DNA from: Tenacibaculum pacificus
GTDB lineage: Bacteria; Bacteroidota; Bacteroidia; Flavobacteriales; Flavobacteriaceae
DNA: 64,000 bases
Direction: 5' to 3'
Assembly: GCF_027941775.1 (NCBI RefSeq)
Contig: NZ_CP115917.1
Span: 1,873,001-1,937,000 of the forward strand
Below the pieces are notes generated by a model. The model worked only from the letters and a program-made list of their open reading frames with translations, did not search any database and had not been told where the DNA came from. Numbering within the stretch: the stretch's first letter is position 1; each line of letters begins with the position of its first letter. The translations under genes and the position numbers were made by a program. Of this stretch, positions 1-64,000 are shown one piece after another.

Positions 1-264
1 TTAAAACGTGAAGTAAAGTTTTACTCAAATTGAATAGTTTAGAAAATATTGAAAATTTTGAGTCTTATAAAACTGAAAATAAATATCGCGGAATTTAAAA
101 CATTGAAATAAAGTTTTACTCAAATTCAATAATTTAGAAAATATTGAAAATTTTGAGTCTTATAAAAAATGAAAACAAATATGGTGGAGTTTAAAAAAAT
201 TGAATTAAAGTTTTCGTAAAATTGAATATTATAGTAAAAAATTAAACGAAAAATCGCATTTAGC
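1..264 (+). repeat. non-coding cassette, family A (5' truncated by window)
   Basis: No gene. About 97-bp degenerate tandem units built from GCGGAATTTAAAACGTG and AATAGTTTAGAAAATATTG-like segments. Identical to 30366-30629, so the missing left part is probably like 30127-30365. Confidence 0.75.
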
Positions 265-388
265 AACAACATATATAATTCATTGCTCATTTATTTTCCT
301 GCGGAAAATACTCGCAAATGTAGATGTTTGAGTTTTTTAAACTATATTAGTTGCTCAAAACACGCAACAAACCATATATAAAACCGTT
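265..388 (+). repeat. attC-like site 1 (class III)
   Basis: 124 bp from AAC to GTT. Structural arms ATATATAATT.. and ..CATATATAAAACC pair. The cassette to the left ends TTTAGCAAC. Its start is outside the window, but the sister cassette at 30127 starts GTTGCTAAA, which pairs. Confidence 0.8.
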
Positions 389-404
389 GTGCGTAATTTA
401 AGAA

Positions 405-1136
405 ATGATTCTACCATTAAATTCACATATTAGAAATCCACCTACAATTTTGTTACCAAAACAAGTTGTTTCTTTTAATGCAATAAGATATAGTTTGGAT
501 ATTTGTCAATTATCACACGAAAGACTGATAAAAAAACTCTCTGAACAAACCGAAAATAAAGATATTGAACCACTCGATTTTCCAGAAATATTTTCAGATG
601 TGTGGTCTATAGTTAATAATGCTCAAATGTTCGGGAAAATTATTTGTCGTGAATTTGGAATAAGTAAAACTGAACCTAAACTGTCTGAAATTATCAAAGC
701 AATTGATTTTAGAAACTCGAATCAACATTTTGAGGAACGAATTTCTCAAGTTTTATCTGTTGAGGATTTGCCTGTATATGGATTTTTGAGCTGGAGAAAA
801 AATTATCTTGGAACTGACGAAATAATATTATCGACAATTTATTCGGGAACATTTACAAATAAATCAAATGTAAGTATGTCAATCTCTAACGAAACTCAAA
901 CTGAATCTAATGAAATTATACAGAAGATTGAGTTTTCTAATGTGGTAAGAGAAAAAGACAAATCAGGAAAATGGGAATTTAATGAACGTAAAATATCAGT
1001 CAGTAAGCTGATTTCCGATTTGAAAAGTTGGATTGACCACTTTGACGAACAAATAAATGAACAGATTGATAAAATGGAAAATTTAGAAAAGCATACATCG
1101 GATTTAATAATCCAAATAAAAGGAAAATTAATATAA
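405..1136 (+). CDS. hypothetical protein, 243 aa
   Basis: Sole gene of its cassette. It starts at the first ATG, 16 nt after the GTT of the preceding site, and stops shortly before the next site. I do not recognise the family. The sequence is soluble-looking, with no signal peptide or membrane segment. The last ~45 residues are a predicted helix rich in E, K, I and Q (DEQINEQIDKMENLEK), likely a short coiled coil. The middle holds a beta-rich stretch (YSGTFTNKSNVSMSIS). The short AT-rich leader has no recognisable promoter, as expected for cassette genes. Confidence 0.75.
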   Translation: MILPLNSHIRNPPTILLPKQVVSFNAIRYSLDICQLSHERLIKKLSEQTENKDIEPLDFPEIFSDVWSIVNNAQMFGKIICREFGISKTEPKLSEIIKAIDFRNSNQHFEERISQVLSVEDLPVYGFLSWRKNYLGTDEIILSTIYSGTFTNKSNVSMSISNETQTESNEIIQKIEFSNVVREKDKSGKWEFNERKISVSKLISDLKSWIDHFDEQINEQIDKMENLEKHTSDLIIQIKGKLI

Positions 1137-1147
1137 AAACTACGCAC

Positions 1148-1272
1148 AACACTGTATATAATTTATTACTAGTACTAGCCTACTTACGAAAATCCTTGGG
1201 GGATTTTCTATTACGCTTTTATTTACTAAATTAGTTGCTCGAAATACGCAACAAATAATATACAAAAACGTT
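1148..1272 (+). repeat. attC-like site 2 (class I)
   Basis: 125 bp. The cassette ends TACGCACAAC, a perfect 10-bp complement of its own start GTTGTGCGTA at 386-395. Confidence 0.9.
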
Positions 1273-1758
1273 GGGTTTCATTAGCGGAAATCGTTAAAAT
1301 TTGAAAATTTAGTTTTTAAATAAAATTTAAAATAGCTCGAAAAATATTTAGAAAAAAGCTTCTTTAATTACCTCAGGAAATCGCACAAAAAATCATTTTG
1401 AAAATTATAGTTTTTTAAGAATATTTTTTACATTTTGAAAAATTCTAATTGAAAACTGTTGTGTGAAAAGTCATTTTAAAAACTATAGTTTTTTTAATAA
1501 TATTTTTTGCATTTTGAAAAATTCTGATTGAAAACTGTTGTGTGAAAATAGAAACGTGAAATGAAAGAGTTTTAAAATAAAATTCTACATTATTTTACTT
1601 TTTGAAAAATTTTTAAAAATATGAAAAATCGGAATTGAAGCTAAAAACGTGAAAATTAAAACCGTAGAATTAAAAACTTTGAGAAAAATAATTACTGTAA
1701 AATATGAGAATTTAAAAAATAGGTAGAAGAAAATACAAAAACTATAAAACGAAAACCC
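1273..1758 (+). repeat. non-coding cassette, family B
   Basis: Starts GGGTTTCATTAGCGG, with no credible ORF. Contains ~79-bp repeats marked by CTGTTGTGTGAAAA (near 1456 and 1535) and TTTTGAAAAATTCT. Other members are at 12652, 33221, 49800 and 57878. Confidence 0.8.
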
Positions 1759-1882
1759 AACAGCGTGCATAGTTCATTGCTTATTGATTTTCTTGCAGAA
1801 AATCCTCCCGCGTGTTAAAGTTCTCGTTTTTTAAACTATATTAGTGCTATGTTTTCGCAACGAAACCGTACACAAAAACGTT
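1759..1882 (+). repeat. attC-like site 3 (class II)
   Basis: 124 bp. The left flank GAAAACCCAAC pairs with the cassette start GTTGGGTTTC. Inner arms GTGCATAGTTCATTGC and GCAACGAAACCGTACAC. Confidence 0.88.
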
Positions 1883-2219
1883 GCAATTAATGGCGGAATT
1901 TCAGCCAGAAATTCCTAATTAGTGATTTATCTTTTCTAGAAATTAATATTGAAAAATATTGCGCTAGAAAAATTGAAAATGACTTCTACTCTATTTTTAG
2001 AAAATGAATCCTAAAAAAGAGAAAAAAAGAATTGAACGCTGAAAAATGAATCGTGAATAAATAGGCGGAAATTAATTAAGGCGGAGTTTTAAGCTGAAAC
2101 GTGAAAAAAAGGCAGAAGTTAACGCTGAAAATAAAGCGTGAAAAAAAAAAGAAAGAGAAATAAAACGGAAAAATTGAAAATTAAAAAACGAGAAATATAG
2201 TTAGAAAATCACTAATTGC
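1883..2219 (+). repeat. non-coding cassette, family C (GCAATTA subtype)
   Basis: Starts GCAATTAATGGCGG and carries the family hairpin GGAATTTC-AGCCA-GAAATTCC. No ORF. Differs from 46868-47205 by a single A in a homopolymer. Confidence 0.8.
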
Positions 2220-2343
2220 AACACCATATATAATTTATTGCTTGTGATTAACTACTTACGAAAATCCTTAGGGATTTTCTATTCCGTTTTTATTTACTAA
2301 ATTAGTTGCTCGAAAAACGCAACAAACCATATATAAAAACGTT
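2220..2343 (+). repeat. attC-like site 4 (class I')
   Basis: 124 bp. Left flank TAATTGCAAC, a perfect complement of the cassette start GTTGCAATTA. Confidence 0.88.
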
Positions 2344-2669
2344 GCCAAAAACTCGGAAAAATAAAATGCTGAAAACCAATATTACGGAATAAAAAAAGTG
2401 GAATTGACATTTTACTTAAATTGAATAATTTAGAATTTATTCAAATTTCAGAATATTATAAAGGCTGAAAATAAATATCGCGGAATTTAAAACGTGGAAT
2501 TAAAGTTTTACTCAAATTGAATAGTTTAGAAAATATTGAAAATTTGGAGGATTATAAAAACTGAAAATAAATATTACGGAATTAAAAAATGCTGAATTAT
2601 GTTTTATTCAAATTAAATAATTTAGAAAATATTGAAAATTTAGAATTTAAACAAAAAGTCGCATTTGGC
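2344..2669 (+). repeat. non-coding cassette, family A
   Basis: Starts GCCAAAAACTCGGAAAAATA. About three ~97-bp degenerate units, no gene. A small open frame that runs from it into the next site is not believed. Confidence 0.75.
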
Positions 2670-2793
2670 AACAACATATATAATTCATTGCTCATTTATT
2701 TTCCTGCGGAAAATACTCGCAAATGTAGATGTTTGAGTTTTTTAAACTATATTAGTAACTTGAAATACGCAACAAACCATATATAAAACCGTT
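2670..2793 (+). repeat. attC-like site 5 (class III)
   Basis: 124 bp. Left flank TTTGGCAAC pairs with the cassette start GTTGCCAAA. Confidence 0.88.
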
Positions 2794-2803
2794 GCCATTA
2801 ATT

Positions 2804-3577
2804 TTGAAAAAAACAGCATATTTAGATAATAATATTTTAATTGACATTGAACAAGGTTTAATTTCAATAGACGATTTGCGGAATAATATTGACGAAAATA
2901 TAACTGAATTTTATTATTCGTCCGCACATTTACAAGAAGCTAATGAAATGACTGCCAAAACGGACGTGGAACTCAAAAATCGACTTGAGAAGCGCTTTGC
3001 TACTATTAGCTTAGTCACAAATAATAATTATATAACTCAAGAATTACCATCTAATAAGGTATTTAGTCAAATTGAAAATCCCAAAACAGTTTATAATACA
3101 ATTAAGGATGTCACATCTACTCAAAGCGCAATTAAAGCGATGTTAAATACAATCAGCGAAGAACAGAAAAATGATTTTAGAGAAAGAATGGAAATTGACT
3201 CTAAACTGATGAACAATTACTCACCAAAAGAAGTTATCGAGCAAGTAAATACCCGAAGCGAAGCTCTAGGCGGATTATCACTTGTTGGTATGATTGAAAA
3301 TGGAGTTAATCTTCATCCGCAAGGAAAAGAAATGGGAATGGGAAATAGATTTGCAGGTGTTTTTGAATTATTAGACTTAATAGGATATTGGAAAGACAAA
3401 TATAATTCAAAATCAAATTACGCCAGACTTTGGGATGCAAGTCATAGTTTTTATTCATCATATTTTGACTATTTTGTATCGGATGACAAAAGAACAAGAA
3501 ATAAAGCCAAAGTTGCATTTGAAATTTATGGTGCTAAAACACAAGTAGTTTCATCAAAAGACACAAAAAAAAAATAA
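2804..3577 (+). CDS. PIN-domain-like protein, 257 aa
   Basis: The N-terminus YLDNNILIDI, then FYYSSAHLQEA near residue 40, then a C-terminal WDASHSFYSSYFDYFVSDD followed by RTRNKA, match the layout of PIN nucleases: acidic residues of the N-terminal D, middle E and C-terminal D-x-x-x-D region. The family is metal-dependent RNases such as VapC. At ~257 aa it is longer than a typical VapC (~130 aa). No antitoxin gene accompanies it, so it may be a stand-alone RNase or effector. No ATG is available. TTG at 2804 gives the natural KKTAYLDNN start; TTG at 2792 lies inside the site. The stop overlaps the cassette-end complement. Confidence 0.7.
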   Translation: MKKTAYLDNNILIDIEQGLISIDDLRNNIDENITEFYYSSAHLQEANEMTAKTDVELKNRLEKRFATISLVTNNNYITQELPSNKVFSQIENPKTVYNTIKDVTSTQSAIKAMLNTISEEQKNDFRERMEIDSKLMNNYSPKEVIEQVNTRSEALGGLSLVGMIENGVNLHPQGKEMGMGNRFAGVFELLDLIGYWKDKYNSKSNYARLWDASHSFYSSYFDYFVSDDKRTRNKAKVAFEIYGAKTQVVSSKDTKKK

Positions 3578-3581
3578 TGGC

Positions 3582-3707
3582 AACACCGTATATAATTTAT
3601 TGCTAGTTCTAGCCTACTTACGAAAATCCTTAGGGGGATTTTCTATTCCGCTTTTATTTACTAACTTTAGTGCTTGAAATACGCAACAAATAATATACAA
3701 AAACGTT
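3582..3707 (+). repeat. attC-like site 6 (class I)
   Basis: 126 bp. Left flank TAATGGCAAC, a perfect complement of the cassette start GTTGCCATTA. The TAA stop of the PIN gene lies in this flank. Confidence 0.9.
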
Positions 3708-4095
3708 GCAAGTAATGGCGGAATTTCCTCAGAAATTCCTAATTAGTGATTTATCTTTTCTAGAAATTAATATTGAATAATATTGCGCTGGAAAAATTGA
3801 AAATGACTGCTACTCTATTTTTAGAAAATGAATCCTAAAAAAGAGAAAAAAACAGAATTGAACTCTGAAAAATGAATCGTGAATAAATAGGCGGAAATTA
3901 ATTAAGGCGGAGTTTTAAGCTGAAACGTGAAAAAAGGCAGAATTTAACGCTGAAAATAAATCGTGAATAAATAAGCGGAAATTAATTAAGGCGGAGTTTT
4001 AAGCTAAAACGTGAAAAAAGAAGGAAAAATAAAACAGAAGAATTTTAAATAGAAAATTAAGAAATGAGAAATATAGTTAGAAAATCACTACTTGC
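3708..4095 (+). repeat. non-coding cassette, family C
   Basis: Starts GCAAGTAATGGCGG. Hairpin GGAATTTC-CTCA-GAAATTCC at 3720-3739. Two ~83-bp repeats around GCGTGAATAAATAGGCGG-like segments. No ORF. Confidence 0.8.
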
Positions 4096-4220
4096 AACAC
4101 CATATATAATTCATTGCTTGTGATTAACTACTCGCGAAAATCCTTTACGGATTTTCTATTCCGTTTTTATTTACTAAATTAGTTGCTCGAAATACGCAAC
4201 AAACCATATACAACAACGTT
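4096..4220 (+). repeat. attC-like site 7 (class I')
   Basis: 125 bp. Left flank TACTTGCAAC pairs with the cassette start GTTGCAAGTA. Confidence 0.88.
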
Positions 4221-4594
4221 GCAAGTAATGGCGGAATTCCCTCAGAAATTTCTAATTAGTTATTTATCTTTTCTAGAAATTAATATTGAATAATATTACG
4301 CTGGAAAAATTGAAAATGACTTCTACTCTATTTTTAGAAAATGAATCCTAAAAAAGAGGAAAACAGAATTAACTCTGAAAAATGAAGCGTGAATAAATAG
4401 GCAGAAATTAATTAAAGCGGAGTTTTAAGCAGAAACGTGAAAAAAGCAGAAGTTAACGCTGAAAATAAAGCGTAAATAAATAGGTGGAAATTAATTAAGG
4501 CGGAGTCTTAAGTAGAAACGTAAAAAAAAGAGAAATAAAACGGGAAAATTGAAAATTAATAAATGAGAAATTTAGTTAGAAAATCACTACTTGC
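4221..4594 (+). repeat. non-coding cassette, family C
   Basis: Same family start. Same length as 49301-49674, with one substitution noticed near position 100, so it is a recent duplicate 45 kb away. No ORF. Confidence 0.8.
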
Positions 4595-4719
4595 AACAAC
4601 ATATATAATTTATTCCTAGTGCTTATCTACTTACGAAAATCCTTAGGGGATTTTCTATTCCGTTTTTATTTAATATATTTAGAACTTGAAATACGCAACA
4701 AATCATATATAAAACCGTT
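4595..4719 (+). repeat. attC-like site 8 (class I)
   Basis: 125 bp. Left flank TACTTGCAAC pairs with the cassette start GTTGCAAGTA. The next cassette begins TTAGGCTTA. Confidence 0.88.
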
Positions 4720-4736
4720 AGGCTTAATTTAAAAAA

Positions 4737-6017
4737 ATGGAAGAAAAATTACAAAATTTGTGTGACTCTTTAGATGATTTATCACAAGCTATTTTAAATG
4801 GTTGGAGTGATGATAAAACTCTTAGTACACATTGGGGTTGGAACTTCCCTAACCTAAGTCGACACGATTTAGCGAACATCCCTAAGAATATTTCATCAGA
4901 TATAAAAAAATTGAACATCACTCAATTAGATGAAGAATTTGCAATACAAATAGATAGTATTCCTGAAAAAATTGAAGAATTTAAAACAAAAACGCTTGTT
5001 TACTTTTATAATGGACATGGAAATCAAGCTGTTCCAGTATTTATATCATTAATGGAGTGGGTAAAATCAACTTTAACACCTATAAATAGTTGGGAGGTAC
5101 TGTACGATTTAAAAGCAATGCCAACAAAATTATCAAAAAGATTAACTTCAATACAAAGTCAGTTATCTGATATAATCCCAGAAAAGGAAAAACTTGAAGA
5201 TAAAATTAAATTAATTACAGAAGCTAATGAAGCTGCTGAATCTTTACCAACAGATTTAGCAGCCTTAAAAAAAGCTAGAAAAATAATTACAGATTTAACA
5301 AATACTGCTAGCGAAAATAAAGGATTAATAGATTCACATTTAAAAAATATAATTAAAACTGTTGAATCTATTAATTTAAAGAAAATTGAAACAGATAAGT
5401 TAGTTGATAAATGTGAAGAAGCATATAAGATTACTACAACCAAAGGGCTTGCAGCTGCTTTTGATGAAAGAGCTAAAAAATCTCAAAGTTCAATGTATTT
5501 ATGGGTTTTTGCTTTATTACTAGCCTTAGGTTCTGCAATATGGATTGGTTCGATTAGGTTTGAAACTTTACTTAATGCGTTAAACTCTACAAATCCTGTT
5601 TGGGGTATAATATGGATGAATTGTTTATTAGCTATCCTAAGTTTAACAGCCCCATTGTGGTTTGCTTGGATTTCCACAAAACAAATTAATCAACGTTTTA
5701 GGTTAGCAGAAGATTATAGCTTTAAGGCATCAGTTGCAAAAGCCTATGAAGGTTATAGAAAAGAAGCTTCTAGAATAGACCCAGCTTTTGAAGCTCGATT
5801 ATTTAGTTCTGCACTAACAAGACTTGAAGAAGCTCCCCTCCGATTAATGGAGAGCCACTCACATGGAAGCCCGTGGCGTGAATTAATTACTTCTCCACAA
5901 TTTGAAAAAGCTATTAATAAAATTCCTGAATTAAAAGATAAATTTATCGAAGTTACAGGAAATATTATTAAAATTACTCCAAGTAAAAATGGAGTGAAAA
6001 AAATAACAGAAGAATAA
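4737..6017 (+). CDS. coiled-coil membrane protein, 426 aa
   Basis: Starts at ATG 17 nt after the site. The N-terminal half is soluble, and residues ~130-245 form long charged helices with coiled-coil character. Two membrane segments follow (about 249-272 and 285-312), joined by a short loop. The C-terminal ~110 residues are predicted cytoplasmic, with a conserved-looking SFKASVAKAYEGYRKEA and a RLEEAPLRLMESHSHGSPW stretch. I do not know the function. The layout (sensor or coiled coil, two-TM hairpin, cytoplasmic tail) is seen in some abortive-infection and stress membrane proteins, but that is only analogy. Codon use and base composition match neighbouring cassette genes. Confidence 0.75.
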   Translation: MEEKLQNLCDSLDDLSQAILNGWSDDKTLSTHWGWNFPNLSRHDLANIPKNISSDIKKLNITQLDEEFAIQIDSIPEKIEEFKTKTLVYFYNGHGNQAVPVFISLMEWVKSTLTPINSWEVLYDLKAMPTKLSKRLTSIQSQLSDIIPEKEKLEDKIKLITEANEAAESLPTDLAALKKARKIITDLTNTASENKGLIDSHLKNIIKTVESINLKKIETDKLVDKCEEAYKITTTKGLAAAFDERAKKSQSSMYLWVFALLLALGSAIWIGSIRFETLLNALNSTNPVWGIIWMNCLLAILSLTAPLWFAWISTKQINQRFRLAEDYSFKASVAKAYEGYRKEASRIDPAFEARLFSSALTRLEEAPLRLMESHSHGSPWRELITSPQFEKAINKIPELKDKFIEVTGNIIKITPSKNGVKKITEE

Positions 6018-6027
6018 AACTAAGCCT

Positions 6028-6152
6028 AACAACGTATATAATTTATTACTAGTACTCGCCTACCTACGAAAATCATTAGGGGATTTTCTATTCCGCTTTT
6101 ATTTACTAAATTAGTTGCTCGAAATACGCAACAAATAATATACAAAAACGTT
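6028..6152 (+). repeat. attC-like site 9 (class I)
   Basis: 125 bp. Left flank TAAGCCTAAC, a perfect complement of the cassette start GTTAGGCTTA. One of the few sites that also fits the canonical RYYYAAC/GTTRRRY consensus. Confidence 0.92.
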
Positions 6153-6609
6153 GCAAGTAATGGCGGAATTCCCTCAGAAATTTCTAATTAGTGATTTATC
6201 TTTTCTAGAAATTAATATTGAATAATATTACGCTGGAAAAATTGAAAATGACTGCTACTCTATTTTTAGAAAATGAATCCTAAAAAAGAAGAAAACAGAA
6301 TTAACGCTGAAAAATGAAGCGTGAATAAATAGGCGGAAATTAATTAAAGCGGAGTTTTAAGCAGAAACGTGAAAAAAGCAGAAGTTAACGCTGAAAATAA
6401 AGCGTGAATAAATAGGCGGAAATTAATTAAAGTGGAGTTTTAAGCAGAAATGTGAAAAAAGCAGAAGTTAACGCTGAAAATAAAGTGTGAATAAATAGGT
6501 GGAAATTAATTAAGGCGGAGTTTTAAGTAGAAACGTAAAAAAAAGAGAAATAAAACGGGAAAATTGAAAATTAAGAAATGAGAAATTTAGTTAGAAAATC
6601 ACTACTTGC
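6153..6609 (+). repeat. non-coding cassette, family C, three 83-bp units
   Basis: GTGAATAAAT recurs at 6321, 6404 and 6487, an exact 83-bp period. Same length as 51472-51928 and identical as far as I compared. No ORF. Confidence 0.82.
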
Positions 6610-6734
6610 AACAACATATATAATTTATTGCTAGTGCTTATCTACTTACGAAAATCCTTAGGGGATTTTCTATTCCGTTTTTATTTAATATATTTAGAAC
6701 TTGAAACACGCAACAAACCATATACAAATCCGTT
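6610..6734 (+). repeat. attC-like site 10 (class I)
   Basis: 125 bp. Left flank TACTTGCAAC pairs with the cassette start GTTGCAAGTA. Confidence 0.88.
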
Positions 6735-7158
6735 GCAAGTAATGGCGGAATTTCCTCAGAAATTCCTAATTAGTGATTTATCTTTTCTAGAAATTAATAT
6801 TGAATAATATTGCACTGGAAAAATTGAAAATGACTTCTACTCTATTTTTAGAAAGTGAATCCTAAAAAAGAGAAAAAAACAGAATTGAACGCTGAAAAAT
6901 GAAGCGTGAATAAATAGGCGGAAATTAATTAAGGCGGAGTTTTAAGCTGAAACGTGAAAAAAGGCTGAATTTAACGCTGAAAATAAATCGTGAATAAATA
7001 GGCGGAAATTAATTAAGGTGGAGTTTTAAGCTGAAACGTGAAAAAAGGCAGAATTTAACGCTGAAAATAAAACGTGAAAAAAGAAGGAAAAATAAAACAG
7101 AAGAATTTTAAATAGAAAATTAAGAAATGAGAAATATAGTTAGAAAATCACTACTTGC
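6735..7158 (+). repeat. non-coding cassette, family C
   Basis: Family start and hairpin, then 83-bp-type units. No ORF. Confidence 0.8.
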
Positions 7159-7282
7159 AACATCATATATAATTCATTGCTTGTGATTAACTACTTACGA
7201 AAATCCTTAAGGATTTTCTATTCCGTTTTTATTTACTAAATTAGTTGCTCGAAATACGCAACAAACCATATATAAAAACGTT
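7159..7282 (+). repeat. attC-like site 11 (class I')
   Basis: 124 bp. Left flank TACTTGCAAC pairs with GTTGCAAGTA. The AACATC variant follows the AAC. Confidence 0.87.
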
Positions 7283-7317
7283 ACCCAACATTAACCACTC
7301 AAAACTGAAAGAAAAAA

Positions 7318-7845
7318 TTGAAAGCTGAATTTATTTATCAACCGACTTCTGGTCAATATGAAGAAAAAACTTTTGACCTAAATACAGTGTGGAAAAGTCA
7401 AATTTGGAGTTGGATAAAATTCACAACAAATAGCGGAATTGAATGGGTTGGAATGTTTCGAGGAGAACCTAAAAAAGTTGCAATTGCGGAAAAAATAAAT
7501 CAGGTTGCAATTTTGACAAGTGACGGATTTTATATATTGGATATTGAGAAAAGAGAAACTCTATTTTTTGACCAACAAACTGAATTTAGAGATTTAGCGG
7601 AAATTCCAACTCAAGATAAATTTATTATTGCGGATTATGACCAAATTGGAATATTTGACAAAAATTATAAAACGGAATTTATAAATCTAGAATTTGGAGT
7701 TGACAATATCGTATTTGGAAAATATAGCGGAATAAAATTAAAGGTAAACTTTGAGAAATTGCCTGATTATGAAATTATAAACGGATTTCTGAATACGGAA
7801 AATTGGAAAATTGGAAAATTGAATCGGAATAAAAACGTTGGGTAA
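7318..7845 (+). CDS. hypothetical protein, 175 aa
   Basis: Only gene of its cassette. There is no ATG in frame; TTG at 7318 gives the fullest frame. The protein is soluble and rich in short beta strands (QVAILTSDGFYILDIE, KFIIADYDQIGIFD), somewhat like a few blades of a beta-propeller. There is no signal peptide. The family is not recognised. The stop codon TAA at 7843-7845 overlaps the AAC that opens the next site, so the recombination site itself supplies the stop. Confidence 0.65.
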   Translation: MKAEFIYQPTSGQYEEKTFDLNTVWKSQIWSWIKFTTNSGIEWVGMFRGEPKKVAIAEKINQVAILTSDGFYILDIEKRETLFFDQQTEFRDLAEIPTQDKFIIADYDQIGIFDKNYKTEFINLEFGVDNIVFGKYSGIKLKVNFEKLPDYEIINGFLNTENWKIGKLNRNKNVG

Positions 7846-7968
7846 CACCGTATATAATTTATTGCTAGTTATAGCCTACTTACGAAAATCCTTAGGGGAT
7901 TTTCTATTCCGCTTTTATTTACTAAATTAGTTGCTTGAAATACGCAACAAATAATATACAAAAACGTT
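7844..7968 (+). repeat. attC-like site 12 (class I)
   Basis: 125 bp. Left flank GTTGGGTAAC, a perfect complement of the cassette start GTTACCCAAC. Confidence 0.9.
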
Positions 7969-7989
7969 GGCAACAATACGAATCAAACC

Positions 7990-9459
7990 GTGAAATCAAG
8001 AGAAAATAAAATATATTTAAGAGAAACTACGGACATTTCATTGCTCGAAGAAAAATCTGAATATTCTTTCACTAACATTTTACCCTTAGAACACATAAAT
8101 ATCATAGATAGAGAGATATATTTCAATCGTATTTATGAAAATCAAAAAAAAGGTAAAATTGAATTACAAAAAATGTTGGACGAAGTTAGAAAAGTTACTT
8201 TTTCTAAAGATGAATTAATACATTGGTTTTATAAAGTAAAAGATGACGCGGTTAACGAAGCTCATCATATAATGATAAGACACGGAGCTTCATTAGGAGC
8301 AGATGATAACGATATTGATTTTGAAAGAATTGGATTGCTTACAGGAATTTATGAAGAAGCTGAAAAGTTTCTTTCAATAATGATAGCTATAGAGCCATTA
8401 GATACAAAATCCCCACACTATTCTATTTTAGATGAGTTAGAGCAAATTGACAAAGAGTTTATCGAATCTGATAATATTCCAGGTTTCTATAATGTTCAAA
8501 GTCATCCTAAATATAAATTAAGAAAGTTTCAAATTAAAAATTTACATTCAGATTGGGATAGTGAATTAGATAAATACAAAGACTCTGAACATATTTCAGA
8601 AGAGTTTGGTAACATAGAACGTTTGTTGGATAGATATCATAGTGACTTCACTTGGACTATGTATAAGATAAAACCAAGAGGTGATATAAAATCCTTTTTA
8701 GAGTTTCATTGTAATTCCTTTAAAAAAGACAAGTACTTATTCGTTAATCAAATTGAGTTTAGAATACTACCTCAATTAGAAAACTTCACAAGAACTGACC
8801 ATAAACTTTATGAAAAATTGATTTATGAATGGATAAATGAGAAGAGAGAGAAATTAAGCAATGAAGAGAAGGATTTTTTATTAAACTCAATTATAAGTGT
8901 TTGTTTAACCTTTTTAGATAATGTCTTTGAATACAAAAAAGCTCAAAGCGAAAACAAGTACAATATTTTATTAAGAGATTTTTTAAAGCATCGAATTAAT
9001 AATAGAAAATGGAGTATTAAAGACCAATCAATGGGTGGAACAACTGACCCAAAGATTGAGAGCAATACTTCCGGAATAGCATTTCGAGATTTAATAATTG
9101 AAAACGAAGATGGGAATCATTTATCTGCAATAGAATGTTTACGAATAAAATCAATTCCTAAAAATGAATCGTCTGACACAATAATCAATGAACATTTAGT
9201 GAAAATTTTCAGAAATGAACCAATTGGAATAAGTCCTCTATTTGTTATTTCCTATTGCGAAACTAAAAGCTTTGAAAATACTTGGAATAAATATTTGAAT
9301 TATATTACACAAATTGATTTTGGGCAGTATCAACATTTAAGTTTAGAAACAGAAATCGGACTTGAAGAATATTCAAACCTTAAAGTCGCAAAAATGAATC
9401 ATTATAGAAGTTTGAAAAATATTGAAGTTTATCATTTATTTATAAATATGAACCCATAA
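7990..9459 (+). CDS. hypothetical protein, 489 aa, possible nuclease-like C-terminus
   Basis: GTG start 21 nt after the site; no ATG is nearby in frame. It is a large helical, soluble protein of no family I recognise. The last ~130 residues change character: AFRDLIIENEDGNHLSAIEC followed by LRIKSIP, then a helix IINEHLVKIFRNEP, then a strand PLFVISYCE. A strand-Asp, strand-Glu, helix order is seen in PD-(D/E)XK folds, but the usual ExK is not clean (ECLRIK), so this is a weak suggestion. It is one of the longest cargo genes here and could be a defence protein. Confidence 0.7.
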   Translation: MKSRENKIYLRETTDISLLEEKSEYSFTNILPLEHINIIDREIYFNRIYENQKKGKIELQKMLDEVRKVTFSKDELIHWFYKVKDDAVNEAHHIMIRHGASLGADDNDIDFERIGLLTGIYEEAEKFLSIMIAIEPLDTKSPHYSILDELEQIDKEFIESDNIPGFYNVQSHPKYKLRKFQIKNLHSDWDSELDKYKDSEHISEEFGNIERLLDRYHSDFTWTMYKIKPRGDIKSFLEFHCNSFKKDKYLFVNQIEFRILPQLENFTRTDHKLYEKLIYEWINEKREKLSNEEKDFLLNSIISVCLTFLDNVFEYKKAQSENKYNILLRDFLKHRINNRKWSIKDQSMGGTTDPKIESNTSGIAFRDLIIENEDGNHLSAIECLRIKSIPKNESSDTIINEHLVKIFRNEPIGISPLFVISYCETKSFENTWNKYLNYITQIDFGQYQHLSLETEIGLEEYSNLKVAKMNHYRSLKNIEVYHLFINMNP

Positions 9460-9471
9460 AGTACTGTTGCC

Positions 9472-9598
9472 AACACCGTGTAAAAAAAATTGCTGCTTCT
9501 CGCCTACTTACGAAAATTCTCTCGAATTTTCTTGGTTTGGGTTTTATTTACTAAATTTATTACTTGAAACAACGCAAAATTTCTTACACAAACTCGTT
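9472..9598 (+). repeat. attC-like site 13 (class I variant)
   Basis: 127 bp. Left flank TGTTGCCAAC, a perfect complement of the cassette start GTTGGCAACA. Inner hairpin GAAAATTC-TCTC-GAATTTTC; structural arms GTGTAA/TTACAC. Confidence 0.88.
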
Positions 9599-10188
9599 GC
9601 CAAAAACTCGGAAAAATAAAATGCTGAAAACCAATATTACGGAATAAAAAAAGTGGAATTGACATTTTACTTAAATTGAATAATTTAGAAAATATTGAAA
9701 AATTTAGAATTTTATAAAAACTGAAAATAAATATTACGGAATTTAAAAACGCAGAATTAAAATTTTTCTCAAATTCAATAATTTAGAAAATATTGAAAAA
9801 TTTAGAATTTTATAAAAATGGAAATAAATATCGCGGAATTGAAAACGTAGAATTGAAATTTTGCTAAAATTCAATAATTTAAAAAATATTGAAAATTTAG
9901 AGTTTTTTAAAAGCTGAAAATAAATATCACGGAATTGAAAACGCAGAATTAAAATTTTGCTCAAATTCAATAATTTAGAAAACATTGAAAATTTAGAGTT
10001 TTTTAAAAAGCTGAAAATAAATATTACGGAATTAAAATTTTTCTCAAATTCAATAATTTAGAAAATATTTAAAATTTAGAGTTTTTTAAAAAGCTGAAAA
10101 TAAATATTACGGAATTAAAATTTTTCTCAAATTCAATAATTTAGAAAATATTTAAAATTTAGAATTTAAACAAAAAATCGCATTTGGC
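9599..10188 (+). repeat. non-coding cassette, family A
   Basis: Starts GCCAAAAACTCGG. Six or so ~97-bp units with GCGGAATTGAAAACGCAG and CAATAATTTAGAAAATATTG segments. Every frame is broken within a unit because the period is not a multiple of three. Confidence 0.8.
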
Positions 10189-10312
10189 AACACCGTGTAT
10201 AGTTCATTGCTTGTTGATTTTCTTTCAGAAAATCCTCGCGCACGTTGAAGTTTGAGTTTTTTAAACTATATTAGTGCTGTAATTCCGCAACGAAACCATG
10301 CACAAATACGTT
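10189..10312 (+). repeat. attC-like site 14 (class II)
   Basis: 124 bp. Left flank TTTGGCAAC pairs with GTTGCCAAA. Confidence 0.87.
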
Positions 10313-11005
10313 ACCTAAAACTCGAAAAAATTACTCGGTAGAATTAAAGTTTTTTAGATAAATTGAATAATTTAGTTTTTAATCAAAATTTAGAATTGCA
10401 TAAAATACAGGAAAACAAATCTTGTGGAATTAAACAAAATACAAATTTAAGTTTTTAGATAAATTGAATAATTTAGTTTTTAATCAAAATTTAGAATTGC
10501 ATAAAATACAGGAAAACAAATCTTGTGGAATTAAACAAAATACAAATTTAAGTTTTTAGATAAATTGAATAATTTAGTTTTTAATCAAAATTTAGAATTG
10601 CATAAAATACGGGAAAATAAATCTTGTGGAATTAAACAAAATACAGATTTAAGTTTTTAGATAAATTGAATAATTTAGTTTTTAATCAAAATTTAGAATT
10701 GCATAAAATATGGAAAAAAAAATCTTGTGAAATTAAACAAAATGCAAATTTAAGTTTTAAGATAAATTGAATAATTTAGTTTTTAATCAAAATTTAGAAT
10801 TGCCTAAAATACGGAAAAACAAATCTTGTGGAATTAAACAAAATACAGATTTAAGTTTTTAGATAAATTGAATAATTTAGTTTTTAATCAAAATTTAGAA
10901 TTGCATAAAATATGGAAAAAAAAATCTTGTGGAATTAAATAAAATTCAGAATTAAAATTTTAGAAAAATTGAATAATTTAGAAAATAAAAAAAATCGCAT
11001 TAGGT
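10313..11005 (+). repeat. non-coding cassette with six 101-bp tandem repeats
   Basis: AGATAAATTGAATAATTTAG recurs at 10356, 10457, 10558, 10659, 10760 and 10861, an exact 101-bp period over six units with only scattered substitutions. The unit is clearly related to the ~97-bp unit of family A (shared ATTGAATAATTTAG and AATTTAGAATT). No ORF. Confidence 0.9.
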
Positions 11006-11131
11006 AACACCGTGTATAATATATTGCTAGCTTCTAGTCTATTTAAGAAAATTATTTTTTAATTTTATATTCCGTTTTTATTAACTAAATTTAGAACTTA
11101 AAATACGCAAAAAATCATACACAAAAACGTT
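11006..11131 (+). repeat. attC-like site 15 (class IV variant)
   Basis: 126 bp. Left flank TTAGGTAAC pairs with the cassette start GTTACCTAA. Arms GTGTAT/ATACAC. Confidence 0.87.
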
Positions 11132-11151
11132 GTGTGCCATTTGAGAAAAAT

Positions 11152-11556
11152 ATGAACGAACCAATAATCATTGAGGAATTAGGAAAAATTTGGGGAAGAG
11201 ATGCAATATTTTTAGACGAAATTGAATTTGACGGAACTCATTCTGTAAAACTGATTGGAGATTTTAATGGTTCTTTATGTGAAAGCGTTGAAAACGACAA
11301 ATGGATTTCATACGAATTGACATTTAAAGGAATATTAGAATTTAAAATGACCGAATTGGACTTTTTTTCAAATACGGAATATACTTCCAGTTTTGAAAAA
11401 GTTATTGGTTCTGACATAATAAATGGATTTTCTAAAAGTTCACAAAATTTTAAATTAAAAGAATCGCACAATCATTATGTTTTTCATACTTATGACGATG
11501 TGATTGAAATAATTGCTTGTGAATTTGAATTAAAACTTAAACCGAAAAAAGAATAG
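11152..11556 (+). CDS. hypothetical protein, 134 aa
   Basis: First gene of a two-gene cassette. ATG at 11152 is preferred over GTG at 11134, which lies in the cassette-end complement. It is a small soluble acidic beta-rich protein (SVKLIGDFNG, ISYELTFKGILEFKM). Size and pairing with a SUKH-like gene suggest an immunity-type protein, but I do not recognise the family. Confidence 0.7.
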   Translation: MNEPIIIEELGKIWGRDAIFLDEIEFDGTHSVKLIGDFNGSLCESVENDKWISYELTFKGILEFKMTELDFFSNTEYTSSFEKVIGSDIINGFSKSSQNFKLKESHNHYVFHTYDDVIEIIACEFELKLKPKKE

Positions 11557-11599
11557 AAAAACTGCGGATTACAGTTTTGTGTCATTTAAAAAAAATTAT
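11557..11599 (+). other. inter-gene hairpin, possible decayed cassette junction
   Basis: Holds AAAACTG-CGGATTA-CAGTTTT, a 7-bp stem. It is followed by TGTGTCATTTAAAAAAAATT, which resembles this cassette's own leader after GTT (GTGTGCCATTTGAGAAAAAT). May be a weak terminator or the scar of a lost attC between two formerly separate cassettes. Confidence 0.35.
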
Positions 11600-11968
11600 A
11601 TGGAAAAATTGAATGAATTGGAAAAAGAACTCAACCTGACTTTTCCATTGATTTATAAAAAGTTCTATTTAGAATGTGAAAAGTCAATTCCAAAGGCAAT
11701 GATTGGAACTGACTTATATCATAATAAAAATGAATTGAAAGAATGGGCTTTAGAATTATTGAAGGAAGATAATGCAGAAAATTTTCTGAGTGAAAAAGAT
11801 TTTGTTTTTATGATGCATCAAGGCTATATGTTCTGGTATTTTAAAGCAAACGGAACTGAAAATCCTAATGTATATTTTTACCTAGAAATGAGTTTAAAAC
11901 CAGACCAATTGACTGATTTAAAAACTTTCATAACTGAATATCCAAACGTTGGAATAAAAACTGAATAA
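11600..11968 (+). CDS. SMI1/KNR4 (SUKH)-like immunity protein, 122 aa
   Basis: The N-terminal helix LNELEKELNLTFPLIYKKFY, the middle DLYHNKNELKEWALELL and the C-terminal strand run DFVFMMHQGYMFWYFKANG are the usual SUKH order. SUKH proteins neutralise polymorphic toxins and are frequent orphan immunity genes in Bacteroidota. ATG at 11600 is chosen; an in-frame GTG at 11579 would add seven residues. No toxin partner is in this cassette. Confidence 0.75.
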   Translation: MEKLNELEKELNLTFPLIYKKFYLECEKSIPKAMIGTDLYHNKNELKEWALELLKEDNAENFLSEKDFVFMMHQGYMFWYFKANGTENPNVYFYLEMSLKPDQLTDLKTFITEYPNVGIKTE

Positions 11969-11980
11969 AAAACGGCACAC

Positions 11981-12105
11981 AACACCGTATAAACTTTATT
12001 ACTAGTTATAGCTCACTTGGGAAATTCCTTCGGAATTTCGCCGTTCGTGTTTTATTTATTAAATTCACTGCTTAAACCACGCAACAAAGCTTATACAACA
12101 ACGTT
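11981..12105 (+). repeat. attC-like site 16 (class V)
   Basis: 125 bp. Left flank GGCACACAAC, a perfect complement of the cassette start GTTGTGTGCC. Inner hairpin GGGAAATTCC-TTC-GGAATTTCGCC; arms GTATAAAC/GCTTATAC. Confidence 0.88.
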
Positions 12106-12525
12106 ATGTTTAACGGCGGAATTTCCTCAGAAATTCCTAATCAGTATTTTATGAGTTCTAAAAAATAAATTGACATAATTATACGCCGAAAAAAAAGACT
12201 CAAACAGCTAAAAATGAAAATAACTTCTTCCCTATTTTAAGAGAAAATTGAAACTAGAAAAGTCATTTAAGACAATTTAGAAATAAAGTGAAAAATTCAA
12301 AAATCATTTAAAACTGAATATAGAAACGTGAAAATATCTCTGGAGAAAAAAGGTTTTAGCAAAACAGCGCGAATATCAAGCAGAAAAGTAAAATGGGAAA
12401 TTTAAGTACTAGAGCTGGAAAAATTAATTAAGAAAAATTAAAAGACGAAAATTGAGCTTTAAAACGTGAAAAATAGAATAAAATTTAAGTAGAATGATTA
12501 TTTAGAACTCAAAACCGATAAACAT
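12106..12525 (+). repeat. non-coding cassette, family D
   Basis: Starts ATGTTTAACGGCGG and shares the GGAATTTC-CTCA-GAAATTCC hairpin with families C and E, then diverges. Keeps AACTTCTTCCCTATTTTA, the counterpart of ACTTCTACTCTATTTT in C. Second copy at 58496. No ORF. Confidence 0.8.
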
Positions 12526-12651
12526 AACATCGTATATAATTTATTGCTAGTTTTTAAATATTTATGAAAAGCTTTTTTTAAATTTTATATTTCGATTTTA
12601 TTAACTAAATTAGTTGCTCGAAACACGCAACAAATCATATACAAAAACGTT
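12526..12651 (+). repeat. attC-like site 17 (class IV)
   Basis: 126 bp. Left flank TAAACATAAC, a perfect complement of the cassette start GTTATGTTTA. Confidence 0.88.
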
Positions 12652-13099
12652 GGGTTTCATTAACAAAAATCGTTAAAATTTGAAAATTTAGTTTTTAAAT
12701 AAAGTTTAAAAATAGCGGGAAAAATATTTCAAAAAAAACCTTTAATTACCTCAGGAAATTGCACAAAAAATCATTTTGAAAATTATAGTTTTTTAAGAAT
12801 ATTTTTTGCATTTTGAAAAATTCTAATTGAAAATTATTGTGGAAAAATTGAAATGTGAAATAAGAGAATTTTAAAATCATATTTTCTATATTCTGAAAAA
12901 TTCTAATTGAAAACTGTTGTGGAAAAACTGAAATGTGAAATGAGAAAATTTTAAAATCATATTTTACATTTTGAAAAATTGCAGAAAATATGAAAAATAG
13001 GAATTGAATCTTAAAACGTGAAAATTAAAACCATAGAATTAAAAACTTTGAGAAAAAAACTAGTAGAAAAAAAACAAAAAAAATATAAAACGAAAACCC
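12652..13099 (+). repeat. non-coding cassette, family B
   Basis: Starts GGGTTTCATTAACAAAAATC. Repeated TTTTGAAAAATTCTAATTG units. No ORF. Confidence 0.8.
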
Positions 13100-13223
13100 A
13101 ACACCGTGCATAGTTCATTGCTTGTTGATTTTCTTGCAGAAAATCCTCGCGCACATTGAAGTTTGAGTTTTTTAAACTATATTAGTGCTATGTTTTCGCA
13201 ACGAAACCGTACACAAAAACGTT
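13100..13223 (+). repeat. attC-like site 18 (class II)
   Basis: 124 bp. Left flank AAAACCCAAC pairs with GTTGGGTTT. Confidence 0.88.
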
Positions 13224-13675
13224 GTGTCTAATGGCGGAATTTCCTCAGAAATTCCTAATGAGTATTTTATAAACCAAAAATTAAGCTGACACAAACTCTA
13301 GACAAAAAATACTAAAAACCGAAAAAGACTTCTACTCTATTAAAATAAAAAATTGAAACGTGAAAAAATCAGCGCAGAAAAAATTATTTTAATAAAATAG
13401 CTGGAATACAAGTAGAAACGTAAAAAACTCAGTAAATCGGCGGAATTAAGCTCTGAAGCGCAAAAAATCGTTAATATTAAAAAGTAATTATGAAAATTCA
13501 TAAATAAATTGAAAAATTTAAGCTTTTAATAAAATGAATGAATTGAAAGTTGAAACGTAAAAAAATCGGCTGAAATAAAAAAAGCTCATTAAAACGAAAA
13601 TGGAATTATAAATAAATTGAAAAATTTGAATTTCTAATAAAATTAATGAACTAAAATACAAAAACCACTAAACAC
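13224..13675 (+). repeat. non-coding cassette, family E
   Basis: Starts GTGTCTAATGGCGG with the shared hairpin, then AGACTTCTACTCTATTAAAA. Followed by two related ~125-bp segments with AAATAAATTGAAAAATTT. No ORF. Confidence 0.8.
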
Positions 13676-13799
13676 AACAACGTATATAATTTATTGCTAG
13701 TTTTTAAATATTGAAAAGCTTTTTTTAGAATTTTATATTTCGATTTTATTAACTAAATTAGTTGCGCGAAATACGCAACAAATCATATACAAAAACGTT
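13676..13799 (+). repeat. attC-like site 19 (class IV)
   Basis: 124 bp. Left flank TAAACACAAC pairs with GTTGTGTCTA except one G-T type mismatch. Confidence 0.87.
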
Positions 13800-14261
13800 G
13801 TGTCTAATGGCGGAATTTCCTCAGAAATTCCTAATCAGTATTTTATAACCTAAAAATTAAGCTGACACAAACTCTAGACAAAAAATACTAAAAACTGAAA
13901 AAGACTTCTACTCTATTAAAATAAAAAATTGAAACGTGAAAAAATAAGCGCAAAAAAAAATATTTTAATAAAATAGCTGAATACAAGTAGAAACGTAAAA
14001 AACTCAGCAAATCGGCGGAATTAAGCTCTGAAACGCAAAAAAACCGTTGATATTAAAATAATTATGAAAATTCATAAATAAATTGAAAAATTTAAGCTTT
14101 TAATAAAATTAATGAATTGAAAGTTGAAACGTAAGAAAATTCGCTAAATTAAACTCTGAAATTAAAAAAGCTCATTAAAACGAAAATCGAATTATAAATA
14201 AATTGAAAAATTTGAATTTCTAATAAAATTAATGAACTAAAATGAAAAAACCACTAAACAC
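13800..14261 (+). repeat. non-coding cassette, family E
   Basis: Adjacent near-copy of the cassette at 13224. Differs by small indels and a few substitutions. No ORF. Confidence 0.8.
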
Positions 14262-14387
14262 AACAACGTATATAATTTATTGCTAGTTTTTAAATATTTA
14301 TGAAAAGCTTTTTTTAAATTTTATATTTCGATTTTATTAACTAAATTAGTTGCTCGAAATACGCAACAAATCATATACAAAAACGTT
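14262..14387 (+). repeat. attC-like site 20 (class IV)
   Basis: 126 bp. Left flank TAAACACAAC pairs with GTTGTGTCTA with one mismatch. Confidence 0.87.
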
Positions 14388-14811
14388 GCTAAAAACTCGG
14401 AAAAATAAAATGCTGAAAACCAATATTACGGAATTAAAAACGCAGAATTAAAATTTTGCTCAAATTAAATAATTTAGAAAATATTGAAAATTTAGAGTTT
14501 TTTAAAAGCTGAAAATAAATATCGCGGAATTGAAAATGCAGAATTAAAATTTTGCTCAAATTCAATAATTTAGAAAACATTGAAAATTTAGAGTTTTTTA
14601 AAAAGCTGAAAATAAATATCGCGGAATTGAAAACGCAGAATTAAAATTTTGCTCAAATTCAATAATTTAAAAAACATTGAAAATTTAGAGTTTTTTAAAA
14701 AGCTGAAAATAAATATTATGAAATTAAAAAATGCTGAATTATGTTTTATTCAAATTAAATAATTTAGAAAATATTGAAAATTTAGAATTTAAACAAAAAG
14801 TCGCATTTAGC
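14388..14811 (+). repeat. non-coding cassette, family A
   Basis: Starts GCTAAAAACTCGG. Three to four ~97-bp units. Ends with the family tail ATTTAAACAAAAAGTCGCAT. Confidence 0.8.
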
Positions 14812-14935
14812 AACACCGTGCATAGTTCATTGCTTGTTCATTTTCCTTCGGAAAATTCTCGCGCACGTCGAAGTTTGAGGTTTTTAAACTATATTAGTGC
14901 TATAATTCCGCAACGAAACCATGCACAAAACCGTT
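14812..14935 (+). repeat. attC-like site 21 (class II)
   Basis: 124 bp. Left flank TTTAGCAAC pairs with GTTGCTAAA. Confidence 0.87.
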
Positions 14936-14958
14936 ACCAGCAAGCTGAACAAAAACCT

Positions 14959-15807
14959 ATGATAAAAAATTTAACCTTTATTTTATTGATTTTAATATCG
15001 ATAACAAGTTGCGCTCAAGAAAGCGTTATTTTCAAAACTAAATTCAAACCAAGTAAAAAATACAAAACCCAAGTCAAAACAACTTCTCACACGGAAATTG
15101 AATTTATTGCTGACCAAGAGATAATTGATAGAATAAAAAGTCAAGGAATTGAATTGCCAATGATTACGGAAAGTGAAACAAATATGGCGACTGATATTAA
15201 CACTCAAAATCTTGACGAAAATGGAGAGTTTTCTGCAACAATGGAATATGGAAAAATGATTACTACTAAAACTATTAGCGGAAAAACAACGACAGAAGAA
15301 AAACCATATTCTGGAATGAAAATTTTAGGAAAATATGACATTCAAAATAAATTCAAAATAGATACCATAATTGGAGACAAAGTTTCTCAACAAATGAGGA
15401 ATGTATTGAAAACCACTTTAGAAAGTGTTCAACAAGCAATTGAATTTCCCGAAAAACCAATGAAAGTTGGAGAATCATTTAATAGTGAAATTCCAATGAC
15501 AATTCCGATGGAAGGTATGAATCCAATTTCTGTGAAAATAAATATGGAATATTTACTAACTGAAATTAAAAATGGAAAAGCATTTTTTGACATTAAACAA
15601 ACTGTAGGTTTGGATATAAGTCAAGAGCAATTAAATGTAGTTGCAAGTGGAACTGGAACTGGAATATCGGAATTTGATATTAAAGAAAATTATTTAACAA
15701 AATACAAATCCAAATTACCAATGGATATGACAATTAAGGTCAATGAAAAAATGACTATGAAAATGAAAATAACTACAACATCTGAACAAAATGTAGTGAT
15801 TGAATAA
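14959..15807 (+). CDS. secreted lipoprotein, 282 aa
   Basis: ATG at 14959, 23 nt after the site. A hydrophobic signal stretch (LTFILLILISITSC) ends in a lipobox cysteine at residue ~18 followed by AQE, so the mature protein is likely outer-membrane anchored. The rest is a beta-rich domain with a long insert of M, K and T strands (MDMTIKVNEKMTMKMKITTT). It resembles the DUF6263-type Bacteroidota lipoproteins in length and strand pattern, though I hold that only loosely. The open frame extends upstream through the site, but only this start gives a signal peptide. Confidence 0.78.
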   Translation: MIKNLTFILLILISITSCAQESVIFKTKFKPSKKYKTQVKTTSHTEIEFIADQEIIDRIKSQGIELPMITESETNMATDINTQNLDENGEFSATMEYGKMITTKTISGKTTTEEKPYSGMKILGKYDIQNKFKIDTIIGDKVSQQMRNVLKTTLESVQQAIEFPEKPMKVGESFNSEIPMTIPMEGMNPISVKINMEYLLTEIKNGKAFFDIKQTVGLDISQEQLNVVASGTGTGISEFDIKENYLTKYKSKLPMDMTIKVNEKMTMKMKITTTSEQNVVIE

Positions 15808-15822
15808 TAAAAGCCAGCTGGT

Positions 15823-15947
15823 AACACCGTATATAATTTATTGCTAGCTTTTGCTTACTTACGAAAGTCCTCGCGGTCTTTCTTGGTCGGTAATTATTTA
15901 CTAAATTAATTGCTTGAAACACGCAACAAACCATATACAAACACGTT
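15823..15947 (+). repeat. attC-like site 22 (class I variant)
   Basis: 125 bp. Left flank GCTGGTAAC pairs with the cassette start GTTACCAGC. Inner hairpin GAAAGTCC..GGTCTTTC. Confidence 0.88.
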
Positions 15948-16333
15948 AGCTTTCATTAACAAAAAAAATGCGTGAAATTGGAAAAATAAAGCGTTTTCCT
16001 AAAGTAGAATCCTGATAAATATTACGCAAGTAGAAACGGAATTTTAACGCAGCAGATTTTGAAAAATTACGAAAAAATATGCTTGTAATTCTGAAGTGGA
16101 AACGGCGGAATTTTAGCCTGTTTATGCAATCGGAAATGAAAGACTGTGGAATTCTGACAAATATTACGCAAGAATCTGTCTGTAATTCTGAAATGGAAAC
16201 AGCGGAATTTTAGCCTATTTATGCAATTAGGAATGAAAATTTAGACAAGTTAAACGCCGAATAAAAACGCTGAAAAATATGAGATTTTATATCAGTATTT
16301 TAATTGTAAAAAAGGAAAAATTAACGAAAAGCT
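15948..16333 (+). repeat. non-coding cassette, family F
   Basis: Starts AGCTTTCATTAAC. Two ~125-bp imperfect repeats around GGCGGAATTTTAGCCTGTTTATGCAAT (near 16103 and 16200). Only member of this type in the window. No ORF. Confidence 0.7.
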
Positions 16334-16457
16334 AACAAAATATATAATTTATTGCTAGTGCTCGCCTACTTACGAAAATCCTTAGGGGATTTTCTATTCC
16401 GTTTTTATTTACTAAATTTAGTGCTTCAAAAACGCAACAAACCATATACAAATCGTT
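16334..16457 (+). repeat. attC-like site 23 (class I)
   Basis: 124 bp. Left flank AAAGCTAAC pairs with GTTAGCTTT. Confidence 0.87.
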
Positions 16458-16483
16458 GTATGTAATTAAAAAATGAAAATAAT

Positions 16484-17002
16484 ATGAAAAAAACCTTCTT
16501 AACATTATTAACAATACTAAGTTTTTATTTTTCCTATTCTCAAGAAGTTGTGAGAACTGAAATTACAAAAGAAAATTTGTCTGAACTTTTCCCTAACATA
16601 AACAGTGGAGATTGGGAAGTAAATAAAAATGCAATTAATAATGTTTTAAATAATTCTAATACCATATATGAATTTGAATTAGTTTACAAAGGAAAAACTA
16701 TTTTGAGAGAAGTCATTACAAAAGTACTTCCTAGACCTAAAAAATCAAGACTAGCTATTAATATGTATAGATTTAAGACTAGTTTTTGTATTGATTATGA
16801 TATTTTAGACACAGAAGATAAACTAGAGATAATTGAAAAATATTATAACGTAAAAAAGAAAGAGGCTGACGGAAAAAAATACTTAGAATTCGATAAATAT
16901 GAAGTCCTTAAAGAAAAAGGCATAGCAAGTGGAAATTATTTACCAAACGACATCATTAAGAACAAACTAATAGTAAGAGTTTATAAAACAGAATTGAAAT
17001 AA
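16484..17002 (+). CDS. secreted protein, 172 aa
   Basis: ATG at 16484. An Sec signal peptide (MKKTFLTLLTILSFYFSYSQ) fits cleavage after YSQ, so the protein is periplasmic or secreted. The mature part is a mix of strands and helices with no motif I recognise. Another ATG at 16473 is out of frame. It is a single-gene cassette. Confidence 0.75.
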   Translation: MKKTFLTLLTILSFYFSYSQEVVRTEITKENLSELFPNINSGDWEVNKNAINNVLNNSNTIYEFELVYKGKTILREVITKVLPRPKKSRLAINMYRFKTSFCIDYDILDTEDKLEIIEKYYNVKKKEADGKKYLEFDKYEVLKEKGIASGNYLPNDIIKNKLIVRVYKTELK

Positions 17003-17013
17003 AAACTACATAC

Positions 17014-17138
17014 AACAATGGCTATAAGTAATTGCTTGTTCTAACATACTTATGAAAAATCCTTGGGATTTTCATAAGTATGTTTTACTTAGAGAATTTA
17101 TTGCTAAATTCCCACAAAAACTAATAGCCGAAACCGTT
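17014..17138 (+). repeat. attC-like site 24 (class V)
   Basis: 125 bp. Left flank TACATACAAC, a perfect complement of the cassette start GTTGTATGTA. Arms GGCTATAAGT and ACTAATAGCC covary away from the usual GTATAT/ATATAC; inner stem AACATACTTATGAAAAATCC with its complement. Confidence 0.88.
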
Positions 17139-17178
17139 GTAAACAATTATTCAGAAAAATTCGAACAATAAATTATAT

Positions 17179-17186
17179 TATCTTTG
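17179..17186 (+). promoter_or_regulatory. candidate -7 element of the restriction gene
   Basis: TATCTTTG fits the Bacteroidota TAnnTTTG consensus and lies 14 nt before the endonuclease ATG. No convincing -33 TTG at the right distance. Confidence 0.45.
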
Positions 17187-17200
17187 AAAAAAGATTAATT

Positions 17201-18613
17201 ATGAATAATGAAACTTTTGGAATGACTTTTCAATATGCTATTTGCATAGAATACAAGATTGAAAATAATATATCCATTGAAAGAGTTGATAAAGAGCTTC
17301 TTTCTACTTTTTTGGAATCAAAAATAATACGAAAAATATTTAGAGGAAAAAGCACTCCCATTAAGTCTTTATATAAAACTAAAGAATTTACTTCTGAATT
17401 TATAAGTAGATGTCCACATAGTTTTCTATTAGAAAATGAAGAAACTTTTTCTGTTAAAACATTTAAAGGAACTGGAAAAATGTTTGCACCTAAGGTTGTT
17501 GGTCAAGCAGGAGATAATACTTTCAATCATTTCTTTGGACATTTATATAAAAACGAAATAAACAGAACTAACTTTAAAGAGTTTTGTCTCGAAAATATTT
17601 CAGATATTTTACCTATTATAGTTGATTATGCTTTAGTAAGTGATTATAATTGTTGGTTCTATAGAAAAGATGATACTTTTAGCTATGAAATAATTAAAAG
17701 AGCTGATTTACCAGATTTAACATTTGATAAAAAGAACTTTACATTTACAAAACCAACTTCACAATGTTGGAATGAATCAAATACTGTTAAATATAAAGGG
17801 AAAACGGTAATGGAATTACAACTTCACACTAATAGAAGTGGTTATAAAATTAGGTTACACAGAGATAATTTCCCTGAACTATTAAAAGTAGAAAAAATAA
17901 TAAATAACTCATTATTAGGAGATACAGCAGAATTAGCTATTTGTAATGTTTTTAAACTCGACCCAGGAGTAAATAGTGATAGACTTGTTAATAATTCAGA
18001 TAAATCAATTTTATCAATATTAGAAAAACATTATTCTAAAAATGAAAAAATTTTATTTCCTTTAAAACCAGTAAAATATTCGGGAACAGAGAAAAGAAAA
18101 AGAGGTGGAAATAGTAAAAGTGGAATTGATTTTTATTTAGAAAAAAAACACACATTATCGTTAAAAACAAATAAATCTAAATCTTACAAAGTTTGTCCAC
18201 CAGAAATTGGTCAACCTTCTCCAAAAACATTTGACTTATATTTTGCTAATAAAGGTTGGTATGAAGGTAAAATGAATGAAGATAAATTTAGGGTTTTAGT
18301 TAAAGATAAAAATAAATTAGTTCTTTTATTAAAAGAATATGTAAAATTCCTTAACGAATGTGATTTTTTACTTTGGTCATTATATCTTAATGACAAAGAT
18401 ATTTCCTCTAAACTAATTAATAAAAAAGAGCTCGAAAACATAAACTTTGAGCCGAATTTAATTAATTTTTCAAATGATTTCACAGAAAAAAGTAGTGTAA
18501 CTATAAAATATGGAAACACTAAAAGCATTTCATTAGGAGAGTTTCAAGTTCATTCTGCAAGAAACTCACTAAAATTTAGATTCAATTTTGGTAATTTATT
18601 AGCTATAAAATAA
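17201..18613 (+). CDS. type II restriction endonuclease, 470 aa
   Basis: Directly upstream of a C5-cytosine methyltransferase, with a 34-nt gap. Residues ~305-350 read KSGIDFYLEKKHTLSLKTNK, then KVCPPEIGQPSPKTFDLYF. The D, ~10 residues, then SLK looks like a PD-(D/E)XK active site with an unusual residue at the E position; the CPPEIGQPS-like motif recurs in several type II enzymes, as I remember. It cuts DNA, presumably at the site protected by the neighbour methylase. ATG at 17201 follows a TAnnTTTG promoter, so this cassette can express itself. Confidence 0.75.
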   Translation: MNNETFGMTFQYAICIEYKIENNISIERVDKELLSTFLESKIIRKIFRGKSTPIKSLYKTKEFTSEFISRCPHSFLLENEETFSVKTFKGTGKMFAPKVVGQAGDNTFNHFFGHLYKNEINRTNFKEFCLENISDILPIIVDYALVSDYNCWFYRKDDTFSYEIIKRADLPDLTFDKKNFTFTKPTSQCWNESNTVKYKGKTVMELQLHTNRSGYKIRLHRDNFPELLKVEKIINNSLLGDTAELAICNVFKLDPGVNSDRLVNNSDKSILSILEKHYSKNEKILFPLKPVKYSGTEKRKRGGNSKSGIDFYLEKKHTLSLKTNKSKSYKVCPPEIGQPSPKTFDLYFANKGWYEGKMNEDKFRVLVKDKNKLVLLLKEYVKFLNECDFLLWSLYLNDKDISSKLINKKELENINFEPNLINFSNDFTEKSSVTIKYGNTKSISLGEFQVHSARNSLKFRFNFGNLLAIK

Positions 18614-18622
18614 AATCTTTTT

Positions 18623-18630
18623 TATATTTG
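18623..18630 (+). promoter_or_regulatory. candidate -7 element of the methyltransferase
   Basis: TATATTTG fits TAnnTTTG and lies 17 nt upstream of the methylase ATG, just after the endonuclease stop. This gives the methylase its own promoter. Confidence 0.5.
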
Positions 18631-18656
18631 GACAAAAATAGACAAATATGGACAAT
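18631..18656 (+). promoter_or_regulatory. candidate operator: three GACAAA repeats at 10-bp spacing
   Basis: GACAAA at 18631, GACAAA at 18641 and GACAAT at 18651, one helical turn apart. They run from just after the -7 element across the start codon. Could bind the HTH domain at the methylase N-terminus for autoregulation (inference). Confidence 0.4.
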
Positions 18657-19891
18657 GCAATTCAAATGTTAAGAATTGAAGATGTAGCAAATAAATTAAA
18701 TGTTTCTCAAAAATCAGTTAGAAGATATATTCATTCTGGAAAATTAAAATCTAACAAAATTGGAGGTGTTCATAGAGTAGAAGAAAGTGAACTAGAGTAT
18801 TTTCTTAAATTATCTGTTTACGAAAATGGAAAAGAAAAAGAAAAAGAACTCACTCGCCCAAAATCTACAAAAACTGATTTGATAAATTGGATGGATATTT
18901 CAGAAGAATGGGATAATCCTAAAAAAAATAAATATACTTCAGCAGATTTATTTTGTGGTGCTGGAGGAATGGCTAAAGGTTTTGAAATGGCTGGGTTTAA
19001 TCAAGTATGTGGTTTAGATTGGTTTAAAGAAGCTGGTATGACTTATAGGCACAATTTTAAACACCCATTAATTGAAGGAGATATTACAAATAGAGAAATA
19101 AAAGATAAATTTATAAACACTGTAAGAAAACAACTTAAAGGTAAACCTTTAACTGTTCTTTCTGGTGGTTTCCCTTGTCAAGGTTTTAGTATGTCTGGAA
19201 GTAGAATTGTTGAAGATGAAAGAAATTCTCTTTACAAAGATATGCTTGAAATAATTGAAGAATTACAACCAGAATTTATTGTTGCTGAAAATGTTAAAGG
19301 TTTGCGTTCAATGCTTAAAGGAAAAGTTGAGGATAAAATAAAAATTGACATTAAAAAACTTGGTTATGATGTAAATGTTACTGTACTGAATTCAGCAGAT
19401 TATTATGTTCCGCAAAAAAGAGAACGAGTAATTTTTATTGCAAATAGAATTGGAAAAAAAACCATCACCCTTCTCCTCTACTTGAATCAGGTTCTTATAT
19501 TACAACAAAAGAAGCTATAGAAGATTTAATCAAACTTAAAGACAAAAAGGAATTTAATCATATAAGAACTAAACATAGTGATGATATGAAAGCAAGATTA
19601 GCTTTAGTTCCTGAAGGAAAAAGTTTATATGATAATTATTCTGATTCTTGGAAGAAATGTCCTTGGAATGAAGCAAGTTGTACAATAAAAGAAAACCATG
19701 GAGGAGTGAATATTCACCCTATTGAACCAAGAGTTATAACTGTGAGAGAAATGGCAAGATTACAATCTTTTCCTGATGATTTTATATTTCAAGGCGCAAA
19801 AGGAAAACAAATGGTACAAATCGGAAATGCAGTTCCTCCGTTTTTAGCGAAAGCAATTGGATTATCAATAAAAAAAACGTTAGAAAAATAA
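18648..19891 (+). CDS. C5-cytosine DNA methyltransferase with N-terminal HTH, frameshifted at A8
   Basis: Residues ~8-50 form an excisionase/MerR-like helix-turn-helix (IEDVANKLNVSQKSVRRYIH). The methylase follows with motif I DLFCGAGG (~100), motif IV GGFPCQGFS with the catalytic Cys (~174), motif VI ENVKG (~214) and motif VIII QKRERVIF (~255). The frame then breaks at an A8 run (19454-19461). Shifting by -1 (one missing A) restores a continuous protein through the target-recognition region to motif IX REMARLQSFPDDF and motif X QIGNAVPP, ending at 19891. As written, the product stops at 19520 without those motifs. With an intact endonuclease beside it this would be lethal, so slippage, phase variation or a sequence error is likely. 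Confidence 0.85.
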
Positions 19892-19899
19892 AAGTCTAC

Positions 19900-20022
19900 A
19901 ACAACGTGTATAATTAATTGCTATTATAAGCATGTTTGGAAAAATAACTACAAACTTTAAAAGTTAGGCTTATTTATTATATTTATTGCTAAAACCACGC
20001 AACTAATTATACACAAACCGTT
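19900..20022 (+). repeat. attC-like site 25 (class V)
   Basis: 123 bp. Left flank TCTACAAC pairs with the cassette start GTTGTA over only 6 bp, the weakest match in the array apart from the IS chimera. Arms GTGTAT/ATACAC. Confidence 0.8.
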
Positions 20023-20393
20023 GCAAGTAATGGCGGAATTTCCTCAGAAACTCCTAATTAGTGATTTATCTTTTCTAGAAATTAATATTGAATAATATTG
20101 CGCTGGAAAAATTGAAAATGACTTCTACTCTATTTTTAGAAAGTTAATCCTAAAAAAGAGAAAAAAACAGAATTGAACTCTGAAAAATGAAGCATGAATA
20201 AATAGGCTGAAATTAATTAAGGCGGAGTTTTAAGCTGAAACGTGAAAAAAGGCAGAATTTAACGCTGAAAATAAATCATGAATAAATAGGCGCAAATTAA
20301 TTAAGGTGGAGTTTTAAGCTGAAACGTGAAAGAAAAAAAAATAAAACGGAAAAATTAAGAAATAAGAAATATAGTTAGAAAATCACTACTTGC
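20023..20393 (+). repeat. non-coding cassette, family C
   Basis: Starts GCAAGTAATGGCGG. The hairpin has one change on the right arm (GAAACTCC). No ORF. Confidence 0.8.
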
Positions 20394-20518
20394 AACACCA
20401 TATATAATTTATTGCTTGTGATTAACTACTTACGAAAATCCTTGGCGGATTTTCTATTCCGTTTTTATTTACTAAATTAGTTGCTCGAAAAACGCAACAA
20501 ACCATATATAAAAACGTT
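20394..20518 (+). repeat. attC-like site 26 (class I')
   Basis: 125 bp. Left flank TACTTGCAAC pairs with GTTGCAAGTA. Confidence 0.88.
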
Positions 20519-21032
20519 GCCAAAAACTCGGAAAAATAAAATGCTGAAAACCAATATTACGGAATAAAAAAGTGGAATTGACATTTTACTTAAATTGAAT
20601 AATTTAGAATTTATTCAAATTTCAGAATATTATAAAGGCTGAAAATAAATATCGCGGAATTTAAAACGTGGAATTAAAGTTTTACTCAAATTGAATCGTT
20701 TAGAAAATATTGAAAATTTGGAGGATTATAAAAACTGAAAATAAATATCGCAGAATTTAAAATGTGGAATTAAAGTTTTACTCAAATTGAATAGTTTAGA
20801 AAATATTGAAAATTTAGAGGATTATAAAAACTGAAAATAAATATCACGGAATGAAAACGAAGAATTGAAATTTCACTTAAATTGAATAATTTAAAAATAT
20901 TGAAAATTTAGAGTTTTATAAAACTGAAAATAAATATTATAGAATTAAAAAATGCTGAATTAAATTTTACTTAAATTCAATAATTTAGAAAATATTTAAA
21001 GTCTATAATTTAAACAAAAAGTCGCATTTGGC
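20519..21032 (+). repeat. non-coding cassette, family A
   Basis: Starts GCCAAAAACTCGG. About five ~97-bp units. The first ~350 bp closely match 61823-62170. No ORF. Confidence 0.8.
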
Positions 21033-21156
21033 AACAACGTATATAATTCATTGCTTAATGATTTTCCTGCGGAAAATCCTCGCAAACGTAGATGTTTGAG
21101 TTTTTTAAACTATATTAGTGCTATGATTTCGCAACGAAATCATATACAAGAACGTT
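21033..21156 (+). repeat. attC-like site 27 (class III)
   Basis: 124 bp. Left flank TTTGGCAAC pairs with GTTGCCAAA. IS copy 1 begins 18 nt downstream. Confidence 0.87.
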
Positions 21157-21225
21157 ATATGCAATTGTAATCAATGTAAAATCCTGAAATAGGTTGACTA
21201 AAATTTAAACACTTTTAGTTAAACT

Positions 21226-21618
21226 ATGGACACAAAGACAAAACTACCCTGCCGAAAAAAGAACTACAATAAAGTAGGTTTTGAACTCAAATTATTCATC
21301 ATTGACCAAATTCATAATGGACGTATTTCTGTTAATTACGCCGCTAAAAAATACGATATTTCTAGAGCTACAATTCAGTACTGGATCAAAAAATATAGTA
21401 CTTTTGAACAAAAAAAATTAAGCATGAGTAAACAAGATGAAATCAAAAAACTCAAAGAGAAAATTGAAGAACTAGAATTTGTAAAAGATTTTCAACAAGA
21501 TATTATCGCTGATATGGAAATCATTACTGGTGTCGATATGTCAAAAAAGTCATTGCCCAAAACATTAGCAGAAGAGATTCAAAAAAAGAAGCAAAACCGT
21601 TTAAAAGAAAATGGTTAA
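21226..21618 (+). CDS. IS3-family transposase OrfA, 130 aa
   Basis: HTH_28/IS3 OrfA type. An N-terminal helix-turn-helix (VNYAAKKYDISRATIQYWIK) recognises the IS ends. A leucine-zipper-like helix follows (IKKLKEKIEELEFVKDF). It ends beyond an A7G slippery run (21581-21588) where ribosomes can shift -1 into OrfB to make the OrfAB transposase; OrfA alone typically regulates. Confidence 0.92.
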   Translation: MDTKTKLPCRKKNYNKVGFELKLFIIDQIHNGRISVNYAAKKYDISRATIQYWIKKYSTFEQKKLSMSKQDEIKKLKEKIEELEFVKDFQQDIIADMEIITGVDMSKKSLPKTLAEEIQKKKQNRLKENG

Positions 21619-22481
21619 TTCAATGTTTTGGGATTAGTAAACAGGCCTTTTACAAACGATTAAAATCTTATCAAATAAAGCAAAATAACGAACTTATATT
21701 AACACAATTAGTCAAACAATGTCGTGATAGAATTGGTCAGAAATTAGGGGCTAAAAAACTATATCATCAATTAAAAATTGATATCGATAAAAAAGGAATA
21801 AAAATAGGGCGAGACAAGTTCTATAATTTCTTAAGAAGCCATAGATTACTAGTACCTAGAACAAAAAACTATCATATTACAACGAATTCTAAACATCATT
21901 TTTATAAGTATAAAAACCTTGTATCAAACAAAATCCCGACAAGAGCGGAACAACTTTGGGTAACAGATATTACCTATATAAAAACAGAAAAAGGTCATAA
22001 TTATTTAGCTTTAGTAACAGATGCATATTCTAAGAAAATAATGGGGTATAAATTAGACACACATATGAGAACATCGCTTTGTATAGATGCACTCAAAATG
22101 GCTATCAAAAATCGAAAATATCCGAATGAAAAACTAATTCATCATTCAGATAGAGGACTACAATATTGCAATCCGACTTATACCCTATTTGCTGAAAAAA
22201 ATGGTTTAATTATGAGTATGACTGAAAAATATGATCCATATGAAAATGCTATCGCTGAAAGAATTAATAGAACTTTAAAATATGAATATGGTTTGAAACT
22301 AACAATTAAAAACACTATTTTAGCAAAGAAAATTACAAAAAGTGCTATTAATATTTATAACAACCTTCGTCCACATTTAAGTCTCGATTTAAATACTCCT
22401 AAGAAGGTTCATATAAATCAAAATATCGAATATAAATCATATCGAAGAAATAAAAAAAATCTGGAATTATTAACCTTATAA
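21582..22481 (+). CDS. IS3-family transposase OrfB (expressed as OrfAB by -1 frameshift)
   Basis: The frame lies -1 relative to OrfA and is open from just upstream of the A7 run, giving ~299 residues counted from 21582. It holds an HTH_21-like region, then an rve integrase core with D129 (TDITYI), D190 (HSDRGLQY) and E226 (NAIAERINRTLK), i.e. a D-60-D-35-E triad. It catalyses copy-out/paste-in transposition. The same ORF is intact in copies 2, 3, 4 and 6. Confidence 0.92.
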   Translation, partial: KKEAKPFKRKWLIQCFGISKQAFYKRLKSYQIKQNNELILTQLVKQCRDRIGQKLGAKKLYHQLKIDIDKKGIKIGRDKFYNFLRSHRLLVPRTKNYHITTNSKHHFYKYKNLVSNKIPTRAEQLWVTDITYIKTEKGHNYLALVTDAYSKKIMGYKLDTHMRTSLCIDALKMAIKNRKYPNEKLIHHSDRGLQYCNPTYTLFAEKNGLIMSMTEKYDPYENAIAERINRTLKYEYGLKLTIKNTILAKKITKSAINIYNNLRPHLSLDLNTPKKVHINQNIEYKSYRRNKKNLELLTL

Positions 22482-22536
22482 ATTCAAAAAAAAAGGTCAA
22501 CCTATTTCAGGACAATACACAAAAACTCAACTTCAC

Positions 22537-23727
22537 ATGTATAATCTAAAAGAAAGTAGACTTTCTGAATTGAACATTGATTATTTACTATCAAATCATG
22601 ATATTAAAATAAAAAATGAGCCTTCTATAAGATTTTCAGGAGAGTCAGATGAGCAGTCTTCGCATAGAACTAAAGTTTCAATTGATGTGATTTTCAATAT
22701 TAATAATAATAGATTAGATTTTGATTTAAATGAAAATTTAATCAGATTAGTACTTGAAAAAAATAATGCGACTGAATTTTATCAAACTAGACTCAATATC
22801 TCTATAAATGCTACAGACTCTGTTTTAAGAAATATAACATTTACTGAAAATTGGAATGATAACTCTAAAGAGCCTCATAAAGGAATATTTCTTACTACTG
22901 ATTTCAAGTTATCAAATTGCAGATTAAATTCATTAAAAATATCTAACAATAGGAATTCAAATAACTTTTATTTAAACAACTTAAAATGTGAGGATTTAAT
23001 AATTGAAAAAAATCGTGGGAAATATTTTAAAGCAAAAGGTTTTAAGGTTAAAAAATTACAACTAACGCCCTTTGAAAACACACCTGTTTTGGACAATTTC
23101 AAACTAAATTCCTTGATATTATCTGAAAACATAGTCGATATTGAATTGATAACAGGAACAATTAATGACAAAATTGAAACTCTACCTGAAAGTTACAATC
23201 ATAACAACGAAAAAACTTTATTTAAAATTTATTTTGTCAATTTAAAGAATGCTACAGAAACAAATATAGAATTGATTAGGTCAATTAAAAAGCAACTTGA
23301 AAAAGTTGGAAATAACTACGACTATTTAAACGCATTAGCTTGTGAATACAAAATAACAAAGAAGGAAATAAAAATATGGAAAAATCCATTTGATTACCTT
23401 CAGTTATTTTTAAACGAAAAATCTAACAATTTTGGTACTAGTTGGAGTAGAGCAATACTATTCACTTTTATAGTAAATCTAATAGGAACATCAGCTTTAT
23501 TATACTCTATCAAAACAAGTTCCTGTTCGGGAATTTTAAATTTCGATTTAAATGCTAAAATAAAATTAATTTTCTTTAATAATTTCTCCCCCATTTATAA
23601 TAATAAATTAATTGAACAATTAAATTCGACCTCCTTGGCCTCATATATCATAGTATTTTTAACTAAAATTTTTATTTTCTATGGTATTTATCAAACTGTT
23701 TTTGCTTTTAGGAAATATAGAAATTAG
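22537..23727 (+). CDS. membrane-anchored protein with beta-solenoid-like N-terminus, 396 aa
   Basis: Cargo gene of the cassette hit by IS copy 1. Residues ~95-200 have a periodic pattern (SNCRLNSLKISNNRNSNNFY, NNLKCEDLIIEKN) like a short pentapeptide or parallel beta-helix. A linker contains helices (EKVGNNYDYLNALACEYKI), then NNFGTSWSRAILFTFIVNLI begins the first of two membrane segments (~308-328 and ~370-388). Family not recognised. The IS now separates it from the attC-proximal leader by 1.35 kb but leaves the coding region whole. Confidence 0.75.
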   Translation: MYNLKESRLSELNIDYLLSNHDIKIKNEPSIRFSGESDEQSSHRTKVSIDVIFNINNNRLDFDLNENLIRLVLEKNNATEFYQTRLNISINATDSVLRNITFTENWNDNSKEPHKGIFLTTDFKLSNCRLNSLKISNNRNSNNFYLNNLKCEDLIIEKNRGKYFKAKGFKVKKLQLTPFENTPVLDNFKLNSLILSENIVDIELITGTINDKIETLPESYNHNNEKTLFKIYFVNLKNATETNIELIRSIKKQLEKVGNNYDYLNALACEYKITKKEIKIWKNPFDYLQLFLNEKSNNFGTSWSRAILFTFIVNLIGTSALLYSIKTSSCSGILNFDLNAKIKLIFFNNFSPIYNNKLIEQLNSTSLASYIIVFLTKIFIFYGIYQTVFAFRKYRN

Positions 23728-23767
23728 AAATTTATTGGTTTAATAAAACTTGAGGAAAACTGCATAT

Positions 23768-23950
23768 AACAAAGTATAAAAATAATAAGGGTTAAGTGCC
23801 AAACCCAAAACTGGCGCATATTAACAAAGTTCGCCAAATTTACAATTTGACGGTTAAAAGAAAAATAACGGTAAAATTGTAAATTTGGCTAAGTGCTAAA
23901 CAGAAAAGTAAGTGCGTTTTTAATCACTTACTATTCTTATACTAACCGTT
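23768..23950 (+). repeat. attC-like site 28 (class V, long form)
   Basis: 183 bp. Left flank TGCATATAAC, a perfect complement of the cassette start GTTATATGCA. Extra length comes from a nested inner palindrome: GCCAAATTTACAATTT near 23832 with AAATTGTAAATTTGGC near 23874. Confidence 0.85.
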
Positions 23951-23968
23951 GGCATTCATTAACAAGAA

Positions 23969-24823
23969 ATGAGAATATTATTTAGAATTTTATTAATATC
24001 ACTAATATTTGGTTGTAAAAACCGAACTTATATTTCTGACTCAAATGAAACAATTGACACGTTAAAATACTCTTATAAAGGTTTCAATAATGGTGGAAGT
24101 CTTTATTTGATGAATAACGGAAATTTTATTCACACAAAATTTATTTATGGTTGTACAGGAGGAGGAGAAATCAAACAAATTTTTGGAGAATATAAGAGAG
24201 AAAAATCAGACTTAATCCTTAATGAAAAGAGAATTGAACTTGAAAAACTTTCAATAGGTTTTAACGAAAAGAGCGAAATTTTAAAACTTAATTTTGTGCC
24301 AGATTCATTAAAACTAAATAATAAATTTAAAATCATTAATTGGAATAATTTTGAATATCTATTATCTGAAAATATTACTGAAGGTTGGAGTTTAAGAGAA
24401 TTAAATGATTTTAATAGATTTTCCGATAATTATAATTCAGGCTATGAACCAGAGAATAGTGGAATGTATTTGAGAATGAAAGTTGATAGTATAAATACTA
24501 ACAAAAAACTGAATTTAAATCAGATTCCCATAAAATGGAGAAATTTATTTCTACAAGAACCAATAAAAACTAAAATAGTTGGATTTAGAAAAAAAACAGA
24601 AATTATTGACAACGAAGATTACATATATTGGTTAGTTAAAATTGATAAGGGAGAAAATCAAAATATCCGAAAATTTTTAGATTTTAAAAGAAAAAATGAA
24701 TATAATATTTTTACAATTGATTCAGTTTTAAGTAATAAAAGTTATATAAAAATATACGACCACACTTTTCAAGATAAAATGGATTTAAAAGTTGGAGAAG
24801 AATTAAGAACAAAATGGAATTAA
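23969..24823 (+). CDS. lipoprotein, 284 aa
   Basis: ATG 18 nt after the site. Signal peptide MRILFRILLISLIFGC with the lipobox Cys at residue 16, then KNRT. An export and outer-membrane anchor is likely. The body alternates strands and contains a glycine patch (FIYGCTGGGEIKQIFGEY). Function unknown. Confidence 0.75.
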   Translation: MRILFRILLISLIFGCKNRTYISDSNETIDTLKYSYKGFNNGGSLYLMNNGNFIHTKFIYGCTGGGEIKQIFGEYKREKSDLILNEKRIELEKLSIGFNEKSEILKLNFVPDSLKLNNKFKIINWNNFEYLLSENITEGWSLRELNDFNRFSDNYNSGYEPENSGMYLRMKVDSINTNKKLNLNQIPIKWRNLFLQEPIKTKIVGFRKKTEIIDNEDYIYWLVKIDKGENQNIRKFLDFKRKNEYNIFTIDSVLSNKSYIKIYDHTFQDKMDLKVGEELRTKWN

Positions 24824-24833
24824 ACGAAATGCC

Positions 24834-24957
24834 AACACCGTGTATAATTAATTGCTAGTACTCGCCTACTTACGAAAATCCTTGCGGATTTTCTATTCGG
24901 TAAATATTTGCTACTTTAGTGCAGAATCTACGCAACTAATCATAACACAAACACGTT
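24834..24957 (+). repeat. attC-like site 29 (class I variant)
   Basis: 124 bp. Left flank AATGCCAAC pairs with the cassette start GTTGGCATT. Arms GTGTATAATTAATTGC with GCAACTAATCATAACAC. Confidence 0.88.
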
Positions 24958-25007
24958 ACAACCAATTTATCACAAAAACGGGGAGAAATAAGAAAAGAAT
25001 ATAATTA

Positions 25008-25499
25008 ATGAATAATTCTACTTTATTAAAAAAATTAGACTCAGAATTACAATCAAATAATCAAAACCTAGAAAACTTAGTCGAGTTGATTTTTAAACTT
25101 CAAGAACAAGGAGAAAATAAATTTGAATATCAAAGATTATATATTTTAATGATTGATTTTATTAATAATAATATTGAATGTAAATCCAAAATTGAAATAA
25201 AAAACGACATTCTTGACTTAATACTTGATATTTTTTGGCATCAAGAAAATGGATTAAAAAAACTGAATAAAAAAGAGCAAATAGAATTTAATAAAGCCTT
25301 AATAAAAGTATCTAAGTATGATTACCGGGAAAGTGAATACTCAGAAAGACTATTTTATTCAATTTCAAAATCAATGGACTTAATAAAATATCAGAAAGAA
25401 TATGGAGATTCAGAGAAATTGATTAACTTATATTTAAACCATTTTAATCTTGTAATTAAAGAAAGAGCAAAAGAATATTCAGAAAAAAACTGGTTGTAA
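25008..25499 (+). CDS. hypothetical all-helical protein, 163 aa
   Basis: ATG 50 nt after the site with GGGGAG upstream, a possible ribosome site. Soluble, helical, leucine/lysine/glutamate rich, with no motif I recognise. The TAA stop (25497-25499) overlaps the AAC opening the next site. Confidence 0.7.
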   Translation: MNNSTLLKKLDSELQSNNQNLENLVELIFKLQEQGENKFEYQRLYILMIDFINNNIECKSKIEIKNDILDLILDIFWHQENGLKKLNKKEQIEFNKALIKVSKYDYRESEYSERLFYSISKSMDLIKYQKEYGDSEKLINLYLNHFNLVIKERAKEYSEKNWL

Positions 25500-25622
25500 C
25501 ACCATATATAATTTATTGCTAGTGCTTAACTACTTACGAAAATCCTTAGGGGATTTTCTATTCCGTTTTTATTTACTAAATTAGTTGCGCGAAATACACA
25601 ACAAACCATATATAAAAACGTT
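25498..25622 (+). repeat. attC-like site 30 (class I)
   Basis: 125 bp. Left flank TGGTTGTAAC, a perfect complement of the cassette start GTTACAACCA. Confidence 0.9.
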
Positions 25623-26182
25623 GTAAAAAACTCAAAAATTTCGGTAGAATTTAAAATTTAAGAAAATATTTGAAATTTCCTTAAATATGAAAAACAATCT
25701 GGCGGATTTTTTAAAATATGAATTAAAGTTTTTAGAAAAATTGAATAATCTCATTTCTAATCAAAATTCAGAATTGCCCAAAATATAGATAAATAAATAT
25801 GGCAGAATTGAAAACGTGGAATTGAAGTTTTCTTCAAATTGAATAATTTAGAGAACATTGAAAATTTAGAATTCCCTAAAATATGGAGAAATAAATATAG
25901 CGGAATTAAAAACGTGGAATTGAAGTTTTCTTCAAATTTAATAATTTAGAAAATATTGAAAATTTAGAATTTCCTGAAATATGGAGAAATAAATATGGCG
26001 GAATTAAAAACGTGGAATTGAAGTTTTCTTCAAATTTAATAATTTAGAAAATATTGAAAATTTAGAGTTTTATAAAAACTGAAAATAAATATGGCGGAAT
26101 TTAAAATGCAGAATTAAAGTTTTACTCAAAAAAAGTAATTTAGAAAAAAAAAAGAATATTTAAACAAAAAATCGCATTTTAC
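25623..26182 (+). repeat. non-coding cassette, family A (GTAAAAA subtype)
   Basis: Starts GTAAAAAACTCAAAAATTTC. About five units of ~100 bp with GGCGGAATTAAAAACGTGG. No ORF. Confidence 0.78.
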
Positions 26183-26306
26183 AACAACGTGCATAGTTCA
26201 TTGCTTGTTGATTTTCTTGCAGAAAATCCTCGCGCACGTTGAAGTTTGAGGTTTTTAAACTATATTAGTGCTATAATTCCGCAACGAAACCATGCACAAA
26301 AACGTT
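26183..26306 (+). repeat. attC-like site 31 (class II)
   Basis: 124 bp. Left flank TTTTACAAC pairs with GTTGTAAAA. Confidence 0.87.
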
Positions 26307-26326
26307 AGCAATAATTAAACCCAAAA

Positions 26327-26979
26327 ATGAGAAAAAATATGTTTGAAAAATTTGAAAATATAAAATCTGTACTTTATAAAATTGTATTTATGATTTTATT
26401 TTTTGTTCTTGCAAAATCTTGCGTTTCAGATTATGTTAGTGGAGGCGATAAAAATCATATAGCTGAATTACAACAAATGATTGATGAAAATACTAATATC
26501 GTTGCTAATTTATCGAATGAATATACTGAAACCAGAATAGCTAAAGTTGTTAAATTATATAAATTTGATTACTCATTTGACTTAAATGGAGAATCTTATA
26601 ATGGGAAAATCACATTAAATGAAATTCCAAACGCCAATAAACTTAAAATATATTATTTAAAAGAAAATCCAAATACCATTTCTGCTGACCCTTTCGATGA
26701 TTTAAAAAGTGAAAATGAAAAAGGAAAATCAATTTCAGATTTATTAGTTGGAATTTTGTGGGGTATTTTATCTATTATAACATTAATCTCTTTAATTACT
26801 AGCTTTAGTAAGAAAAAAACACCTGAAACACATAAAGAAAAAAAGAAAATAGTAAGAAAAAAAATAAAATAATTGAATCTCAAAAAGAAGTTACTGAAGA
26901 GGAAAAGAAAAAAATAGAACTTGAAAAAGAAAGAATACGAAAAGAAAAAGAAGACCCTAGTAGGTTTATGCCTAAATAA
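26327..26979 (+). CDS. two-TM membrane protein, frameshift at A8 near the C-terminus
   Basis: The frame from ATG 26327 (or 26339) has a membrane segment at ~18-32 (KIVFMILFFVLAKSC), an extracytoplasmic domain with a helix and a beta module (KFDYSFDLNGESYNGKITLN), and a second membrane segment at ~137-160. It stops at 26872 just after an A8 run (26857-26864). Reading -1 from that run continues about 37 residues more, ending DPSRFMPK at 26979, a charged cytoplasmic tail (EEEKKKIELEKERIRKEKED). The longer frame ends at the usual distance from the site, so it is probably the original. Confidence 0.65.
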
Positions 26980-26987
26980 CTATTGCT

Positions 26988-27112
26988 AACAACGTATATA
27001 ATTTATTGCTAAGACTCCCCTATTTACGAAAATCCTTAGGGGATTTTCTATTCCGCTTTTATTTACTAAATTAGTTGCTCGAAATACGCAACAAATAATA
27101 TACAAAAACGTT
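26988..27112 (+). repeat. attC-like site 32 (class I)
   Basis: 125 bp. Left flank TATTGCTAAC, a perfect complement of the cassette start GTTAGCAATA. IS copy 2 begins 18 nt downstream. Confidence 0.9.
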
Positions 27113-27181
27113 AGCACCAATTTGAAAATGTGTAAAATCCTGAAATAGGTTGACTAAAATTTAAACACTTTTAGTTAAACT

Positions 27182-27574
27182 ATGGACACAAAGACAAAAC
27201 TACCCTGCCGAAAAAAGAACTACAATAAAGTAGGTTTTGAACTCAAATTATTCATCATTGACCAAATTCATAATGGACGTATTTCTGTTAATTACGCCGC
27301 TAAAAAATACGATATTTCTAGAGCTACAATTCAGTACTGGATCAAAAAATATAGTACTTTTGAACAAAAAAAATTAGGCGTGAGTAAACAAGATGAAATC
27401 AAAAAACTCAAAGAGAAAATTGAAGAACTAGAATTTGTAAAAGATTTTCAACAAGATATTATCGCTGATATGGAAATCATTACTGGTGTCGATATGTCAA
27501 AAAAGTCATTGCCCAAAACATTAGCAGAAGAGATTCAAAAAAAGAAGCAAAACCGTTTAAAAGAAAATGGTTAA
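27182..27574 (+). CDS. IS3-family transposase OrfA (copy 2)
   Basis: 130 aa, as in copy 1 except GV instead of SM at the two codons before SKQDE. Confidence 0.92.
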   Translation: MDTKTKLPCRKKNYNKVGFELKLFIIDQIHNGRISVNYAAKKYDISRATIQYWIKKYSTFEQKKLGVSKQDEIKKLKEKIEELEFVKDFQQDIIADMEIITGVDMSKKSLPKTLAEEIQKKKQNRLKENG

Positions 27575-28437
27575 TTCAATGTTTTGGGATTAGTAAACAG
27601 GCCTTTTACAAACGATTAAAATCTTATCAAATAAAGCAAAATAACGAACTTATATTAACACAATTAGTCAAACAATGTCGTGATAGAATTGGTCAGAAAT
27701 TAGGGGCTAAAAAACTATATCATCAATTAAAAATTGATATCGATAAAAAAGGAATAAAAATAGGGCGAGACAAGTTCTATAATTTCTTAAGAAGCCATAG
27801 ATTACTAGTACCTAGAACAAAAAACTATCATATTACAACGAATTCTAAACATCATTTTTATAAGTATAAAAACCTTGTATCAAACAAAATCCCGACAAGA
27901 GCGGAACAACTTTGGGTAACAGATATTACCTATATAAAAACAGAAAAAGGTCATAATTATTTAGCTTTAGTAACAGATGCATATTCTAAGAAAATAATGG
28001 GGTATAAATTAGACACACATATGAGAACATCGCTTTGTATAGATGCACTCAAAATGGCTATCAAAAATCGAAAATATCCGAATGAAAAACTAATTCATCA
28101 TTCAGATAGAGGACTACAATATTGCAATCCGACTTATACCCTATTTGCTGAAAAAAATGGTTTAATTATGAGTATGACTGAAAAATATGATCCATATGAA
28201 AATGCTATCGCTGAAAGAATTAATAGAACTTTAAAATATGAATATGGTTTGAAACTAACAATTAAAAACACTATTTTAGCAAAGAAAATTACAAAAAGTG
28301 CTATTAATATTTATAACAACCTTCGTCCACATTTAAGTCTCGATTTAAATACTCCTAAGAAGGTTCATATAAATCAAAATATCGAATATAAATCATATCG
28401 AAGAAATAAAAAAAATCTGGAATTATTAACCTTATAA
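27538..28437 (+). CDS. IS3-family transposase OrfB (copy 2)
   Basis: Intact DDE frame, -1 relative to OrfA from the A7 run at 27537. Confidence 0.92.
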   Translation, partial: KKEAKPFKRKWLIQCFGISKQAFYKRLKSYQIKQNNELILTQLVKQCRDRIGQKLGAKKLYHQLKIDIDKKGIKIGRDKFYNFLRSHRLLVPRTKNYHITTNSKHHFYKYKNLVSNKIPTRAEQLWVTDITYIKTEKGHNYLALVTDAYSKKIMGYKLDTHMRTSLCIDALKMAIKNRKYPNEKLIHHSDRGLQYCNPTYTLFAEKNGLIMSMTEKYDPYENAIAERINRTLKYEYGLKLTIKNTILAKKITKSAINIYNNLRPHLSLDLNTPKKVHINQNIEYKSYRRNKKNLELLTL

Positions 28438-28474
28438 ATTCAAAAAAAAGGTCAACCTATTTCAGGACAATACA

Positions 28475-29002
28475 ATGAAACTAAATCTGACAATAATATT
28501 TATGATTTTTTGTCTGTCAACAATAAGCGGACAGAACCAAAAATTCAGAATTACAAATAGCTGTGATGATTTTTCTTATAATTTTGACAAACCAAATAAC
28601 TGGGTTATTGATTCTATCAATGTAACTCAATATTTAGCACATTCAGCAATCTATAAAAGCAAAAAAGATTATGATAATGGAGGAGCTTTGATTCAAATCT
28701 TTGCTTTTAAAAAACAAGATGAAAATACTATTGAAGACCTTAACTTTGATATTAATAACTATATTGAAAAATATGAAAATCTTAAGCAAAAAGAGCTGAA
28801 TATTAATCACTCTTCGTATAAAACATTTTGTAAAGAAGTATATGTTGAAGGAAGTTTTTATCAATACATTGTTTATCTTAATCCTGGAAAAGAATTTGAA
28901 TTTGGAATATCAGTTGCACTTAATATAAATAAAATGGAACTTGAAAATGAGGATTTGGAAATATTTAAGAATATAGTTAAATCTGTAAAAGCATTGGAAT
29001 AA
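28475..29002 (+). CDS. secreted protein, 175 aa
   Basis: Signal peptide MKLNLTIIFMIFCLSTISGQ, cleavage probably after SGQ. The mature domain has a strand/helix pattern ending in LEIFKNIVKSVKALE, similar in style to small periplasmic PsbP/DUF1795-like domains that end in ..ivkSvk. That similarity is only suggestive. The ATG is also the IS target duplication, so transcription must now start in the IS or read through it. Confidence 0.75.
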   Translation: MKLNLTIIFMIFCLSTISGQNQKFRITNSCDDFSYNFDKPNNWVIDSINVTQYLAHSAIYKSKKDYDNGGALIQIFAFKKQDENTIEDLNFDINNYIEKYENLKQKELNINHSSYKTFCKEVYVEGSFYQYIVYLNPGKEFEFGISVALNINKMELENEDLEIFKNIVKSVKALE

Positions 29003-29014
29003 AAAACTGGTGCT

Positions 29015-29138
29015 AACATTGTATAAAAATAATGCGTAGTTTAGTGCTTAATCAAGAGTTCGTGCGCTTTTGTTACATCTGATTTTCCTGAGGAAAATCC
29101 TCGCATACAAAACCGCACTATTCTTATACGTAACCGTT
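29015..29138 (+). repeat. attC-like site 33 (class V)
   Basis: 124 bp. Left flank TGGTGCTAAC, a perfect complement of the cassette start GTTAGCACCA. Arms GTATAAAAATAATGCG/CGCACTATTCTTATAC. Confidence 0.88.
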
Positions 29139-29147
29139 ACCACACAT

Positions 29148-29681
29148 TTGAAAAAACCAATTGAAATAGAATTAACATTTGTAAGAAAAGATTTTGAAGA
29201 GGTCTATTTCAATGGAAATCAAGCGAACTATTTCAAAAGTCAGACCGTGAAAAAACCATTTCAAAATATTTTGATTTCTGGACTTATATTTTCTCTCTTA
29301 TTATATAATACTATAACAGAAAATTCTGGACATATTTTAACTATTGTTCTTGGAATCTTTTTTGTTTATAATACAACTCTGTTTTTGATTAAAGCTTATG
29401 AAATATTTAAAAGAAGAAGTAAAGTAAAAAAATATTTAGATGATGTAGAAAAAATTAAGAGTCATAAATTAATATTAACTGATACTTCGTTCGAAATAAT
29501 ACAAGAACACGAAAAGACAATTGAAAAGTGGACTGACTTTAAATCTAGCGAAAGTAATGACTTGTTTATCTATCTATTATCTGAAAAAGAAAATTATCTA
29601 ATTCCGAGTAAGTCAATGACTGAACAGGAATATATTGAGCTGACTAATATTGTGACTGAAAAGATAAAAGCAGAAATATGA
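29148..29681 (+). CDS. YcxB-like membrane protein, 177 aa
   Basis: No ATG; TTG at 29148 gives KKPIEIELTFVRKDFEE. An N-terminal strand pair is followed by two membrane segments (~48-66 and ~70-90), then a PH-like C-terminal domain with LILTDTSFEIIQEHEKTIEKW and NYLIPSKSM. That is the layout of YcxB-family proteins (function unknown, sometimes linked to toxin immunity). It overlaps the next gene by 4 nt (ATGA), so the two are translationally coupled. Confidence 0.7.
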   Translation: MKKPIEIELTFVRKDFEEVYFNGNQANYFKSQTVKKPFQNILISGLIFSLLLYNTITENSGHILTIVLGIFFVYNTTLFLIKAYEIFKRRSKVKKYLDDVEKIKSHKLILTDTSFEIIQEHEKTIEKWTDFKSSESNDLFIYLLSEKENYLIPSKSMTEQEYIELTNIVTEKIKAEI

Positions 29682-29989
29682 CAAAGAATATAATACTGAA
29701 CATATTGTTATTTTCTGCCCTAGCCATTCTACTTGTTATATTACAAGTCTTTATTTTTTGGTTTATGTATGGCGAAGGAGCTGAATCTGGGAGAATAGCG
29801 GATTTATGGTATGTTAGCTTAATTTTAGAATATTTACCTTTATTTATCATTTTAAGTATTATATCGTTTAAGACATTCAAACATTATAAAGACAAAGAAT
29901 TTGATAAAGTAAAAGCGAACTTAATTTCAGTTTTGATATTAACAGTTTTATATTTATTTAGGTATGAAATTATCAACTTAATTGGATAA
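29678..29989 (+). CDS. small membrane protein, 103 aa
   Basis: Three hydrophobic segments (about 5-30, 45-63, 82-101). The ATGA overlap with the YcxB-like gene makes a two-gene cassette, so they may act together. Family not recognised. Confidence 0.7.
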   Translation: MTKNIILNILLFSALAILLVILQVFIFWFMYGEGAESGRIADLWYVSLILEYLPLFIILSIISFKTFKHYKDKEFDKVKANLISVLILTVLYLFRYEIINLIG

Positions 29990-30001
29990 AAAACGTGTGG
30001 T

Positions 30002-30126
30002 AACACCGTATATAATTTATTGCTAGTTCTAGCCTACTTACGAAAATCCTTAGGGGATTTTCTATTCCGCTTTTATTTACTAAATTAGTTGCTCGAAAAA
30101 CGCAACAAATAATATACAAAAACGTT
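30002..30126 (+). repeat. attC-like site 34 (class I)
   Basis: 125 bp. Left flank GTGTGGTAAC, a perfect complement of the cassette start GTTACCACAC. Confidence 0.9.
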
Positions 30127-30629
30127 GCTAAAAACTCGGAAAAATAAAATGCTGAAAACCAATATTGCGGAATTGAAAACGTAGAATTATAATTTTACTC
30201 AAATTGAATAATTTAGAAAATATTGAAAATTTAGAGTTTTTTAAAAGCTGAAAATAAATATCGCGGAATTTAAAACGTGAAATAAAGTTTTACTCAAATT
30301 CAATAATTTAGAAAATATTGAAAAATTAGAGTTTTTTAAAAAACTGAAAATAAATATCGCGGAATTTAAAACGTGAAGTAAAGTTTTACTCAAATTGAAT
30401 AGTTTAGAAAATATTGAAAATTTTGAGTCTTATAAAACTGAAAATAAATATCGCGGAATTTAAAACATTGAAATAAAGTTTTACTCAAATTCAATAATTT
30501 AGAAAATATTGAAAATTTTGAGTCTTATAAAAAATGAAAACAAATATGGTGGAGTTTAAAAAAATTGAATTAAAGTTTTCGTAAAATTGAATATTATAGT
30601 AAAAAATTAAACGAAAAATCGCATTTAGC
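30127..30629 (+). repeat. non-coding cassette, family A
   Basis: Starts GCTAAAAACTCGG. About five ~97-bp units. 30366-30629 is identical to window positions 1-264. No ORF. Confidence 0.8.
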
Positions 30630-30753
30630 AACAACATATATAATTCATTGCTCATTTATTTTCCTGCGGAAAATACTCGCAAATGTAGATGTTTGAGTTT
30701 TTTAAACTATATTAGTTGCTCAAAACACGCAACAAACCATATATAAAACCGTT
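30630..30753 (+). repeat. attC-like site 35 (class III)
   Basis: 124 bp. Left flank TTTAGCAAC pairs with GTTGCTAAA. IS copy 3 begins 18 nt downstream. Confidence 0.87.
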
Positions 30754-30822
30754 AGCCACTATTAGAAAAAATGTAAAATCCTGAAATAGGTTGACTAAAA
30801 TTTAAACACTTTTAGTTAAACT

Positions 30823-31216
30823 ATGGACACAAAGACAAAACTACCCTGCCGAAAAAAAGAACTACAATAAAGTAGGTTTTGAACTCAGATTATTCATCAT
30901 TGACCAAATTCATAATGGACGTATTTCTGTTAATTACGCCGCTAAAAAATACGATATTTCTAGAGCTACAATTCAGTACTGGATCAAAAAATATAGTACT
31001 TTTGAACAAAAAAAATTAAGCGTGAGTAAACAAGATGAAATCAAAAAACTCAAAGAGAAAATTGAAGAACTAGAATTTGTAAAAGATTTTCAACAAGATA
31101 TTATCGCTGATATGGAAATCATTACTGGTGTCGATATGTCAAAAAAGTCATTGCCCAAAACATTAGCAGAAGAGATTCAAAAAAAGAAGCAAAACCGTTT
31201 AAAAGAAAATGGTTAA
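30823..31216 (+). pseudogene. IS3-family OrfA, frameshifted (copy 3)
   Basis: The A6 run present in other copies is A7 here (30852-30858), which throws the frame out after about ten codons. One further substitution changes K to R in FELKLF. The remainder is intact from GTG 31022. Confidence 0.85.
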
Positions 31217-32079
31217 TTCAATGTTTTGGGATTAGTAAACAGGCCTTTTACAAACGATTAAAATCTTATCAAATAAAGCAAAATAACGAACTTATATTAA
31301 CACAATTAGTCAAACAATGTCGTGATAGAATTGGTCAGAAATTAGGGGCTAAAAAACTATATCATCAATTAAAAATTGATATCGATAAAAAAGGAATAAA
31401 AATAGGGCGAGACAAGTTCTATAATTTCTTAAGAAGCCATAGATTACTAGTACCTAGAACAAAAAACTATCATATTACAACGAATTCTAAACATCATTTT
31501 TATAAGTATAAAAACCTTGTATCAAACAAAATCCCGACAAGAGCGGAACAACTTTGGGTAACAGATATTACCTATATAAAAACAGAAAAAGGTCATAATT
31601 ATTTAGCTTTAGTAACAGATGCATATTCTAAGAAAATAATGGGGTATAAATTAGACACACATATGAGAACATCGCTTTGTATAGATGCACTCAAAATGGC
31701 TATCAAAAATCGAAAATATCCGAATGAAAAACTAATTCATCATTCAGATAGAGGACTACAATATTGCAATCCGACTTATACCCTATTTGCTGAAAAAAAT
31801 GGTTTAATTATGAGTATGACTGAAAAATATGATCCATATGAAAATGCTATCGCTGAAAGAATTAATAGAACTTTAAAATATGAATATGGTTTGAAACTAA
31901 CAATTAAAAACACTATTTTAGCAAAGAAAATTACAAAAAGTGCTATTAATATTTATAACAACCTTCGTCCACATTTAAGTCTCGATTTAAATACTCCTAA
32001 GAAGGTTCATATAAATCAAAATATCGAATATAAATCATATCGAAGAAATAAAAAAAATCTGGAATTATTAACCTTATAA
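31180..32079 (+). CDS. IS3-family transposase OrfB (copy 3)
   Basis: Intact DDE frame, but its upstream OrfA is broken, so OrfAB cannot be made unless the extra A is an error. Confidence 0.9.
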   Translation, partial: KKEAKPFKRKWLIQCFGISKQAFYKRLKSYQIKQNNELILTQLVKQCRDRIGQKLGAKKLYHQLKIDIDKKGIKIGRDKFYNFLRSHRLLVPRTKNYHITTNSKHHFYKYKNLVSNKIPTRAEQLWVTDITYIKTEKGHNYLALVTDAYSKKIMGYKLDTHMRTSLCIDALKMAIKNRKYPNEKLIHHSDRGLQYCNPTYTLFAEKNGLIMSMTEKYDPYENAIAERINRTLKYEYGLKLTIKNTILAKKITKSAINIYNNLRPHLSLDLNTPKKVHINQNIEYKSYRRNKKNLELLTL

Positions 32080-32122
32080 ATTCAAAAAAAAGGTCAACCT
32101 ATTTCAGGACAATACAAAAACA

Positions 32123-33084
32123 ATGGAGACATACATACAAACAGGATTAGGAATTATAGTTTACTTTTTTTAATTGGTTACAGACAGACAATTGGAGCTA
32201 GAAAAGAAAGAATTAAAAGCGCAAACGAAAAAATTTTAGAAACAATTCTACGCAGGCTAATTTTAGAGAATTATGAGCCGAAAAAGGATGATATCAAAAG
32301 ATTGATTGAAGGTAAAGCGAGAGACTATAAAGTTAAACAAAGAGACTTATTGAGCGTTGACCAAATCATAAATACAATTTATACAAGAATTTTTGAAAAC
32401 GATTTAATTAGTCAACAACAAAGAGAAGAAAACGTTGAGCGACTTTCAAATCTATTTGTAACTGACAAAAAAGAAATTAAAAGAGAAGTTGAACAAGTAC
32501 TATCAAGAGGAAAAGACAGTAATAGAAAAGTATTTAATTATTTAGTAATCCTTCTTGGACTTTTATCTGCTGTAATAGGTGTATCTATCGTTTCATTTGA
32601 CAAATTAGTGAATTTCAATTCTGAATTAAATTCTAACATTCTATTAACAATGCTTGCAAGTGTATTAGCAATATTCACTTCATACATCTTCTTAAGATTT
32701 AAAGACAATCAAGAAAGTTCTGATGAAAAAGACTCGCCAAGAAATTTACACAAAGTTGCATTTCGATTCGAAAGAGACATTATGAGGAGTCTCAAAAAGC
32801 AGAACTTTGACATAACCATTCCTAATGAAAAAGATTCTGGTTTTGACTTATATTTAAATAACGGACAAAAAAGCGTTGGTGTAAAAATTAAATATTGGCG
32901 AAATAGACCACCATTTTCTTATATAAAACATTTGATTTCTAGAATTGATAACGCAATGGAAAAAGAAAAGATTTCAGAGAGTTACATTATCACGAATGAC
33001 ACATACGATTTAGGACAAAAAATTAAATTTGATAAGAATATTTCAATAGTTACTATTAATGAACTTAAGAATAAGCTTCGATAA
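32123..33084 (+). CDS. membrane-anchored Mrr-like nuclease candidate, frameshifted at T7
   Basis: ATG at 32123 reads METYIQTGLGIIVYFF then hits TAA after a T7 run (32165-32171). Reading -1 there continues LIGYRQTIGARKERIKSANE and runs open to 33084. The joined protein has an N-terminal membrane anchor, a helical segment, two more hydrophobic stretches (about 90-110, 115-133) and a C-terminal domain FERDIMRSLKKQNFDITIPN, SGFDLYLNNGQKSVGVKIKY. There the D-x(n)-VKIK order and a following helix look like an Mrr-type PD-(D/E)XK fold. It may be a phage- or plasmid-restricting enzyme. The frameshift is probably a deletion of one T. Confidence 0.6.
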
Positions 33085-33097
33085 AATAACAGTGGCT

Positions 33098-33220
33098 AAC
33101 ACCGTGTATAATTAATGGCTAGTTCTCGCTTACTTACGAAAACCCTTGCGGATTTTCTATTCGGTTTTTATTTACTAAATTAAGTGTTTTAACACGCCAC
33201 AAATCATACACAAAAACGTT
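33098..33220 (+). repeat. attC-like site 36 (class I variant)
   Basis: 123 bp. Left flank AGTGGCTAAC, a perfect complement of the cassette start GTTAGCCACT across IS copy 3. Arms GTGTATAATTAATGGC with GCCACAAATCATACAC covary. Confidence 0.9.
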
Positions 33221-33714
33221 GGGTTTCATTAGCGGAAATCGTTAAAATTTGAAAATTTAGTTTTTAAATAAAATTTAAAAATAGCAGAGAAAATATTTAG
33301 AAAAAGCTCCTGTAATTACCTCAGGAAATCACACAAAAAATCATTTTGAAAATTATAGTTTTTTAAGAATGTTTTTTACATTTTGAAAAATTCTAATTGA
33401 AAATTGTTGTGTGAAAATAGAAATATAAAATGAGAGAATTTTAAAATCAAATTTTACATTTTCTATATTTTGAAAAATTATAGTTCAAAACTGTTGTGTG
33501 AAAATAGAAACGTGAAATGAAAGAGTTTTAAAATCAAATTTTACATTTTCTACATTTTGAAAAATTTTAGAAAATATGAAAAATAGAAATTGAAGCTCAA
33601 AGCGTGAAAATTAAAACCGTAGAATTAAAAACTTTGAGAAAAATAATTACTGTAAAATATGAGAATTTAAAAAATAGGTAGAAAAAAAATACAAAAAATA
33701 TAAAACGAAAACCC
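33221..33714 (+). repeat. non-coding cassette, family B
   Basis: 494 bp. Near-identical to 57878-58371 (same length, a few substitutions noticed). No ORF. Confidence 0.8.
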
Positions 33715-33838
33715 AACAGCGTGCATAGTTCATTGCTTGTTGATTTTCTTGCAGAAAATCCTCGCGCACGTTGAAGTTTTAGTTTTTTAAACTATATTAG
33801 TGCTGTAATTCCGCAACGAAACCATGCACAAATACGTT
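33715..33838 (+). repeat. attC-like site 37 (class II)
   Basis: 124 bp. Left flank AAAACCCAAC pairs with GTTGGGTTT. Confidence 0.88.
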
Positions 33839-34126
33839 GCAAGTAATGGCCGAATTTCCTCAGAAATTCCTAATTAGTGATTTATCTTTTCTAGAAATTA
33901 ATATTGAAAAATATTGCGCTGGAAAAATTGAAAATGACTGCTACTCTATTTTTAGAAAATGAATCCTAAAAAAGAGAAAAGAGATAGTTTTACTTGTAAA
34001 AATGAATCCTAAATAAAATAGACAAAGTAGATATTGGAGAAGCAACCTTTGCTACTAAAAGAGAATTCTGGAAAAAGACAAGGGATTCTTCGTAACAATA
34101 GATTAAATAACATAAACATTTAAAGC
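33839..34126 (+). other. 5' part of a family C cassette plus a coding remnant
   Basis: The first ~150 bp are family C (hairpin included) up to CCTAAAAAAGAGAAA. Foreign sequence then begins. One frame at about 34019-34095 reads DKVDIGEATFATKREFWKK then a stop at TCGTAA, which looks like the tail of an unrelated gene carried in with the lipoprotein gene that follows. Confidence 0.55.
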
Positions 34127-34577
34127 ATGAAAATATATAGTTTTCTTTTTGTCTTTTTTTTTATTTTCAAAATGTGAATATCCTGATACTTTTTATGGAT
34201 TGAGTATTCGAAATAATTCAGATATACCAATATCTTTTTATTTAAATACAATTTATAAAACTAAAAACTTTCAATATCCCGACACTTTAATAAATAATTC
34301 AGATATTACAAGAAATATTGGTTTATCAACAGCTACAGTTAATAGTTCAAAGAGTTGGAGAGAGATAGTGTCTGATTTACCAAAAGATACTTTGTCAATA
34401 TTTATTTTTGATAAGGATATAATAAAAAAAGAAGACTGGGAAAAAGTTAGAAAAGACTATTTAATATTAAAACGATATGATTTAAGTATTGAAGATTTAG
34501 AGCTATTAAATTACAAAATACCTTATCCACCAACAGCAGAAATGTTTAAAATGAAGCAATATCCATCTTTTGATTAA
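34127..34577 (+). CDS. lipoprotein inserted in a family C cassette, frameshifted at T9
   Basis: ATG at 34127 reads MKIYSFLFVFFF then drifts out of frame after a T9 run (34154-34162). With eight Ts it reads MKIYSFLFVFFLFSKCEYP, a clear signal peptide with a lipobox Cys, and continues through YGLSIRNNSDIPISFYLN to 34577 (~149 aa). The lipobox argues that T8 is the functional state. Unknown family. Both flanks are family C sequence (left to ~33990, right from ~34598 with GCGGAGTTTTAAGCTGAAACG), so the gene interrupts an otherwise non-coding cassette. Confidence 0.65.
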
Positions 34578-34721
34578 AAGGTATTACTAAAAAGATAAGC
34601 GGAAATAAAATAATGCGGAGTTTTAAGCTGAAACGTCAAAAAAATGAAAAATTAAATCTTAAAAAATAATTCAAATAGAAAATTAAGAAATGAAAAATAT
34701 AGTTAGAAAATCACTACTTGC
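34578..34721 (+). repeat. 3' part of the family C cassette
   Basis: Resumes at GATAAGCGGAAATAAAATAA and ends AAATCACTACTTG as in other family C members. Confidence 0.65.
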
Positions 34722-34845
34722 AACACCGTATATAATTTATTGCTAGTTCTAGCCTACTTACGAAAATCCTTAGGGATTTTCTATTCCGTTTTTATTTACT
34801 AAATTTAGTGCTTCAAAAACGCAACAAACCATATACAAACACGTT
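34722..34845 (+). repeat. attC-like site 38 (class I)
   Basis: 124 bp. Left flank TACTTGCAAC pairs with the cassette start GTTGCAAGTA, across the inserted gene. Confidence 0.88.
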
Positions 34846-34912
34846 GCAAAACATTGTCGAGCAAGTTTGCGGAAATTACTCAAATTTGAAAAATATAATG
34901 AAGTAAATTGAA

Positions 34913-35197
34913 ATGACAGAAGAAAACAAACCATCTGAAAAACATATATTATTTATATATTTTTGCTATATATCTGTTTTTTCATTAATTATTACAAGTA
35001 TTTTAAATTTGTGGACAGCTTTAGCTTCTTTAGGAGCGTTTTTTCTATTTTTAATTTGTCCTTTTATAACGGGAATAATAGCTTATAAAAATTATAGGAA
35101 AATTAACATATCTAAAACTCATAAAAAATTATTCTACTTTTCTTCTTTCTATTCGATAGGAGTTATAATTACAATAATATTTGCTCGAATATTTTAA
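34913..35197 (+). CDS. small membrane protein, 94 aa
   Basis: Three hydrophobic segments (about 12-32, 34-56, 73-92) separated by short basic loops (YKNYRKINISKTHKK). No family recognised. Single gene; the rest of its cassette (35198-35493) is non-coding. Confidence 0.7.
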   Translation: MTEENKPSEKHILFIYFCYISVFSLIITSILNLWTALASLGAFFLFLICPFITGIIAYKNYRKINISKTHKKLFYFSSFYSIGVIITIIFARIF

Positions 35198-35493
35198 TAA
35201 AACTGGAACACTTTCTCGCTCGTGAAATTTTGTGAAAATTGAGTAAAATTTAGAATTTAGAATTTAGAATTTACAAATATTTGAATTTACTCAAACGCTG
35301 AAAATTAGTTTGGCGGAATTCTTACTCAAACTCTGAATTTAGAAAGTTTGCGGAATTGAGCAAAATGCTAAAAATCTGAATGGCGGAATTCACTCAAACT
35401 CTGAATTAAAAAATTGAGAGAAAAATCACTCAAAAGTTGAATTTCGAAAATTAAGAAAATGTGATTATAGAAATAAAAAAACAACGATTTTGC
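35198..35493 (+). other. non-coding 3' part of the cassette
   Basis: Short repeated segments such as GCGGAATTCACTCAAACTC and TTTAGAATTTAGAATTTAG. No frame longer than a few tens of codons. Related in style to 47571-47775 and 55734-56157. Confidence 0.6.
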
Positions 35494-35619
35494 AACACCG
35501 TGTATAAAAAATTGCTAATTTAGTTCTTAACCAAAGGCAGTTGCATTTTTATGCACTTTGATTTTCCGTTGGAAAATCCTCGCGCACAAAACCGCAACTT
35601 TCCATAACACAAACACGTT
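35494..35619 (+). repeat. attC-like site 39 (class V)
   Basis: 126 bp. Left flank TTTTGCAAC pairs with the cassette start GTTGCAAAA. Inner hairpin GATTTTCC..GGAAAATC; arms GTGTAT and CATAACAC. Confidence 0.87.
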
Positions 35620-35860
35620 GTACACAATATACCAATCGCATTCTGAACATCAAAAAAACATTGAAGAAAGGGCTTATTTGGAAAGTTTTCGCCAAAAAAG
35701 TTTTCACAACATTCTGAACTGATTTCTCACAAGAGCAAAAAATTACTCTGCGAGATAATTTCTTTGCACTTGCTACTTTTCGTCTTCGAAACAAACAAAA
35801 TAAAGATGTAATTAAAAACACAAAATCAACAACTTAAAAATTATTATTTAGATTTATTGT
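35620..35860 (+). other. leader region of the iron-uptake cassette, possible gene remnant
   Basis: No intact gene. One frame near 35717-35835 reads FSQEQKITLRDNFFALATFR then RLRNKQNKD and stops. This could be the tail of a decayed gene, with low certainty. Confidence 0.35.
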
Positions 35861-35867
35861 AAATAAC

Positions 35868-35898
35868 TTGGTCAATCCAAAACACATAGTTATTTTTG
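35868..35898 (+). promoter_or_regulatory. promoter of the TonB receptor operon
   Basis: TTG at 35868-35870, 20-bp spacer, then TATTTTTG at 35891-35898. This matches the Bacteroidota TTG-N19/20-TAnnTTTG arrangement. About 38 nt upstream of the receptor ATG. Confidence 0.6.
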
Positions 35899-35935
35899 TC
35901 GGAAATTTAACTATTCATATTCAGTCTAAATAAAA

Positions 35936-38422
35936 ATGATGAAAAATATTTTATCAACACTAACTTTATTTCTGCTAACTAATTTAGCATTTTCTCAAAA
36001 CGCGACTATAACAGGAACTGTAACTGACAACAATCAAACAGCACTTTTAAGTGTAAACGTTTACTTAAAAAACACAACAAAAGGTACTCAAACTAACGAA
36101 AATGGAGACTTCGAAATCACTAATTTAGAAAACGGAGACTACATCCTTTCAATTTCGTATTTAGGATTCAAAACGAAAGAAATTTCAATTTCAATTTCAA
36201 ATAATCAAAATACAACATTAGAAAATGTAATACTTTACGAAGGAAATGAAATCCTGAGTGAGGTTGTTATTGAAGGAGAACGTCGTAATAAATTTTCAAG
36301 AAAAAAGACAGCTTATGTTTCTAAACTTCCATTAAAAGACATTGATAATCCAACAGTATATAGCACAGTTACTACTGAACTATTAGAATCTCAACTAGCA
36401 ACAAGTTTAGATGACGCAATGAAAAACGCAACAGGAGTAACAAAATTATGGGAATCAACAGGTCGTTCAGCGAGTGAAGGTACAAGTTATTACAGCATTA
36501 GAGGATTTAATGCTCAATCACAATTAATTAATGGAGTTCCTGGTTATTCTAATAGTTCCTTGGATCCATCATATATTGAACGCATTGAAGTTTTAAAAGG
36601 ACCTACAGCAACTTTATTTGGCAGTACGACACCATCATTGGGTGGTTTAATAAACATTGTCACTAAAAAACCATATAAAGGTTTTGGAGGAAGCGTATCA
36701 TATACAGGAGGATCATTTAATACACATAGAGTTTCTGCCGATATCAATACAGCTTTAGGAAAAAGTAAAGCACCATACTTTAGATTAACAAGTTCTTATT
36801 TAACAAAAGACAGCTGGCAAGATGCTGGTTTTAGAAAAACATTTTTTGTTGCGCCTTCAATTTCTTATGAAGTAAACTCACGTTTAAGTATATCTGCTGG
36901 TATTGAATACTCACAAACAGAACAAACAAATCCAGTAATGATGTTCTTGCGCTCTGGATATCCTATGGTATCTAATACTATAGATGAGTTGAATTTGGAT
37001 AATAATTTATCGTTTACTAATAATGATTTATCGTTAAAATCTTCCACTCTTACCACAAGATTGGTTGGAGATTATAAAATTTCAAATACATGGAATTCTC
37101 AAACAATATTTGCTTCGAGTGCTTCTGAAAGCAAAGGATATTATCAATATGTGATAGAAGGTGCTGGATTTGCATTTTTAGCGCATCCAGACCCAAATGT
37201 TCAAGCATTTGCAACACAATTATTGCAACAAGATGTATTAACTAGATTAATAGATAAAAGAGACGACAATCTTAATACCGTAAATTTGCAACAAAATTTT
37301 ATTGGCAATTTTAATTTAGGTGCCATAAAAAACAAAATGGTTATTGGTTTAGATTATTTATCAAAATCACGTACGACTAATAATCAAGCAACAGTACCAT
37401 CTACTGGCTTACCATTTTTTGATGCATTCTTTACACCTCAAGGCATTATAATTCCTACTCCATTTACACCAAATGCTAACTATATTATTACAAGTGAAAA
37501 TTTAGATCCTATTTTCGAACAAATACCCGTTAATAATATAGAAACAAAAAATCAAATATTTGCAACGTATGTTTCAAATGTGATGAAATTTAGTCCAAAA
37601 CTTTCAGTAATGTTAGGGATGCGATTAAATTACTTTGATCAAGAAGGTGTAGCTAGTACAGATTTAGATGATTATACAAAAACAACATTGTCTCCTAATG
37701 CTGGAATTGTGTATCAACCAATTTTAAATAAACTATCCATCTTCGGGAATTACCAAACAGGATACTTAAATGTTAATTCACAAGTTGCTATTGATGGATC
37801 TGTAAAAACTTTCGATCCGGTAAAAACTAAACAATTCGAATTTGGAATAAAATCGAACTTTTTTAAAGGAAGATTAAATGCAGGTATTAGTTATTATGAT
37901 ATTACTGTAAATGACAAACCGGATAGAAATCCATACAATGGACTTGGTGCTGGAATTGTTTTAGAAGAATCAAAAAGTAAAGGGGTAGAGTTAGAAATTA
38001 ATGCACAACCTGTAAATGGATTAAACATACGTGCTTCATATTCTTACAATCACGCTGAAATTACTAAGACTACTTTTGTAGATGAATTAAAAGGAAGAAG
38101 ACCAGCTGAAGCAGGACCTGAAACTATTTATAATTTTTGGGCAGATTACAAATTTCAAGAAAATACAGCGTTAAAAAACTTTGGCCTTGGTTTTGGATTT
38201 GACGGAGTTTCTGAATACTCGCCTAGAAATAATGGTGTTACAGGAAAATTTACCATACCAAGCTATACCATTTTAAATGCCTCTGTTTATTACGATGCAA
38301 AACAATTTAGAATTGGAATAAAAGGAAACAATTTAACTGACGAGACCTATTATAAAGGTTGGGGAACAATAAATCCTCAAGAAACAATTAATTTCTTAGG
38401 AACTGTACAGTATAAATTTTAA
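35936..38422 (+). CDS. TonB-dependent siderophore receptor, 828 aa
   Basis: Signal peptide (MKNILSTLTLFLLTNLAFSQ), then a carboxypeptidase-regulatory-like domain (~23-108, ITGTVTDNNQTALLSVNVYL). A plug domain follows (~125-240) with YYSIRGFNAQSQLINGVPGY, IERIEVLKGPTATLFGSTTP and GGLINIVTKKP, then a 22-strand-type barrel ending in aromatic YKF. It sits in the outer membrane and imports a ferric siderophore with TonB-ExbBD energy. The FhuA/FpvA-like plug and the PepSY-type gene downstream favour ferric-siderophore over heme or sugars. First gene of the operon. Its base composition looks more like ordinary chromosomal genes than cassette cargo. Confidence 0.92.
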   Translation: MMKNILSTLTLFLLTNLAFSQNATITGTVTDNNQTALLSVNVYLKNTTKGTQTNENGDFEITNLENGDYILSISYLGFKTKEISISISNNQNTTLENVILYEGNEILSEVVIEGERRNKFSRKKTAYVSKLPLKDIDNPTVYSTVTTELLESQLATSLDDAMKNATGVTKLWESTGRSASEGTSYYSIRGFNAQSQLINGVPGYSNSSLDPSYIERIEVLKGPTATLFGSTTPSLGGLINIVTKKPYKGFGGSVSYTGGSFNTHRVSADINTALGKSKAPYFRLTSSYLTKDSWQDAGFRKTFFVAPSISYEVNSRLSISAGIEYSQTEQTNPVMMFLRSGYPMVSNTIDELNLDNNLSFTNNDLSLKSSTLTTRLVGDYKISNTWNSQTIFASSASESKGYYQYVIEGAGFAFLAHPDPNVQAFATQLLQQDVLTRLIDKRDDNLNTVNLQQNFIGNFNLGAIKNKMVIGLDYLSKSRTTNNQATVPSTGLPFFDAFFTPQGIIIPTPFTPNANYIITSENLDPIFEQIPVNNIETKNQIFATYVSNVMKFSPKLSVMLGMRLNYFDQEGVASTDLDDYTKTTLSPNAGIVYQPILNKLSIFGNYQTGYLNVNSQVAIDGSVKTFDPVKTKQFEFGIKSNFFKGRLNAGISYYDITVNDKPDRNPYNGLGAGIVLEESKSKGVELEINAQPVNGLNIRASYSYNHAEITKTTFVDELKGRRPAEAGPETIYNFWADYKFQENTALKNFGLGFGFDGVSEYSPRNNGVTGKFTIPSYTILNASVYYDAKQFRIGIKGNNLTDETYYKGWGTINPQETINFLGTVQYKF

Positions 38423-38443
38423 ATAAATTTGAGTTAGTTTTTT

Positions 38444-38482
38444 AAACAACTCTAGGTCATATATATGATTTAGAGTTGTTTT
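38444..38482 (+). terminator. stem-loop after the TonB receptor
   Basis: AAACAACTCTA (38444-38454) pairs with TAGAGTTGTTT (38471-38481) around a 16-nt loop, followed by TATTTAAT. Likely a partial terminator that lowers expression of the downstream membrane genes. Confidence 0.6.
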
Positions 38483-38498
38483 ATTTAATATTACCTAA

Positions 38499-38828
38499 AT
38501 GATAACGATTGGTGTTTTATTAATTTTATTAGGAAATATTGTTTTATACAATACTTCAAAAAAAGTTGAATTATATTCTAATACAACTGTAGAAAGATGG
38601 ATTCAGCAACATACTAATTATTCACAAATTATAGGTTGCTTACTTTTAATTTCTGCTCTTCCATTTATATGTTATAGCATCGGAATCACATCAGGACTTA
38701 TATTTTGGCTTGTTACTCTAATGTTATTTTTAAGTTTAGTTGTTGTCATTTCACCTTTAAAGATTGTAAACTACAAGCATCTCGCTATCGTTTTTTTAAT
38801 ACTAATAATTATTGAATATACTTTGTAA
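38499..38828 (+). CDS. small membrane protein of an iron-uptake operon, 109 aa
   Basis: Four hydrophobic segments. The order TonB receptor, two small membrane proteins and a PepSY-type protein recalls proteobacterial operons with DUF3325 and DUF3649 genes. This one would be the DUF3325-like member, by position more than by sequence. Ends 2 nt before the next gene. Confidence 0.7.
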   Translation: MITIGVLLILLGNIVLYNTSKKVELYSNTTVERWIQQHTNYSQIIGCLLLISALPFICYSIGITSGLIFWLVTLMLFLSLVVVISPLKIVNYKHLAIVFLILIIIEYTL

Positions 38829-38830
38829 AT

Positions 38831-39133
38831 ATGCCCGCAAATAAGAAGTATTTAACAAAATCACCGTGGCAACAGTTTGCTAAAATATCTGCTGGTATTT
38901 TAGGAGGCTATTTGATTTCAGCTTTGATCCATATGTGTTTGCCTTTATGGTTGCCAAATCCAAAAGAAATTTTAATAACATCTATTTTTACATTATTTAT
39001 AGTTTGGTGTGCTTTGCTGATAGTCCCTTTTTTATTTAAAAATGGCTGGAAAGCTTGGTTACTTTATCTTGTAATTATTGCTATACTCTATGGTATTTAT
39101 ATTATTGGTAATCAAAAAAATCCATTTATATAA
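38831..39133 (+). CDS. DUF3649-like small membrane protein, 100 aa
   Basis: KISAGILGGYLISALIHMCL near the N-terminus resembles the start of DUF3649 proteins, which accompany PepSY-type proteins in siderophore operons. About three membrane segments. The stop overlaps the next ATG by one base (TAATG), giving translational coupling. Confidence 0.72.
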   Translation: MPANKKYLTKSPWQQFAKISAGILGGYLISALIHMCLPLWLPNPKEILITSIFTLFIVWCALLIVPFLFKNGWKAWLLYLVIIAILYGIYIIGNQKNPFI

Positions 39134-41199
39134 TGAGTAACAGAAATTACAACGTATTTTTTAACATACATACTGTTAGTGGTATTGTAATAAGTGCTGC
39201 TCTATATATTATATTTTTTGCAGGCGCTTTTTCATTGTTTAAAGAAGAAATTGGCATTTGGCAAGAAGGAAAAGCAATAAGTCATACAGAAAGAAAAAAT
39301 ATTGACTATGATCGTATTTTAAAAAATATAGATGAAAAACACGAACTAACAGGACGTGATTTACAAATTAATTTTGGTAAAAACAACGATAAAATTTATG
39401 TGCGTTTAGATGCGAGTAAAGATTCTTTAGCCTCAGAAAAAGCCAAATTGCGTGATTATTTTTCGGTTGATATAAACTCCGAAAAAACAAAAAGCTATGC
39501 CGAAAATTATAGCTTAGGAGAGTTTTTATATCGATTACATTTCTTTGCACAATTACCATATATAGGAATCTATTTGGCTGGTTTTGTATCATTATTTTTC
39601 TTATTCGCCATAGTAACTGGTGTAATTGTACATTGGAAAAAAATTATATCAAATTTCTATTCCTTTAATCCTAAAATTGCTTTAAAACGTGTTTGGACAG
39701 ATGCACATACTGCACTTGGTATTATTGGTTTGCCTTTTCAATTTATGTTTGCAGTAACAGGAGCATATTTTTGTTTAAGTCTTTTGGTATTACTTCCTGC
39801 TAATTTTCTCTATAATGGCGACCAAAACAAATTGATGGAAGATTTACGACCAATCAGTATATCTTCCGATTGGATTGAAAAATCTAATGATGCTATGCCT
39901 AGTTTTAATCAATTTGCAAAACAGACTGCTAAACGATGGGATGATTTTCATTTGACGAGAGGGTTTATTAAAAATTATCGAGGAACCAATATGAAATTTG
40001 TTATTAATGGTGAACTAAAAGAAAGTAAACGTTTTATTGGTGTAGGGAGTATTTCATACGATCCTTATTCTGGAAACATTGAAACTAAAAAAGATCCTAA
40101 TAAATTATCTTATCTAGAAGACTCTCAATTTGTTTTAGGACGTCTTCATTTTGGAGAATCTGGAGGTATTTCGATGAAAATCATCTATTTTATTTTAGCA
40201 TTAATTACATGTTTTGTAATTATTACTGGTGTTTTAATTTATATAGAAGCACGAAATAAAAAAAGCGTGACTTTAAAGCAGCGTTTATATACTGCAAAAG
40301 TTGGTCATATTTATATGGCAATTTGCTTGTCTATGCTTCCAGTTACTGCTCTTTCTTTCTTATTTGTAAAACTCACAAACACTTATTTTAACGACAAACT
40401 AACAGCGATTTATAGTTTTTATTTTATCGTTTGGTTGCTTATTATATTATTTTTTAGATTTAAAAGATATAATTATTATATCAATAAAGTAAGTCTTCTA
40501 TTTGGTGCAATATTTGGTTTTTTAATACCTATTATAAATGGAATTATCTCTGGTAATTGGATTTGGAAAACTTATACCCAAGGGCAGTTTGACATCTTAT
40601 TAATTGATGTGCTTTGGATTGTAATTGCTACTTTTTCTTTACTATTCTACTTAAAAATAAAACCAAAAGTAAAAGAGAAAAGTGCTTTTACTAAAAACCC
40701 AATTGATTATAAAAATATTGAAGCTTTAAAGTTAGATGAAGCTAATAAATTACAAGCAACACCAAAAGAACCAAATTCTATAACTACAAAACAAACAGAT
40801 AAAAACCATATTGAAATGAGAACAAAAATTATTATTCTTTGGCTATTTTTAGGGTTAGGATGGATTGTGCATCACATCTATGGATTATTCAATATCTATT
40901 ATAACGAGACCCTAATTATGGATGGAGCAACAGGAGAAGCACCTTTAATACATCATATTTATAGAATACTTTTTGAAGGCTTATGTTTACTTTTCGCTTT
41001 ACTAACAATAGAGGTTTCTAAACAATGGTTTAAATGGACAGCTTTTATTTGGGCAATAATTGCAGGTTTGTACAATGTATATCATTTTGTGGAAGCGCTA
41101 CTTTTTGAAAGCTCTAATATTTCAGAAATATTTATGCTTTTATTAGTATCGCTAGCAAGTATTTTCTTAGTAAGGAATTTATTCTTGTGGAAAAAGTAA
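39133..41199 (+). CDS. PepSY-associated membrane protein, 688 aa (ferric-siderophore reductase-like)
   Basis: The N-terminal FNIHTVSGIVISAALYIIFF starts a PepSY-TM module. HFFAQLPYIGIYLAGFVSLF, WTDAHTALGIIGLPFQFMFA, GRLHFGESGGISMKIIYF and KVGHIYMAICLSMLPVTAL are the membrane helices with histidines typical of this family, which is proposed to reduce ferric siderophores in the periplasm. After ~residue 520 a charged linker leads to an extra block of helices (MRTKIIILWLFLGLGWIVHH). It acts at the inner membrane, downstream of the receptor. Last convincing gene of the cassette. Confidence 0.85.
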   Translation: MSNRNYNVFFNIHTVSGIVISAALYIIFFAGAFSLFKEEIGIWQEGKAISHTERKNIDYDRILKNIDEKHELTGRDLQINFGKNNDKIYVRLDASKDSLASEKAKLRDYFSVDINSEKTKSYAENYSLGEFLYRLHFFAQLPYIGIYLAGFVSLFFLFAIVTGVIVHWKKIISNFYSFNPKIALKRVWTDAHTALGIIGLPFQFMFAVTGAYFCLSLLVLLPANFLYNGDQNKLMEDLRPISISSDWIEKSNDAMPSFNQFAKQTAKRWDDFHLTRGFIKNYRGTNMKFVINGELKESKRFIGVGSISYDPYSGNIETKKDPNKLSYLEDSQFVLGRLHFGESGGISMKIIYFILALITCFVIITGVLIYIEARNKKSVTLKQRLYTAKVGHIYMAICLSMLPVTALSFLFVKLTNTYFNDKLTAIYSFYFIVWLLIILFFRFKRYNYYINKVSLLFGAIFGFLIPIINGIISGNWIWKTYTQGQFDILLIDVLWIVIATFSLLFYLKIKPKVKEKSAFTKNPIDYKNIEALKLDEANKLQATPKEPNSITTKQTDKNHIEMRTKIIILWLFLGLGWIVHHIYGLFNIYYNETLIMDGATGEAPLIHHIYRILFEGLCLLFALLTIEVSKQWFKWTAFIWAIIAGLYNVYHFVEALLFESSNISEIFMLLLVSLASIFLVRNLFLWKK

Positions 41200-41440
41200 T
41201 AATACTTTGGTATCAAATTACCATTCCATACACTTTTACACCAACGCTTCATCCAAGCAAAAAAGAGTATTCCATTACATCGCAGAAGAAACATTTGAGA
41301 AAAAAACTTTTGAATAAGGTTATTGCTTATTTATTAAGGCTATTGACAGTTGAATTTAGGAAAGATTCAAGCCGATAAGCATTTTAAAAATGAATTGGAA
41401 GTGCTGAAGACAAATGCTTGAGAAAGAAATTACTGTGTAC
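41200..41440 (+). other. non-coding end of the iron-uptake cassette
   Basis: A 63-codon frame overlapping the PepSY gene end (GTG 41187 to 41378) has no signal or family character. I see nothing else. Confidence 0.45.
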
Positions 41441-41629
41441 AACAATGTATATAAAACATAGCTTTTATAAGCTTTTCGAGAGGTTTTTTCTTGTTTATTG
41501 AGTCCGCCAAATTTTTATTTTTGTATATTTAGAAATCAAAAGATAAATAGAAAAAATAAAAATTCGGCTACATGTATAATCCGAAAAATAGTGTGTTTTC
41601 ACACGCTACGTTTCATATACGGAGACGTT
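41441..41629 (+). repeat. attC-like site 40 (class V, long form)
   Basis: 189 bp. Left flank TGTGTACAAC, a perfect complement of the cassette start GTTGTACACA 5.8 kb upstream. Arms GTATATAAAACATAGC with GCTACGTTTCATATAC; an inner CCGCCAAATTTTTATTTTTG pairs with AAAAATAAAAATTCGG. Confidence 0.82.
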
Positions 41630-41638
41630 GTAAGTAAT

Positions 41639-42187
41639 ATGAAGAAACACTTTTTACTCATATTTTTAATTCTAAATTCTATTGGAATTTTAGCTCAAAA
41701 TGAAAAACTTATTTTGACTGAAAATGAAAACGAATTATGGTTTGAATCGCTGAACGAAACGGAAATACTTACCGAAAAAATTGAATTGATAAATAATCGG
41801 CTGATTCAAGACTTAAATGTTTATATTGAATGGGAATTCCCAGATGGAATGACTATGGAGAGAACACCAAAATTTGATAGTATTCGAAAAATTAGAACTA
41901 AAGGATTCTGTAAACCACTTTATGTTGTTAAATATAAAACTAAACAAATTGTCTTCCAAATTGAGAATCCATTAAATGTAGAATTGACAAGTTCGGTGAC
42001 TGAACTTATTACTAAAGATAATATTTCGAATGTAGAAATCTGGTCTAACGACAAAAGGCAAGTTTTATATGGAACAAGTGCGGATTATGGTATTGTCTTT
42101 TTGGAAACTAAAAAACGAAGAGTATTTAAAGCATTTAAAAAAATGGAATTGACGAATTGGAAGTATGATGAAATTGCGAATTATTGA
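41639..42187 (+). CDS. secreted protein with TonB-plug-like domain, 182 aa
   Basis: ATG 9 nt after the site. Signal peptide MKKHFLLIFLILNSIGILAQ. The second half reads PLYVVKYKTKQIVFQI, then TKDNISNVEIWSNDKRQVLY, then GTSADYGIVFLETKK. This follows the plug domain of SusC/RagA receptors (PLYVVDG.., I.SIEVLK.., LYG..GANGVI.ITTK). There is no barrel, so it is an isolated plug-like domain in the periplasm. Similar stand-alone plug domains occur in Bacteroidota; a role in binding TonB or receptors is inference. Confidence 0.72.
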   Translation: MKKHFLLIFLILNSIGILAQNEKLILTENENELWFESLNETEILTEKIELINNRLIQDLNVYIEWEFPDGMTMERTPKFDSIRKIRTKGFCKPLYVVKYKTKQIVFQIENPLNVELTSSVTELITKDNISNVEIWSNDKRQVLYGTSADYGIVFLETKKRRVFKAFKKMELTNWKYDEIANY

Positions 42188-42213
42188 CAAACAGCACGAA
42201 AAACACTACTTAC

Positions 42214-42338
42214 AACAACATATATAATTTATTACTAGTGCTTAACTACTTACGAAAATCCTTAGGGGATTTTCTATTCCGTTTTTATTTAATATATTTA
42301 GAACTTGAAACACGCAACAAACCATATATAAAAACGTT
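42214..42338 (+). repeat. attC-like site 41 (class I)
   Basis: 125 bp. Left flank TACTTACAAC, a perfect complement of the cassette start GTTGTAAGTA. Confidence 0.9.
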
Positions 42339-42786
42339 AGTTTTCATTGCTCAGAAAAAATGAGAATATTAAAGAAAAAAGAGAATTATTGAGAATGTTT
42401 TTGAATAATTAAAAATCAATAAATCGTAAATTTTTAAACTCATAAAAAACGCTGTTTTGCATAAATCTAAAAAAAGAATATTTAGAGTTTTAAAGAAAAA
42501 GTTTAGAAAAAAACTAACAAATTGAAAATCTTTAAACTCGTGAAAAATTGCTAGTTTGAGTAAATCCAAAAAAGAATATTTAGAATTTTAAAGAAAAAGT
42601 TTTATGAAATATAACAAATTTTGAATTTTAAACTCGTGAAAAAAACCTGTTTTACGTGAATCTAAAAAAGAATGTTTAGAATTTTAAAGAAAAAATAAAA
42701 CATAAAAAAATCTTGAATTTTAAATTCTTGAAAAACTTAGAAACGCAAAAAAACGTGCTTATAAAAATGTTTCGCAACGAAAAACT
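42339..42786 (+). repeat. non-coding cassette, family G
   Basis: Starts AGTTTTCATTGCTCAG. Three or four ~105-bp imperfect repeats of AAACTCGTGAAAAA and AAAAAAGAATATTTAGAATTT. No ORF on + ; a 66-codon frame on - is a repeat artefact. Confidence 0.75.
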
Positions 42787-42910
42787 AACAACGTATATAA
42801 TTAATTGCTGGTTTTCGCCTACATACGAAAATCCCTTGGGGATTTTCTATTCCGATTTTTTTTACTAAATTTAGTCCCGAATCACGCAACAAATCATATA
42901 CAAATCCGTT
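42787..42910 (+). repeat. attC-like site 42 (class I variant)
   Basis: 124 bp. Left flank AAAACTAAC pairs with GTTAGTTTT. IS copy 4 begins 18 nt downstream. Confidence 0.87.
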
Positions 42911-42979
42911 GCCAAACATTTATTGAAATGTAAAATCCTGAAATAGGTTGACTAAAATTTAAACACTTTTAGTTAAACT

Positions 42980-43372
42980 ATGGACACAAAGACAAAACTA
43001 CCCTGCCGAAAAAAGAACTACAATAAAGTAGGTTTTGAACTCAAATTATTCATCATTGACCAAATTCATAATGGACGTATTTCTGTTAATTACGCCGCTA
43101 AAAAATACGATATTTCTAGAGCTACAATTCAGTACTGGATCAAAAAATATAGTACTTTTGAACAAAAAAAATTAAGCGTGAGTAAACAAGATGAAATCAA
43201 AAAACTCAAAGAGAAAATTGAAGAACTAGAATTTGTAAAAGATTTTCAACAAGATATTATCGCTGATATGGAAATCATTACTGGTGTCGATATGTCAAAA
43301 AAGTCATTGCCCAAAACATTAGCAGAAGAGATTCAAAAAAAGAAGCAAAACCGTTTAAAAGAAAATGGTTAA
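42980..43372 (+). CDS. IS3-family transposase OrfA (copy 4)
   Basis: 130 aa, with SV before SKQDE. Confidence 0.92.
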   Translation: MDTKTKLPCRKKNYNKVGFELKLFIIDQIHNGRISVNYAAKKYDISRATIQYWIKKYSTFEQKKLSVSKQDEIKKLKEKIEELEFVKDFQQDIIADMEIITGVDMSKKSLPKTLAEEIQKKKQNRLKENG

Positions 43373-44235
43373 TTCAATGTTTTGGGATTAGTAAACAGGC
43401 CTTTTACAAACGATTAAAATCTTATCAAATAAAGCAAAATAACGAACTTATATTAACACAATTAGTCAAACAATGTCGTGATAGAATTGGTCAGAAATTA
43501 GGGGCTAAAAAACTATATCATCAATTAAAAATTGATATCGATAAAAAAGGAATAAAAATAGGGCGAGACAAGTTCTATAATTTCTTAAGAAGCCATAGAT
43601 TACTAGTACCTAGAACAAAAAACTATCATATTACAACGAATTCTAAACATCATTTTTATAAGTATAAAAACCTTGTATCAAACAAAATCCCGACAAGAGC
43701 GGAACAACTTTGGGTAACAGATATTACCTATATAAAAACAGAAAAAGGTCATAATTATTTAGCTTTAGTAACAGATGCATATTCTAAGAAAATAATGGGG
43801 TATAAATTAGACACACATATGAGAACATCGCTTTGTATAGATGCACTCAAAATGGCTATCAAAAATCGAAAATATCCGAATGAAAAACTAATTCATCATT
43901 CAGATAGAGGACTACAATATTGCAATCCGACTTATACCCTATTTGCTGAAAAAAATGGTTTAATTATGAGTATGACTGAAAAATATGATCCATATGAAAA
44001 TGCTATCGCTGAAAGAATTAATAGAACTTTAAAATATGAATATGGTTTGAAACTAACAATTAAAAACACTATTTTAGCAAAGAAAATTACAAAAAGTGCT
44101 ATTAATATTTATAACAACCTTCGTCCACATTTAAGTCTCGATTTAAATACTCCTAAGAAGGTTCATATAAATCAAAATATCGAATATAAATCATATCGAA
44201 GAAATAAAAAAAATCTGGAATTATTAACCTTATAA
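43336..44235 (+). CDS. IS3-family transposase OrfB (copy 4)
   Basis: Intact DDE frame following the A7 run at 43335. Confidence 0.92.
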   Translation, partial: KKEAKPFKRKWLIQCFGISKQAFYKRLKSYQIKQNNELILTQLVKQCRDRIGQKLGAKKLYHQLKIDIDKKGIKIGRDKFYNFLRSHRLLVPRTKNYHITTNSKHHFYKYKNLVSNKIPTRAEQLWVTDITYIKTEKGHNYLALVTDAYSKKIMGYKLDTHMRTSLCIDALKMAIKNRKYPNEKLIHHSDRGLQYCNPTYTLFAEKNGLIMSMTEKYDPYENAIAERINRTLKYEYGLKLTIKNTILAKKITKSAINIYNNLRPHLSLDLNTPKKVHINQNIEYKSYRRNKKNLELLTL

Positions 44236-44299
44236 ATTCAAAAAAAAGGTCAACCTATTTCAGGACAATACACCGAAATAAATCAATGAAATTCGAACT

Positions 44300-44818
44300 A
44301 TGAAAAAAGATTCTTATTCTGGACTTTCTTGGATGACAGAGGAAATAAAAAACGAATCAATTATACGAGATAAAATTGTTGAAAATGAAGATATTGAAAG
44401 TCTTTTTTCTTTAAAAGACAATTCTGACTTTTCAATTGCATTATTTAAAATCCTTCAAAAAAGGAACGAAAAAGAACCTAATTCTTTAAATGAAATTGAA
44501 CTGAATTTATTTTTATGTATGAATTTGGAAAATGCAGGTCAAGCAGATAGTATTTTGTCTTTTTTACAAGAATGGTTTCCTGAACAGAATGAAAAAGTTA
44601 TTAAATCGCTGAATGAAATTGGAGCGTCTAAATCATCTGAAATAATAAAAAAAGCGATTGAATTACTTCCTGAAAATGGTACTTGGTTTTTTGAAAGTTC
44701 AAACGAAGAATCTGAAAGAATAATGAGTGAATTAGATTCTGAATTTTCTAATTATCCAGATGGTCCAATGAGAAATTTATATCGAAAATATGCCGAAAAA
44801 AACAGGAATGAATTATAA
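44300..44818 (+). CDS. DUF4375-like protein, 172 aa
   Basis: Residues ~65-140 read LNEIELNLFLCMNLENAGQA, then LSFLQEWFPEQNEKVIKSLN, then EIGASKSSEIIKKAIELLPE. This follows the DUF4375/DMP19 pattern (E.NNGGF.QYF, then a.L..IGA....ii..A). The family is small, soluble and helical, and common near immunity genes. The original 5' leader was lost in the IS recombination; the start is now ~28 nt from the IS end. Confidence 0.7.
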   Translation: MKKDSYSGLSWMTEEIKNESIIRDKIVENEDIESLFSLKDNSDFSIALFKILQKRNEKEPNSLNEIELNLFLCMNLENAGQADSILSFLQEWFPEQNEKVIKSLNEIGASKSSEIIKKAIELLPENGTWFFESSNEESERIMSELDSEFSNYPDGPMRNLYRKYAEKNRNEL

Positions 44819-44829
44819 AACCTACCTAC

Positions 44830-44954
44830 AACACCGTATATAATTTATTGCTAGTTCTAGCCTACTTACGAAAATCCTTAGGGGATTTTCTATTCCGCTT
44901 TTATTTACTAAATTAGTTGCTCGAAATACGCAACAAATAATATACAAAAACGTT
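44830..44954 (+). repeat. attC-like site 43 (class I)
   Basis: 125 bp. Left flank CTACCTACAAC predicts a lost cassette start GTTGTAGGTAG, which is absent from the left side of the IS. Confidence 0.88.
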
Positions 44955-44976
44955 GGGCACAAGCCGACAAAAAAAA

Positions 44977-45522
44977 ATGCTAGAAAGTATAATATTTATG
45001 ATTTTGTCTTTTATTGGAATAATCAGTTTGATTATTTCAGTAATAATTTTATTAGTTGGATTAATTAAAAAATCAAGAAAAGTAAAAATGACTGGCTTGA
45101 TTTTCTTAATAATTCCGATTTTTTGTTACGGATTAATTCAATTTTGGTATAAAACTGTAATTCCAAATTCTAATGACAGAATATCGAATGATTTTGTCGG
45201 AGTTTATTCAACTCATAAAGTTAAATCAACTAAATTTCTGAAACGAAATGGATTGTATGATAAAGAACGATTTCTAATTTTAAAAGACAACGGAACATAT
45301 GAATTTGATTCAATTCCAGGAGTTGATTTATGGAAAACTGGAAAATGGGAGTCTGGAGGAATTGATGGAGTTTTTAATTTTTACAATAATAAAGGTCATT
45401 TAATTGACAGAGGAATGCCTTTTGGAAGTGGAGATAATTGTGGATTGGAATTTGATTTTTATCCAAATCCAAAAGATTTTAGAAAAAGCGAAAATTTAAC
45501 TTTAAGAAAAAAAACAGATTGA
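44977..45522 (+). CDS. membrane-anchored protein, 181 aa
   Basis: ATG at 44977, 22 nt after the site; the frame also opens at the TTG of the site. Two N-terminal membrane helices (~3-28 and ~38-57), then an extracytoplasmic beta domain (FLILKDNGTYEFDSIPG, LWKTGKWESGGIDGVFNFYN) that resembles lipocalin-like or META-like domains measuring NGTY..G.W patterns. No firm family. Confidence 0.72.
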   Translation: MLESIIFMILSFIGIISLIISVIILLVGLIKKSRKVKMTGLIFLIIPIFCYGLIQFWYKTVIPNSNDRISNDFVGVYSTHKVKSTKFLKRNGLYDKERFLILKDNGTYEFDSIPGVDLWKTGKWESGGIDGVFNFYNNKGHLIDRGMPFGSGDNCGLEFDFYPNPKDFRKSENLTLRKKTD

Positions 45523-45535
45523 AAAGCCAGTGCCC

Positions 45536-45657
45536 AACACCTCATATAATTTATGCTTAAATTTGAACTAGTACAAACTGACAAACATTCAACCAACGAT
45601 TTGCTACCACCGAAAAATCTCCGATTTTTAGGCGCACAAATCATATAAAATCTCGTT
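45536..45657 (+). repeat. attC-like site 44 (class V)
   Basis: 122 bp. Left flank GTGCCCAAC pairs with the cassette start GTTGGGCAC. Arms CATATAATTTATGC with GCGCACAAATCATAT; inner hairpin AAAAATC-TCC-GATTTTT. Confidence 0.87.
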
Positions 45658-46274
45658 GCCAAAAACTCGGAAAAATAAAATACTGAAAACCATTTTTACT
45701 GAATAAAAACGTAGAATTAAAGTTTTACTAAAATTGAATAATTTAGAAAATATTTCAAAAATTAGAATTTTATAAAAACTGAAAATAAATATTACGGAAT
45801 TTAAAAACGCAGAATTAAAATTTTTCTCAAATTCAATAATTTAGAAAATATTGAAAAATTTAGAATTTTATAAAAATGGAAATAAATATCGCGGAATTGA
45901 AAACGTAGAATTGAAATTTTGCTAAAATTCAATAATTTAGAAAATATTGAAAATTTAGAGTTTTTTAAAAGCTGAAAATAAATATCACGGAATTGAAAAC
46001 GCAGAATTAAAATTTTGCTCAAATTCAATAATTTAGAAAACATTGAAAATTTAGAGTTTTTTAAAAAGCTGAAAATAAATATTACGGAATTAAAAACGCA
46101 GAATTAAAATTTTGCTCAAATTCAATAATTTAGAAAACATTGAAAATTTAGAGTTTTTTAAAAAGCTGAAAATAAATATTACGGAATTAAAAACGCAGAA
46201 TTAAAATTTTGCTCAAATTCAATAATTTAGAAAATATTTAAAATTTAGAATTTAAACAAAAAATCGCATTTGGC
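45658..46274 (+). repeat. non-coding cassette, family A, 97-bp units
   Basis: Starts GCCAAAAACTCGG. The GGAAT landmark recurs at 45796, 45893, 45989, 46086 and 46183 (spacings 97, 96, 97, 97). Long blocks match 9740-10190. Confidence 0.85.
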
Positions 46275-46399
46275 AACACCGTGCATAGTTCATTGCTTGT
46301 TGATTTTCTTGCAGAAAATCCTCGCGCACGTTGAAGTTTTAGTTTTTTAAACTATATTTAGTGCTGTAATTCCGCAACGAAACCATGCACAAATACGTT
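46275..46399 (+). repeat. attC-like site 45 (class II)
   Basis: 125 bp. Left flank TTTGGCAAC pairs with GTTGCCAAA. Confidence 0.87.
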
Positions 46400-46743
46400 A
46401 GTTTTTATCGCTCGAAAAAATTAACATCTAGAGAAAATAATAAATAATTGAAAATTTTAAAAAGTAATTTAATAAAAAACTTATAACTCTCTGAGTTAAA
46501 AATAACAGCGGGAATTTAGCTTGTTTTCGGGACTTAAAATGCGAAAATTAGTTCGCAGAATTTCTATAAAATTAAAATGTAGAAACGTTAGCTATTTGCT
46601 GAATTAAAAAACTCCTAAAACAAAAGAATTAAAACCTTAAAAAAGTTTGAATAAAAAATATAGAAACGTAAAAATTTACGCGAGAATAAAAAAGTAGAAA
46701 CGTAAATTAAACGTGCTTGTTTAAATGTCTCGCAACAAAAACT
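46400..46743 (+). repeat. non-coding cassette, family G-like
   Basis: Starts AGTTTTTATCGCTCG, similar to 42339. Ends with the shared GTTTCGCAACGAAAACTAAC-like tail. No ORF. Confidence 0.65.
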
Positions 46744-46867
46744 AACAACGTATATAATTCATTGCTTACTGATTTTCCTGCGGAAAATCCTTGCAAACGT
46801 AAATGTTTGAGTTTTTTAAACTATATTAGTGCTATGATTTCGCAACGAAATCATATACAAGAACGTT
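46744..46867 (+). repeat. attC-like site 46 (class III)
   Basis: 124 bp. Left flank AAAAACTAAC pairs with GTTAGTTTTT. Confidence 0.88.
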
Positions 46868-47205
46868 GCAATTAATGGCGGAATTTCAGCCAGAAATTCC
46901 TAATTAGTGATTTATCTTTTCTAGAAATTAATATTGAAAAATATTGCGCTAGAAAAATTGAAAATGACTTCTACTCTATTTTTAGAAAATGAATCCTAAA
47001 AAAGAGAAAAAAAAGAATTGAACGCTGAAAAATGAATCGTGAATAAATAGGCGGAAATTAATTAAGGCGGAGTTTTAAGCTGAAACGTGAAAAAAAGGCA
47101 GAAGTTAACGCTGAAAATAAAGCGTGAAAAAAAAAAGAAAGAGAAATAAAACGGAAAAATTGAAAATTAAAAAACGAGAAATATAGTTAGAAAATCACTA
47201 ATTGC
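46868..47205 (+). repeat. non-coding cassette, family C (GCAATTA subtype)
   Basis: Same as 1883-2219 except one extra A. The following site is also the same, so a whole cassette was copied. Confidence 0.85.
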
Positions 47206-47329
47206 AACACCATATATAATTTATTGCTTGTGATTAACTACTTACGAAAATCCTTAGGGATTTTCTATTCCGTTTTTATTTACTAAATTAGTTGCTCGAA
47301 AAACGCAACAAACCATATATAAAAACGTT
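47206..47329 (+). repeat. attC-like site 47 (class I')
   Basis: 124 bp. Left flank TAATTGCAAC, a perfect complement of GTTGCAATTA. Confidence 0.88.
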
Positions 47330-47375
47330 GGCATTCATTGACCAAAAAACCAAAATCTGAATTAAAAATAAAAAA

Positions 47376-47570
47376 ATGATTAAAAGAAACGGAGCATCAA
47401 TTTTAATAATAATTTCAAGTATCATAGGTATTTTGAATGTTGATTTTTCTAATATTTCAGAACCAAAAAATTATTGGAATTTAATTATATCATCATTTAT
47501 TATTTTGGCATCAATAATATTAATTTATAGTACGGAATCAAAATTTAAGAAAAATATAGAATCTGAATAA
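47376..47570 (+). CDS. small two-TM membrane protein, 64 aa
   Basis: Two hydrophobic helices (about 8-24 and 34-51) and a charged C-terminus (ESKFKKNIESE). ATG 46 nt after the site. No family recognised. 47571-47775, downstream in the same cassette, is non-coding. Confidence 0.65.
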   Translation: MIKRNGASILIIISSIIGILNVDFSNISEPKNYWNLIISSFIILASIILIYSTESKFKKNIESE

Positions 47571-47775
47571 AATTAATAGCGGATTTTTAGCACGCTTATG
47601 GAATTAGAAACAGAACTGAAAAGCAAAGTCTGAATTGAATGCAGAATTTAGCAAGCTGTGGAATTTCTCACTCAATCGGAATTTATAAAGTTTGCGGAAT
47701 AAAAAAGAATCTACTCAAATACTCGATACATAACTTAAAGAATTAGAATCTGAAAAAATAAAACAACGAAATGCC

Positions 47776-47900
47776 AACACCATATATAATTTATTACTTG
47801 TAATTAACTACTTACGAAAATCCTTGGCGGATTTTCTATTCCGTTTTTATTTACTAAATTAGTTGCTCGAAATACGCAACAAACCATATATAAAAACGTT
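47776..47900 (+). repeat. attC-like site 48 (class I')
   Basis: 125 bp. Left flank AATGCCAAC pairs with the cassette start GTTGGCATT. Confidence 0.88.
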
Positions 47901-47932
47901 CTACGCAATTTAAACCAAGAACATTACAATTT

Positions 47933-49165
47933 ATGAGAAACCTGATTTTAGCGATATTAATCCTTTTAAATTTTTCTTATGTCAATTCACAGGAAAATAA
48001 AATTGACCATAATAAAGTTAAAGAAGACTTAAACGAAATTATAAATCACCTTTCACAGAATTATATTTATTTAAAAGAAAAAAATGTTGATTTAAAATGT
48101 ATTCAAGAATATTATGACAGACAAATTCCTAAAATAAAATCAAAAGAAGAAATCGTACTGTTCTTCGAGTATTTACTCAATGAGTTTTCCGATAGTCACG
48201 TACATCTAAATACAGCTTACAATTCCTCTTATCGTTTGTTCTCACCAATTTATGCAACAGTAAAAAATGAGAAGGTAATTATTTCCAATGTTTGGCAAAC
48301 CCAAATTAAAAATCTCGACCAAAATTTAATTGGAACGGAACTACTAAAAATAAACGGAACTGATTTGAATAAAGCTGTTGAAAAGTTTCCAACTCATTGC
48401 AATGATAAAAGTTCTCCAAAACTTAGAGAGTGGATTTTAAATAAGATTTTAGCGGGACGCTATAATCAACCAAGAATATTAACTTTAAAAGTAAAAAATA
48501 ATCAAATCATTGAATTTGACATAGATAAACTCAAAATATTAAAGAATTCTACACTTTTAACATCAAAAACAGAAAACAAAATTGGAATAATTACAATAAA
48601 TAATTCTTTGGGAAATAACAACCTAATAAATGAATTTGATAAGGCACTTGATAGTTTAATGCATACTAAAGGATTGATAATTGATTTGAGAAATACTGTG
48701 GATGGAGGGAATTCTTATGTTGCTCGTGGAATTATGAGCAGGTTTATAAAAGAACCGAAACCTTATCAAAGACATTTAACGACAGAACAATATGATGGAA
48801 ATCCTAAAATTGCACGAAGTTGGGTTGAGTATGTAAGTCCAAGATATATACAATATAAAAAACCAGTTGTGATTATAGTTGGTCGCTGGACAGGAAGTAT
48901 GGGAGAAGGACTTGCAATCGGATTTGAAGGAATAAATAGAGCAGAAATTGTTGGTTCAGAAATGGAAAGATTAGCAGGAGAAATGAATGGGTTTTCGTTT
49001 AAACATCGAAATTTTGGATACAGTCTTTCAACAGCAAAACTTTATCATATAAATGGAATACCAAGGGAAAAGTATGTTCCAACTAATTATGTAAAACAAA
49101 CAACAAGTGAAAAAGACGAATTTCTTAAAAAGGGAATTGAACTGATTAACAAAATGGCGGAATAA
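47933..49165 (+). CDS. S41-family peptidase, 410 aa
   Basis: Signal peptide MRNLILAILILLNFSYVNSQ. DSHVHL (~89) and a PDZ-like segment (LIGTELLKINGTDLNKAVEK, ~145) are followed by the tail-specific protease core: KGLIIDLRNTVDGGNSYVAR (~245) and the serine motif GRWTGSMGEGLAIGFE (~322). The nucleophile is expected to be the Ser of TGSMGEG. It probably cleaves peptides in the periplasm. Unusually large single-gene cargo with a well-known chromosomal family. Confidence 0.85.
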   Translation: MRNLILAILILLNFSYVNSQENKIDHNKVKEDLNEIINHLSQNYIYLKEKNVDLKCIQEYYDRQIPKIKSKEEIVLFFEYLLNEFSDSHVHLNTAYNSSYRLFSPIYATVKNEKVIISNVWQTQIKNLDQNLIGTELLKINGTDLNKAVEKFPTHCNDKSSPKLREWILNKILAGRYNQPRILTLKVKNNQIIEFDIDKLKILKNSTLLTSKTENKIGIITINNSLGNNNLINEFDKALDSLMHTKGLIIDLRNTVDGGNSYVARGIMSRFIKEPKPYQRHLTTEQYDGNPKIARSWVEYVSPRYIQYKKPVVIIVGRWTGSMGEGLAIGFEGINRAEIVGSEMERLAGEMNGFSFKHRNFGYSLSTAKLYHINGIPREKYVPTNYVKQTTSEKDEFLKKGIELINKMAE

Positions 49166-49176
49166 AAACTGCGTAG

Positions 49177-49300
49177 AACACCGTATATAATTTATTGCTA
49201 GTTCAAGCCTACTTACGAAAATCCTCGCGGATTTTCTATTCCGCTTTTATTTACTAAATTAGTTGCTCGAAAAACGCAACAAATAATATACAAAAACGTT
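49177..49300 (+). repeat. attC-like site 49 (class I)
   Basis: 124 bp. Left flank TGCGTAGAAC, a perfect complement of the cassette start GTTCTACGCA. The only cassette with C after GTT. Confidence 0.9.
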
Positions 49301-49674
49301 GCAAGTAATGGCGGAATTCCCTCAGAAATTTCTAATTAGTTATTTATCTTTTCTAGAAATTAATATTGAATAATATTACGCTGGAAAAATTGAAAATGAC
49401 TGCTACTCTATTTTTAGAAAATGAATCCTAAAAAAGAGGAAAACAGAATTAACTCTGAAAAATGAAGCGTGAATAAATAGGCAGAAATTAATTAAAGCGG
49501 AGTTTTAAGCAGAAACGTGAAAAAAGCAGAAGTTAACGCTGAAAATAAAGCGTAAATAAATAGGTGGAAATTAATTAAGGCGGAGTCTTAAGTAGAAACG
49601 TAAAAAAAAGAGAAATAAAACGGGAAAATTGAAAATTAATAAATGAGAAATTTAGTTAGAAAATCACTACTTGC
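49301..49674 (+). repeat. non-coding cassette, family C
   Basis: Copy of 4221-4594 (same length, one substitution noticed). No ORF. Confidence 0.82.
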
Positions 49675-49799
49675 AACAACATATATAATTTATTCCTAGT
49701 GCTTATCTACTTACGAAAATCCTTAGGGGATTTTCTATTCCGTTTTTATTTAATATATTTAGAACTTGAAATACGCAACAAATCATATATAAAACCGTT
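49675..49799 (+). repeat. attC-like site 50 (class I)
   Basis: 125 bp. Left flank TACTTGCAAC pairs with GTTGCAAGTA. Same body as site 8. Confidence 0.88.
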
Positions 49800-50289
49800 G
49801 GGTTTCATTTGAGAAAAAAATAGTTAAAATTTGAAAATTTAGTTTTTAAATAAAATTTAAAATAGCTCGAAAAATATTTAGAAAAAAGCTTCTTTAATTA
49901 CCTCAGGAAATCGCACAAAAAATCATTTTGAAAATTATAGTTTTTTTAATAATATTTTTTGCATTTTGAAAAATTCTAATTGAAAACTGTTGTGTAAAAA
50001 GTCATTTTAAAAACTATAGTTTTTTTAATAATATTTTTTGCATTTTGAAAAATTCTGATTGAAAACTGTTGTGTGAAAATAGAAACGTGAAATGAAAGAG
50101 TTTTAAAATCAAATTCTACATTATTTTACTTTTTGAAAAATTTTTAAAAATATGAAAAATCGGAATTGAAGCTCAAAAGCGTGAAAATTAAAACCGTAGA
50201 TTTAAAAACTGTGAGAAAAATAATTATTGAAAAATATGAGAATTAAAAAAAGGTAGAAAAAAAACACAAAATCCATAAAACGAAAACCC
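49800..50289 (+). repeat. non-coding cassette, family B
   Basis: Starts GGGTTTCATTTGAG. Two ~79-bp units with GAAAACTGTTGTGT. Close to 1273-1758. Confidence 0.8.
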
Positions 50290-50413
50290 AACAACGTGCA
50301 TAGTTCATTGCTTGTTGATTTTCTTGCAGAAAATCCTCGCGCATGTTAAAGTTCTCGTTTTTTAAACTATATTAGTGCTATGATTTCGCAACGAAACCAT
50401 GCACAAAAACGTT
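50290..50413 (+). repeat. attC-like site 51 (class II)
   Basis: 124 bp. Left flank AAAACCCAAC pairs with GTTGGGTTT. Confidence 0.88.
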
Positions 50414-50422
50414 GCCACACAT

Positions 50423-51334
50423 ATGAGAAAAACCAGTTTTATCATTTTAACTTTAGTATTCAATTTAATGTTGAATGCTCAAAATTTGGATTTCGGAAAT
50501 TTCCCATCCGAAAATATTGATGAAAAACCTATGCTCACTTCTGACTTACTAAAGTCATTGAATTGGGGAAAATTAAAAGAGTTTAGTAACTCTAACAATG
50601 GTCATTATACTTATGAACGAAAAGATAGTTTATTAGTCGAATATGAATATATTCAACAAGGTCGAGTGGCTGATTTTGAAATCACAAGTTTTAAAGGAAA
50701 AGTGTTAGAATATCAATGCCAAATATCTAATTCAACAAAAGAAACAAACACAAATTATTTCGACAAAAAATTATGGTTAGAATATGCTCATTCATATCTA
50801 CCAAGTCTTGCAGATAGTTTGAAATTGACTATTAACGAACCAAAAAGAATTTTAAAAGCATATTACAAATTGTTGGGAGTTGGAACTTACGATGAATATG
50901 GTTGGATTTGCGAATATTCAACTATTGGAAGAGCAACTGACCGAAGAATGGCTGTTATCGAATTATTTGGTCGAGAAGAATTATTGTGGCAACTTTTAGA
51001 ATATCCAAATGTTCACGTTCAATTATATGTTGCTGATGCTTTAATTTATTCAGATTTTAGAGATAAACAAATGATTGAGGAATATAAAGAAAACAGGAAA
51101 TACAAAACTGCTCGTGAAATGATAAAGTATTTAAAAGACGAATTGTTGACCAAAGCAGAATGGAAAAAAATATATGAATTAAGAGATAGTAACCAAAAAG
51201 TAAGTACTTGTAAAAGCGGAACAGGTTCTTTTAAAATTTATGAAAATAACACTTCCGAATTGTTAAGTGAACAAGCAATTTCTAAAATCCCGAAAAGATA
51301 TGAGAAATTGAAAAAATTAGGCTACTTGCGATAA
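50423..51334 (+). CDS. secreted protein, 303 aa
   Basis: ATG 9 nt after the site. Signal peptide MRKTSFIILTLVFNLMLNAQ. A beta-rich first domain (YEYIQQGRVADFEITSFKGK), then a helical part with RRMAVIELFGREELLWQLLE and NVHVQLYVADALIYSDFRDK that looks like HEAT-type helical repeats. Family not recognised. Exported, single-gene cassette. Confidence 0.75.
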   Translation: MRKTSFIILTLVFNLMLNAQNLDFGNFPSENIDEKPMLTSDLLKSLNWGKLKEFSNSNNGHYTYERKDSLLVEYEYIQQGRVADFEITSFKGKVLEYQCQISNSTKETNTNYFDKKLWLEYAHSYLPSLADSLKLTINEPKRILKAYYKLLGVGTYDEYGWICEYSTIGRATDRRMAVIELFGREELLWQLLEYPNVHVQLYVADALIYSDFRDKQMIEEYKENRKYKTAREMIKYLKDELLTKAEWKKIYELRDSNQKVSTCKSGTGSFKIYENNTSELLSEQAISKIPKRYEKLKKLGYLR

Positions 51335-51346
51335 AATACGTGTGGC

Positions 51347-51471
51347 AACACCGTATATAATTTATTACTAGTTCTAACCTACTTACGAAAATCCTTAGGG
51401 GATTTTCTATTCCGCTTTTATTTACTATATTTAATGCTTGAAATACGCAACAAATAATATACAAAAACGTT
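51347..51471 (+). repeat. attC-like site 52 (class I)
   Basis: 125 bp. Left flank GTGTGGCAAC, a perfect complement of the cassette start GTTGCCACAC. Confidence 0.9.
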
Positions 51472-51928
51472 GCAAGTAATGGCGGAATTCCCTCAGAAAT
51501 TTCTAATTAGTGATTTATCTTTTCTAGAAATTAATATTGAATAATATTACGCTGGAAAAATTGAAAATGACTGCTACTCTATTTTTAGAAAATGAATCCT
51601 AAAAAAGAAGAAAACAGAATTAACGCTGAAAAATGAAGCGTGAATAAATAGGCGGAAATTAATTAAAGCGGAGTTTTAAGCAGAAACGTGAAAAAAGCAG
51701 AAGTTAACGCTGAAAATAAAGCGTGAATAAATAGGCGGAAATTAATTAAAGTGGAGTTTTAAGCAGAAATGTGAAAAAAGCAGAAGTTAACGCTGAAAAT
51801 AAAGTGTGAATAAATAGGTGGAAATTAATTAAGGCGGAGTTTTAAGTAGAAACGTAAAAAAAAGAGAAATAAAACGGGAAAATTGAAAATTAAGAAATGA
51901 GAAATTTAGTTAGAAAATCACTACTTGC
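51472..51928 (+). repeat. non-coding cassette, family C, three 83-bp units
   Basis: Same length as 6153-6609 and identical as far as I compared. No ORF. Confidence 0.82.
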
Positions 51929-52053
51929 AACAACATATATAATTTATTGCTAGTGCTTATCTACTTACGAAAATCCTTAGGGGATTTTCTATTCCGTTTT
52001 TATTTAATATATTTAGAACTTGAAACACGCAACAAACCATATACAAATCCGTT
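51929..52053 (+). repeat. attC-like site 53 (class I)
   Basis: 125 bp. Left flank TACTTGCAAC pairs with GTTGCAAGTA. Confidence 0.88.
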
Positions 52054-52075
52054 AGCAAACATTTGAGAAAAAACT

Positions 52076-52297
52076 ATGTACCAAATAAACACAAACGCAG
52101 GAGCAACCAAAATAGATAAATTACCAGAAAAATGTCCTTTCTGTCATAGTGGAATATCGCCAAAAACAATAAATGGGAATAGTGGAAATGGACGTATGGA
52201 AATATTTATGTCTTGCCCGAAAAGTACTTGTAAAAATTCATTCATTGGATATTACAAATACGAAAATAATATGTGGCGATATACCAATGAAACTACT
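52076..52297 (+). pseudogene. DUF4145-domain protein, 5' part, split by IS copy 5
   Basis: Reads MYQINTNAGATKIDKLPEKC, then a zinc-ribbon-like CPFCHSGISPKTI and FMSCPKSTCKNSF (four Cys). It is cut after NETT by the IS. Joined in frame to 53641-54063, it gives a DUF4145 protein of about 214 residues. Related proteins occur in defence-linked and restriction-linked loci; the exact role is unknown. Confidence 0.85.
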
Positions 52298-52348
52298 TGT
52301 AAAATCCTGAAATAGGTTGACTAAAATTTAAACACTTTTAGTTAAACT

Positions 52349-52741
52349 ATGGACACAAAGACAAAACTACCCTGCCGAAAAAAGAACTACAATAAAGTAG
52401 GTTTTGAACTCAAATTATTCATCATTGACCAAATTCATAATGGACGTATTTCTGTTAATTACGCCGCTAAAAAATACGATATTTCTAGAGCTACAATTCA
52501 GTACTGGATCAAAAAATATAGTACTTTTGAACAAAAAAAATTAGGCGTGAGTAAACAAGATGAAATCAAAAAACTCAAAGAGAAAATTGAAGAACTAGAA
52601 TTTGTAAAAGATTTTCAACAAGATATTATCGCTGATATGGAAATCATTACTGGTGTCGATATGTCAAAAAAGTCATTGCCCAAAACATTAGCAGAAGAGA
52701 TTCAAAAAAAGAAGCAAAACCGTTTAAAAGAAAATGGTTAA
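52349..52741 (+). CDS. IS3-family transposase OrfA (copy 5)
   Basis: 130 aa, GV before SKQDE as in copy 2, which suggests copies 2 and 5 share a recent source. Confidence 0.92.
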   Translation: MDTKTKLPCRKKNYNKVGFELKLFIIDQIHNGRISVNYAAKKYDISRATIQYWIKKYSTFEQKKLGVSKQDEIKKLKEKIEELEFVKDFQQDIIADMEIITGVDMSKKSLPKTLAEEIQKKKQNRLKENG

Positions 52742-53595
52742 TTCAATGTTTTGGGATTAGTAAACAGGCCTTTTACAAACGATTAAAATCTTATCAAATA
52801 AAGCAAAATAACGAACTTATATTAACACAATTAGTCAAACAATGTCGTGATAGAATTGGTCAGAAATTAGGGGCTAAAAAACTATATCATCAATTAAAAA
52901 TTGATATCGATAAAAAAGGAATAAAAATAGGGCGAGACAAGTTCTATAATTTCTTAAGAAGCCATAGATTACTAGTACCTAGAACAAAAAACTATCATAT
53001 TACAACGAATTCTAAACATCATTTTTATAAGTATAAAAACCTTGTATCAAACAAAATCCCGACAAGAGCGGAACAACTTTGGGTAACAGATATTACCTAT
53101 ATAAAAACAGAAAAAGGTCATAATTATTTAGCTTTAGTAACAGATGCATATTCTAAGAAAATAATGGGGTATAAATTAGACACACATATGAGAACATCGC
53201 TTTGTATAGATGCACTCAAAATGGCTATCAAAAATCGAAAATATCCGAATGAAAAACTAATTCATCATTCAGATAGAGGACTACAATATTGCAATCCGAC
53301 TTATACCCTATTTGCTGAAAAAAATGGTTTAATTATGAGTATGACTGAAAAATATGATCCATATGAAAATGCTATCGCTGAAAGAATTAATAGAACTTTA
53401 AAATATGAATATGGTTTGAAACTAACAATTAAAAACACTATTTTAGCAAAGAAAATTACAAAAAGTGCTATTAATATTTATAACAACCTTCGTCCACATT
53501 TAAGTCTCGATTTAAATACTCCTAAGAAGGTTCATATAAATCAAAATATCGAATATAAATCATATCGAAGAAATAAAAAAATCTGGAATTATTAA
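52705..53595 (+). CDS. IS3-family transposase OrfB (copy 5, altered C-terminus)
   Basis: An A8 run found in the other copies is A7 here, so the last residues change from NLELLTL to IWNY. The DDE core is intact. Confidence 0.88.
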   Translation, partial: KKEAKPFKRKWLIQCFGISKQAFYKRLKSYQIKQNNELILTQLVKQCRDRIGQKLGAKKLYHQLKIDIDKKGIKIGRDKFYNFLRSHRLLVPRTKNYHITTNSKHHFYKYKNLVSNKIPTRAEQLWVTDITYIKTEKGHNYLALVTDAYSKKIMGYKLDTHMRTSLCIDALKMAIKNRKYPNEKLIHHSDRGLQYCNPTYTLFAEKNGLIMSMTEKYDPYENAIAERINRTLKYEYGLKLTIKNTILAKKITKSAINIYNNLRPHLSLDLNTPKKVHINQNIEYKSYRRNKKIWNY

Positions 53596-53640
53596 CCTTA
53601 TAAATTCAAAAAAAAGGTCAACCTATTTCAGGACAATACA

Positions 53641-54063
53641 ACTGTTGGAAATCTAACAACTAAAGAATTCAGTGATAGTATTCAAGAAATATCACCATCA
53701 TTTGTGAAAATATATAACGAGGCATATTCTGCTGAACAACAAAATCTAAAAGAAATATGTGGAGTTGGATACAGAAAAGCGTTGGAGTTTTTAATAAAGG
53801 ATTATGTAATCTTGAATAATAAAGAAAAAGAAGATAAGATTTTAAAAATGGGACTTGGAAATTGTATAAAAGATTTAGTTACTGATGACAGAGTTAAATC
53901 TGTTTCTAAAAGAGCTGTTTGGCTCGGAAATGACGAAACTCATTACGTACGAAGATGGGAAACTAAAAATCTTGAGGATTTAAAAAAACTAATCAGTTTA
54001 ACCGTACATTGGATTGAAATGGAAAAACTGACTGAAAGTTTTGAAACAGAAATGCCTGAATAA
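53641..54063 (+). pseudogene. DUF4145-domain protein, 3' part
   Basis: In frame with the 5' part after removal of the IS and one target copy. Reads VGNLTTKEFSDSIQEISPSF, then VKIYNEAYSAEQQNLKEICG and VGYRKALEFLIKDY, the diagnostic DUF4145 core (P.F..iYnqA..AE...L..i.G.GyRKALEfLiKd). Confidence 0.85.
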
Positions 54064-54075
54064 AAAACATTTGCT

Positions 54076-54200
54076 AACACCGTATATAATTTATTGCTAG
54101 TGCTAGCCTACTTACGAAAATCCTTAGGGGATTTTCTATTCCGCTTTTATTTACTATATTTAATGCTCGAAATACGCAACAAATAATATACAAAAACGTT
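54076..54200 (+). repeat. attC-like site 54 (class I)
   Basis: 125 bp. Left flank TTTGCTAAC pairs with the cassette start GTTAGCAAA across IS copy 5. Confidence 0.9.
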
Positions 54201-54219
54201 AGGCACAAGTTGACCAAAA

Positions 54220-54573
54220 ATGCGAACACAAGAATATAATAGAATAACGAAAGAAAGAAACGTACTTGATTTTGGAACGCTGAAAGAAACTAAAAAGCAA
54301 CTTGAAATTAACAAATTGACTGAACTTGAATCTGAAATTGACCGAATAATAAAGGAAAACAAAATTCAAAAACCCGAATTGCACAATGAACCGAATAGTA
54401 CAGAAACTAACTTTTTCCTAATTGATTTAAACTCTGACCAAATTGAAATAATAGTTTCTATTTTTGGAGATTTAGAAGTTGGAAATCTCGGATTGAATTA
54501 CGAATCGACTTATTCCGCTAACTTTTTTGCTAAAATGCTTGATAAGTGGAGTAATTTACCAGATTATAGATAA
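54220..54573 (+). CDS. hypothetical protein, 117 aa, partner of the HEPN-like gene
   Basis: ATG 19 nt after the site. The first ~55 residues are a charged helix (KETKKQLEINKLTELESEID), the rest a small alpha/beta part (FFLIDLNSDQIEIIVSIFGD). Ends 3 nt before the HEPN-like gene, so they are co-transcribed and may form a pair (inference). Not an MNT nucleotidyltransferase. Confidence 0.7.
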   Translation: MRTQEYNRITKERNVLDFGTLKETKKQLEINKLTELESEIDRIIKENKIQKPELHNEPNSTETNFFLIDLNSDQIEIIVSIFGDLEVGNLGLNYESTYSANFFAKMLDKWSNLPDYR

Positions 54574-54576
54574 AAA

Positions 54577-55038
54577 ATGAGTGAAGAAAAACAATCATAC
54601 CTAAACGCTGAACAAATCAGAGAAGGATCTCAAAAAGGACTAAAGAAATATGAAAACTTGAGTTTTATTGAACAATATGCTATGTATATGGGAATGGCAC
54701 AATTACTCGAATTTGGACTGAAAAAGTTATATGAAGAGAAATTTGGAGGAAATCTTGACAATATGGAAAGATGGACTCTTGGGAAAACTAAAGTTGAACT
54801 TGAAAGAAAAGGATTGAGAGAAGACTTCATTACTCTTCTCAAAGAAGTTACGGATTCAAGAAATCATATAGCACACGAAATTTTAGCAAATGAGGCACTT
54901 ATGAATGGAACGATGAATAAATTAAATATACAAGGAGGGTTTTCGAAAAACAAGAGAATACTTTGGAAAGCAATAAATGAACTTGAACACGCCTGTTTTC
55001 TTTTTGACTGGACTAATGAAAATAATGGTTGGGATTAA
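54577..55038 (+). CDS. HEPN-like protein, 153 aa
   Basis: All-helical. TDSRNHIAHEIL near residue 95 contains RNHIAH, an R-x4-H motif typical of HEPN RNases, placed before the last helices as usual. FIEQYAMYMGMAQLLEFGLK earlier gives the first HEPN helix. HEPN proteins are common toxins and phage-defence RNases. No transmembrane part. Confidence 0.68.
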   Translation: MSEEKQSYLNAEQIREGSQKGLKKYENLSFIEQYAMYMGMAQLLEFGLKKLYEEKFGGNLDNMERWTLGKTKVELERKGLREDFITLLKEVTDSRNHIAHEILANEALMNGTMNKLNIQGGFSKNKRILWKAINELEHACFLFDWTNENNGWD

Positions 55039-55050
55039 AAACCAGTGCCT

Positions 55051-55173
55051 AACACCGTGTATAATTAATGGCTAATCCTCTCCTACTTACGAAAATCCTC
55101 GCGGATTTTCTATTCGTTTTTTATTTACTAAATTAGGTGCTTGAAAACGCCACAAATCATACACAAACACGTT
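55051..55173 (+). repeat. attC-like site 55 (class I variant)
   Basis: 123 bp. Left flank GTGCCTAAC pairs with the cassette start GTTAGGCAC; this pair fits canonical RYYYAAC/GTTRRRY. Arms GTGTATAATTAATGGC/GCCACAAATCATACAC. Confidence 0.9.
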
Positions 55174-55608
55174 GTAATTAATGGCGGAATTCAGCCAGGA
55201 ATCCCTAATTAGTGATTTATCTTTTCTAGAAATTAATATTGAATAATATTACACTGGAAAAATTGAAAATGACTTCTACCCTATTTTTAGAAAGTAAATC
55301 CTAAAAAAGAGAAAAACAGTATTAAACTCTGAAAAATGAAGCGTGAATAAATCGGTGGAAATTAATTAAAGTGGAGTTTTAAGCAGAAACGTGAAAAAAG
55401 ACAGAAGTTAACGCTGAAAATAAAGCGAAAATTAATTGAAGCGGAGTTTTAAGCAGAAACGTGAAAAAAGGCAGAAGTTAACGCTGAAAATAAAGCGTGA
55501 ATTAATTAAGGCGGAATTTTAAGACGAAAACGGAAAAAAGAAAGATAAATAAAACGGAAAAATTGAAAATTAAGAAATGAGAAATATAGTTAGAAATTCA
55601 CTAATTAC
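55174..55608 (+). repeat. non-coding cassette, family C (GTAATTA subtype)
   Basis: Starts GTAATTAATGGCGG. The hairpin is diverged (GGAATTC-AGCCA-GGAATCC). Units of ~83 bp. No ORF. Confidence 0.78.
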
Positions 55609-55733
55609 AACAACATATATAATTTATTGCTAGTGCTTATCTACTTACGAAAATCCTTAGGGGATTTTCTATTCCGTTTTTATTTAATATATTTAGAACT
55701 TGAAATACGCAACAAACCATATATAAAACCGTT
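55609..55733 (+). repeat. attC-like site 56 (class I)
   Basis: 125 bp. Left flank TAATTACAAC, a perfect complement of the cassette start GTTGTAATTA. In family C the left flank changes together with the start. Confidence 0.9.
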
Positions 55734-56157
55734 GCCTACTATAGCGGAAAACACTCAGACGCAATCAATTCGGAATAAAAAATTGAGTTTATATAAAATA
55801 GACTTAAAATAACTCAGAGTTTTCACTCAATCGTGGAAAAAATTACAACAGAATTTCAACAAATTTTGAAAATAAAATTACACCCTAAAATAATTTTCCT
55901 GAATTACTCAATCAGCCAAAAAAAATTACAAGAAAAATTGAGTGATTTTTCGAAATTAAATAACTTTTGAAAAATAGAATTGTACCCTAAAGACTTTCAG
56001 GAATTGCTCACTCAAGCGCGAAAAAAATATAATGGAATTTTAGAAAGTTTATGTAATCAAATCCTAGACTAAAAAAAATTAGACTTGCTAAATCTAACTG
56101 AATTTAAAAACAAACTGAATTAAAATTTACTTAAAAAATGAAAAAACTACAGTAGGC
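55734..56157 (+). other. non-coding cassette, unique
   Basis: Starts GCCTACTATAGCGG. AT-rich with repeated AAAATTGAGT and CACTCAA-type words. No credible ORF; similar words occur at 35198-35493. Confidence 0.6.
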
Positions 56158-56281
56158 AACAACGTATATAATTCATTGCTTAATGATTTTCCTGCGGAAA
56201 ATCCTTGCACACGTAAATGTTTGAGTTTTTTAAACTATATTAGTGCTATGATTTCGCAACGAAATCATATACAAGAACGTT
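56158..56281 (+). repeat. attC-like site 57 (class III)
   Basis: 124 bp. Left flank AGTAGGCAAC, a perfect complement of the cassette start GTTGCCTACT. Confidence 0.9.
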
Positions 56282-56305
56282 ACCATACATTAAAAACCAA
56301 GCCTT

Positions 56306-56566
56306 ATGGAGGAATTTGAAAAAAAATATAAATATCTCAATTATGATAAATTTATGAATGAGATTACAATTAATTATAAAAATTCTTCTAAAGAAAGATT
56401 ATTTGACAAAATACTAACACCAGCAAATTTTGAAAATATAGATTTTGAACAATTAATTAAAATGAAATCCTTATTGAAGACCTTTAATCCTAATGATGAA
56501 AAAGTTAAATTATTACTCAAAACTCGGCTCGAATTAGTACAAAAAGCTCTTAATGCTTTAAAATAA
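56306..56566 (+). CDS. hypothetical helical protein, 86 aa
   Basis: ATG 24 nt after the site with GGAGG just inside the gene. Helical, charged (FEKKYKYLNYDKFMNEITIN), no membrane part. Precedes a small membrane protein in the same cassette by 50 nt; the two could be a pair. Confidence 0.65.
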   Translation: MEEFEKKYKYLNYDKFMNEITINYKNSSKERLFDKILTPANFENIDFEQLIKMKSLLKTFNPNDEKVKLLLKTRLELVQKALNALK

Positions 56567-56616
56567 GAAAATTATATTCGATAAATTTAGGAATTTATTT
56601 AAGAAATTAAACTGAA

Positions 56617-56878
56617 ATGAATGAAGAAGAAAAGATAATATTAATTGATAAAGTTTTACAAGGCTTTAAAAAAAATATTAAATACTGTTCCTGAATTAAT
56701 CGATGGATTTCAAAAATATCCAAGCTATAAATCTGAAAAACTTGAATTCGATAAAAAAATAAGGAATCTTGAAAGTCAATTAAAAGTTACGAATTTAGTA
56801 AAGAACTATTGGTGGATTATAATTACTGCAGTCGGAATTGGCTTTTCGATTTCTGAAATAATAAAAAACGTATGGTAA
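56617..56878 (+). CDS. single-TM protein, frameshifted at A8
   Basis: ATG at 56617 reads MNEEEKIILIDKVLQGFKKN and soon stops. Removing one A from an A8 run (56668-56675) gives a continuous ~86-aa protein: FKKILNTVPELIDGFQKYPS, a charged helix, then a membrane segment (YWWIIITAVGIGFSISEII). The TAA stop overlaps the AAC of the next site. Alternative: a shorter product from TTG 56645. Confidence 0.55.
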
Positions 56879-57001
56879 CACCGTATATAATTTATTGCTA
56901 GTGCTAACCTACTTACGAAAATCCTTAGGGGATTTTCTATTCCGCTTTTATTTACTAAATTAGTTGCTTGAAACACGCAACAAACCATATACAACAACGT
57001 T
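56877..57001 (+). repeat. attC-like site 58 (class I)
   Basis: 125 bp. Left flank GTATGGTAAC, a perfect complement of the cassette start GTTACCATAC. Confidence 0.9.
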
Positions 57002-57050
57002 GGCAATAATAAAAAACCACAAAAAACACCAAATCGGGAACTTTTTTTAT

Positions 57051-57058
57051 TATATTTG
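57051..57058 (+). promoter_or_regulatory. candidate -7 element of higBA
   Basis: TATATTTG fits TAnnTTTG, 20 nt upstream of the toxin GTG. A private promoter is usual for toxin-antitoxin cassettes. No clear -33 TTG. Confidence 0.5.
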
Positions 57059-57078
57059 CATTGTCAAAAAATAAAACT

Positions 57079-57372
57079 GTGAGAATAATATCAAGAAGAA
57101 CACTACGAGAATTTTGGGAAAAACACGCTGATAGTGAACAACAATTAAAAGCTTGGTATCGTGAAACAGAAAAAGCAAATTGGAAAAATATAAATGAATT
57201 AAAAATTGAATATCCTAGCGCTAGTGTTTTAAAAGACAATAGAATAGTTTTCAATATTAAAGGAAATAATTATAGACTCATTGTTAAAATGAATTTTGAA
57301 TTTCAAGTATCTTGGATTCTATTTATTGGAACTCATGCAGAATATGATAAGATTAATGCTAACAAATTATAA
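57079..57372 (+). CDS. higB: HigB-family mRNA interferase toxin, 97 aa
   Basis: RIISRRTLREFWEKHADSEQ, LKAWYRETEKANWKN, IEYPSASVLKDNRIVFNIKG and FIGTHAEYDKINA follow the HigB_toxin (PF09907 type) consensus along the whole length. It is a RelE-fold ribosome-dependent RNase that cleaves mRNA and is held inactive by HigA. GTG at 57079 gives the family's M-R-I-I-S start; TTG 57061 would add six unrelated residues. Toxin-first order, 2-nt gap to the antitoxin. Such pairs stabilise large integrons. Confidence 0.92.
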   Translation: MRIISRRTLREFWEKHADSEQQLKAWYRETEKANWKNINELKIEYPSASVLKDNRIVFNIKGNNYRLIVKMNFEFQVSWILFIGTHAEYDKINANKL

Positions 57373-57374
57373 TT

Positions 57375-57740
57375 ATGCAAATTAAACCTATAAAAAACGA
57401 AACAGATTACCAGGAAGCTCTTAATAGACTTGAATTAATTTTTGAAGCAACAAAAGGAACAAAAAAAGGAGATGAACTTGAAATACTTACTATTCTAATT
57501 GACAAATATGAAAATGAAAATTTTCCAATTGGAATGCCTGATCCTATTGAAGCTATTAAATTCAGAATGGAACAAATGGGAATGAAACAAAAAGATCTTG
57601 CTGAACTTGTTGGTTTTAAAAGTAGAGTAAGTGAAATTTTAAATAAAAAACGAAAACTAACTTTAAAAATGATTAGGAAAATTAGTGATTCGTTACATAT
57701 ACCTACTGATGTCTTAATACAAGAATATATTGTAGAATAA
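57375..57740 (+). CDS. higA: HigA-family antitoxin, 121 aa
   Basis: The N-terminal MQIKPIKNETDYQEALNRLE is the toxin-binding part of long HigA proteins. PIGMPDPIEAIKFRMEQMGM, KQKDLAELVGFKSRVSEILN and KKRKLTLKMIRKISDSL form a Cro/CI-type helix-turn-helix. It neutralises HigB and should repress its own promoter. Confidence 0.92.
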   Translation: MQIKPIKNETDYQEALNRLELIFEATKGTKKGDELEILTILIDKYENENFPIGMPDPIEAIKFRMEQMGMKQKDLAELVGFKSRVSEILNKKRKLTLKMIRKISDSLHIPTDVLIQEYIVE

Positions 57741-57754
57741 AAATTACTATTGCC

Positions 57755-57877
57755 AACAGCGTATATAATTTATTGCTAGTACTCGCCTACTTACGAAAAT
57801 CCTTAGGGATTTTCTATTCCGCTTTTATTTACTAAATTAGTTGCTCGAAATACGCAACAAACCATATACAAACCGTT
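57755..57877 (+). repeat. attC-like site 59 (class I)
   Basis: 123 bp. Left flank TATTGCCAAC, a perfect complement of the cassette start GTTGGCAATA. Confidence 0.9.
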
Positions 57878-58371
57878 GGGTTTCATTAGCGGAAATCGTT
57901 AAAATTTGAAAATTTAGTTTTTAAATAAAATTTAAAAATAGCAGAGAAAATATTTAGAAAAAGCTCCTGTAATTACCTCAGGAAATCGCACAAAAAATCA
58001 TTTTGAAAATTATAGTTTTTTAAGAATGTTTTTTACATTTTGAAAAATTCTAATTGAAAATTGTTGTGTGAAAATAGAAATATAAAATGAGAGAATTTTA
58101 AAATCAAATTTTACATTTTCTATATTTTGAAAAATTATAGTTCAAAACTGTTGTGTGAAAATAGAAACGTGAAATGAAAGAGTTTTAAAATCAAATTTTA
58201 CATTTTCTACATTTTGAAAAATTTTAGAAAATATGAAAAATAGAAATTGAAGCTCAAAGCGTGAAAATTAAAACCGTAGAATTAAAAACTTTGAGAAAAA
58301 TAATTACTGTAAAATATGAGAATTTAAAAAATAGGTAGAAAAAAAATACAAAAACTATAAAACGAAAACCC
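57878..58371 (+). repeat. non-coding cassette, family B
   Basis: Near-identical to 33221-33714 and followed by the same class II site. No ORF. Confidence 0.82.
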
Positions 58372-58495
58372 AACAGCGTGCATAGTTCATTGCTTGTTGA
58401 TTTTCTTGCAGAAAATCCTCGCGCACGTTGAAGTTTTAGTTTTTTAAACTATATTAGTACTGTAATTCCGCAACGAAACCACGCACAAATACGTT
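58372..58495 (+). repeat. attC-like site 60 (class II)
   Basis: 124 bp. Left flank AAAACCCAAC pairs with GTTGGGTTT. Confidence 0.88.
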
Positions 58496-58916
58496 ATGTT
58501 TAACGGCGGAATTTCCTCAGAAATTCCTAATGAGTATTTTATGAGTTCTAAAAAATAAATTGACATAATTATACGCCGAAAAAAAAGACTCAAACAGCTA
58601 AAAATGGAAATAACTTCTTCCCTATTTTAAGAGAAAATTGAAACTAGAAAAGTCATTTAAGACAATTTAGAAATAAAATGAAAAATTCAAGAATCATTTA
58701 AAACTGAATGTCGAAACGTGAAAATATCTCTGGAGAAAAAAGGTTTTAGCAAAACAGCGCGAATATCAAGCTGAAAAGTAAAACGGGAAATTTAAGTACT
58801 AGAACTGGAAAAATTAATTAAGAAAAATTAAAAGACGAAAATTGAGCTTTAAAACGTGAAAATATAGAATAAAATTTAAGTAGAATGATTATTTAGAACT
58901 CAAAACCGATAAACAT
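58496..58916 (+). repeat. non-coding cassette, family D
   Basis: Near-copy of 12106-12525. Shared hairpin near the start. No ORF. Confidence 0.82.
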
Positions 58917-59043
58917 AACATCGTATATAATTTATTGCTAGTTTTTAAATATTTATGAAAAGCTTTTTTTAGAATTTTATATTTCGATTTTATTAACTAA
59001 ATTAGTTGCTTGAAATACGCAACAAATCATATACAAAAACGTT
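58917..59043 (+). repeat. attC-like site 61 (class IV)
   Basis: 127 bp. Left flank TAAACATAAC, a perfect complement of GTTATGTTTA. IS copy 6 begins 18 nt downstream. Confidence 0.88.
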
Positions 59044-59112
59044 ATGCACAAGCTGAAAAAATGTAAAATCCTGAAATAGGTTGACTAAAATTTAAACACT
59101 TTTAGTTAAACT

Positions 59113-59505
59113 ATGGACACAAAGACAAAACTACCCTGCCGAAAAAAGAACTACAATAAAGTAGGTTTTGAACTCAAATTATTCATCATTGACCAAATTC
59201 ATAATGGACGTATTTCTGTTAATTACGCCGCTAAAAAATACGATATTTCTAGAGCTACAATTCAGTACTGGATCAAAAAATATAGTACTTTTGAACAAAA
59301 AAAATTAAGCATGAGTAAACAAGATGAAATCAAAAAACTCAAAGAGAAAATTGAAGAACTAGAATTTGTAAAAGATTTTCAACAAGATATTATCGCTGAT
59401 ATGGAAATCATTACTGGTGTCGATATGTCAAAAAAGTCATTGCCCAAAACATTAGCAGAAGAGATTCAAAAAAAGAAGCAAAACCGTTTAAAAGAAAATG
59501 GTTAA
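59113..59505 (+). CDS. IS3-family transposase OrfA (copy 6)
   Basis: 130 aa with SM before SKQDE, the same as copy 1. Confidence 0.92.
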   Translation: MDTKTKLPCRKKNYNKVGFELKLFIIDQIHNGRISVNYAAKKYDISRATIQYWIKKYSTFEQKKLSMSKQDEIKKLKEKIEELEFVKDFQQDIIADMEIITGVDMSKKSLPKTLAEEIQKKKQNRLKENG

Positions 59506-60368
59506 TTCAATGTTTTGGGATTAGTAAACAGGCCTTTTACAAACGATTAAAATCTTATCAAATAAAGCAAAATAACGAACTTATATTAACACAATTAGTC
59601 AAACAATGTCGTGATAGAATTGGTCAGAAATTAGGGGCTAAAAAACTATATCATCAATTAAAAATTGATATCGATAAAAAAGGAATAAAAATAGGGCGAG
59701 ACAAGTTCTATAATTTCTTAAGAAGCCATAGATTACTAGTACCTAGAACAAAAAACTATCATATTACAACGAATTCTAAACATCATTTTTATAAGTATAA
59801 AAACCTTGTATCAAACAAAATCCCGACAAGAGCGGAACAACTTTGGGTAACAGATATTACCTATATAAAAACAGAAAAAGGTCATAATTATTTAGCTTTA
59901 GTAACAGATGCATATTCTAAGAAAATAATGGGGTATAAATTAGACACACATATGAGAACATCGCTTTGTATAGATGCACTCAAAATGGCTATCAAAAATC
60001 GAAAATATCCGAATGAAAAACTAATTCATCATTCAGATAGAGGACTACAATATTGCAATCCGACTTATACCCTATTTGCTGAAAAAAATGGTTTAATTAT
60101 GAGTATGACTGAAAAATATGATCCATATGAAAATGCTATCGCTGAAAGAATTAATAGAACTTTAAAATATGAATATGGTTTGAAACTAACAATTAAAAAC
60201 ACTATTTTAGCAAAGAAAATTACAAAAAGTGCTATTAATATTTATAACAACCTTCGTCCACATTTAAGTCTCGATTTAAATACTCCTAAGAAGGTTCATA
60301 TAAATCAAAATATCGAATATAAATCATATCGAAGAAATAAAAAAAATCTGGAATTATTAACCTTATAA
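59469..60368 (+). CDS. IS3-family transposase OrfB (copy 6)
   Basis: Intact DDE frame after the A7 run at 59468. Confidence 0.92.
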   Translation, partial: KKEAKPFKRKWLIQCFGISKQAFYKRLKSYQIKQNNELILTQLVKQCRDRIGQKLGAKKLYHQLKIDIDKKGIKIGRDKFYNFLRSHRLLVPRTKNYHITTNSKHHFYKYKNLVSNKIPTRAEQLWVTDITYIKTEKGHNYLALVTDAYSKKIMGYKLDTHMRTSLCIDALKMAIKNRKYPNEKLIHHSDRGLQYCNPTYTLFAEKNGLIMSMTEKYDPYENAIAERINRTLKYEYGLKLTIKNTILAKKITKSAINIYNNLRPHLSLDLNTPKKVHINQNIEYKSYRRNKKNLELLTL

Positions 60369-60411
60369 ATTCAAAAAAAAAGGTCAACCTATTTCAGGAC
60401 AATACAAAACA

Positions 60412-61110
60412 TTGAGATATTACATTGGAGCATATTATTTGATTAAACTTCGAAAGTCTAAATTTGGAACTTATGAAGGAAAGGAGTTGCATACTTGCAG
60501 CACTTGCATCAATGATTCATATTTTGACGCTTGGTCTATTTCTTGGACAGAAAACGGAAAAATAATTAGTCAAGAAACTAAAACGGATTTTAATCTTGAC
60601 GAAAATCTAATTGAAAGAATTCAAAAATGGTCTGACCAAAAATTTGAGGAAAATAAAATTGGCTGGATTTGTACTTTTTCGGACTTAAAAACTCTGACTG
60701 AATATAAACAATCTTTCTTTCCAGAGGTCGAGGCTGAAATCTTGAGTGTAAACTTTCCCGAAACTGAAAAAGGAGAATTTTTAAAACTATTCAATCCCGA
60801 AAAGTCAAGTTATGGAGAAATCGGACTTTCTAAAAACCTAAAAAATGGAATTATTGAAAGTAAAACTGAAAAGACACTCGGATTTGACCTTATTGGAATT
60901 GAATCAAGTGGCGAATTTCATAGTTTTCATTGTCACGATTTGGCAAGTGATTTAATAGAAAAGTTCGGAATCGAAATAAACGAATTTGGACTGATTAAGG
61001 AAAATGACAATTGGAATCAAATGGTTGAATATATGAATGACGAAAAAAACGGATTTGAACCAACACCTTGGTTTTATGTTAAAATAAAAAAAGTTAAAGC
61101 CAGTGCATAA
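60412..61110 (+). CDS. hypothetical protein, 232 aa
   Basis: No in-frame ATG near the start; TTG at 60412, just after the IS target site, gives RYYIGAYYLIKL. In the cassette before insertion the same TTG lay ~24 nt after the site, so the IS did not remove the start. Soluble alpha/beta protein with CSTCIN near residue 30 and FHSFHCHDLASDLIEKFGIE near 170. Unknown family; the style resembles immunity proteins. The TAA stop (61108-61110) overlaps the AAC of the next site. Confidence 0.68.
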   Translation: MRYYIGAYYLIKLRKSKFGTYEGKELHTCSTCINDSYFDAWSISWTENGKIISQETKTDFNLDENLIERIQKWSDQKFEENKIGWICTFSDLKTLTEYKQSFFPEVEAEILSVNFPETEKGEFLKLFNPEKSSYGEIGLSKNLKNGIIESKTEKTLGFDLIGIESSGEFHSFHCHDLASDLIEKFGIEINEFGLIKENDNWNQMVEYMNDEKNGFEPTPWFYVKIKKVKASA

Positions 61111-61233
61111 CACCGTATAAAAAAAATTGCTAGTTTTAGCTAAACCAAAGTTAGTTGCTCGTTTGCTAGCTTCTGATTTTCCTTCGGAAAATCCTCGCAC
61201 ACAAACACGCAACTTTCCTTATACATAAACGTT
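61109..61233 (+). repeat. attC-like site 62 (class V)
   Basis: 125 bp. Left flank GTGCATAAC pairs with the cassette start GTTATGCAC across IS copy 6. Arms GTATAAAAAAAATTGC with GCAACTTTCCTTATAC; inner GATTTTCC-TTC-GGAAAATC. Confidence 0.88.
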
Positions 61234-61696
61234 GTGTCTAATGGCGGAATTTCCTCAGAAATTCCTAATGAGTATTTTATAAACCAAAAATTAAGCGGAC
61301 ACAAACTCTAGACAAAAAACACTAAAAACTGAAAAAGACTTCTACTCCATTAAAATAAAAAATTGAAATGTGAAAAAATCAGCGCAGAAAAAATTATTTT
61401 AATAAAATAGCTGAATACAAATAGAAACGTAAAAAACTGAGCAAATAGGTGGAATTAAGCTCTGAAGCGCAAAAAATCGTTGATATTAAAAAGTCATTAT
61501 GAAAATTCATAAATAAATTGAAAAACTTAAGCTTTTAATAAAATTAATGAATTGAAAGTTGAAACGTAAAAAAATCGGCGGAATTAAACTCTGAAATCAA
61601 AAAAGCTCATTAAAACGAAAATGGAATTATAAATAAATTGAAAAATTTGAATTTCTAATAAAATTAATGAACTAAAATGAAAAAACCACTAAACAC
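61234..61696 (+). repeat. non-coding cassette, family E
   Basis: Third member of the family, close to 13224 and 13800. Shared hairpin near 61248. No ORF. Confidence 0.8.
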
Positions 61697-61822
61697 AACA
61701 ACGTATATAATTTATTGCTAGTTTTTAAATATTTATGAAAAGCTTTTTTTAAATTTTATATTTCGATTTTATTTACTAAATTAGTTGCTCGAAATACGCA
61801 ACAAATCATATACAAGAACGTT
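61697..61822 (+). repeat. attC-like site 63 (class IV)
   Basis: 126 bp. Left flank TAAACACAAC pairs with GTTGTGTCTA with one mismatch. Confidence 0.87.
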
Positions 61823-62241
61823 GCCAAAAACTCGGAAAAATAAAATGCTGAAAACCAATATTACGGAATAAAAAAGTGGAATTGACATTTTACTTAAATT
61901 GAATAATTTAGAATTTATTCAAATTTCAGAATATTATAAAGGCTGAAAATAAATATCGCGGAATTTAAAACGTGGAATTAAAGTTTTACTCAAATTGAAT
62001 AGTTTAGAAAATATTGAAAATTTGGAGGATTATAAAAACTGAAAATAAATATCGCAGAATTTAAAATGTGGAATTAAAGTTTTACTCAAATTGAATAGTT
62101 TAGAAAATATTGAAAATTTAGAGGATTATAAAAACTGAAAATAAATATCACGGAATGAAAACAAAGAATTGAAATTTCACTTAAATTGAATAATTTAAAA
62201 ATATTGAAAATTTAGAATTTAAACAAAAAGTCGCATTTGGC
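61823..62241 (+). repeat. non-coding cassette, family A
   Basis: Starts GCCAAAAACTCGG. Four ~97-bp units, close to 20519-20880. No ORF. Confidence 0.8.
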
Positions 62242-62365
62242 AACAACATATATAATTCATTGCTCATTTATTTTCCTGCGGAAAATACTCGCAAATGTAG
62301 ATGTTTGAGTTTTTTAAACTATATTAGTAACTTGAAATACGCAACAAACCATATATAAAACCGTT
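62242..62365 (+). repeat. attC-like site 64 (class III)
   Basis: 124 bp. Left flank TTTGGCAAC pairs with GTTGCCAAA. Confidence 0.87.
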
Positions 62366-62374
62366 GCCCGTAAT

Positions 62375-63715
62375 ATGAATAAAATTAATCGAAATCTATT
62401 TAATATATATCTTTTATTCACTAGAGAACCCTTTTCTAGAACATACATAAATGAACTTGAATTCTTCTCAAATGGAGACAATACTATAATTGGTCTCGTA
62501 AGTTTAGATTTAATTGACAATGACTTTAGTGGAGTCGTTTTATCAAGAGATCAATCCAAGCAATACAGAGCCGAAAACGTTATTACTTGTTTAAGCACAT
62601 TAGAAGAAGCAAGACAATGGGTTCAAAAAGAGATGAGTTCTGACAAAATTATTATTCATGATAATAAATCTAGTTTTTTTGACTTGTTCAATACAATAAC
62701 AAAAGAAAATCAGATTCATCCTTATTATAATTCATTAAAAAACGATGAAGCTTTTAGTGGTTCAAAAGATGTTATCAAAGAAATTTCATATCATTATAAG
62801 GATATAGATGGTAATTTTATTGAACAATTTCAATCCTTAAATGGTTTTGACGCTAGACTCTGGGAGTTATATCTTTTTTGTCTTTGTAGAGAAGAAGGTT
62901 TTTCTTTCAAGAGAAACAAACATGCACCTGACTTTATTATTGAAAAATTCAATGAAATAATTGCAATAGAAGCTGTAACAATAAGTCGTGATTCAAGTAA
63001 AAAGATTGATATTAAAAACTTTGAACCTAAAAGTAAAGAAGAAACTACAGAACTCCTTAAAGACGAAATGCCTCTGAAATTTGGAAGTGCTTTATTCTCA
63101 AAATTAAAAAAGAAATATTGGGAACTTGAACACGTTAATGGAAAACCTTTTCTAATAGCTATTGCTGATTTTCACGACACAATGTCAATGACTTGGTCTT
63201 TTCCTGCATTAATCACTTATTTATATGGCTATAATTATGAAGCGAAACATGATAAGAATGGAAAGCTAGTAATTACTCCAATTAAAATAACAGAATTTGT
63301 TAAAAAAACTGGAGCAAAAATCCCTGCTGGATTCTTCAATCAACCAGATTCTGAAAACATAAGTGCAATATTATTTTCTTCCACAGCAACAGTCTCAAAA
63401 TTTAACAGAATGGGAAAACAAGCGGGATTAGGTTCTGAGAAATTATCAATAATTAGAATGGGAGCTAAACATAACTTTGACGAAAACTCTTCTGAATCAA
63501 TACCGTTTATTAATCATATAAATGAGGAATGCAATGAACTATGGTCAGAGGGAGTTTCAATATTTCACAACCCCAATGCTATTATTCCTTTAAAAAAGGA
63601 ACTATTTCCATCTGTAGCTCATCATTTTTTTAAAGACGAAAATATCTCAAGTATATTTCCTGATTTTTTTCCATATTTTTCTATGAATCAAAACATCGTT
63701 TCTGTAGACAAATAA
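62375..63715 (+). CDS. possible PD-(D/E)XK-fold protein, 446 aa
   Basis: ATG 9 nt after the site. Residues ~165-210 read FDARLWELYLFCLCREEGFS, then KRNKHAPDFIIEKFNEIIAI and EAVTISRD. The order of a helix with conserved E (WELYL), APDF (Asp) and IAIEAVT (Glu) is that of PD-(D/E)XK nucleases, though the usual Lys after E is V here. A later part has KPFLIAIADFHDTMSMTWSF. The first ~150 residues are a separate alpha/beta domain. Possibly a restriction-type defence protein; no methylase or partner is in the cassette. Confidence 0.68.
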   Translation: MNKINRNLFNIYLLFTREPFSRTYINELEFFSNGDNTIIGLVSLDLIDNDFSGVVLSRDQSKQYRAENVITCLSTLEEARQWVQKEMSSDKIIIHDNKSSFFDLFNTITKENQIHPYYNSLKNDEAFSGSKDVIKEISYHYKDIDGNFIEQFQSLNGFDARLWELYLFCLCREEGFSFKRNKHAPDFIIEKFNEIIAIEAVTISRDSSKKIDIKNFEPKSKEETTELLKDEMPLKFGSALFSKLKKKYWELEHVNGKPFLIAIADFHDTMSMTWSFPALITYLYGYNYEAKHDKNGKLVITPIKITEFVKKTGAKIPAGFFNQPDSENISAILFSSTATVSKFNRMGKQAGLGSEKLSIIRMGAKHNFDENSSESIPFINHINEECNELWSEGVSIFHNPNAIIPLKKELFPSVAHHFFKDENISSIFPDFFPYFSMNQNIVSVDK

Positions 63716-63725
63716 TACTACGGGC

Positions 63726-63851
63726 AACACCGTATATAATTTATTGCTGGCTTTTTGCATACTTACGAAAGTCCTCGCGGACTTTCTTGGTCGGTAATTA
63801 TTTATTAAATTAGTTGCTTGAAACACGCAACAAACCATATACAACAACGTT
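63726..63851 (+). repeat. attC-like site 65 (class I variant)
   Basis: 126 bp. Left flank TACGGGCAAC, a perfect complement of the cassette start GTTGCCCGTA. Inner hairpin GAAAGTCC-TCGC-GGACTTTC. IS copy 7 begins 17 nt downstream. Confidence 0.9.
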
Positions 63852-63868
63852 GTAGCACATTAAAGTAA

Positions 63869-64000
63869 TGTAAAATCCTGAAATAGGTTGACTAAAATTT
63901 AAACACTTTTAGTTAAACTATGGACACAAAGACAAAACTACCCTGCCGAAAAAAGAACTACAATAAAGTAGGTTTTGAACTCAAATTATTCATCATTGAC
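63869..64000 (+). mobile_element. IS3-family element, copy 7 (cut by window end)
   Basis: Left inverted repeat and the start of OrfA, identical to the other copies, 17 nt after the GTT of site 65. The right end is outside the window. Confidence 0.93.
63920..64000 (+). CDS. IS3-family transposase OrfA, partial (copy 7)
   Basis: First 27 codons of the 130-aa OrfA; the 3' part is beyond the window. Confidence 0.9.
   Translation, partial: MDTKTKLPCRKKNYNKVGFELKLFIID

Follow-up and report, generated by a model that had tools for sequence, protein, structure and literature searches.

An integron-like cassette array of 176 kb in Tenacibaculum pacificus and its linked tyrosine recombinase

Integrons owe their fame mainly to their part in the spread of antibiotic resistance in other bacteria. 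In the Vibrio-type superintegron, a recombinase beside attI is combined with a long array that runs one way, with sites of about 125 bp reaching from AAC to GTT, complementary cassette ends, ORFs that begin at the cassette start and defence genes among the cargo. The stretch of Tenacibaculum pacificus DNA analysed here (64,000 nucleotides, called the window) has a similar appearance, which raises the question whether Bacteroidota use this system or one of their own. Our sequence comparisons make it quite probable that a recombinase without the integron-integrase insertion uses these sites to capture and excise single cassettes and to change their order, much as an integron does. The system would thereby act like an integron and yet stand outside the usual integron definition; the recombination itself is what we infer. 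A description of such a Bacteroidota cassette system was not found in the literature searched.

Extent and orientation of the array

The window (positions 1..64000, + strand; genome positions 1873001-1937000) is the middle part of a 176-kb cassette array on the + strand of a 2.79-Mb single-contig genome (1780905-1957283). In it, roughly 140 palindromic sites alternate with short cassettes in a single orientation. The profile gave 141 matches, 137 of full length and all on the + strand, and a second count with the site model against the whole genome (150 candidates scored) gave 139, again all on the + strand and all inside 1780905-1957283. Judged by these 139 sites the cassettes all point in one direction, though about half of the units have no ORF, and 139 sites in one array are not the single dif site without array that is the feature of XerC/XerD dimer resolution. 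An earlier note had described 65 one-strand sites with AAC and GTT ends, two of them long, and an integron-like locus of superintegron scale in Bacteroidota, and all of this was borne out.

Between positions 265 and 63851 the window contains 65 attC-like sites, every one of them on the + strand, starting with AAC and ending with GTT. The profile yielded 62 (122-128 bp, ends checked), namely 265..388, 1148..1272, 1759..1882, 2220..2343, 2670..2793, 3582..3707, 4096..4220, 4595..4719, 6028..6152, 6610..6734, 7159..7282, 7844..7968, 9472..9598, 10189..10312, 11006..11131, 11981..12105, 12526..12651, 13100..13223, 13676..13799, 14262..14387, 14812..14935, 15823..15947, 16334..16457, 17014..17138, 19900..20022, 20394..20518, 21033..21156, 24834..24957, 25498..25622, 26183..26306, 26988..27112, 29015..29138 (a weak match), 30002..30126, 30630..30753, 33098..33220, 33715..33838, 34722..34845, 35494..35619, 42214..42338, 42787..42910, 44830..44954, 46275..46399, 46744..46867, 47206..47329, 47776..47900, 49177..49300, 49675..49799, 50290..50413, 51347..51471, 51929..52053, 54076..54200, 55051..55173, 55609..55733, 56158..56281, 56877..57001, 57755..57877, 58372..58495, 58917..59043, 61109..61233, 61697..61822, 62242..62365 and 63726..63851. 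Three more were positioned manually by their ends, namely two long sites of 183 bp (23768..23950, where both adjoining units have complementary ends) and 189 bp (41441..41629), and one divergent site (45536..45657).

That all credible genes lie on one strand, as had also been proposed, nearly holds. For the 62 units starting in the window, the longest ORF of at least 80 aa was on the + strand in 29, on the - strand in one and missing in 32; the gene-less half had gone unmentioned. Some of the 29 owe their + strand ORF to an inserted IS element. Across the array the ORF was on the + strand in 66 units and on the - strand in two, while 67 of the 135 units had no ORF of at least 80 aa, and in 44 of the 66 the start codon was located 2-71 nt past the GTT.

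Cassette ends and cassette exchange

In 59 of the 64 window units, the hexamer that follows one GTT is the reverse complement of the hexamer preceding the next AAC, and at least five of the six end bases are complementary in 63 of the 64. Since the same 6/6 complementarity was found in only 113 of 4,161 non-adjacent end pairs (one site start being 1 base off in this count), the pairing is not due to chance. In the whole array, 116 of 136 consecutive units showed at least six exact complementary bases counted from the first base; the mean run was 1.17 for the two ends of the same site and 1.05 for other pairs, of which 3.2% reached six or more. Position 8 of the ends was an A in all 80 distinct units (53 hexamers) and was never matched, units that exceeded 6 kb or matched at fewer than 5/6 bases having been left out beforehand. 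Where homologous cassettes differed in their hexamers, the change had occurred at both ends at 9/9 differing positions, which represent few independent events.

The folded structure of the sites is conserved more than their sequence, as seen from stem covariation (49 double-change cells compared to 9.5 in shuffled alignments; a second alignment had been fitted to the structure). Predicted single-strand folds were modest, with z between -0.5 and -3.3 for the five sites folded, and in all five the bottom strand had the lower predicted energy. The attC core consensus is not followed, GTTRRRY being present in 19 and RYYYAAC in 17 of 137 sites. Ends that are complementary within a cassette but differ between cassettes, together with the compensated changes, are better explained by base pairing than by a protein that binds one fixed sequence, and we suggest that the sites are recognised in the form of a folded single strand.

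Cassettes of 23 families recur at scattered places in the array (63 of 136 units, 68 copy pairs), and according to the family lists the same family came next after both copies in none of the 68 pairs. On the left side of duplicated cassettes the shared sequence was never shorter than CGTT and ended exactly there in 19 cases; on the right side it stopped directly after GTT in 33 cases and reached 24 bases at most. The exchange point probably lies inside CGTT. Near-identical single cassettes were also found in other genera, with 11 between-genus matches. Four of these match G113 to three Algibacter onchidii cassettes; each of the four contains one site, and both ends of all four are at most 16 bp from a GTT in the Algibacter locus; another one (L156/L088) is more than 2 kb away from any site. 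The earlier note had asked whether units are fixed in order among sister strains. Our comparison was made within the array and between genera rather than among strains of the same species, and there the order of single cassettes does vary, and single cassettes reappear in other genera. In one cassette common to G121, the gene is 96% identical and the site 77%, so a gene is not always accompanied by its site when it moves.

The linked recombinase and its relatives

A gene for a tyrosine recombinase of 397 aa is located 92.9 kb left of the window (1778906-1780099, + strand), and the array begins 0.8 kb downstream of it in the same orientation. The lack of any linked recombinase gene, which the earlier note had named as a refutation of its integron-like reading, was therefore not observed. 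The insertion of about 42 residues that IntI proteins have in the patch III region was present in all seven IntI-clade members and absent from all 35 array-linked recombinases, a few of which are linked through weak site matches only. The spacing between the box-II R and HxLRH was 58-63 residues in these 35 and 100-101 in the seven including IntI1, and PDB 2a3v aligns to the array recombinase in two stretches flanking the missing part. In a tree of 100 rows (a quick method with SH-aLRT supports, no bootstrap), the IntI clade (7 rows, support 98) was separate from the clade of the window's recombinase (23 rows, support 100). The protein was thus rejected as a candidate IntI, and the proposal of an integron of the known kind found no support, also in view of the sites, which depart from GTTRRRY/RYYYAAC. 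According to PMC8138268 and PMC9668308, the IntI-specific insertion is held to be necessary for integron function. Because their recombinase lacks a part that integron enzymes reportedly need, Bacteroidota likely run their own version of the integron.

Both in sequence and in fold, the best match of the array recombinase was to XerA-type tyrosine recombinases (NF040815; PDB 5hxy, 4a8e). It differs from these in that it adjoins a cassette array and carries some 80 additional residues as an N-terminal domain, for which no Pfam match was found. With a sedentary chromosomal integron such as the Vibrio-type superintegron the locus shares the recombinase beside an attI-like motif, the long one-way array, the site length and ends, the complementary cassette ends, the position of the ORFs and the defence cargo. 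In contrast to a superintegron, the recombinase here is oriented like the array, GTTRRRY is seldom met, end complementarity covers 6-7 bp followed by the unpaired A, and half of the cassettes are without ORF.

Candidate sites are widespread in Flavobacteriaceae. In 18 of 20 chosen relatives, sites (E<=0.001) lie downstream of recombinase kin, and all 196 site matches (E<=1) in the 20 are on the recombinase strand. Among 80 named loci (up to 10 kb on each side), 36 of 38 site matches were downstream and on the same strand as the recombinase. Some loci speak against this picture. A few sites were upstream of the recombinase, with two in L097, one in L101 and a weak one in L109. Neither model found a site in L059, although its recombinase is a close one, L052 has weak sites only, and some genomes contain sites without a good recombinase. 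In G131, from the same genus, the recombinase is intact but the genome has only 14 sites, of which two fall within 20 kb downstream of the recombinase gene. Of 45 loci with a recombinase of at least 41% identity, some of which had been seen before the motif was picked, 38 have an attI-like motif, ATATAA[CT]NNGTT, at most 260 nt past the recombinase stop codon; it was found in none of 43 upstream and five of 1,077 other windows. None of the 67 loci with a recombinase below 41% identity had the motif, though some of them (L064-L066) possess arrays. We propose that the linked recombinase would perform the cassette exchange and that new cassettes would be inserted at the attI-like motif.

The exchange could also be due to other factors of the cell. 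We regard it as unlikely that XerC/XerD or the YR of IS91-type elements is the mover, with the linked recombinase confined to resolution or regulation. The genome does encode two further Xer-sized recombinases (295 and 305 aa), and genes for a YR and an IS91 transposase adjoin sites on Tenacibaculum plasmids. Like the array recombinase, this TnpF-like YR is without the insertion, and the two are 32-33% identical (IntI1 32%; TnpF at most about 44% across the core), but it has about 300 aa, no N-terminal domain and an IS91-family transposase gene beside it. Against such a mover, no site was found in the 39 loci among the 80 that come from outside Bacteroidota and contain other YRs, whereas sites are found behind the linked recombinase in most of the chosen relatives.

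Quite improbable, too, is a CALIN, an ordinary integron that has lost its IntI or has it at another place, so that the array would go back to a true IntI and the linked recombinase would be a bystander. Site length, AAC and GTT ends and paired cassette ends do resemble attC; PMC8618304 and PMC9668308 list Bacteroidota among the phyla with integrons, and PMC9024848 gives one complete integron for Salinibacter ruber, a Bacteroidetes case reported with IntegronFinder 2.0. In a Tenacibaculum genome, which may or may not have these sites, this widely used tool found no integrons, according to PMC10013915. Against a bystander speak the linkage in the relatives, the rarity of GTTRRRY and the integron-integrase model, on which the array recombinase scored 193.9 in two stretches, below the cut-off of 265, compared to 507.5 for IntI1 of R388. 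An integron-integrase (E<=1e-40) was found in none of 60 family genomes including this one, which is a weak negative since 14 control genomes gave no match either. That homologous recombination or IS activity multiplied palindromic repeats into a static array that is no cassette system, a view for which the 16 near-complete IS3-type copies in the stretch and the many gene-less units might be cited, is hardly credible given that duplicates are never followed by the same unit, between-genus matches come singly and unit ends covary.

Exchange by the linked recombinase is thus the reading that we prefer. A wider version, on which our opinion is evenly divided, is that the integron was invented twice, with a XerA-like Bacteroidota recombinase without the IntI insertion reading hairpin sites in banks of up to 140 units in Flavobacteriaceae and beyond, with a private, self-complementary end code of 6-7 bp, and with gene bodies that can take on another site on entering a new host. 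In either version, cassette capture at hairpin sites would have arisen or persisted without the IntI insertion, and a system of superintegron size would offer a direct test of the insertion's purpose.

Cargo of the cassettes

Bacteroidota would in that case also harbour a sizeable, so far unread stock of mobile genes, including defence genes. Since anti-phage genes are present in the cargo, the array likely serves to store accessory as well as defence functions. All cargo described here is on the + strand of the window. A PD-T7-1 anti-phage protein (568.7 bits) is encoded at 62375..63715, and a type II restriction enzyme-like ORF (82.5 bits) together with a C-5 cytosine methylase at 17201..19520. 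Further cassettes encode an S41 peptidase (47933..49165) and, in a multi-gene unit with complementary ends (35936..41199), a TonB-dependent receptor, two small ORFs and a PepSY-TM protein. The HTH protein at 57375..57740 resembles the first 120 of the 402 positions of PD-Lambda-2_B.

The array, its sites and its cargo

On the sequence evidence, the array and the tyrosine recombinase gene directly before it are most simply read as an integron-like system. The earlier note had described 65 uniformly oriented sites in the window, and all of them are present (62 found by profile; the other three, a divergent site and two long ones, were positioned manually by their ends); all 65 lie on the + strand, start with AAC and end with GTT. 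Its proposal that the array is of superintegron scale was borne out, and the array reaches well beyond the window (positions 1873001-1937000 of a genome that is a single contig of 2,791,743 bases). A profile search of 244 kb around the window gave 141 matches at 1780905-1957283, all on the + strand and 137 of them full length; three of the window's 65 sites are not among them. With a covariance model run on the whole genome, 150 candidates were scored and 139 sites found, again all on the + strand and within 1780905-1957283. Since the matches of both searches fall within these limits, the array comprises about 176 kb and about 140 sites, 6% of the genome.

No Rfam match at the gathering score was obtained within the window. 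The stem within the sites shows covariation, with 49 double-change cells where shuffles give 9.5 and sliding gives 2-13; for 144 distinct sites of relatives the count was 351 versus 93.5 in an alignment fitted to the structure.

Among 135 units of up to 9 kb, the longest ORF of at least 80 aa was on the + strand in 66 and on the - strand in two, with none in 67; in some of the 66 the ORF is due to an inserted IS, and in 44 of the 66 it starts 2-71 nt past GTT. Many of the 67 units without such an ORF (for example window 1273-1758 and 4221-4594) are copied. The largest homologous cassette family has 20 units. Among the genes carried in the window are those for a PD-T7-1 anti-phage protein (568.7 bits), for a second protein that resembles PD-Lambda-2_B in the first third of the latter, and for a type II restriction-modification pair; others encode an S41 peptidase and, in one cassette, a TonB receptor together with a PepSY protein. 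The PADLOC scan covered 20 window proteins; Pfam was searched with 30, two of them IS ORFs, and 22 had no family above its cut-off.

The linked recombinase and the attI-like motif

The flank search suggested in the earlier note did reveal a tyrosine recombinase at the array start, without the IntI-specific insert that the note had named. The gene, at 1778906-1780099 on the + strand and 0.8 kb ahead of the array's first site, encodes a protein of 397 aa. Of the curated models XerA fits it best (220 bits, at cut-off). Next comes the integron integrase model, with 193.9 bits split over two stretches against a cut-off of 265; on that model IntI1 of R388, the positive control, reached 507.5 in one stretch. 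Alignment to the Vibrio IntI4 structure (2a3v) breaks around the insertion, query residues 288-302 lying opposite chain residues 188-247. Insertion length was gauged in an alignment of 99 recombinases by the spacing from the box-II arginine to the HxLRH histidine: it is 100-101 in 7/7 IntI-clade rows, 58-63 in 35/35 array-linked rows (linked by the site models R1 or R2, a few on weak matches) and 56-66 in the remaining 57. A tree of 100 rows, made with a quick method, separates the IntI clade (98) from that of the linked recombinase (100); two loci with broken recombinase frames, L057 and L023, stand outside the tree and the attI counts. The predicted structure (mean pLDDT 84, pTM 0.55) has XerA, an archaeal Xer and then IntI4 as nearest solved folds and, unlike XerA, would carry an extra N-terminal strand-helix domain of about 80 residues. 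The NCBI name "site-specific tyrosine recombinase/integron integrase", found on 7 of 120 homologues among the matches listed, is the title of the generic XerA model.

Between the recombinase stop codon and the first cassette, the motif ATATAA[CT]NNGTT, picked after part of the counted loci had been viewed, is present in 38 of the 45 loci with recombinases of at least 41% identity, often in the right arm of an inverted repeat. It was found in 0 of 43 upstream windows, in 5 of 1077 other windows and in 0 of 67 loci with recombinases below 41% identity.

The integron reading of the earlier note stands as far as an integron-like system is concerned. We do not class the array as an integron because the insertion, called necessary for integron function in PMC9668308 and PMC8138268, is absent and because the sites do not follow the GTTRRRY/RYYYAAC core consensus of attC, although AAC and GTT are kept. 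The papers searched name few integrons from Bacteroidetes; PMC9024848 gives earlier only an integrase without cassettes and one complete integron, in Salinibacter. A literature search without preprints and with few subscription papers yielded no description of such arrays in the text it reached; one may be in print.

Probable cassette exchange and cassette ends

Within the array 23 cassette families are repeated, making up 63 of 136 units. In the 68 copy pairs the common sequence on the left side always includes CGTT, and in 19 pairs it goes no further; on the right side it ends directly after GTT in 33 pairs and covers 24 bases at the most. By family lists, 0/68 pairs have the same family next, and two neighbouring cassettes are found again in reversed order. 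Static repeat expansion was rejected, since no duplicated unit has the same unit next in the 68 pairs. For this genome we likewise rejected that gene bodies are exchanged independently of their sites: in units of up to 3 kb, gene parts at least 95% identical go with sites at least 93% identical, which leaves only the between-genus case described below.

The ends of the cassettes are self-complementary. In 116 of 136 consecutive units, based on the 137 full-length profile matches (of the four partial ones, two belong to a single site that a probable prophage interrupts), the sequence behind GTT recurs as its exact reverse complement, for at least six bases, ahead of the following AAC; as a control, the two flanks of one site gave a mean of 1.17 and all other pairs 1.05. 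With the three hand-placed sites included, complementarity in the window is 6/6 in 59 of 64 units and at least 5/6 in 63. The 80 distinct units of up to 6 kb with at least 5 of 6 matching end bases carry 53 different hexamers. The first position is a purine in 79 of these units, whereas every one of the 80 has an A at position 8 that is never paired; pairing is back at positions 9-10 (84-86%). Homologous cassettes of up to 4 kb with unlike hexamers keep the pairing at 9/9 differing positions. In one cassette both ends differ between the relative G113, with GTAAGT, and Algibacter onchidii, with GTGGTT. Such complementary, jointly changing ends would be expected if they pair in a circular cassette or in a folded site.

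On the integron-like reading, cassettes with self-complementary ends would enter at the attI-like motif adjoining the recombinase, the sites acting in folded form and the exchange falling inside CGTT; we infer that the linked recombinase performs it.

Comparing the available stretches across genera gave 11 matches with at least 85% identity over 250 bp. Four of them link G113 to three A. onchidii cassettes, with one site in each, and start and stop no more than 16 bp from a GTT in the Algibacter locus; one (L156/L088) is more than 2 kb away from any site, and the others end at a site on one or both sides or are gene bodies only. One cassette of the array (G000:C1:1942664-1943614) matches L065:5899-6849 of G121, a genome of another genus, with 96% identity in the gene versus 77% in the site; the G121 recombinase is only 39% identical to the linked one. 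The site of this cassette is 95% like other sites in the array to which it belongs, which suggests homogenisation of sites within a host. The same comparison for the locus L056 suggests that most of the site is lost.

Sites are also located on the Tenacibaculum finnmarkense plasmids L169 (CP116298.1, four) and L170 (CP116296.1, two), with 110-129 bits. A tyrosine recombinase gene adjoins them on both, in L170 beside an IS91-family transposase gene. Plasmids of this kind could be a route for cassette travel.

Sites in relatives and inserted elements

A recombinase match at E<=1e-40 is present in 190 of 299 Flavobacteriaceae genomes; the wider list of matches from that search includes a shorter IS91-associated kind and is no count of the linked recombinase's family. 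From the 190 genomes, 20 relatives, mostly closed, were picked and up to 20 kb taken from the recombinase onwards: 196 site matches at E<=1 lie on the recombinase strand without exception, and in 18 of the 20 one or more reach E<=0.001, L052 showing weak matches only and L059 none; the 20 include L057 with its broken recombinase frame. Twenty further stretches, most of them continuations of these arrays, added 166 matches in 13, none of them off the array strand. Among 80 named loci with both flanks, 36 of 38 matches are downstream in the orientation of the recombinase; the other two, both in L097, are upstream and on the opposite strand. A broader model contributed 26 matches in 11 of 73 loci, downstream except for one each in L101 and L109. 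Neither model found a site in 39 loci of other phyla. Of the 299 family genomes, our own included, 243 gave at least one site at E<=1e-4, in a search that capped the count per genome.

Whole genomes were searched for 12 closed assemblies. G113 and G157 have an intact recombinase with a dense adjoining array, and more clusters elsewhere. In G131, of the same genus as our genome, the recombinase is intact, but few of its 14 sites adjoin it; this slightly lowers our confidence in the integron-like reading, which we still consider likely. Two genomes without a good recombinase contain 29 sites (G171; of 11 listed, none is within 50 kb of another) and 25 (G071, one pair 0.7 kb apart), possibly remnants or secondary insertions.

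A 301-base stretch with one site had no match in 50,697 phage records, nor did a 25-base pattern in viral contigs. Model R2 matched neither Polaribacter phage P12002L, for which PMC9892861 reports attC sites, nor 33 kb of R388 including its class 1 integron.

The 244-kb stretch contains an IS3-type element (HTH_Tnp_1 and rve_3) in 16 near-complete copies that share one direction; those in the window are at 21182-22520, 27138-28474, 30779-32116, 42936-44273, 52305-53640, 59069-60406 and from 63876 onwards. In 10 of the 16 the aligned start lies 25-26 bp past GTT in a called site, or 18-19 bp when the common TGTAAAA is counted as element end; an eleventh has CGTT at 25-26 bp, and related copies are placed alike in G113 and Zunongwangia mangrovi, so that the element likely targets sites.

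One site outside the window is interrupted by an insert of about 33 kb (G000:C1:1824254-1857216), flanked by the two halves of the site. The insert is likely a Mu-like prophage: it encodes a tape measure protein, a protein resembling S24 repressors and one of 679 aa whose rve match is weak and below cut-off.
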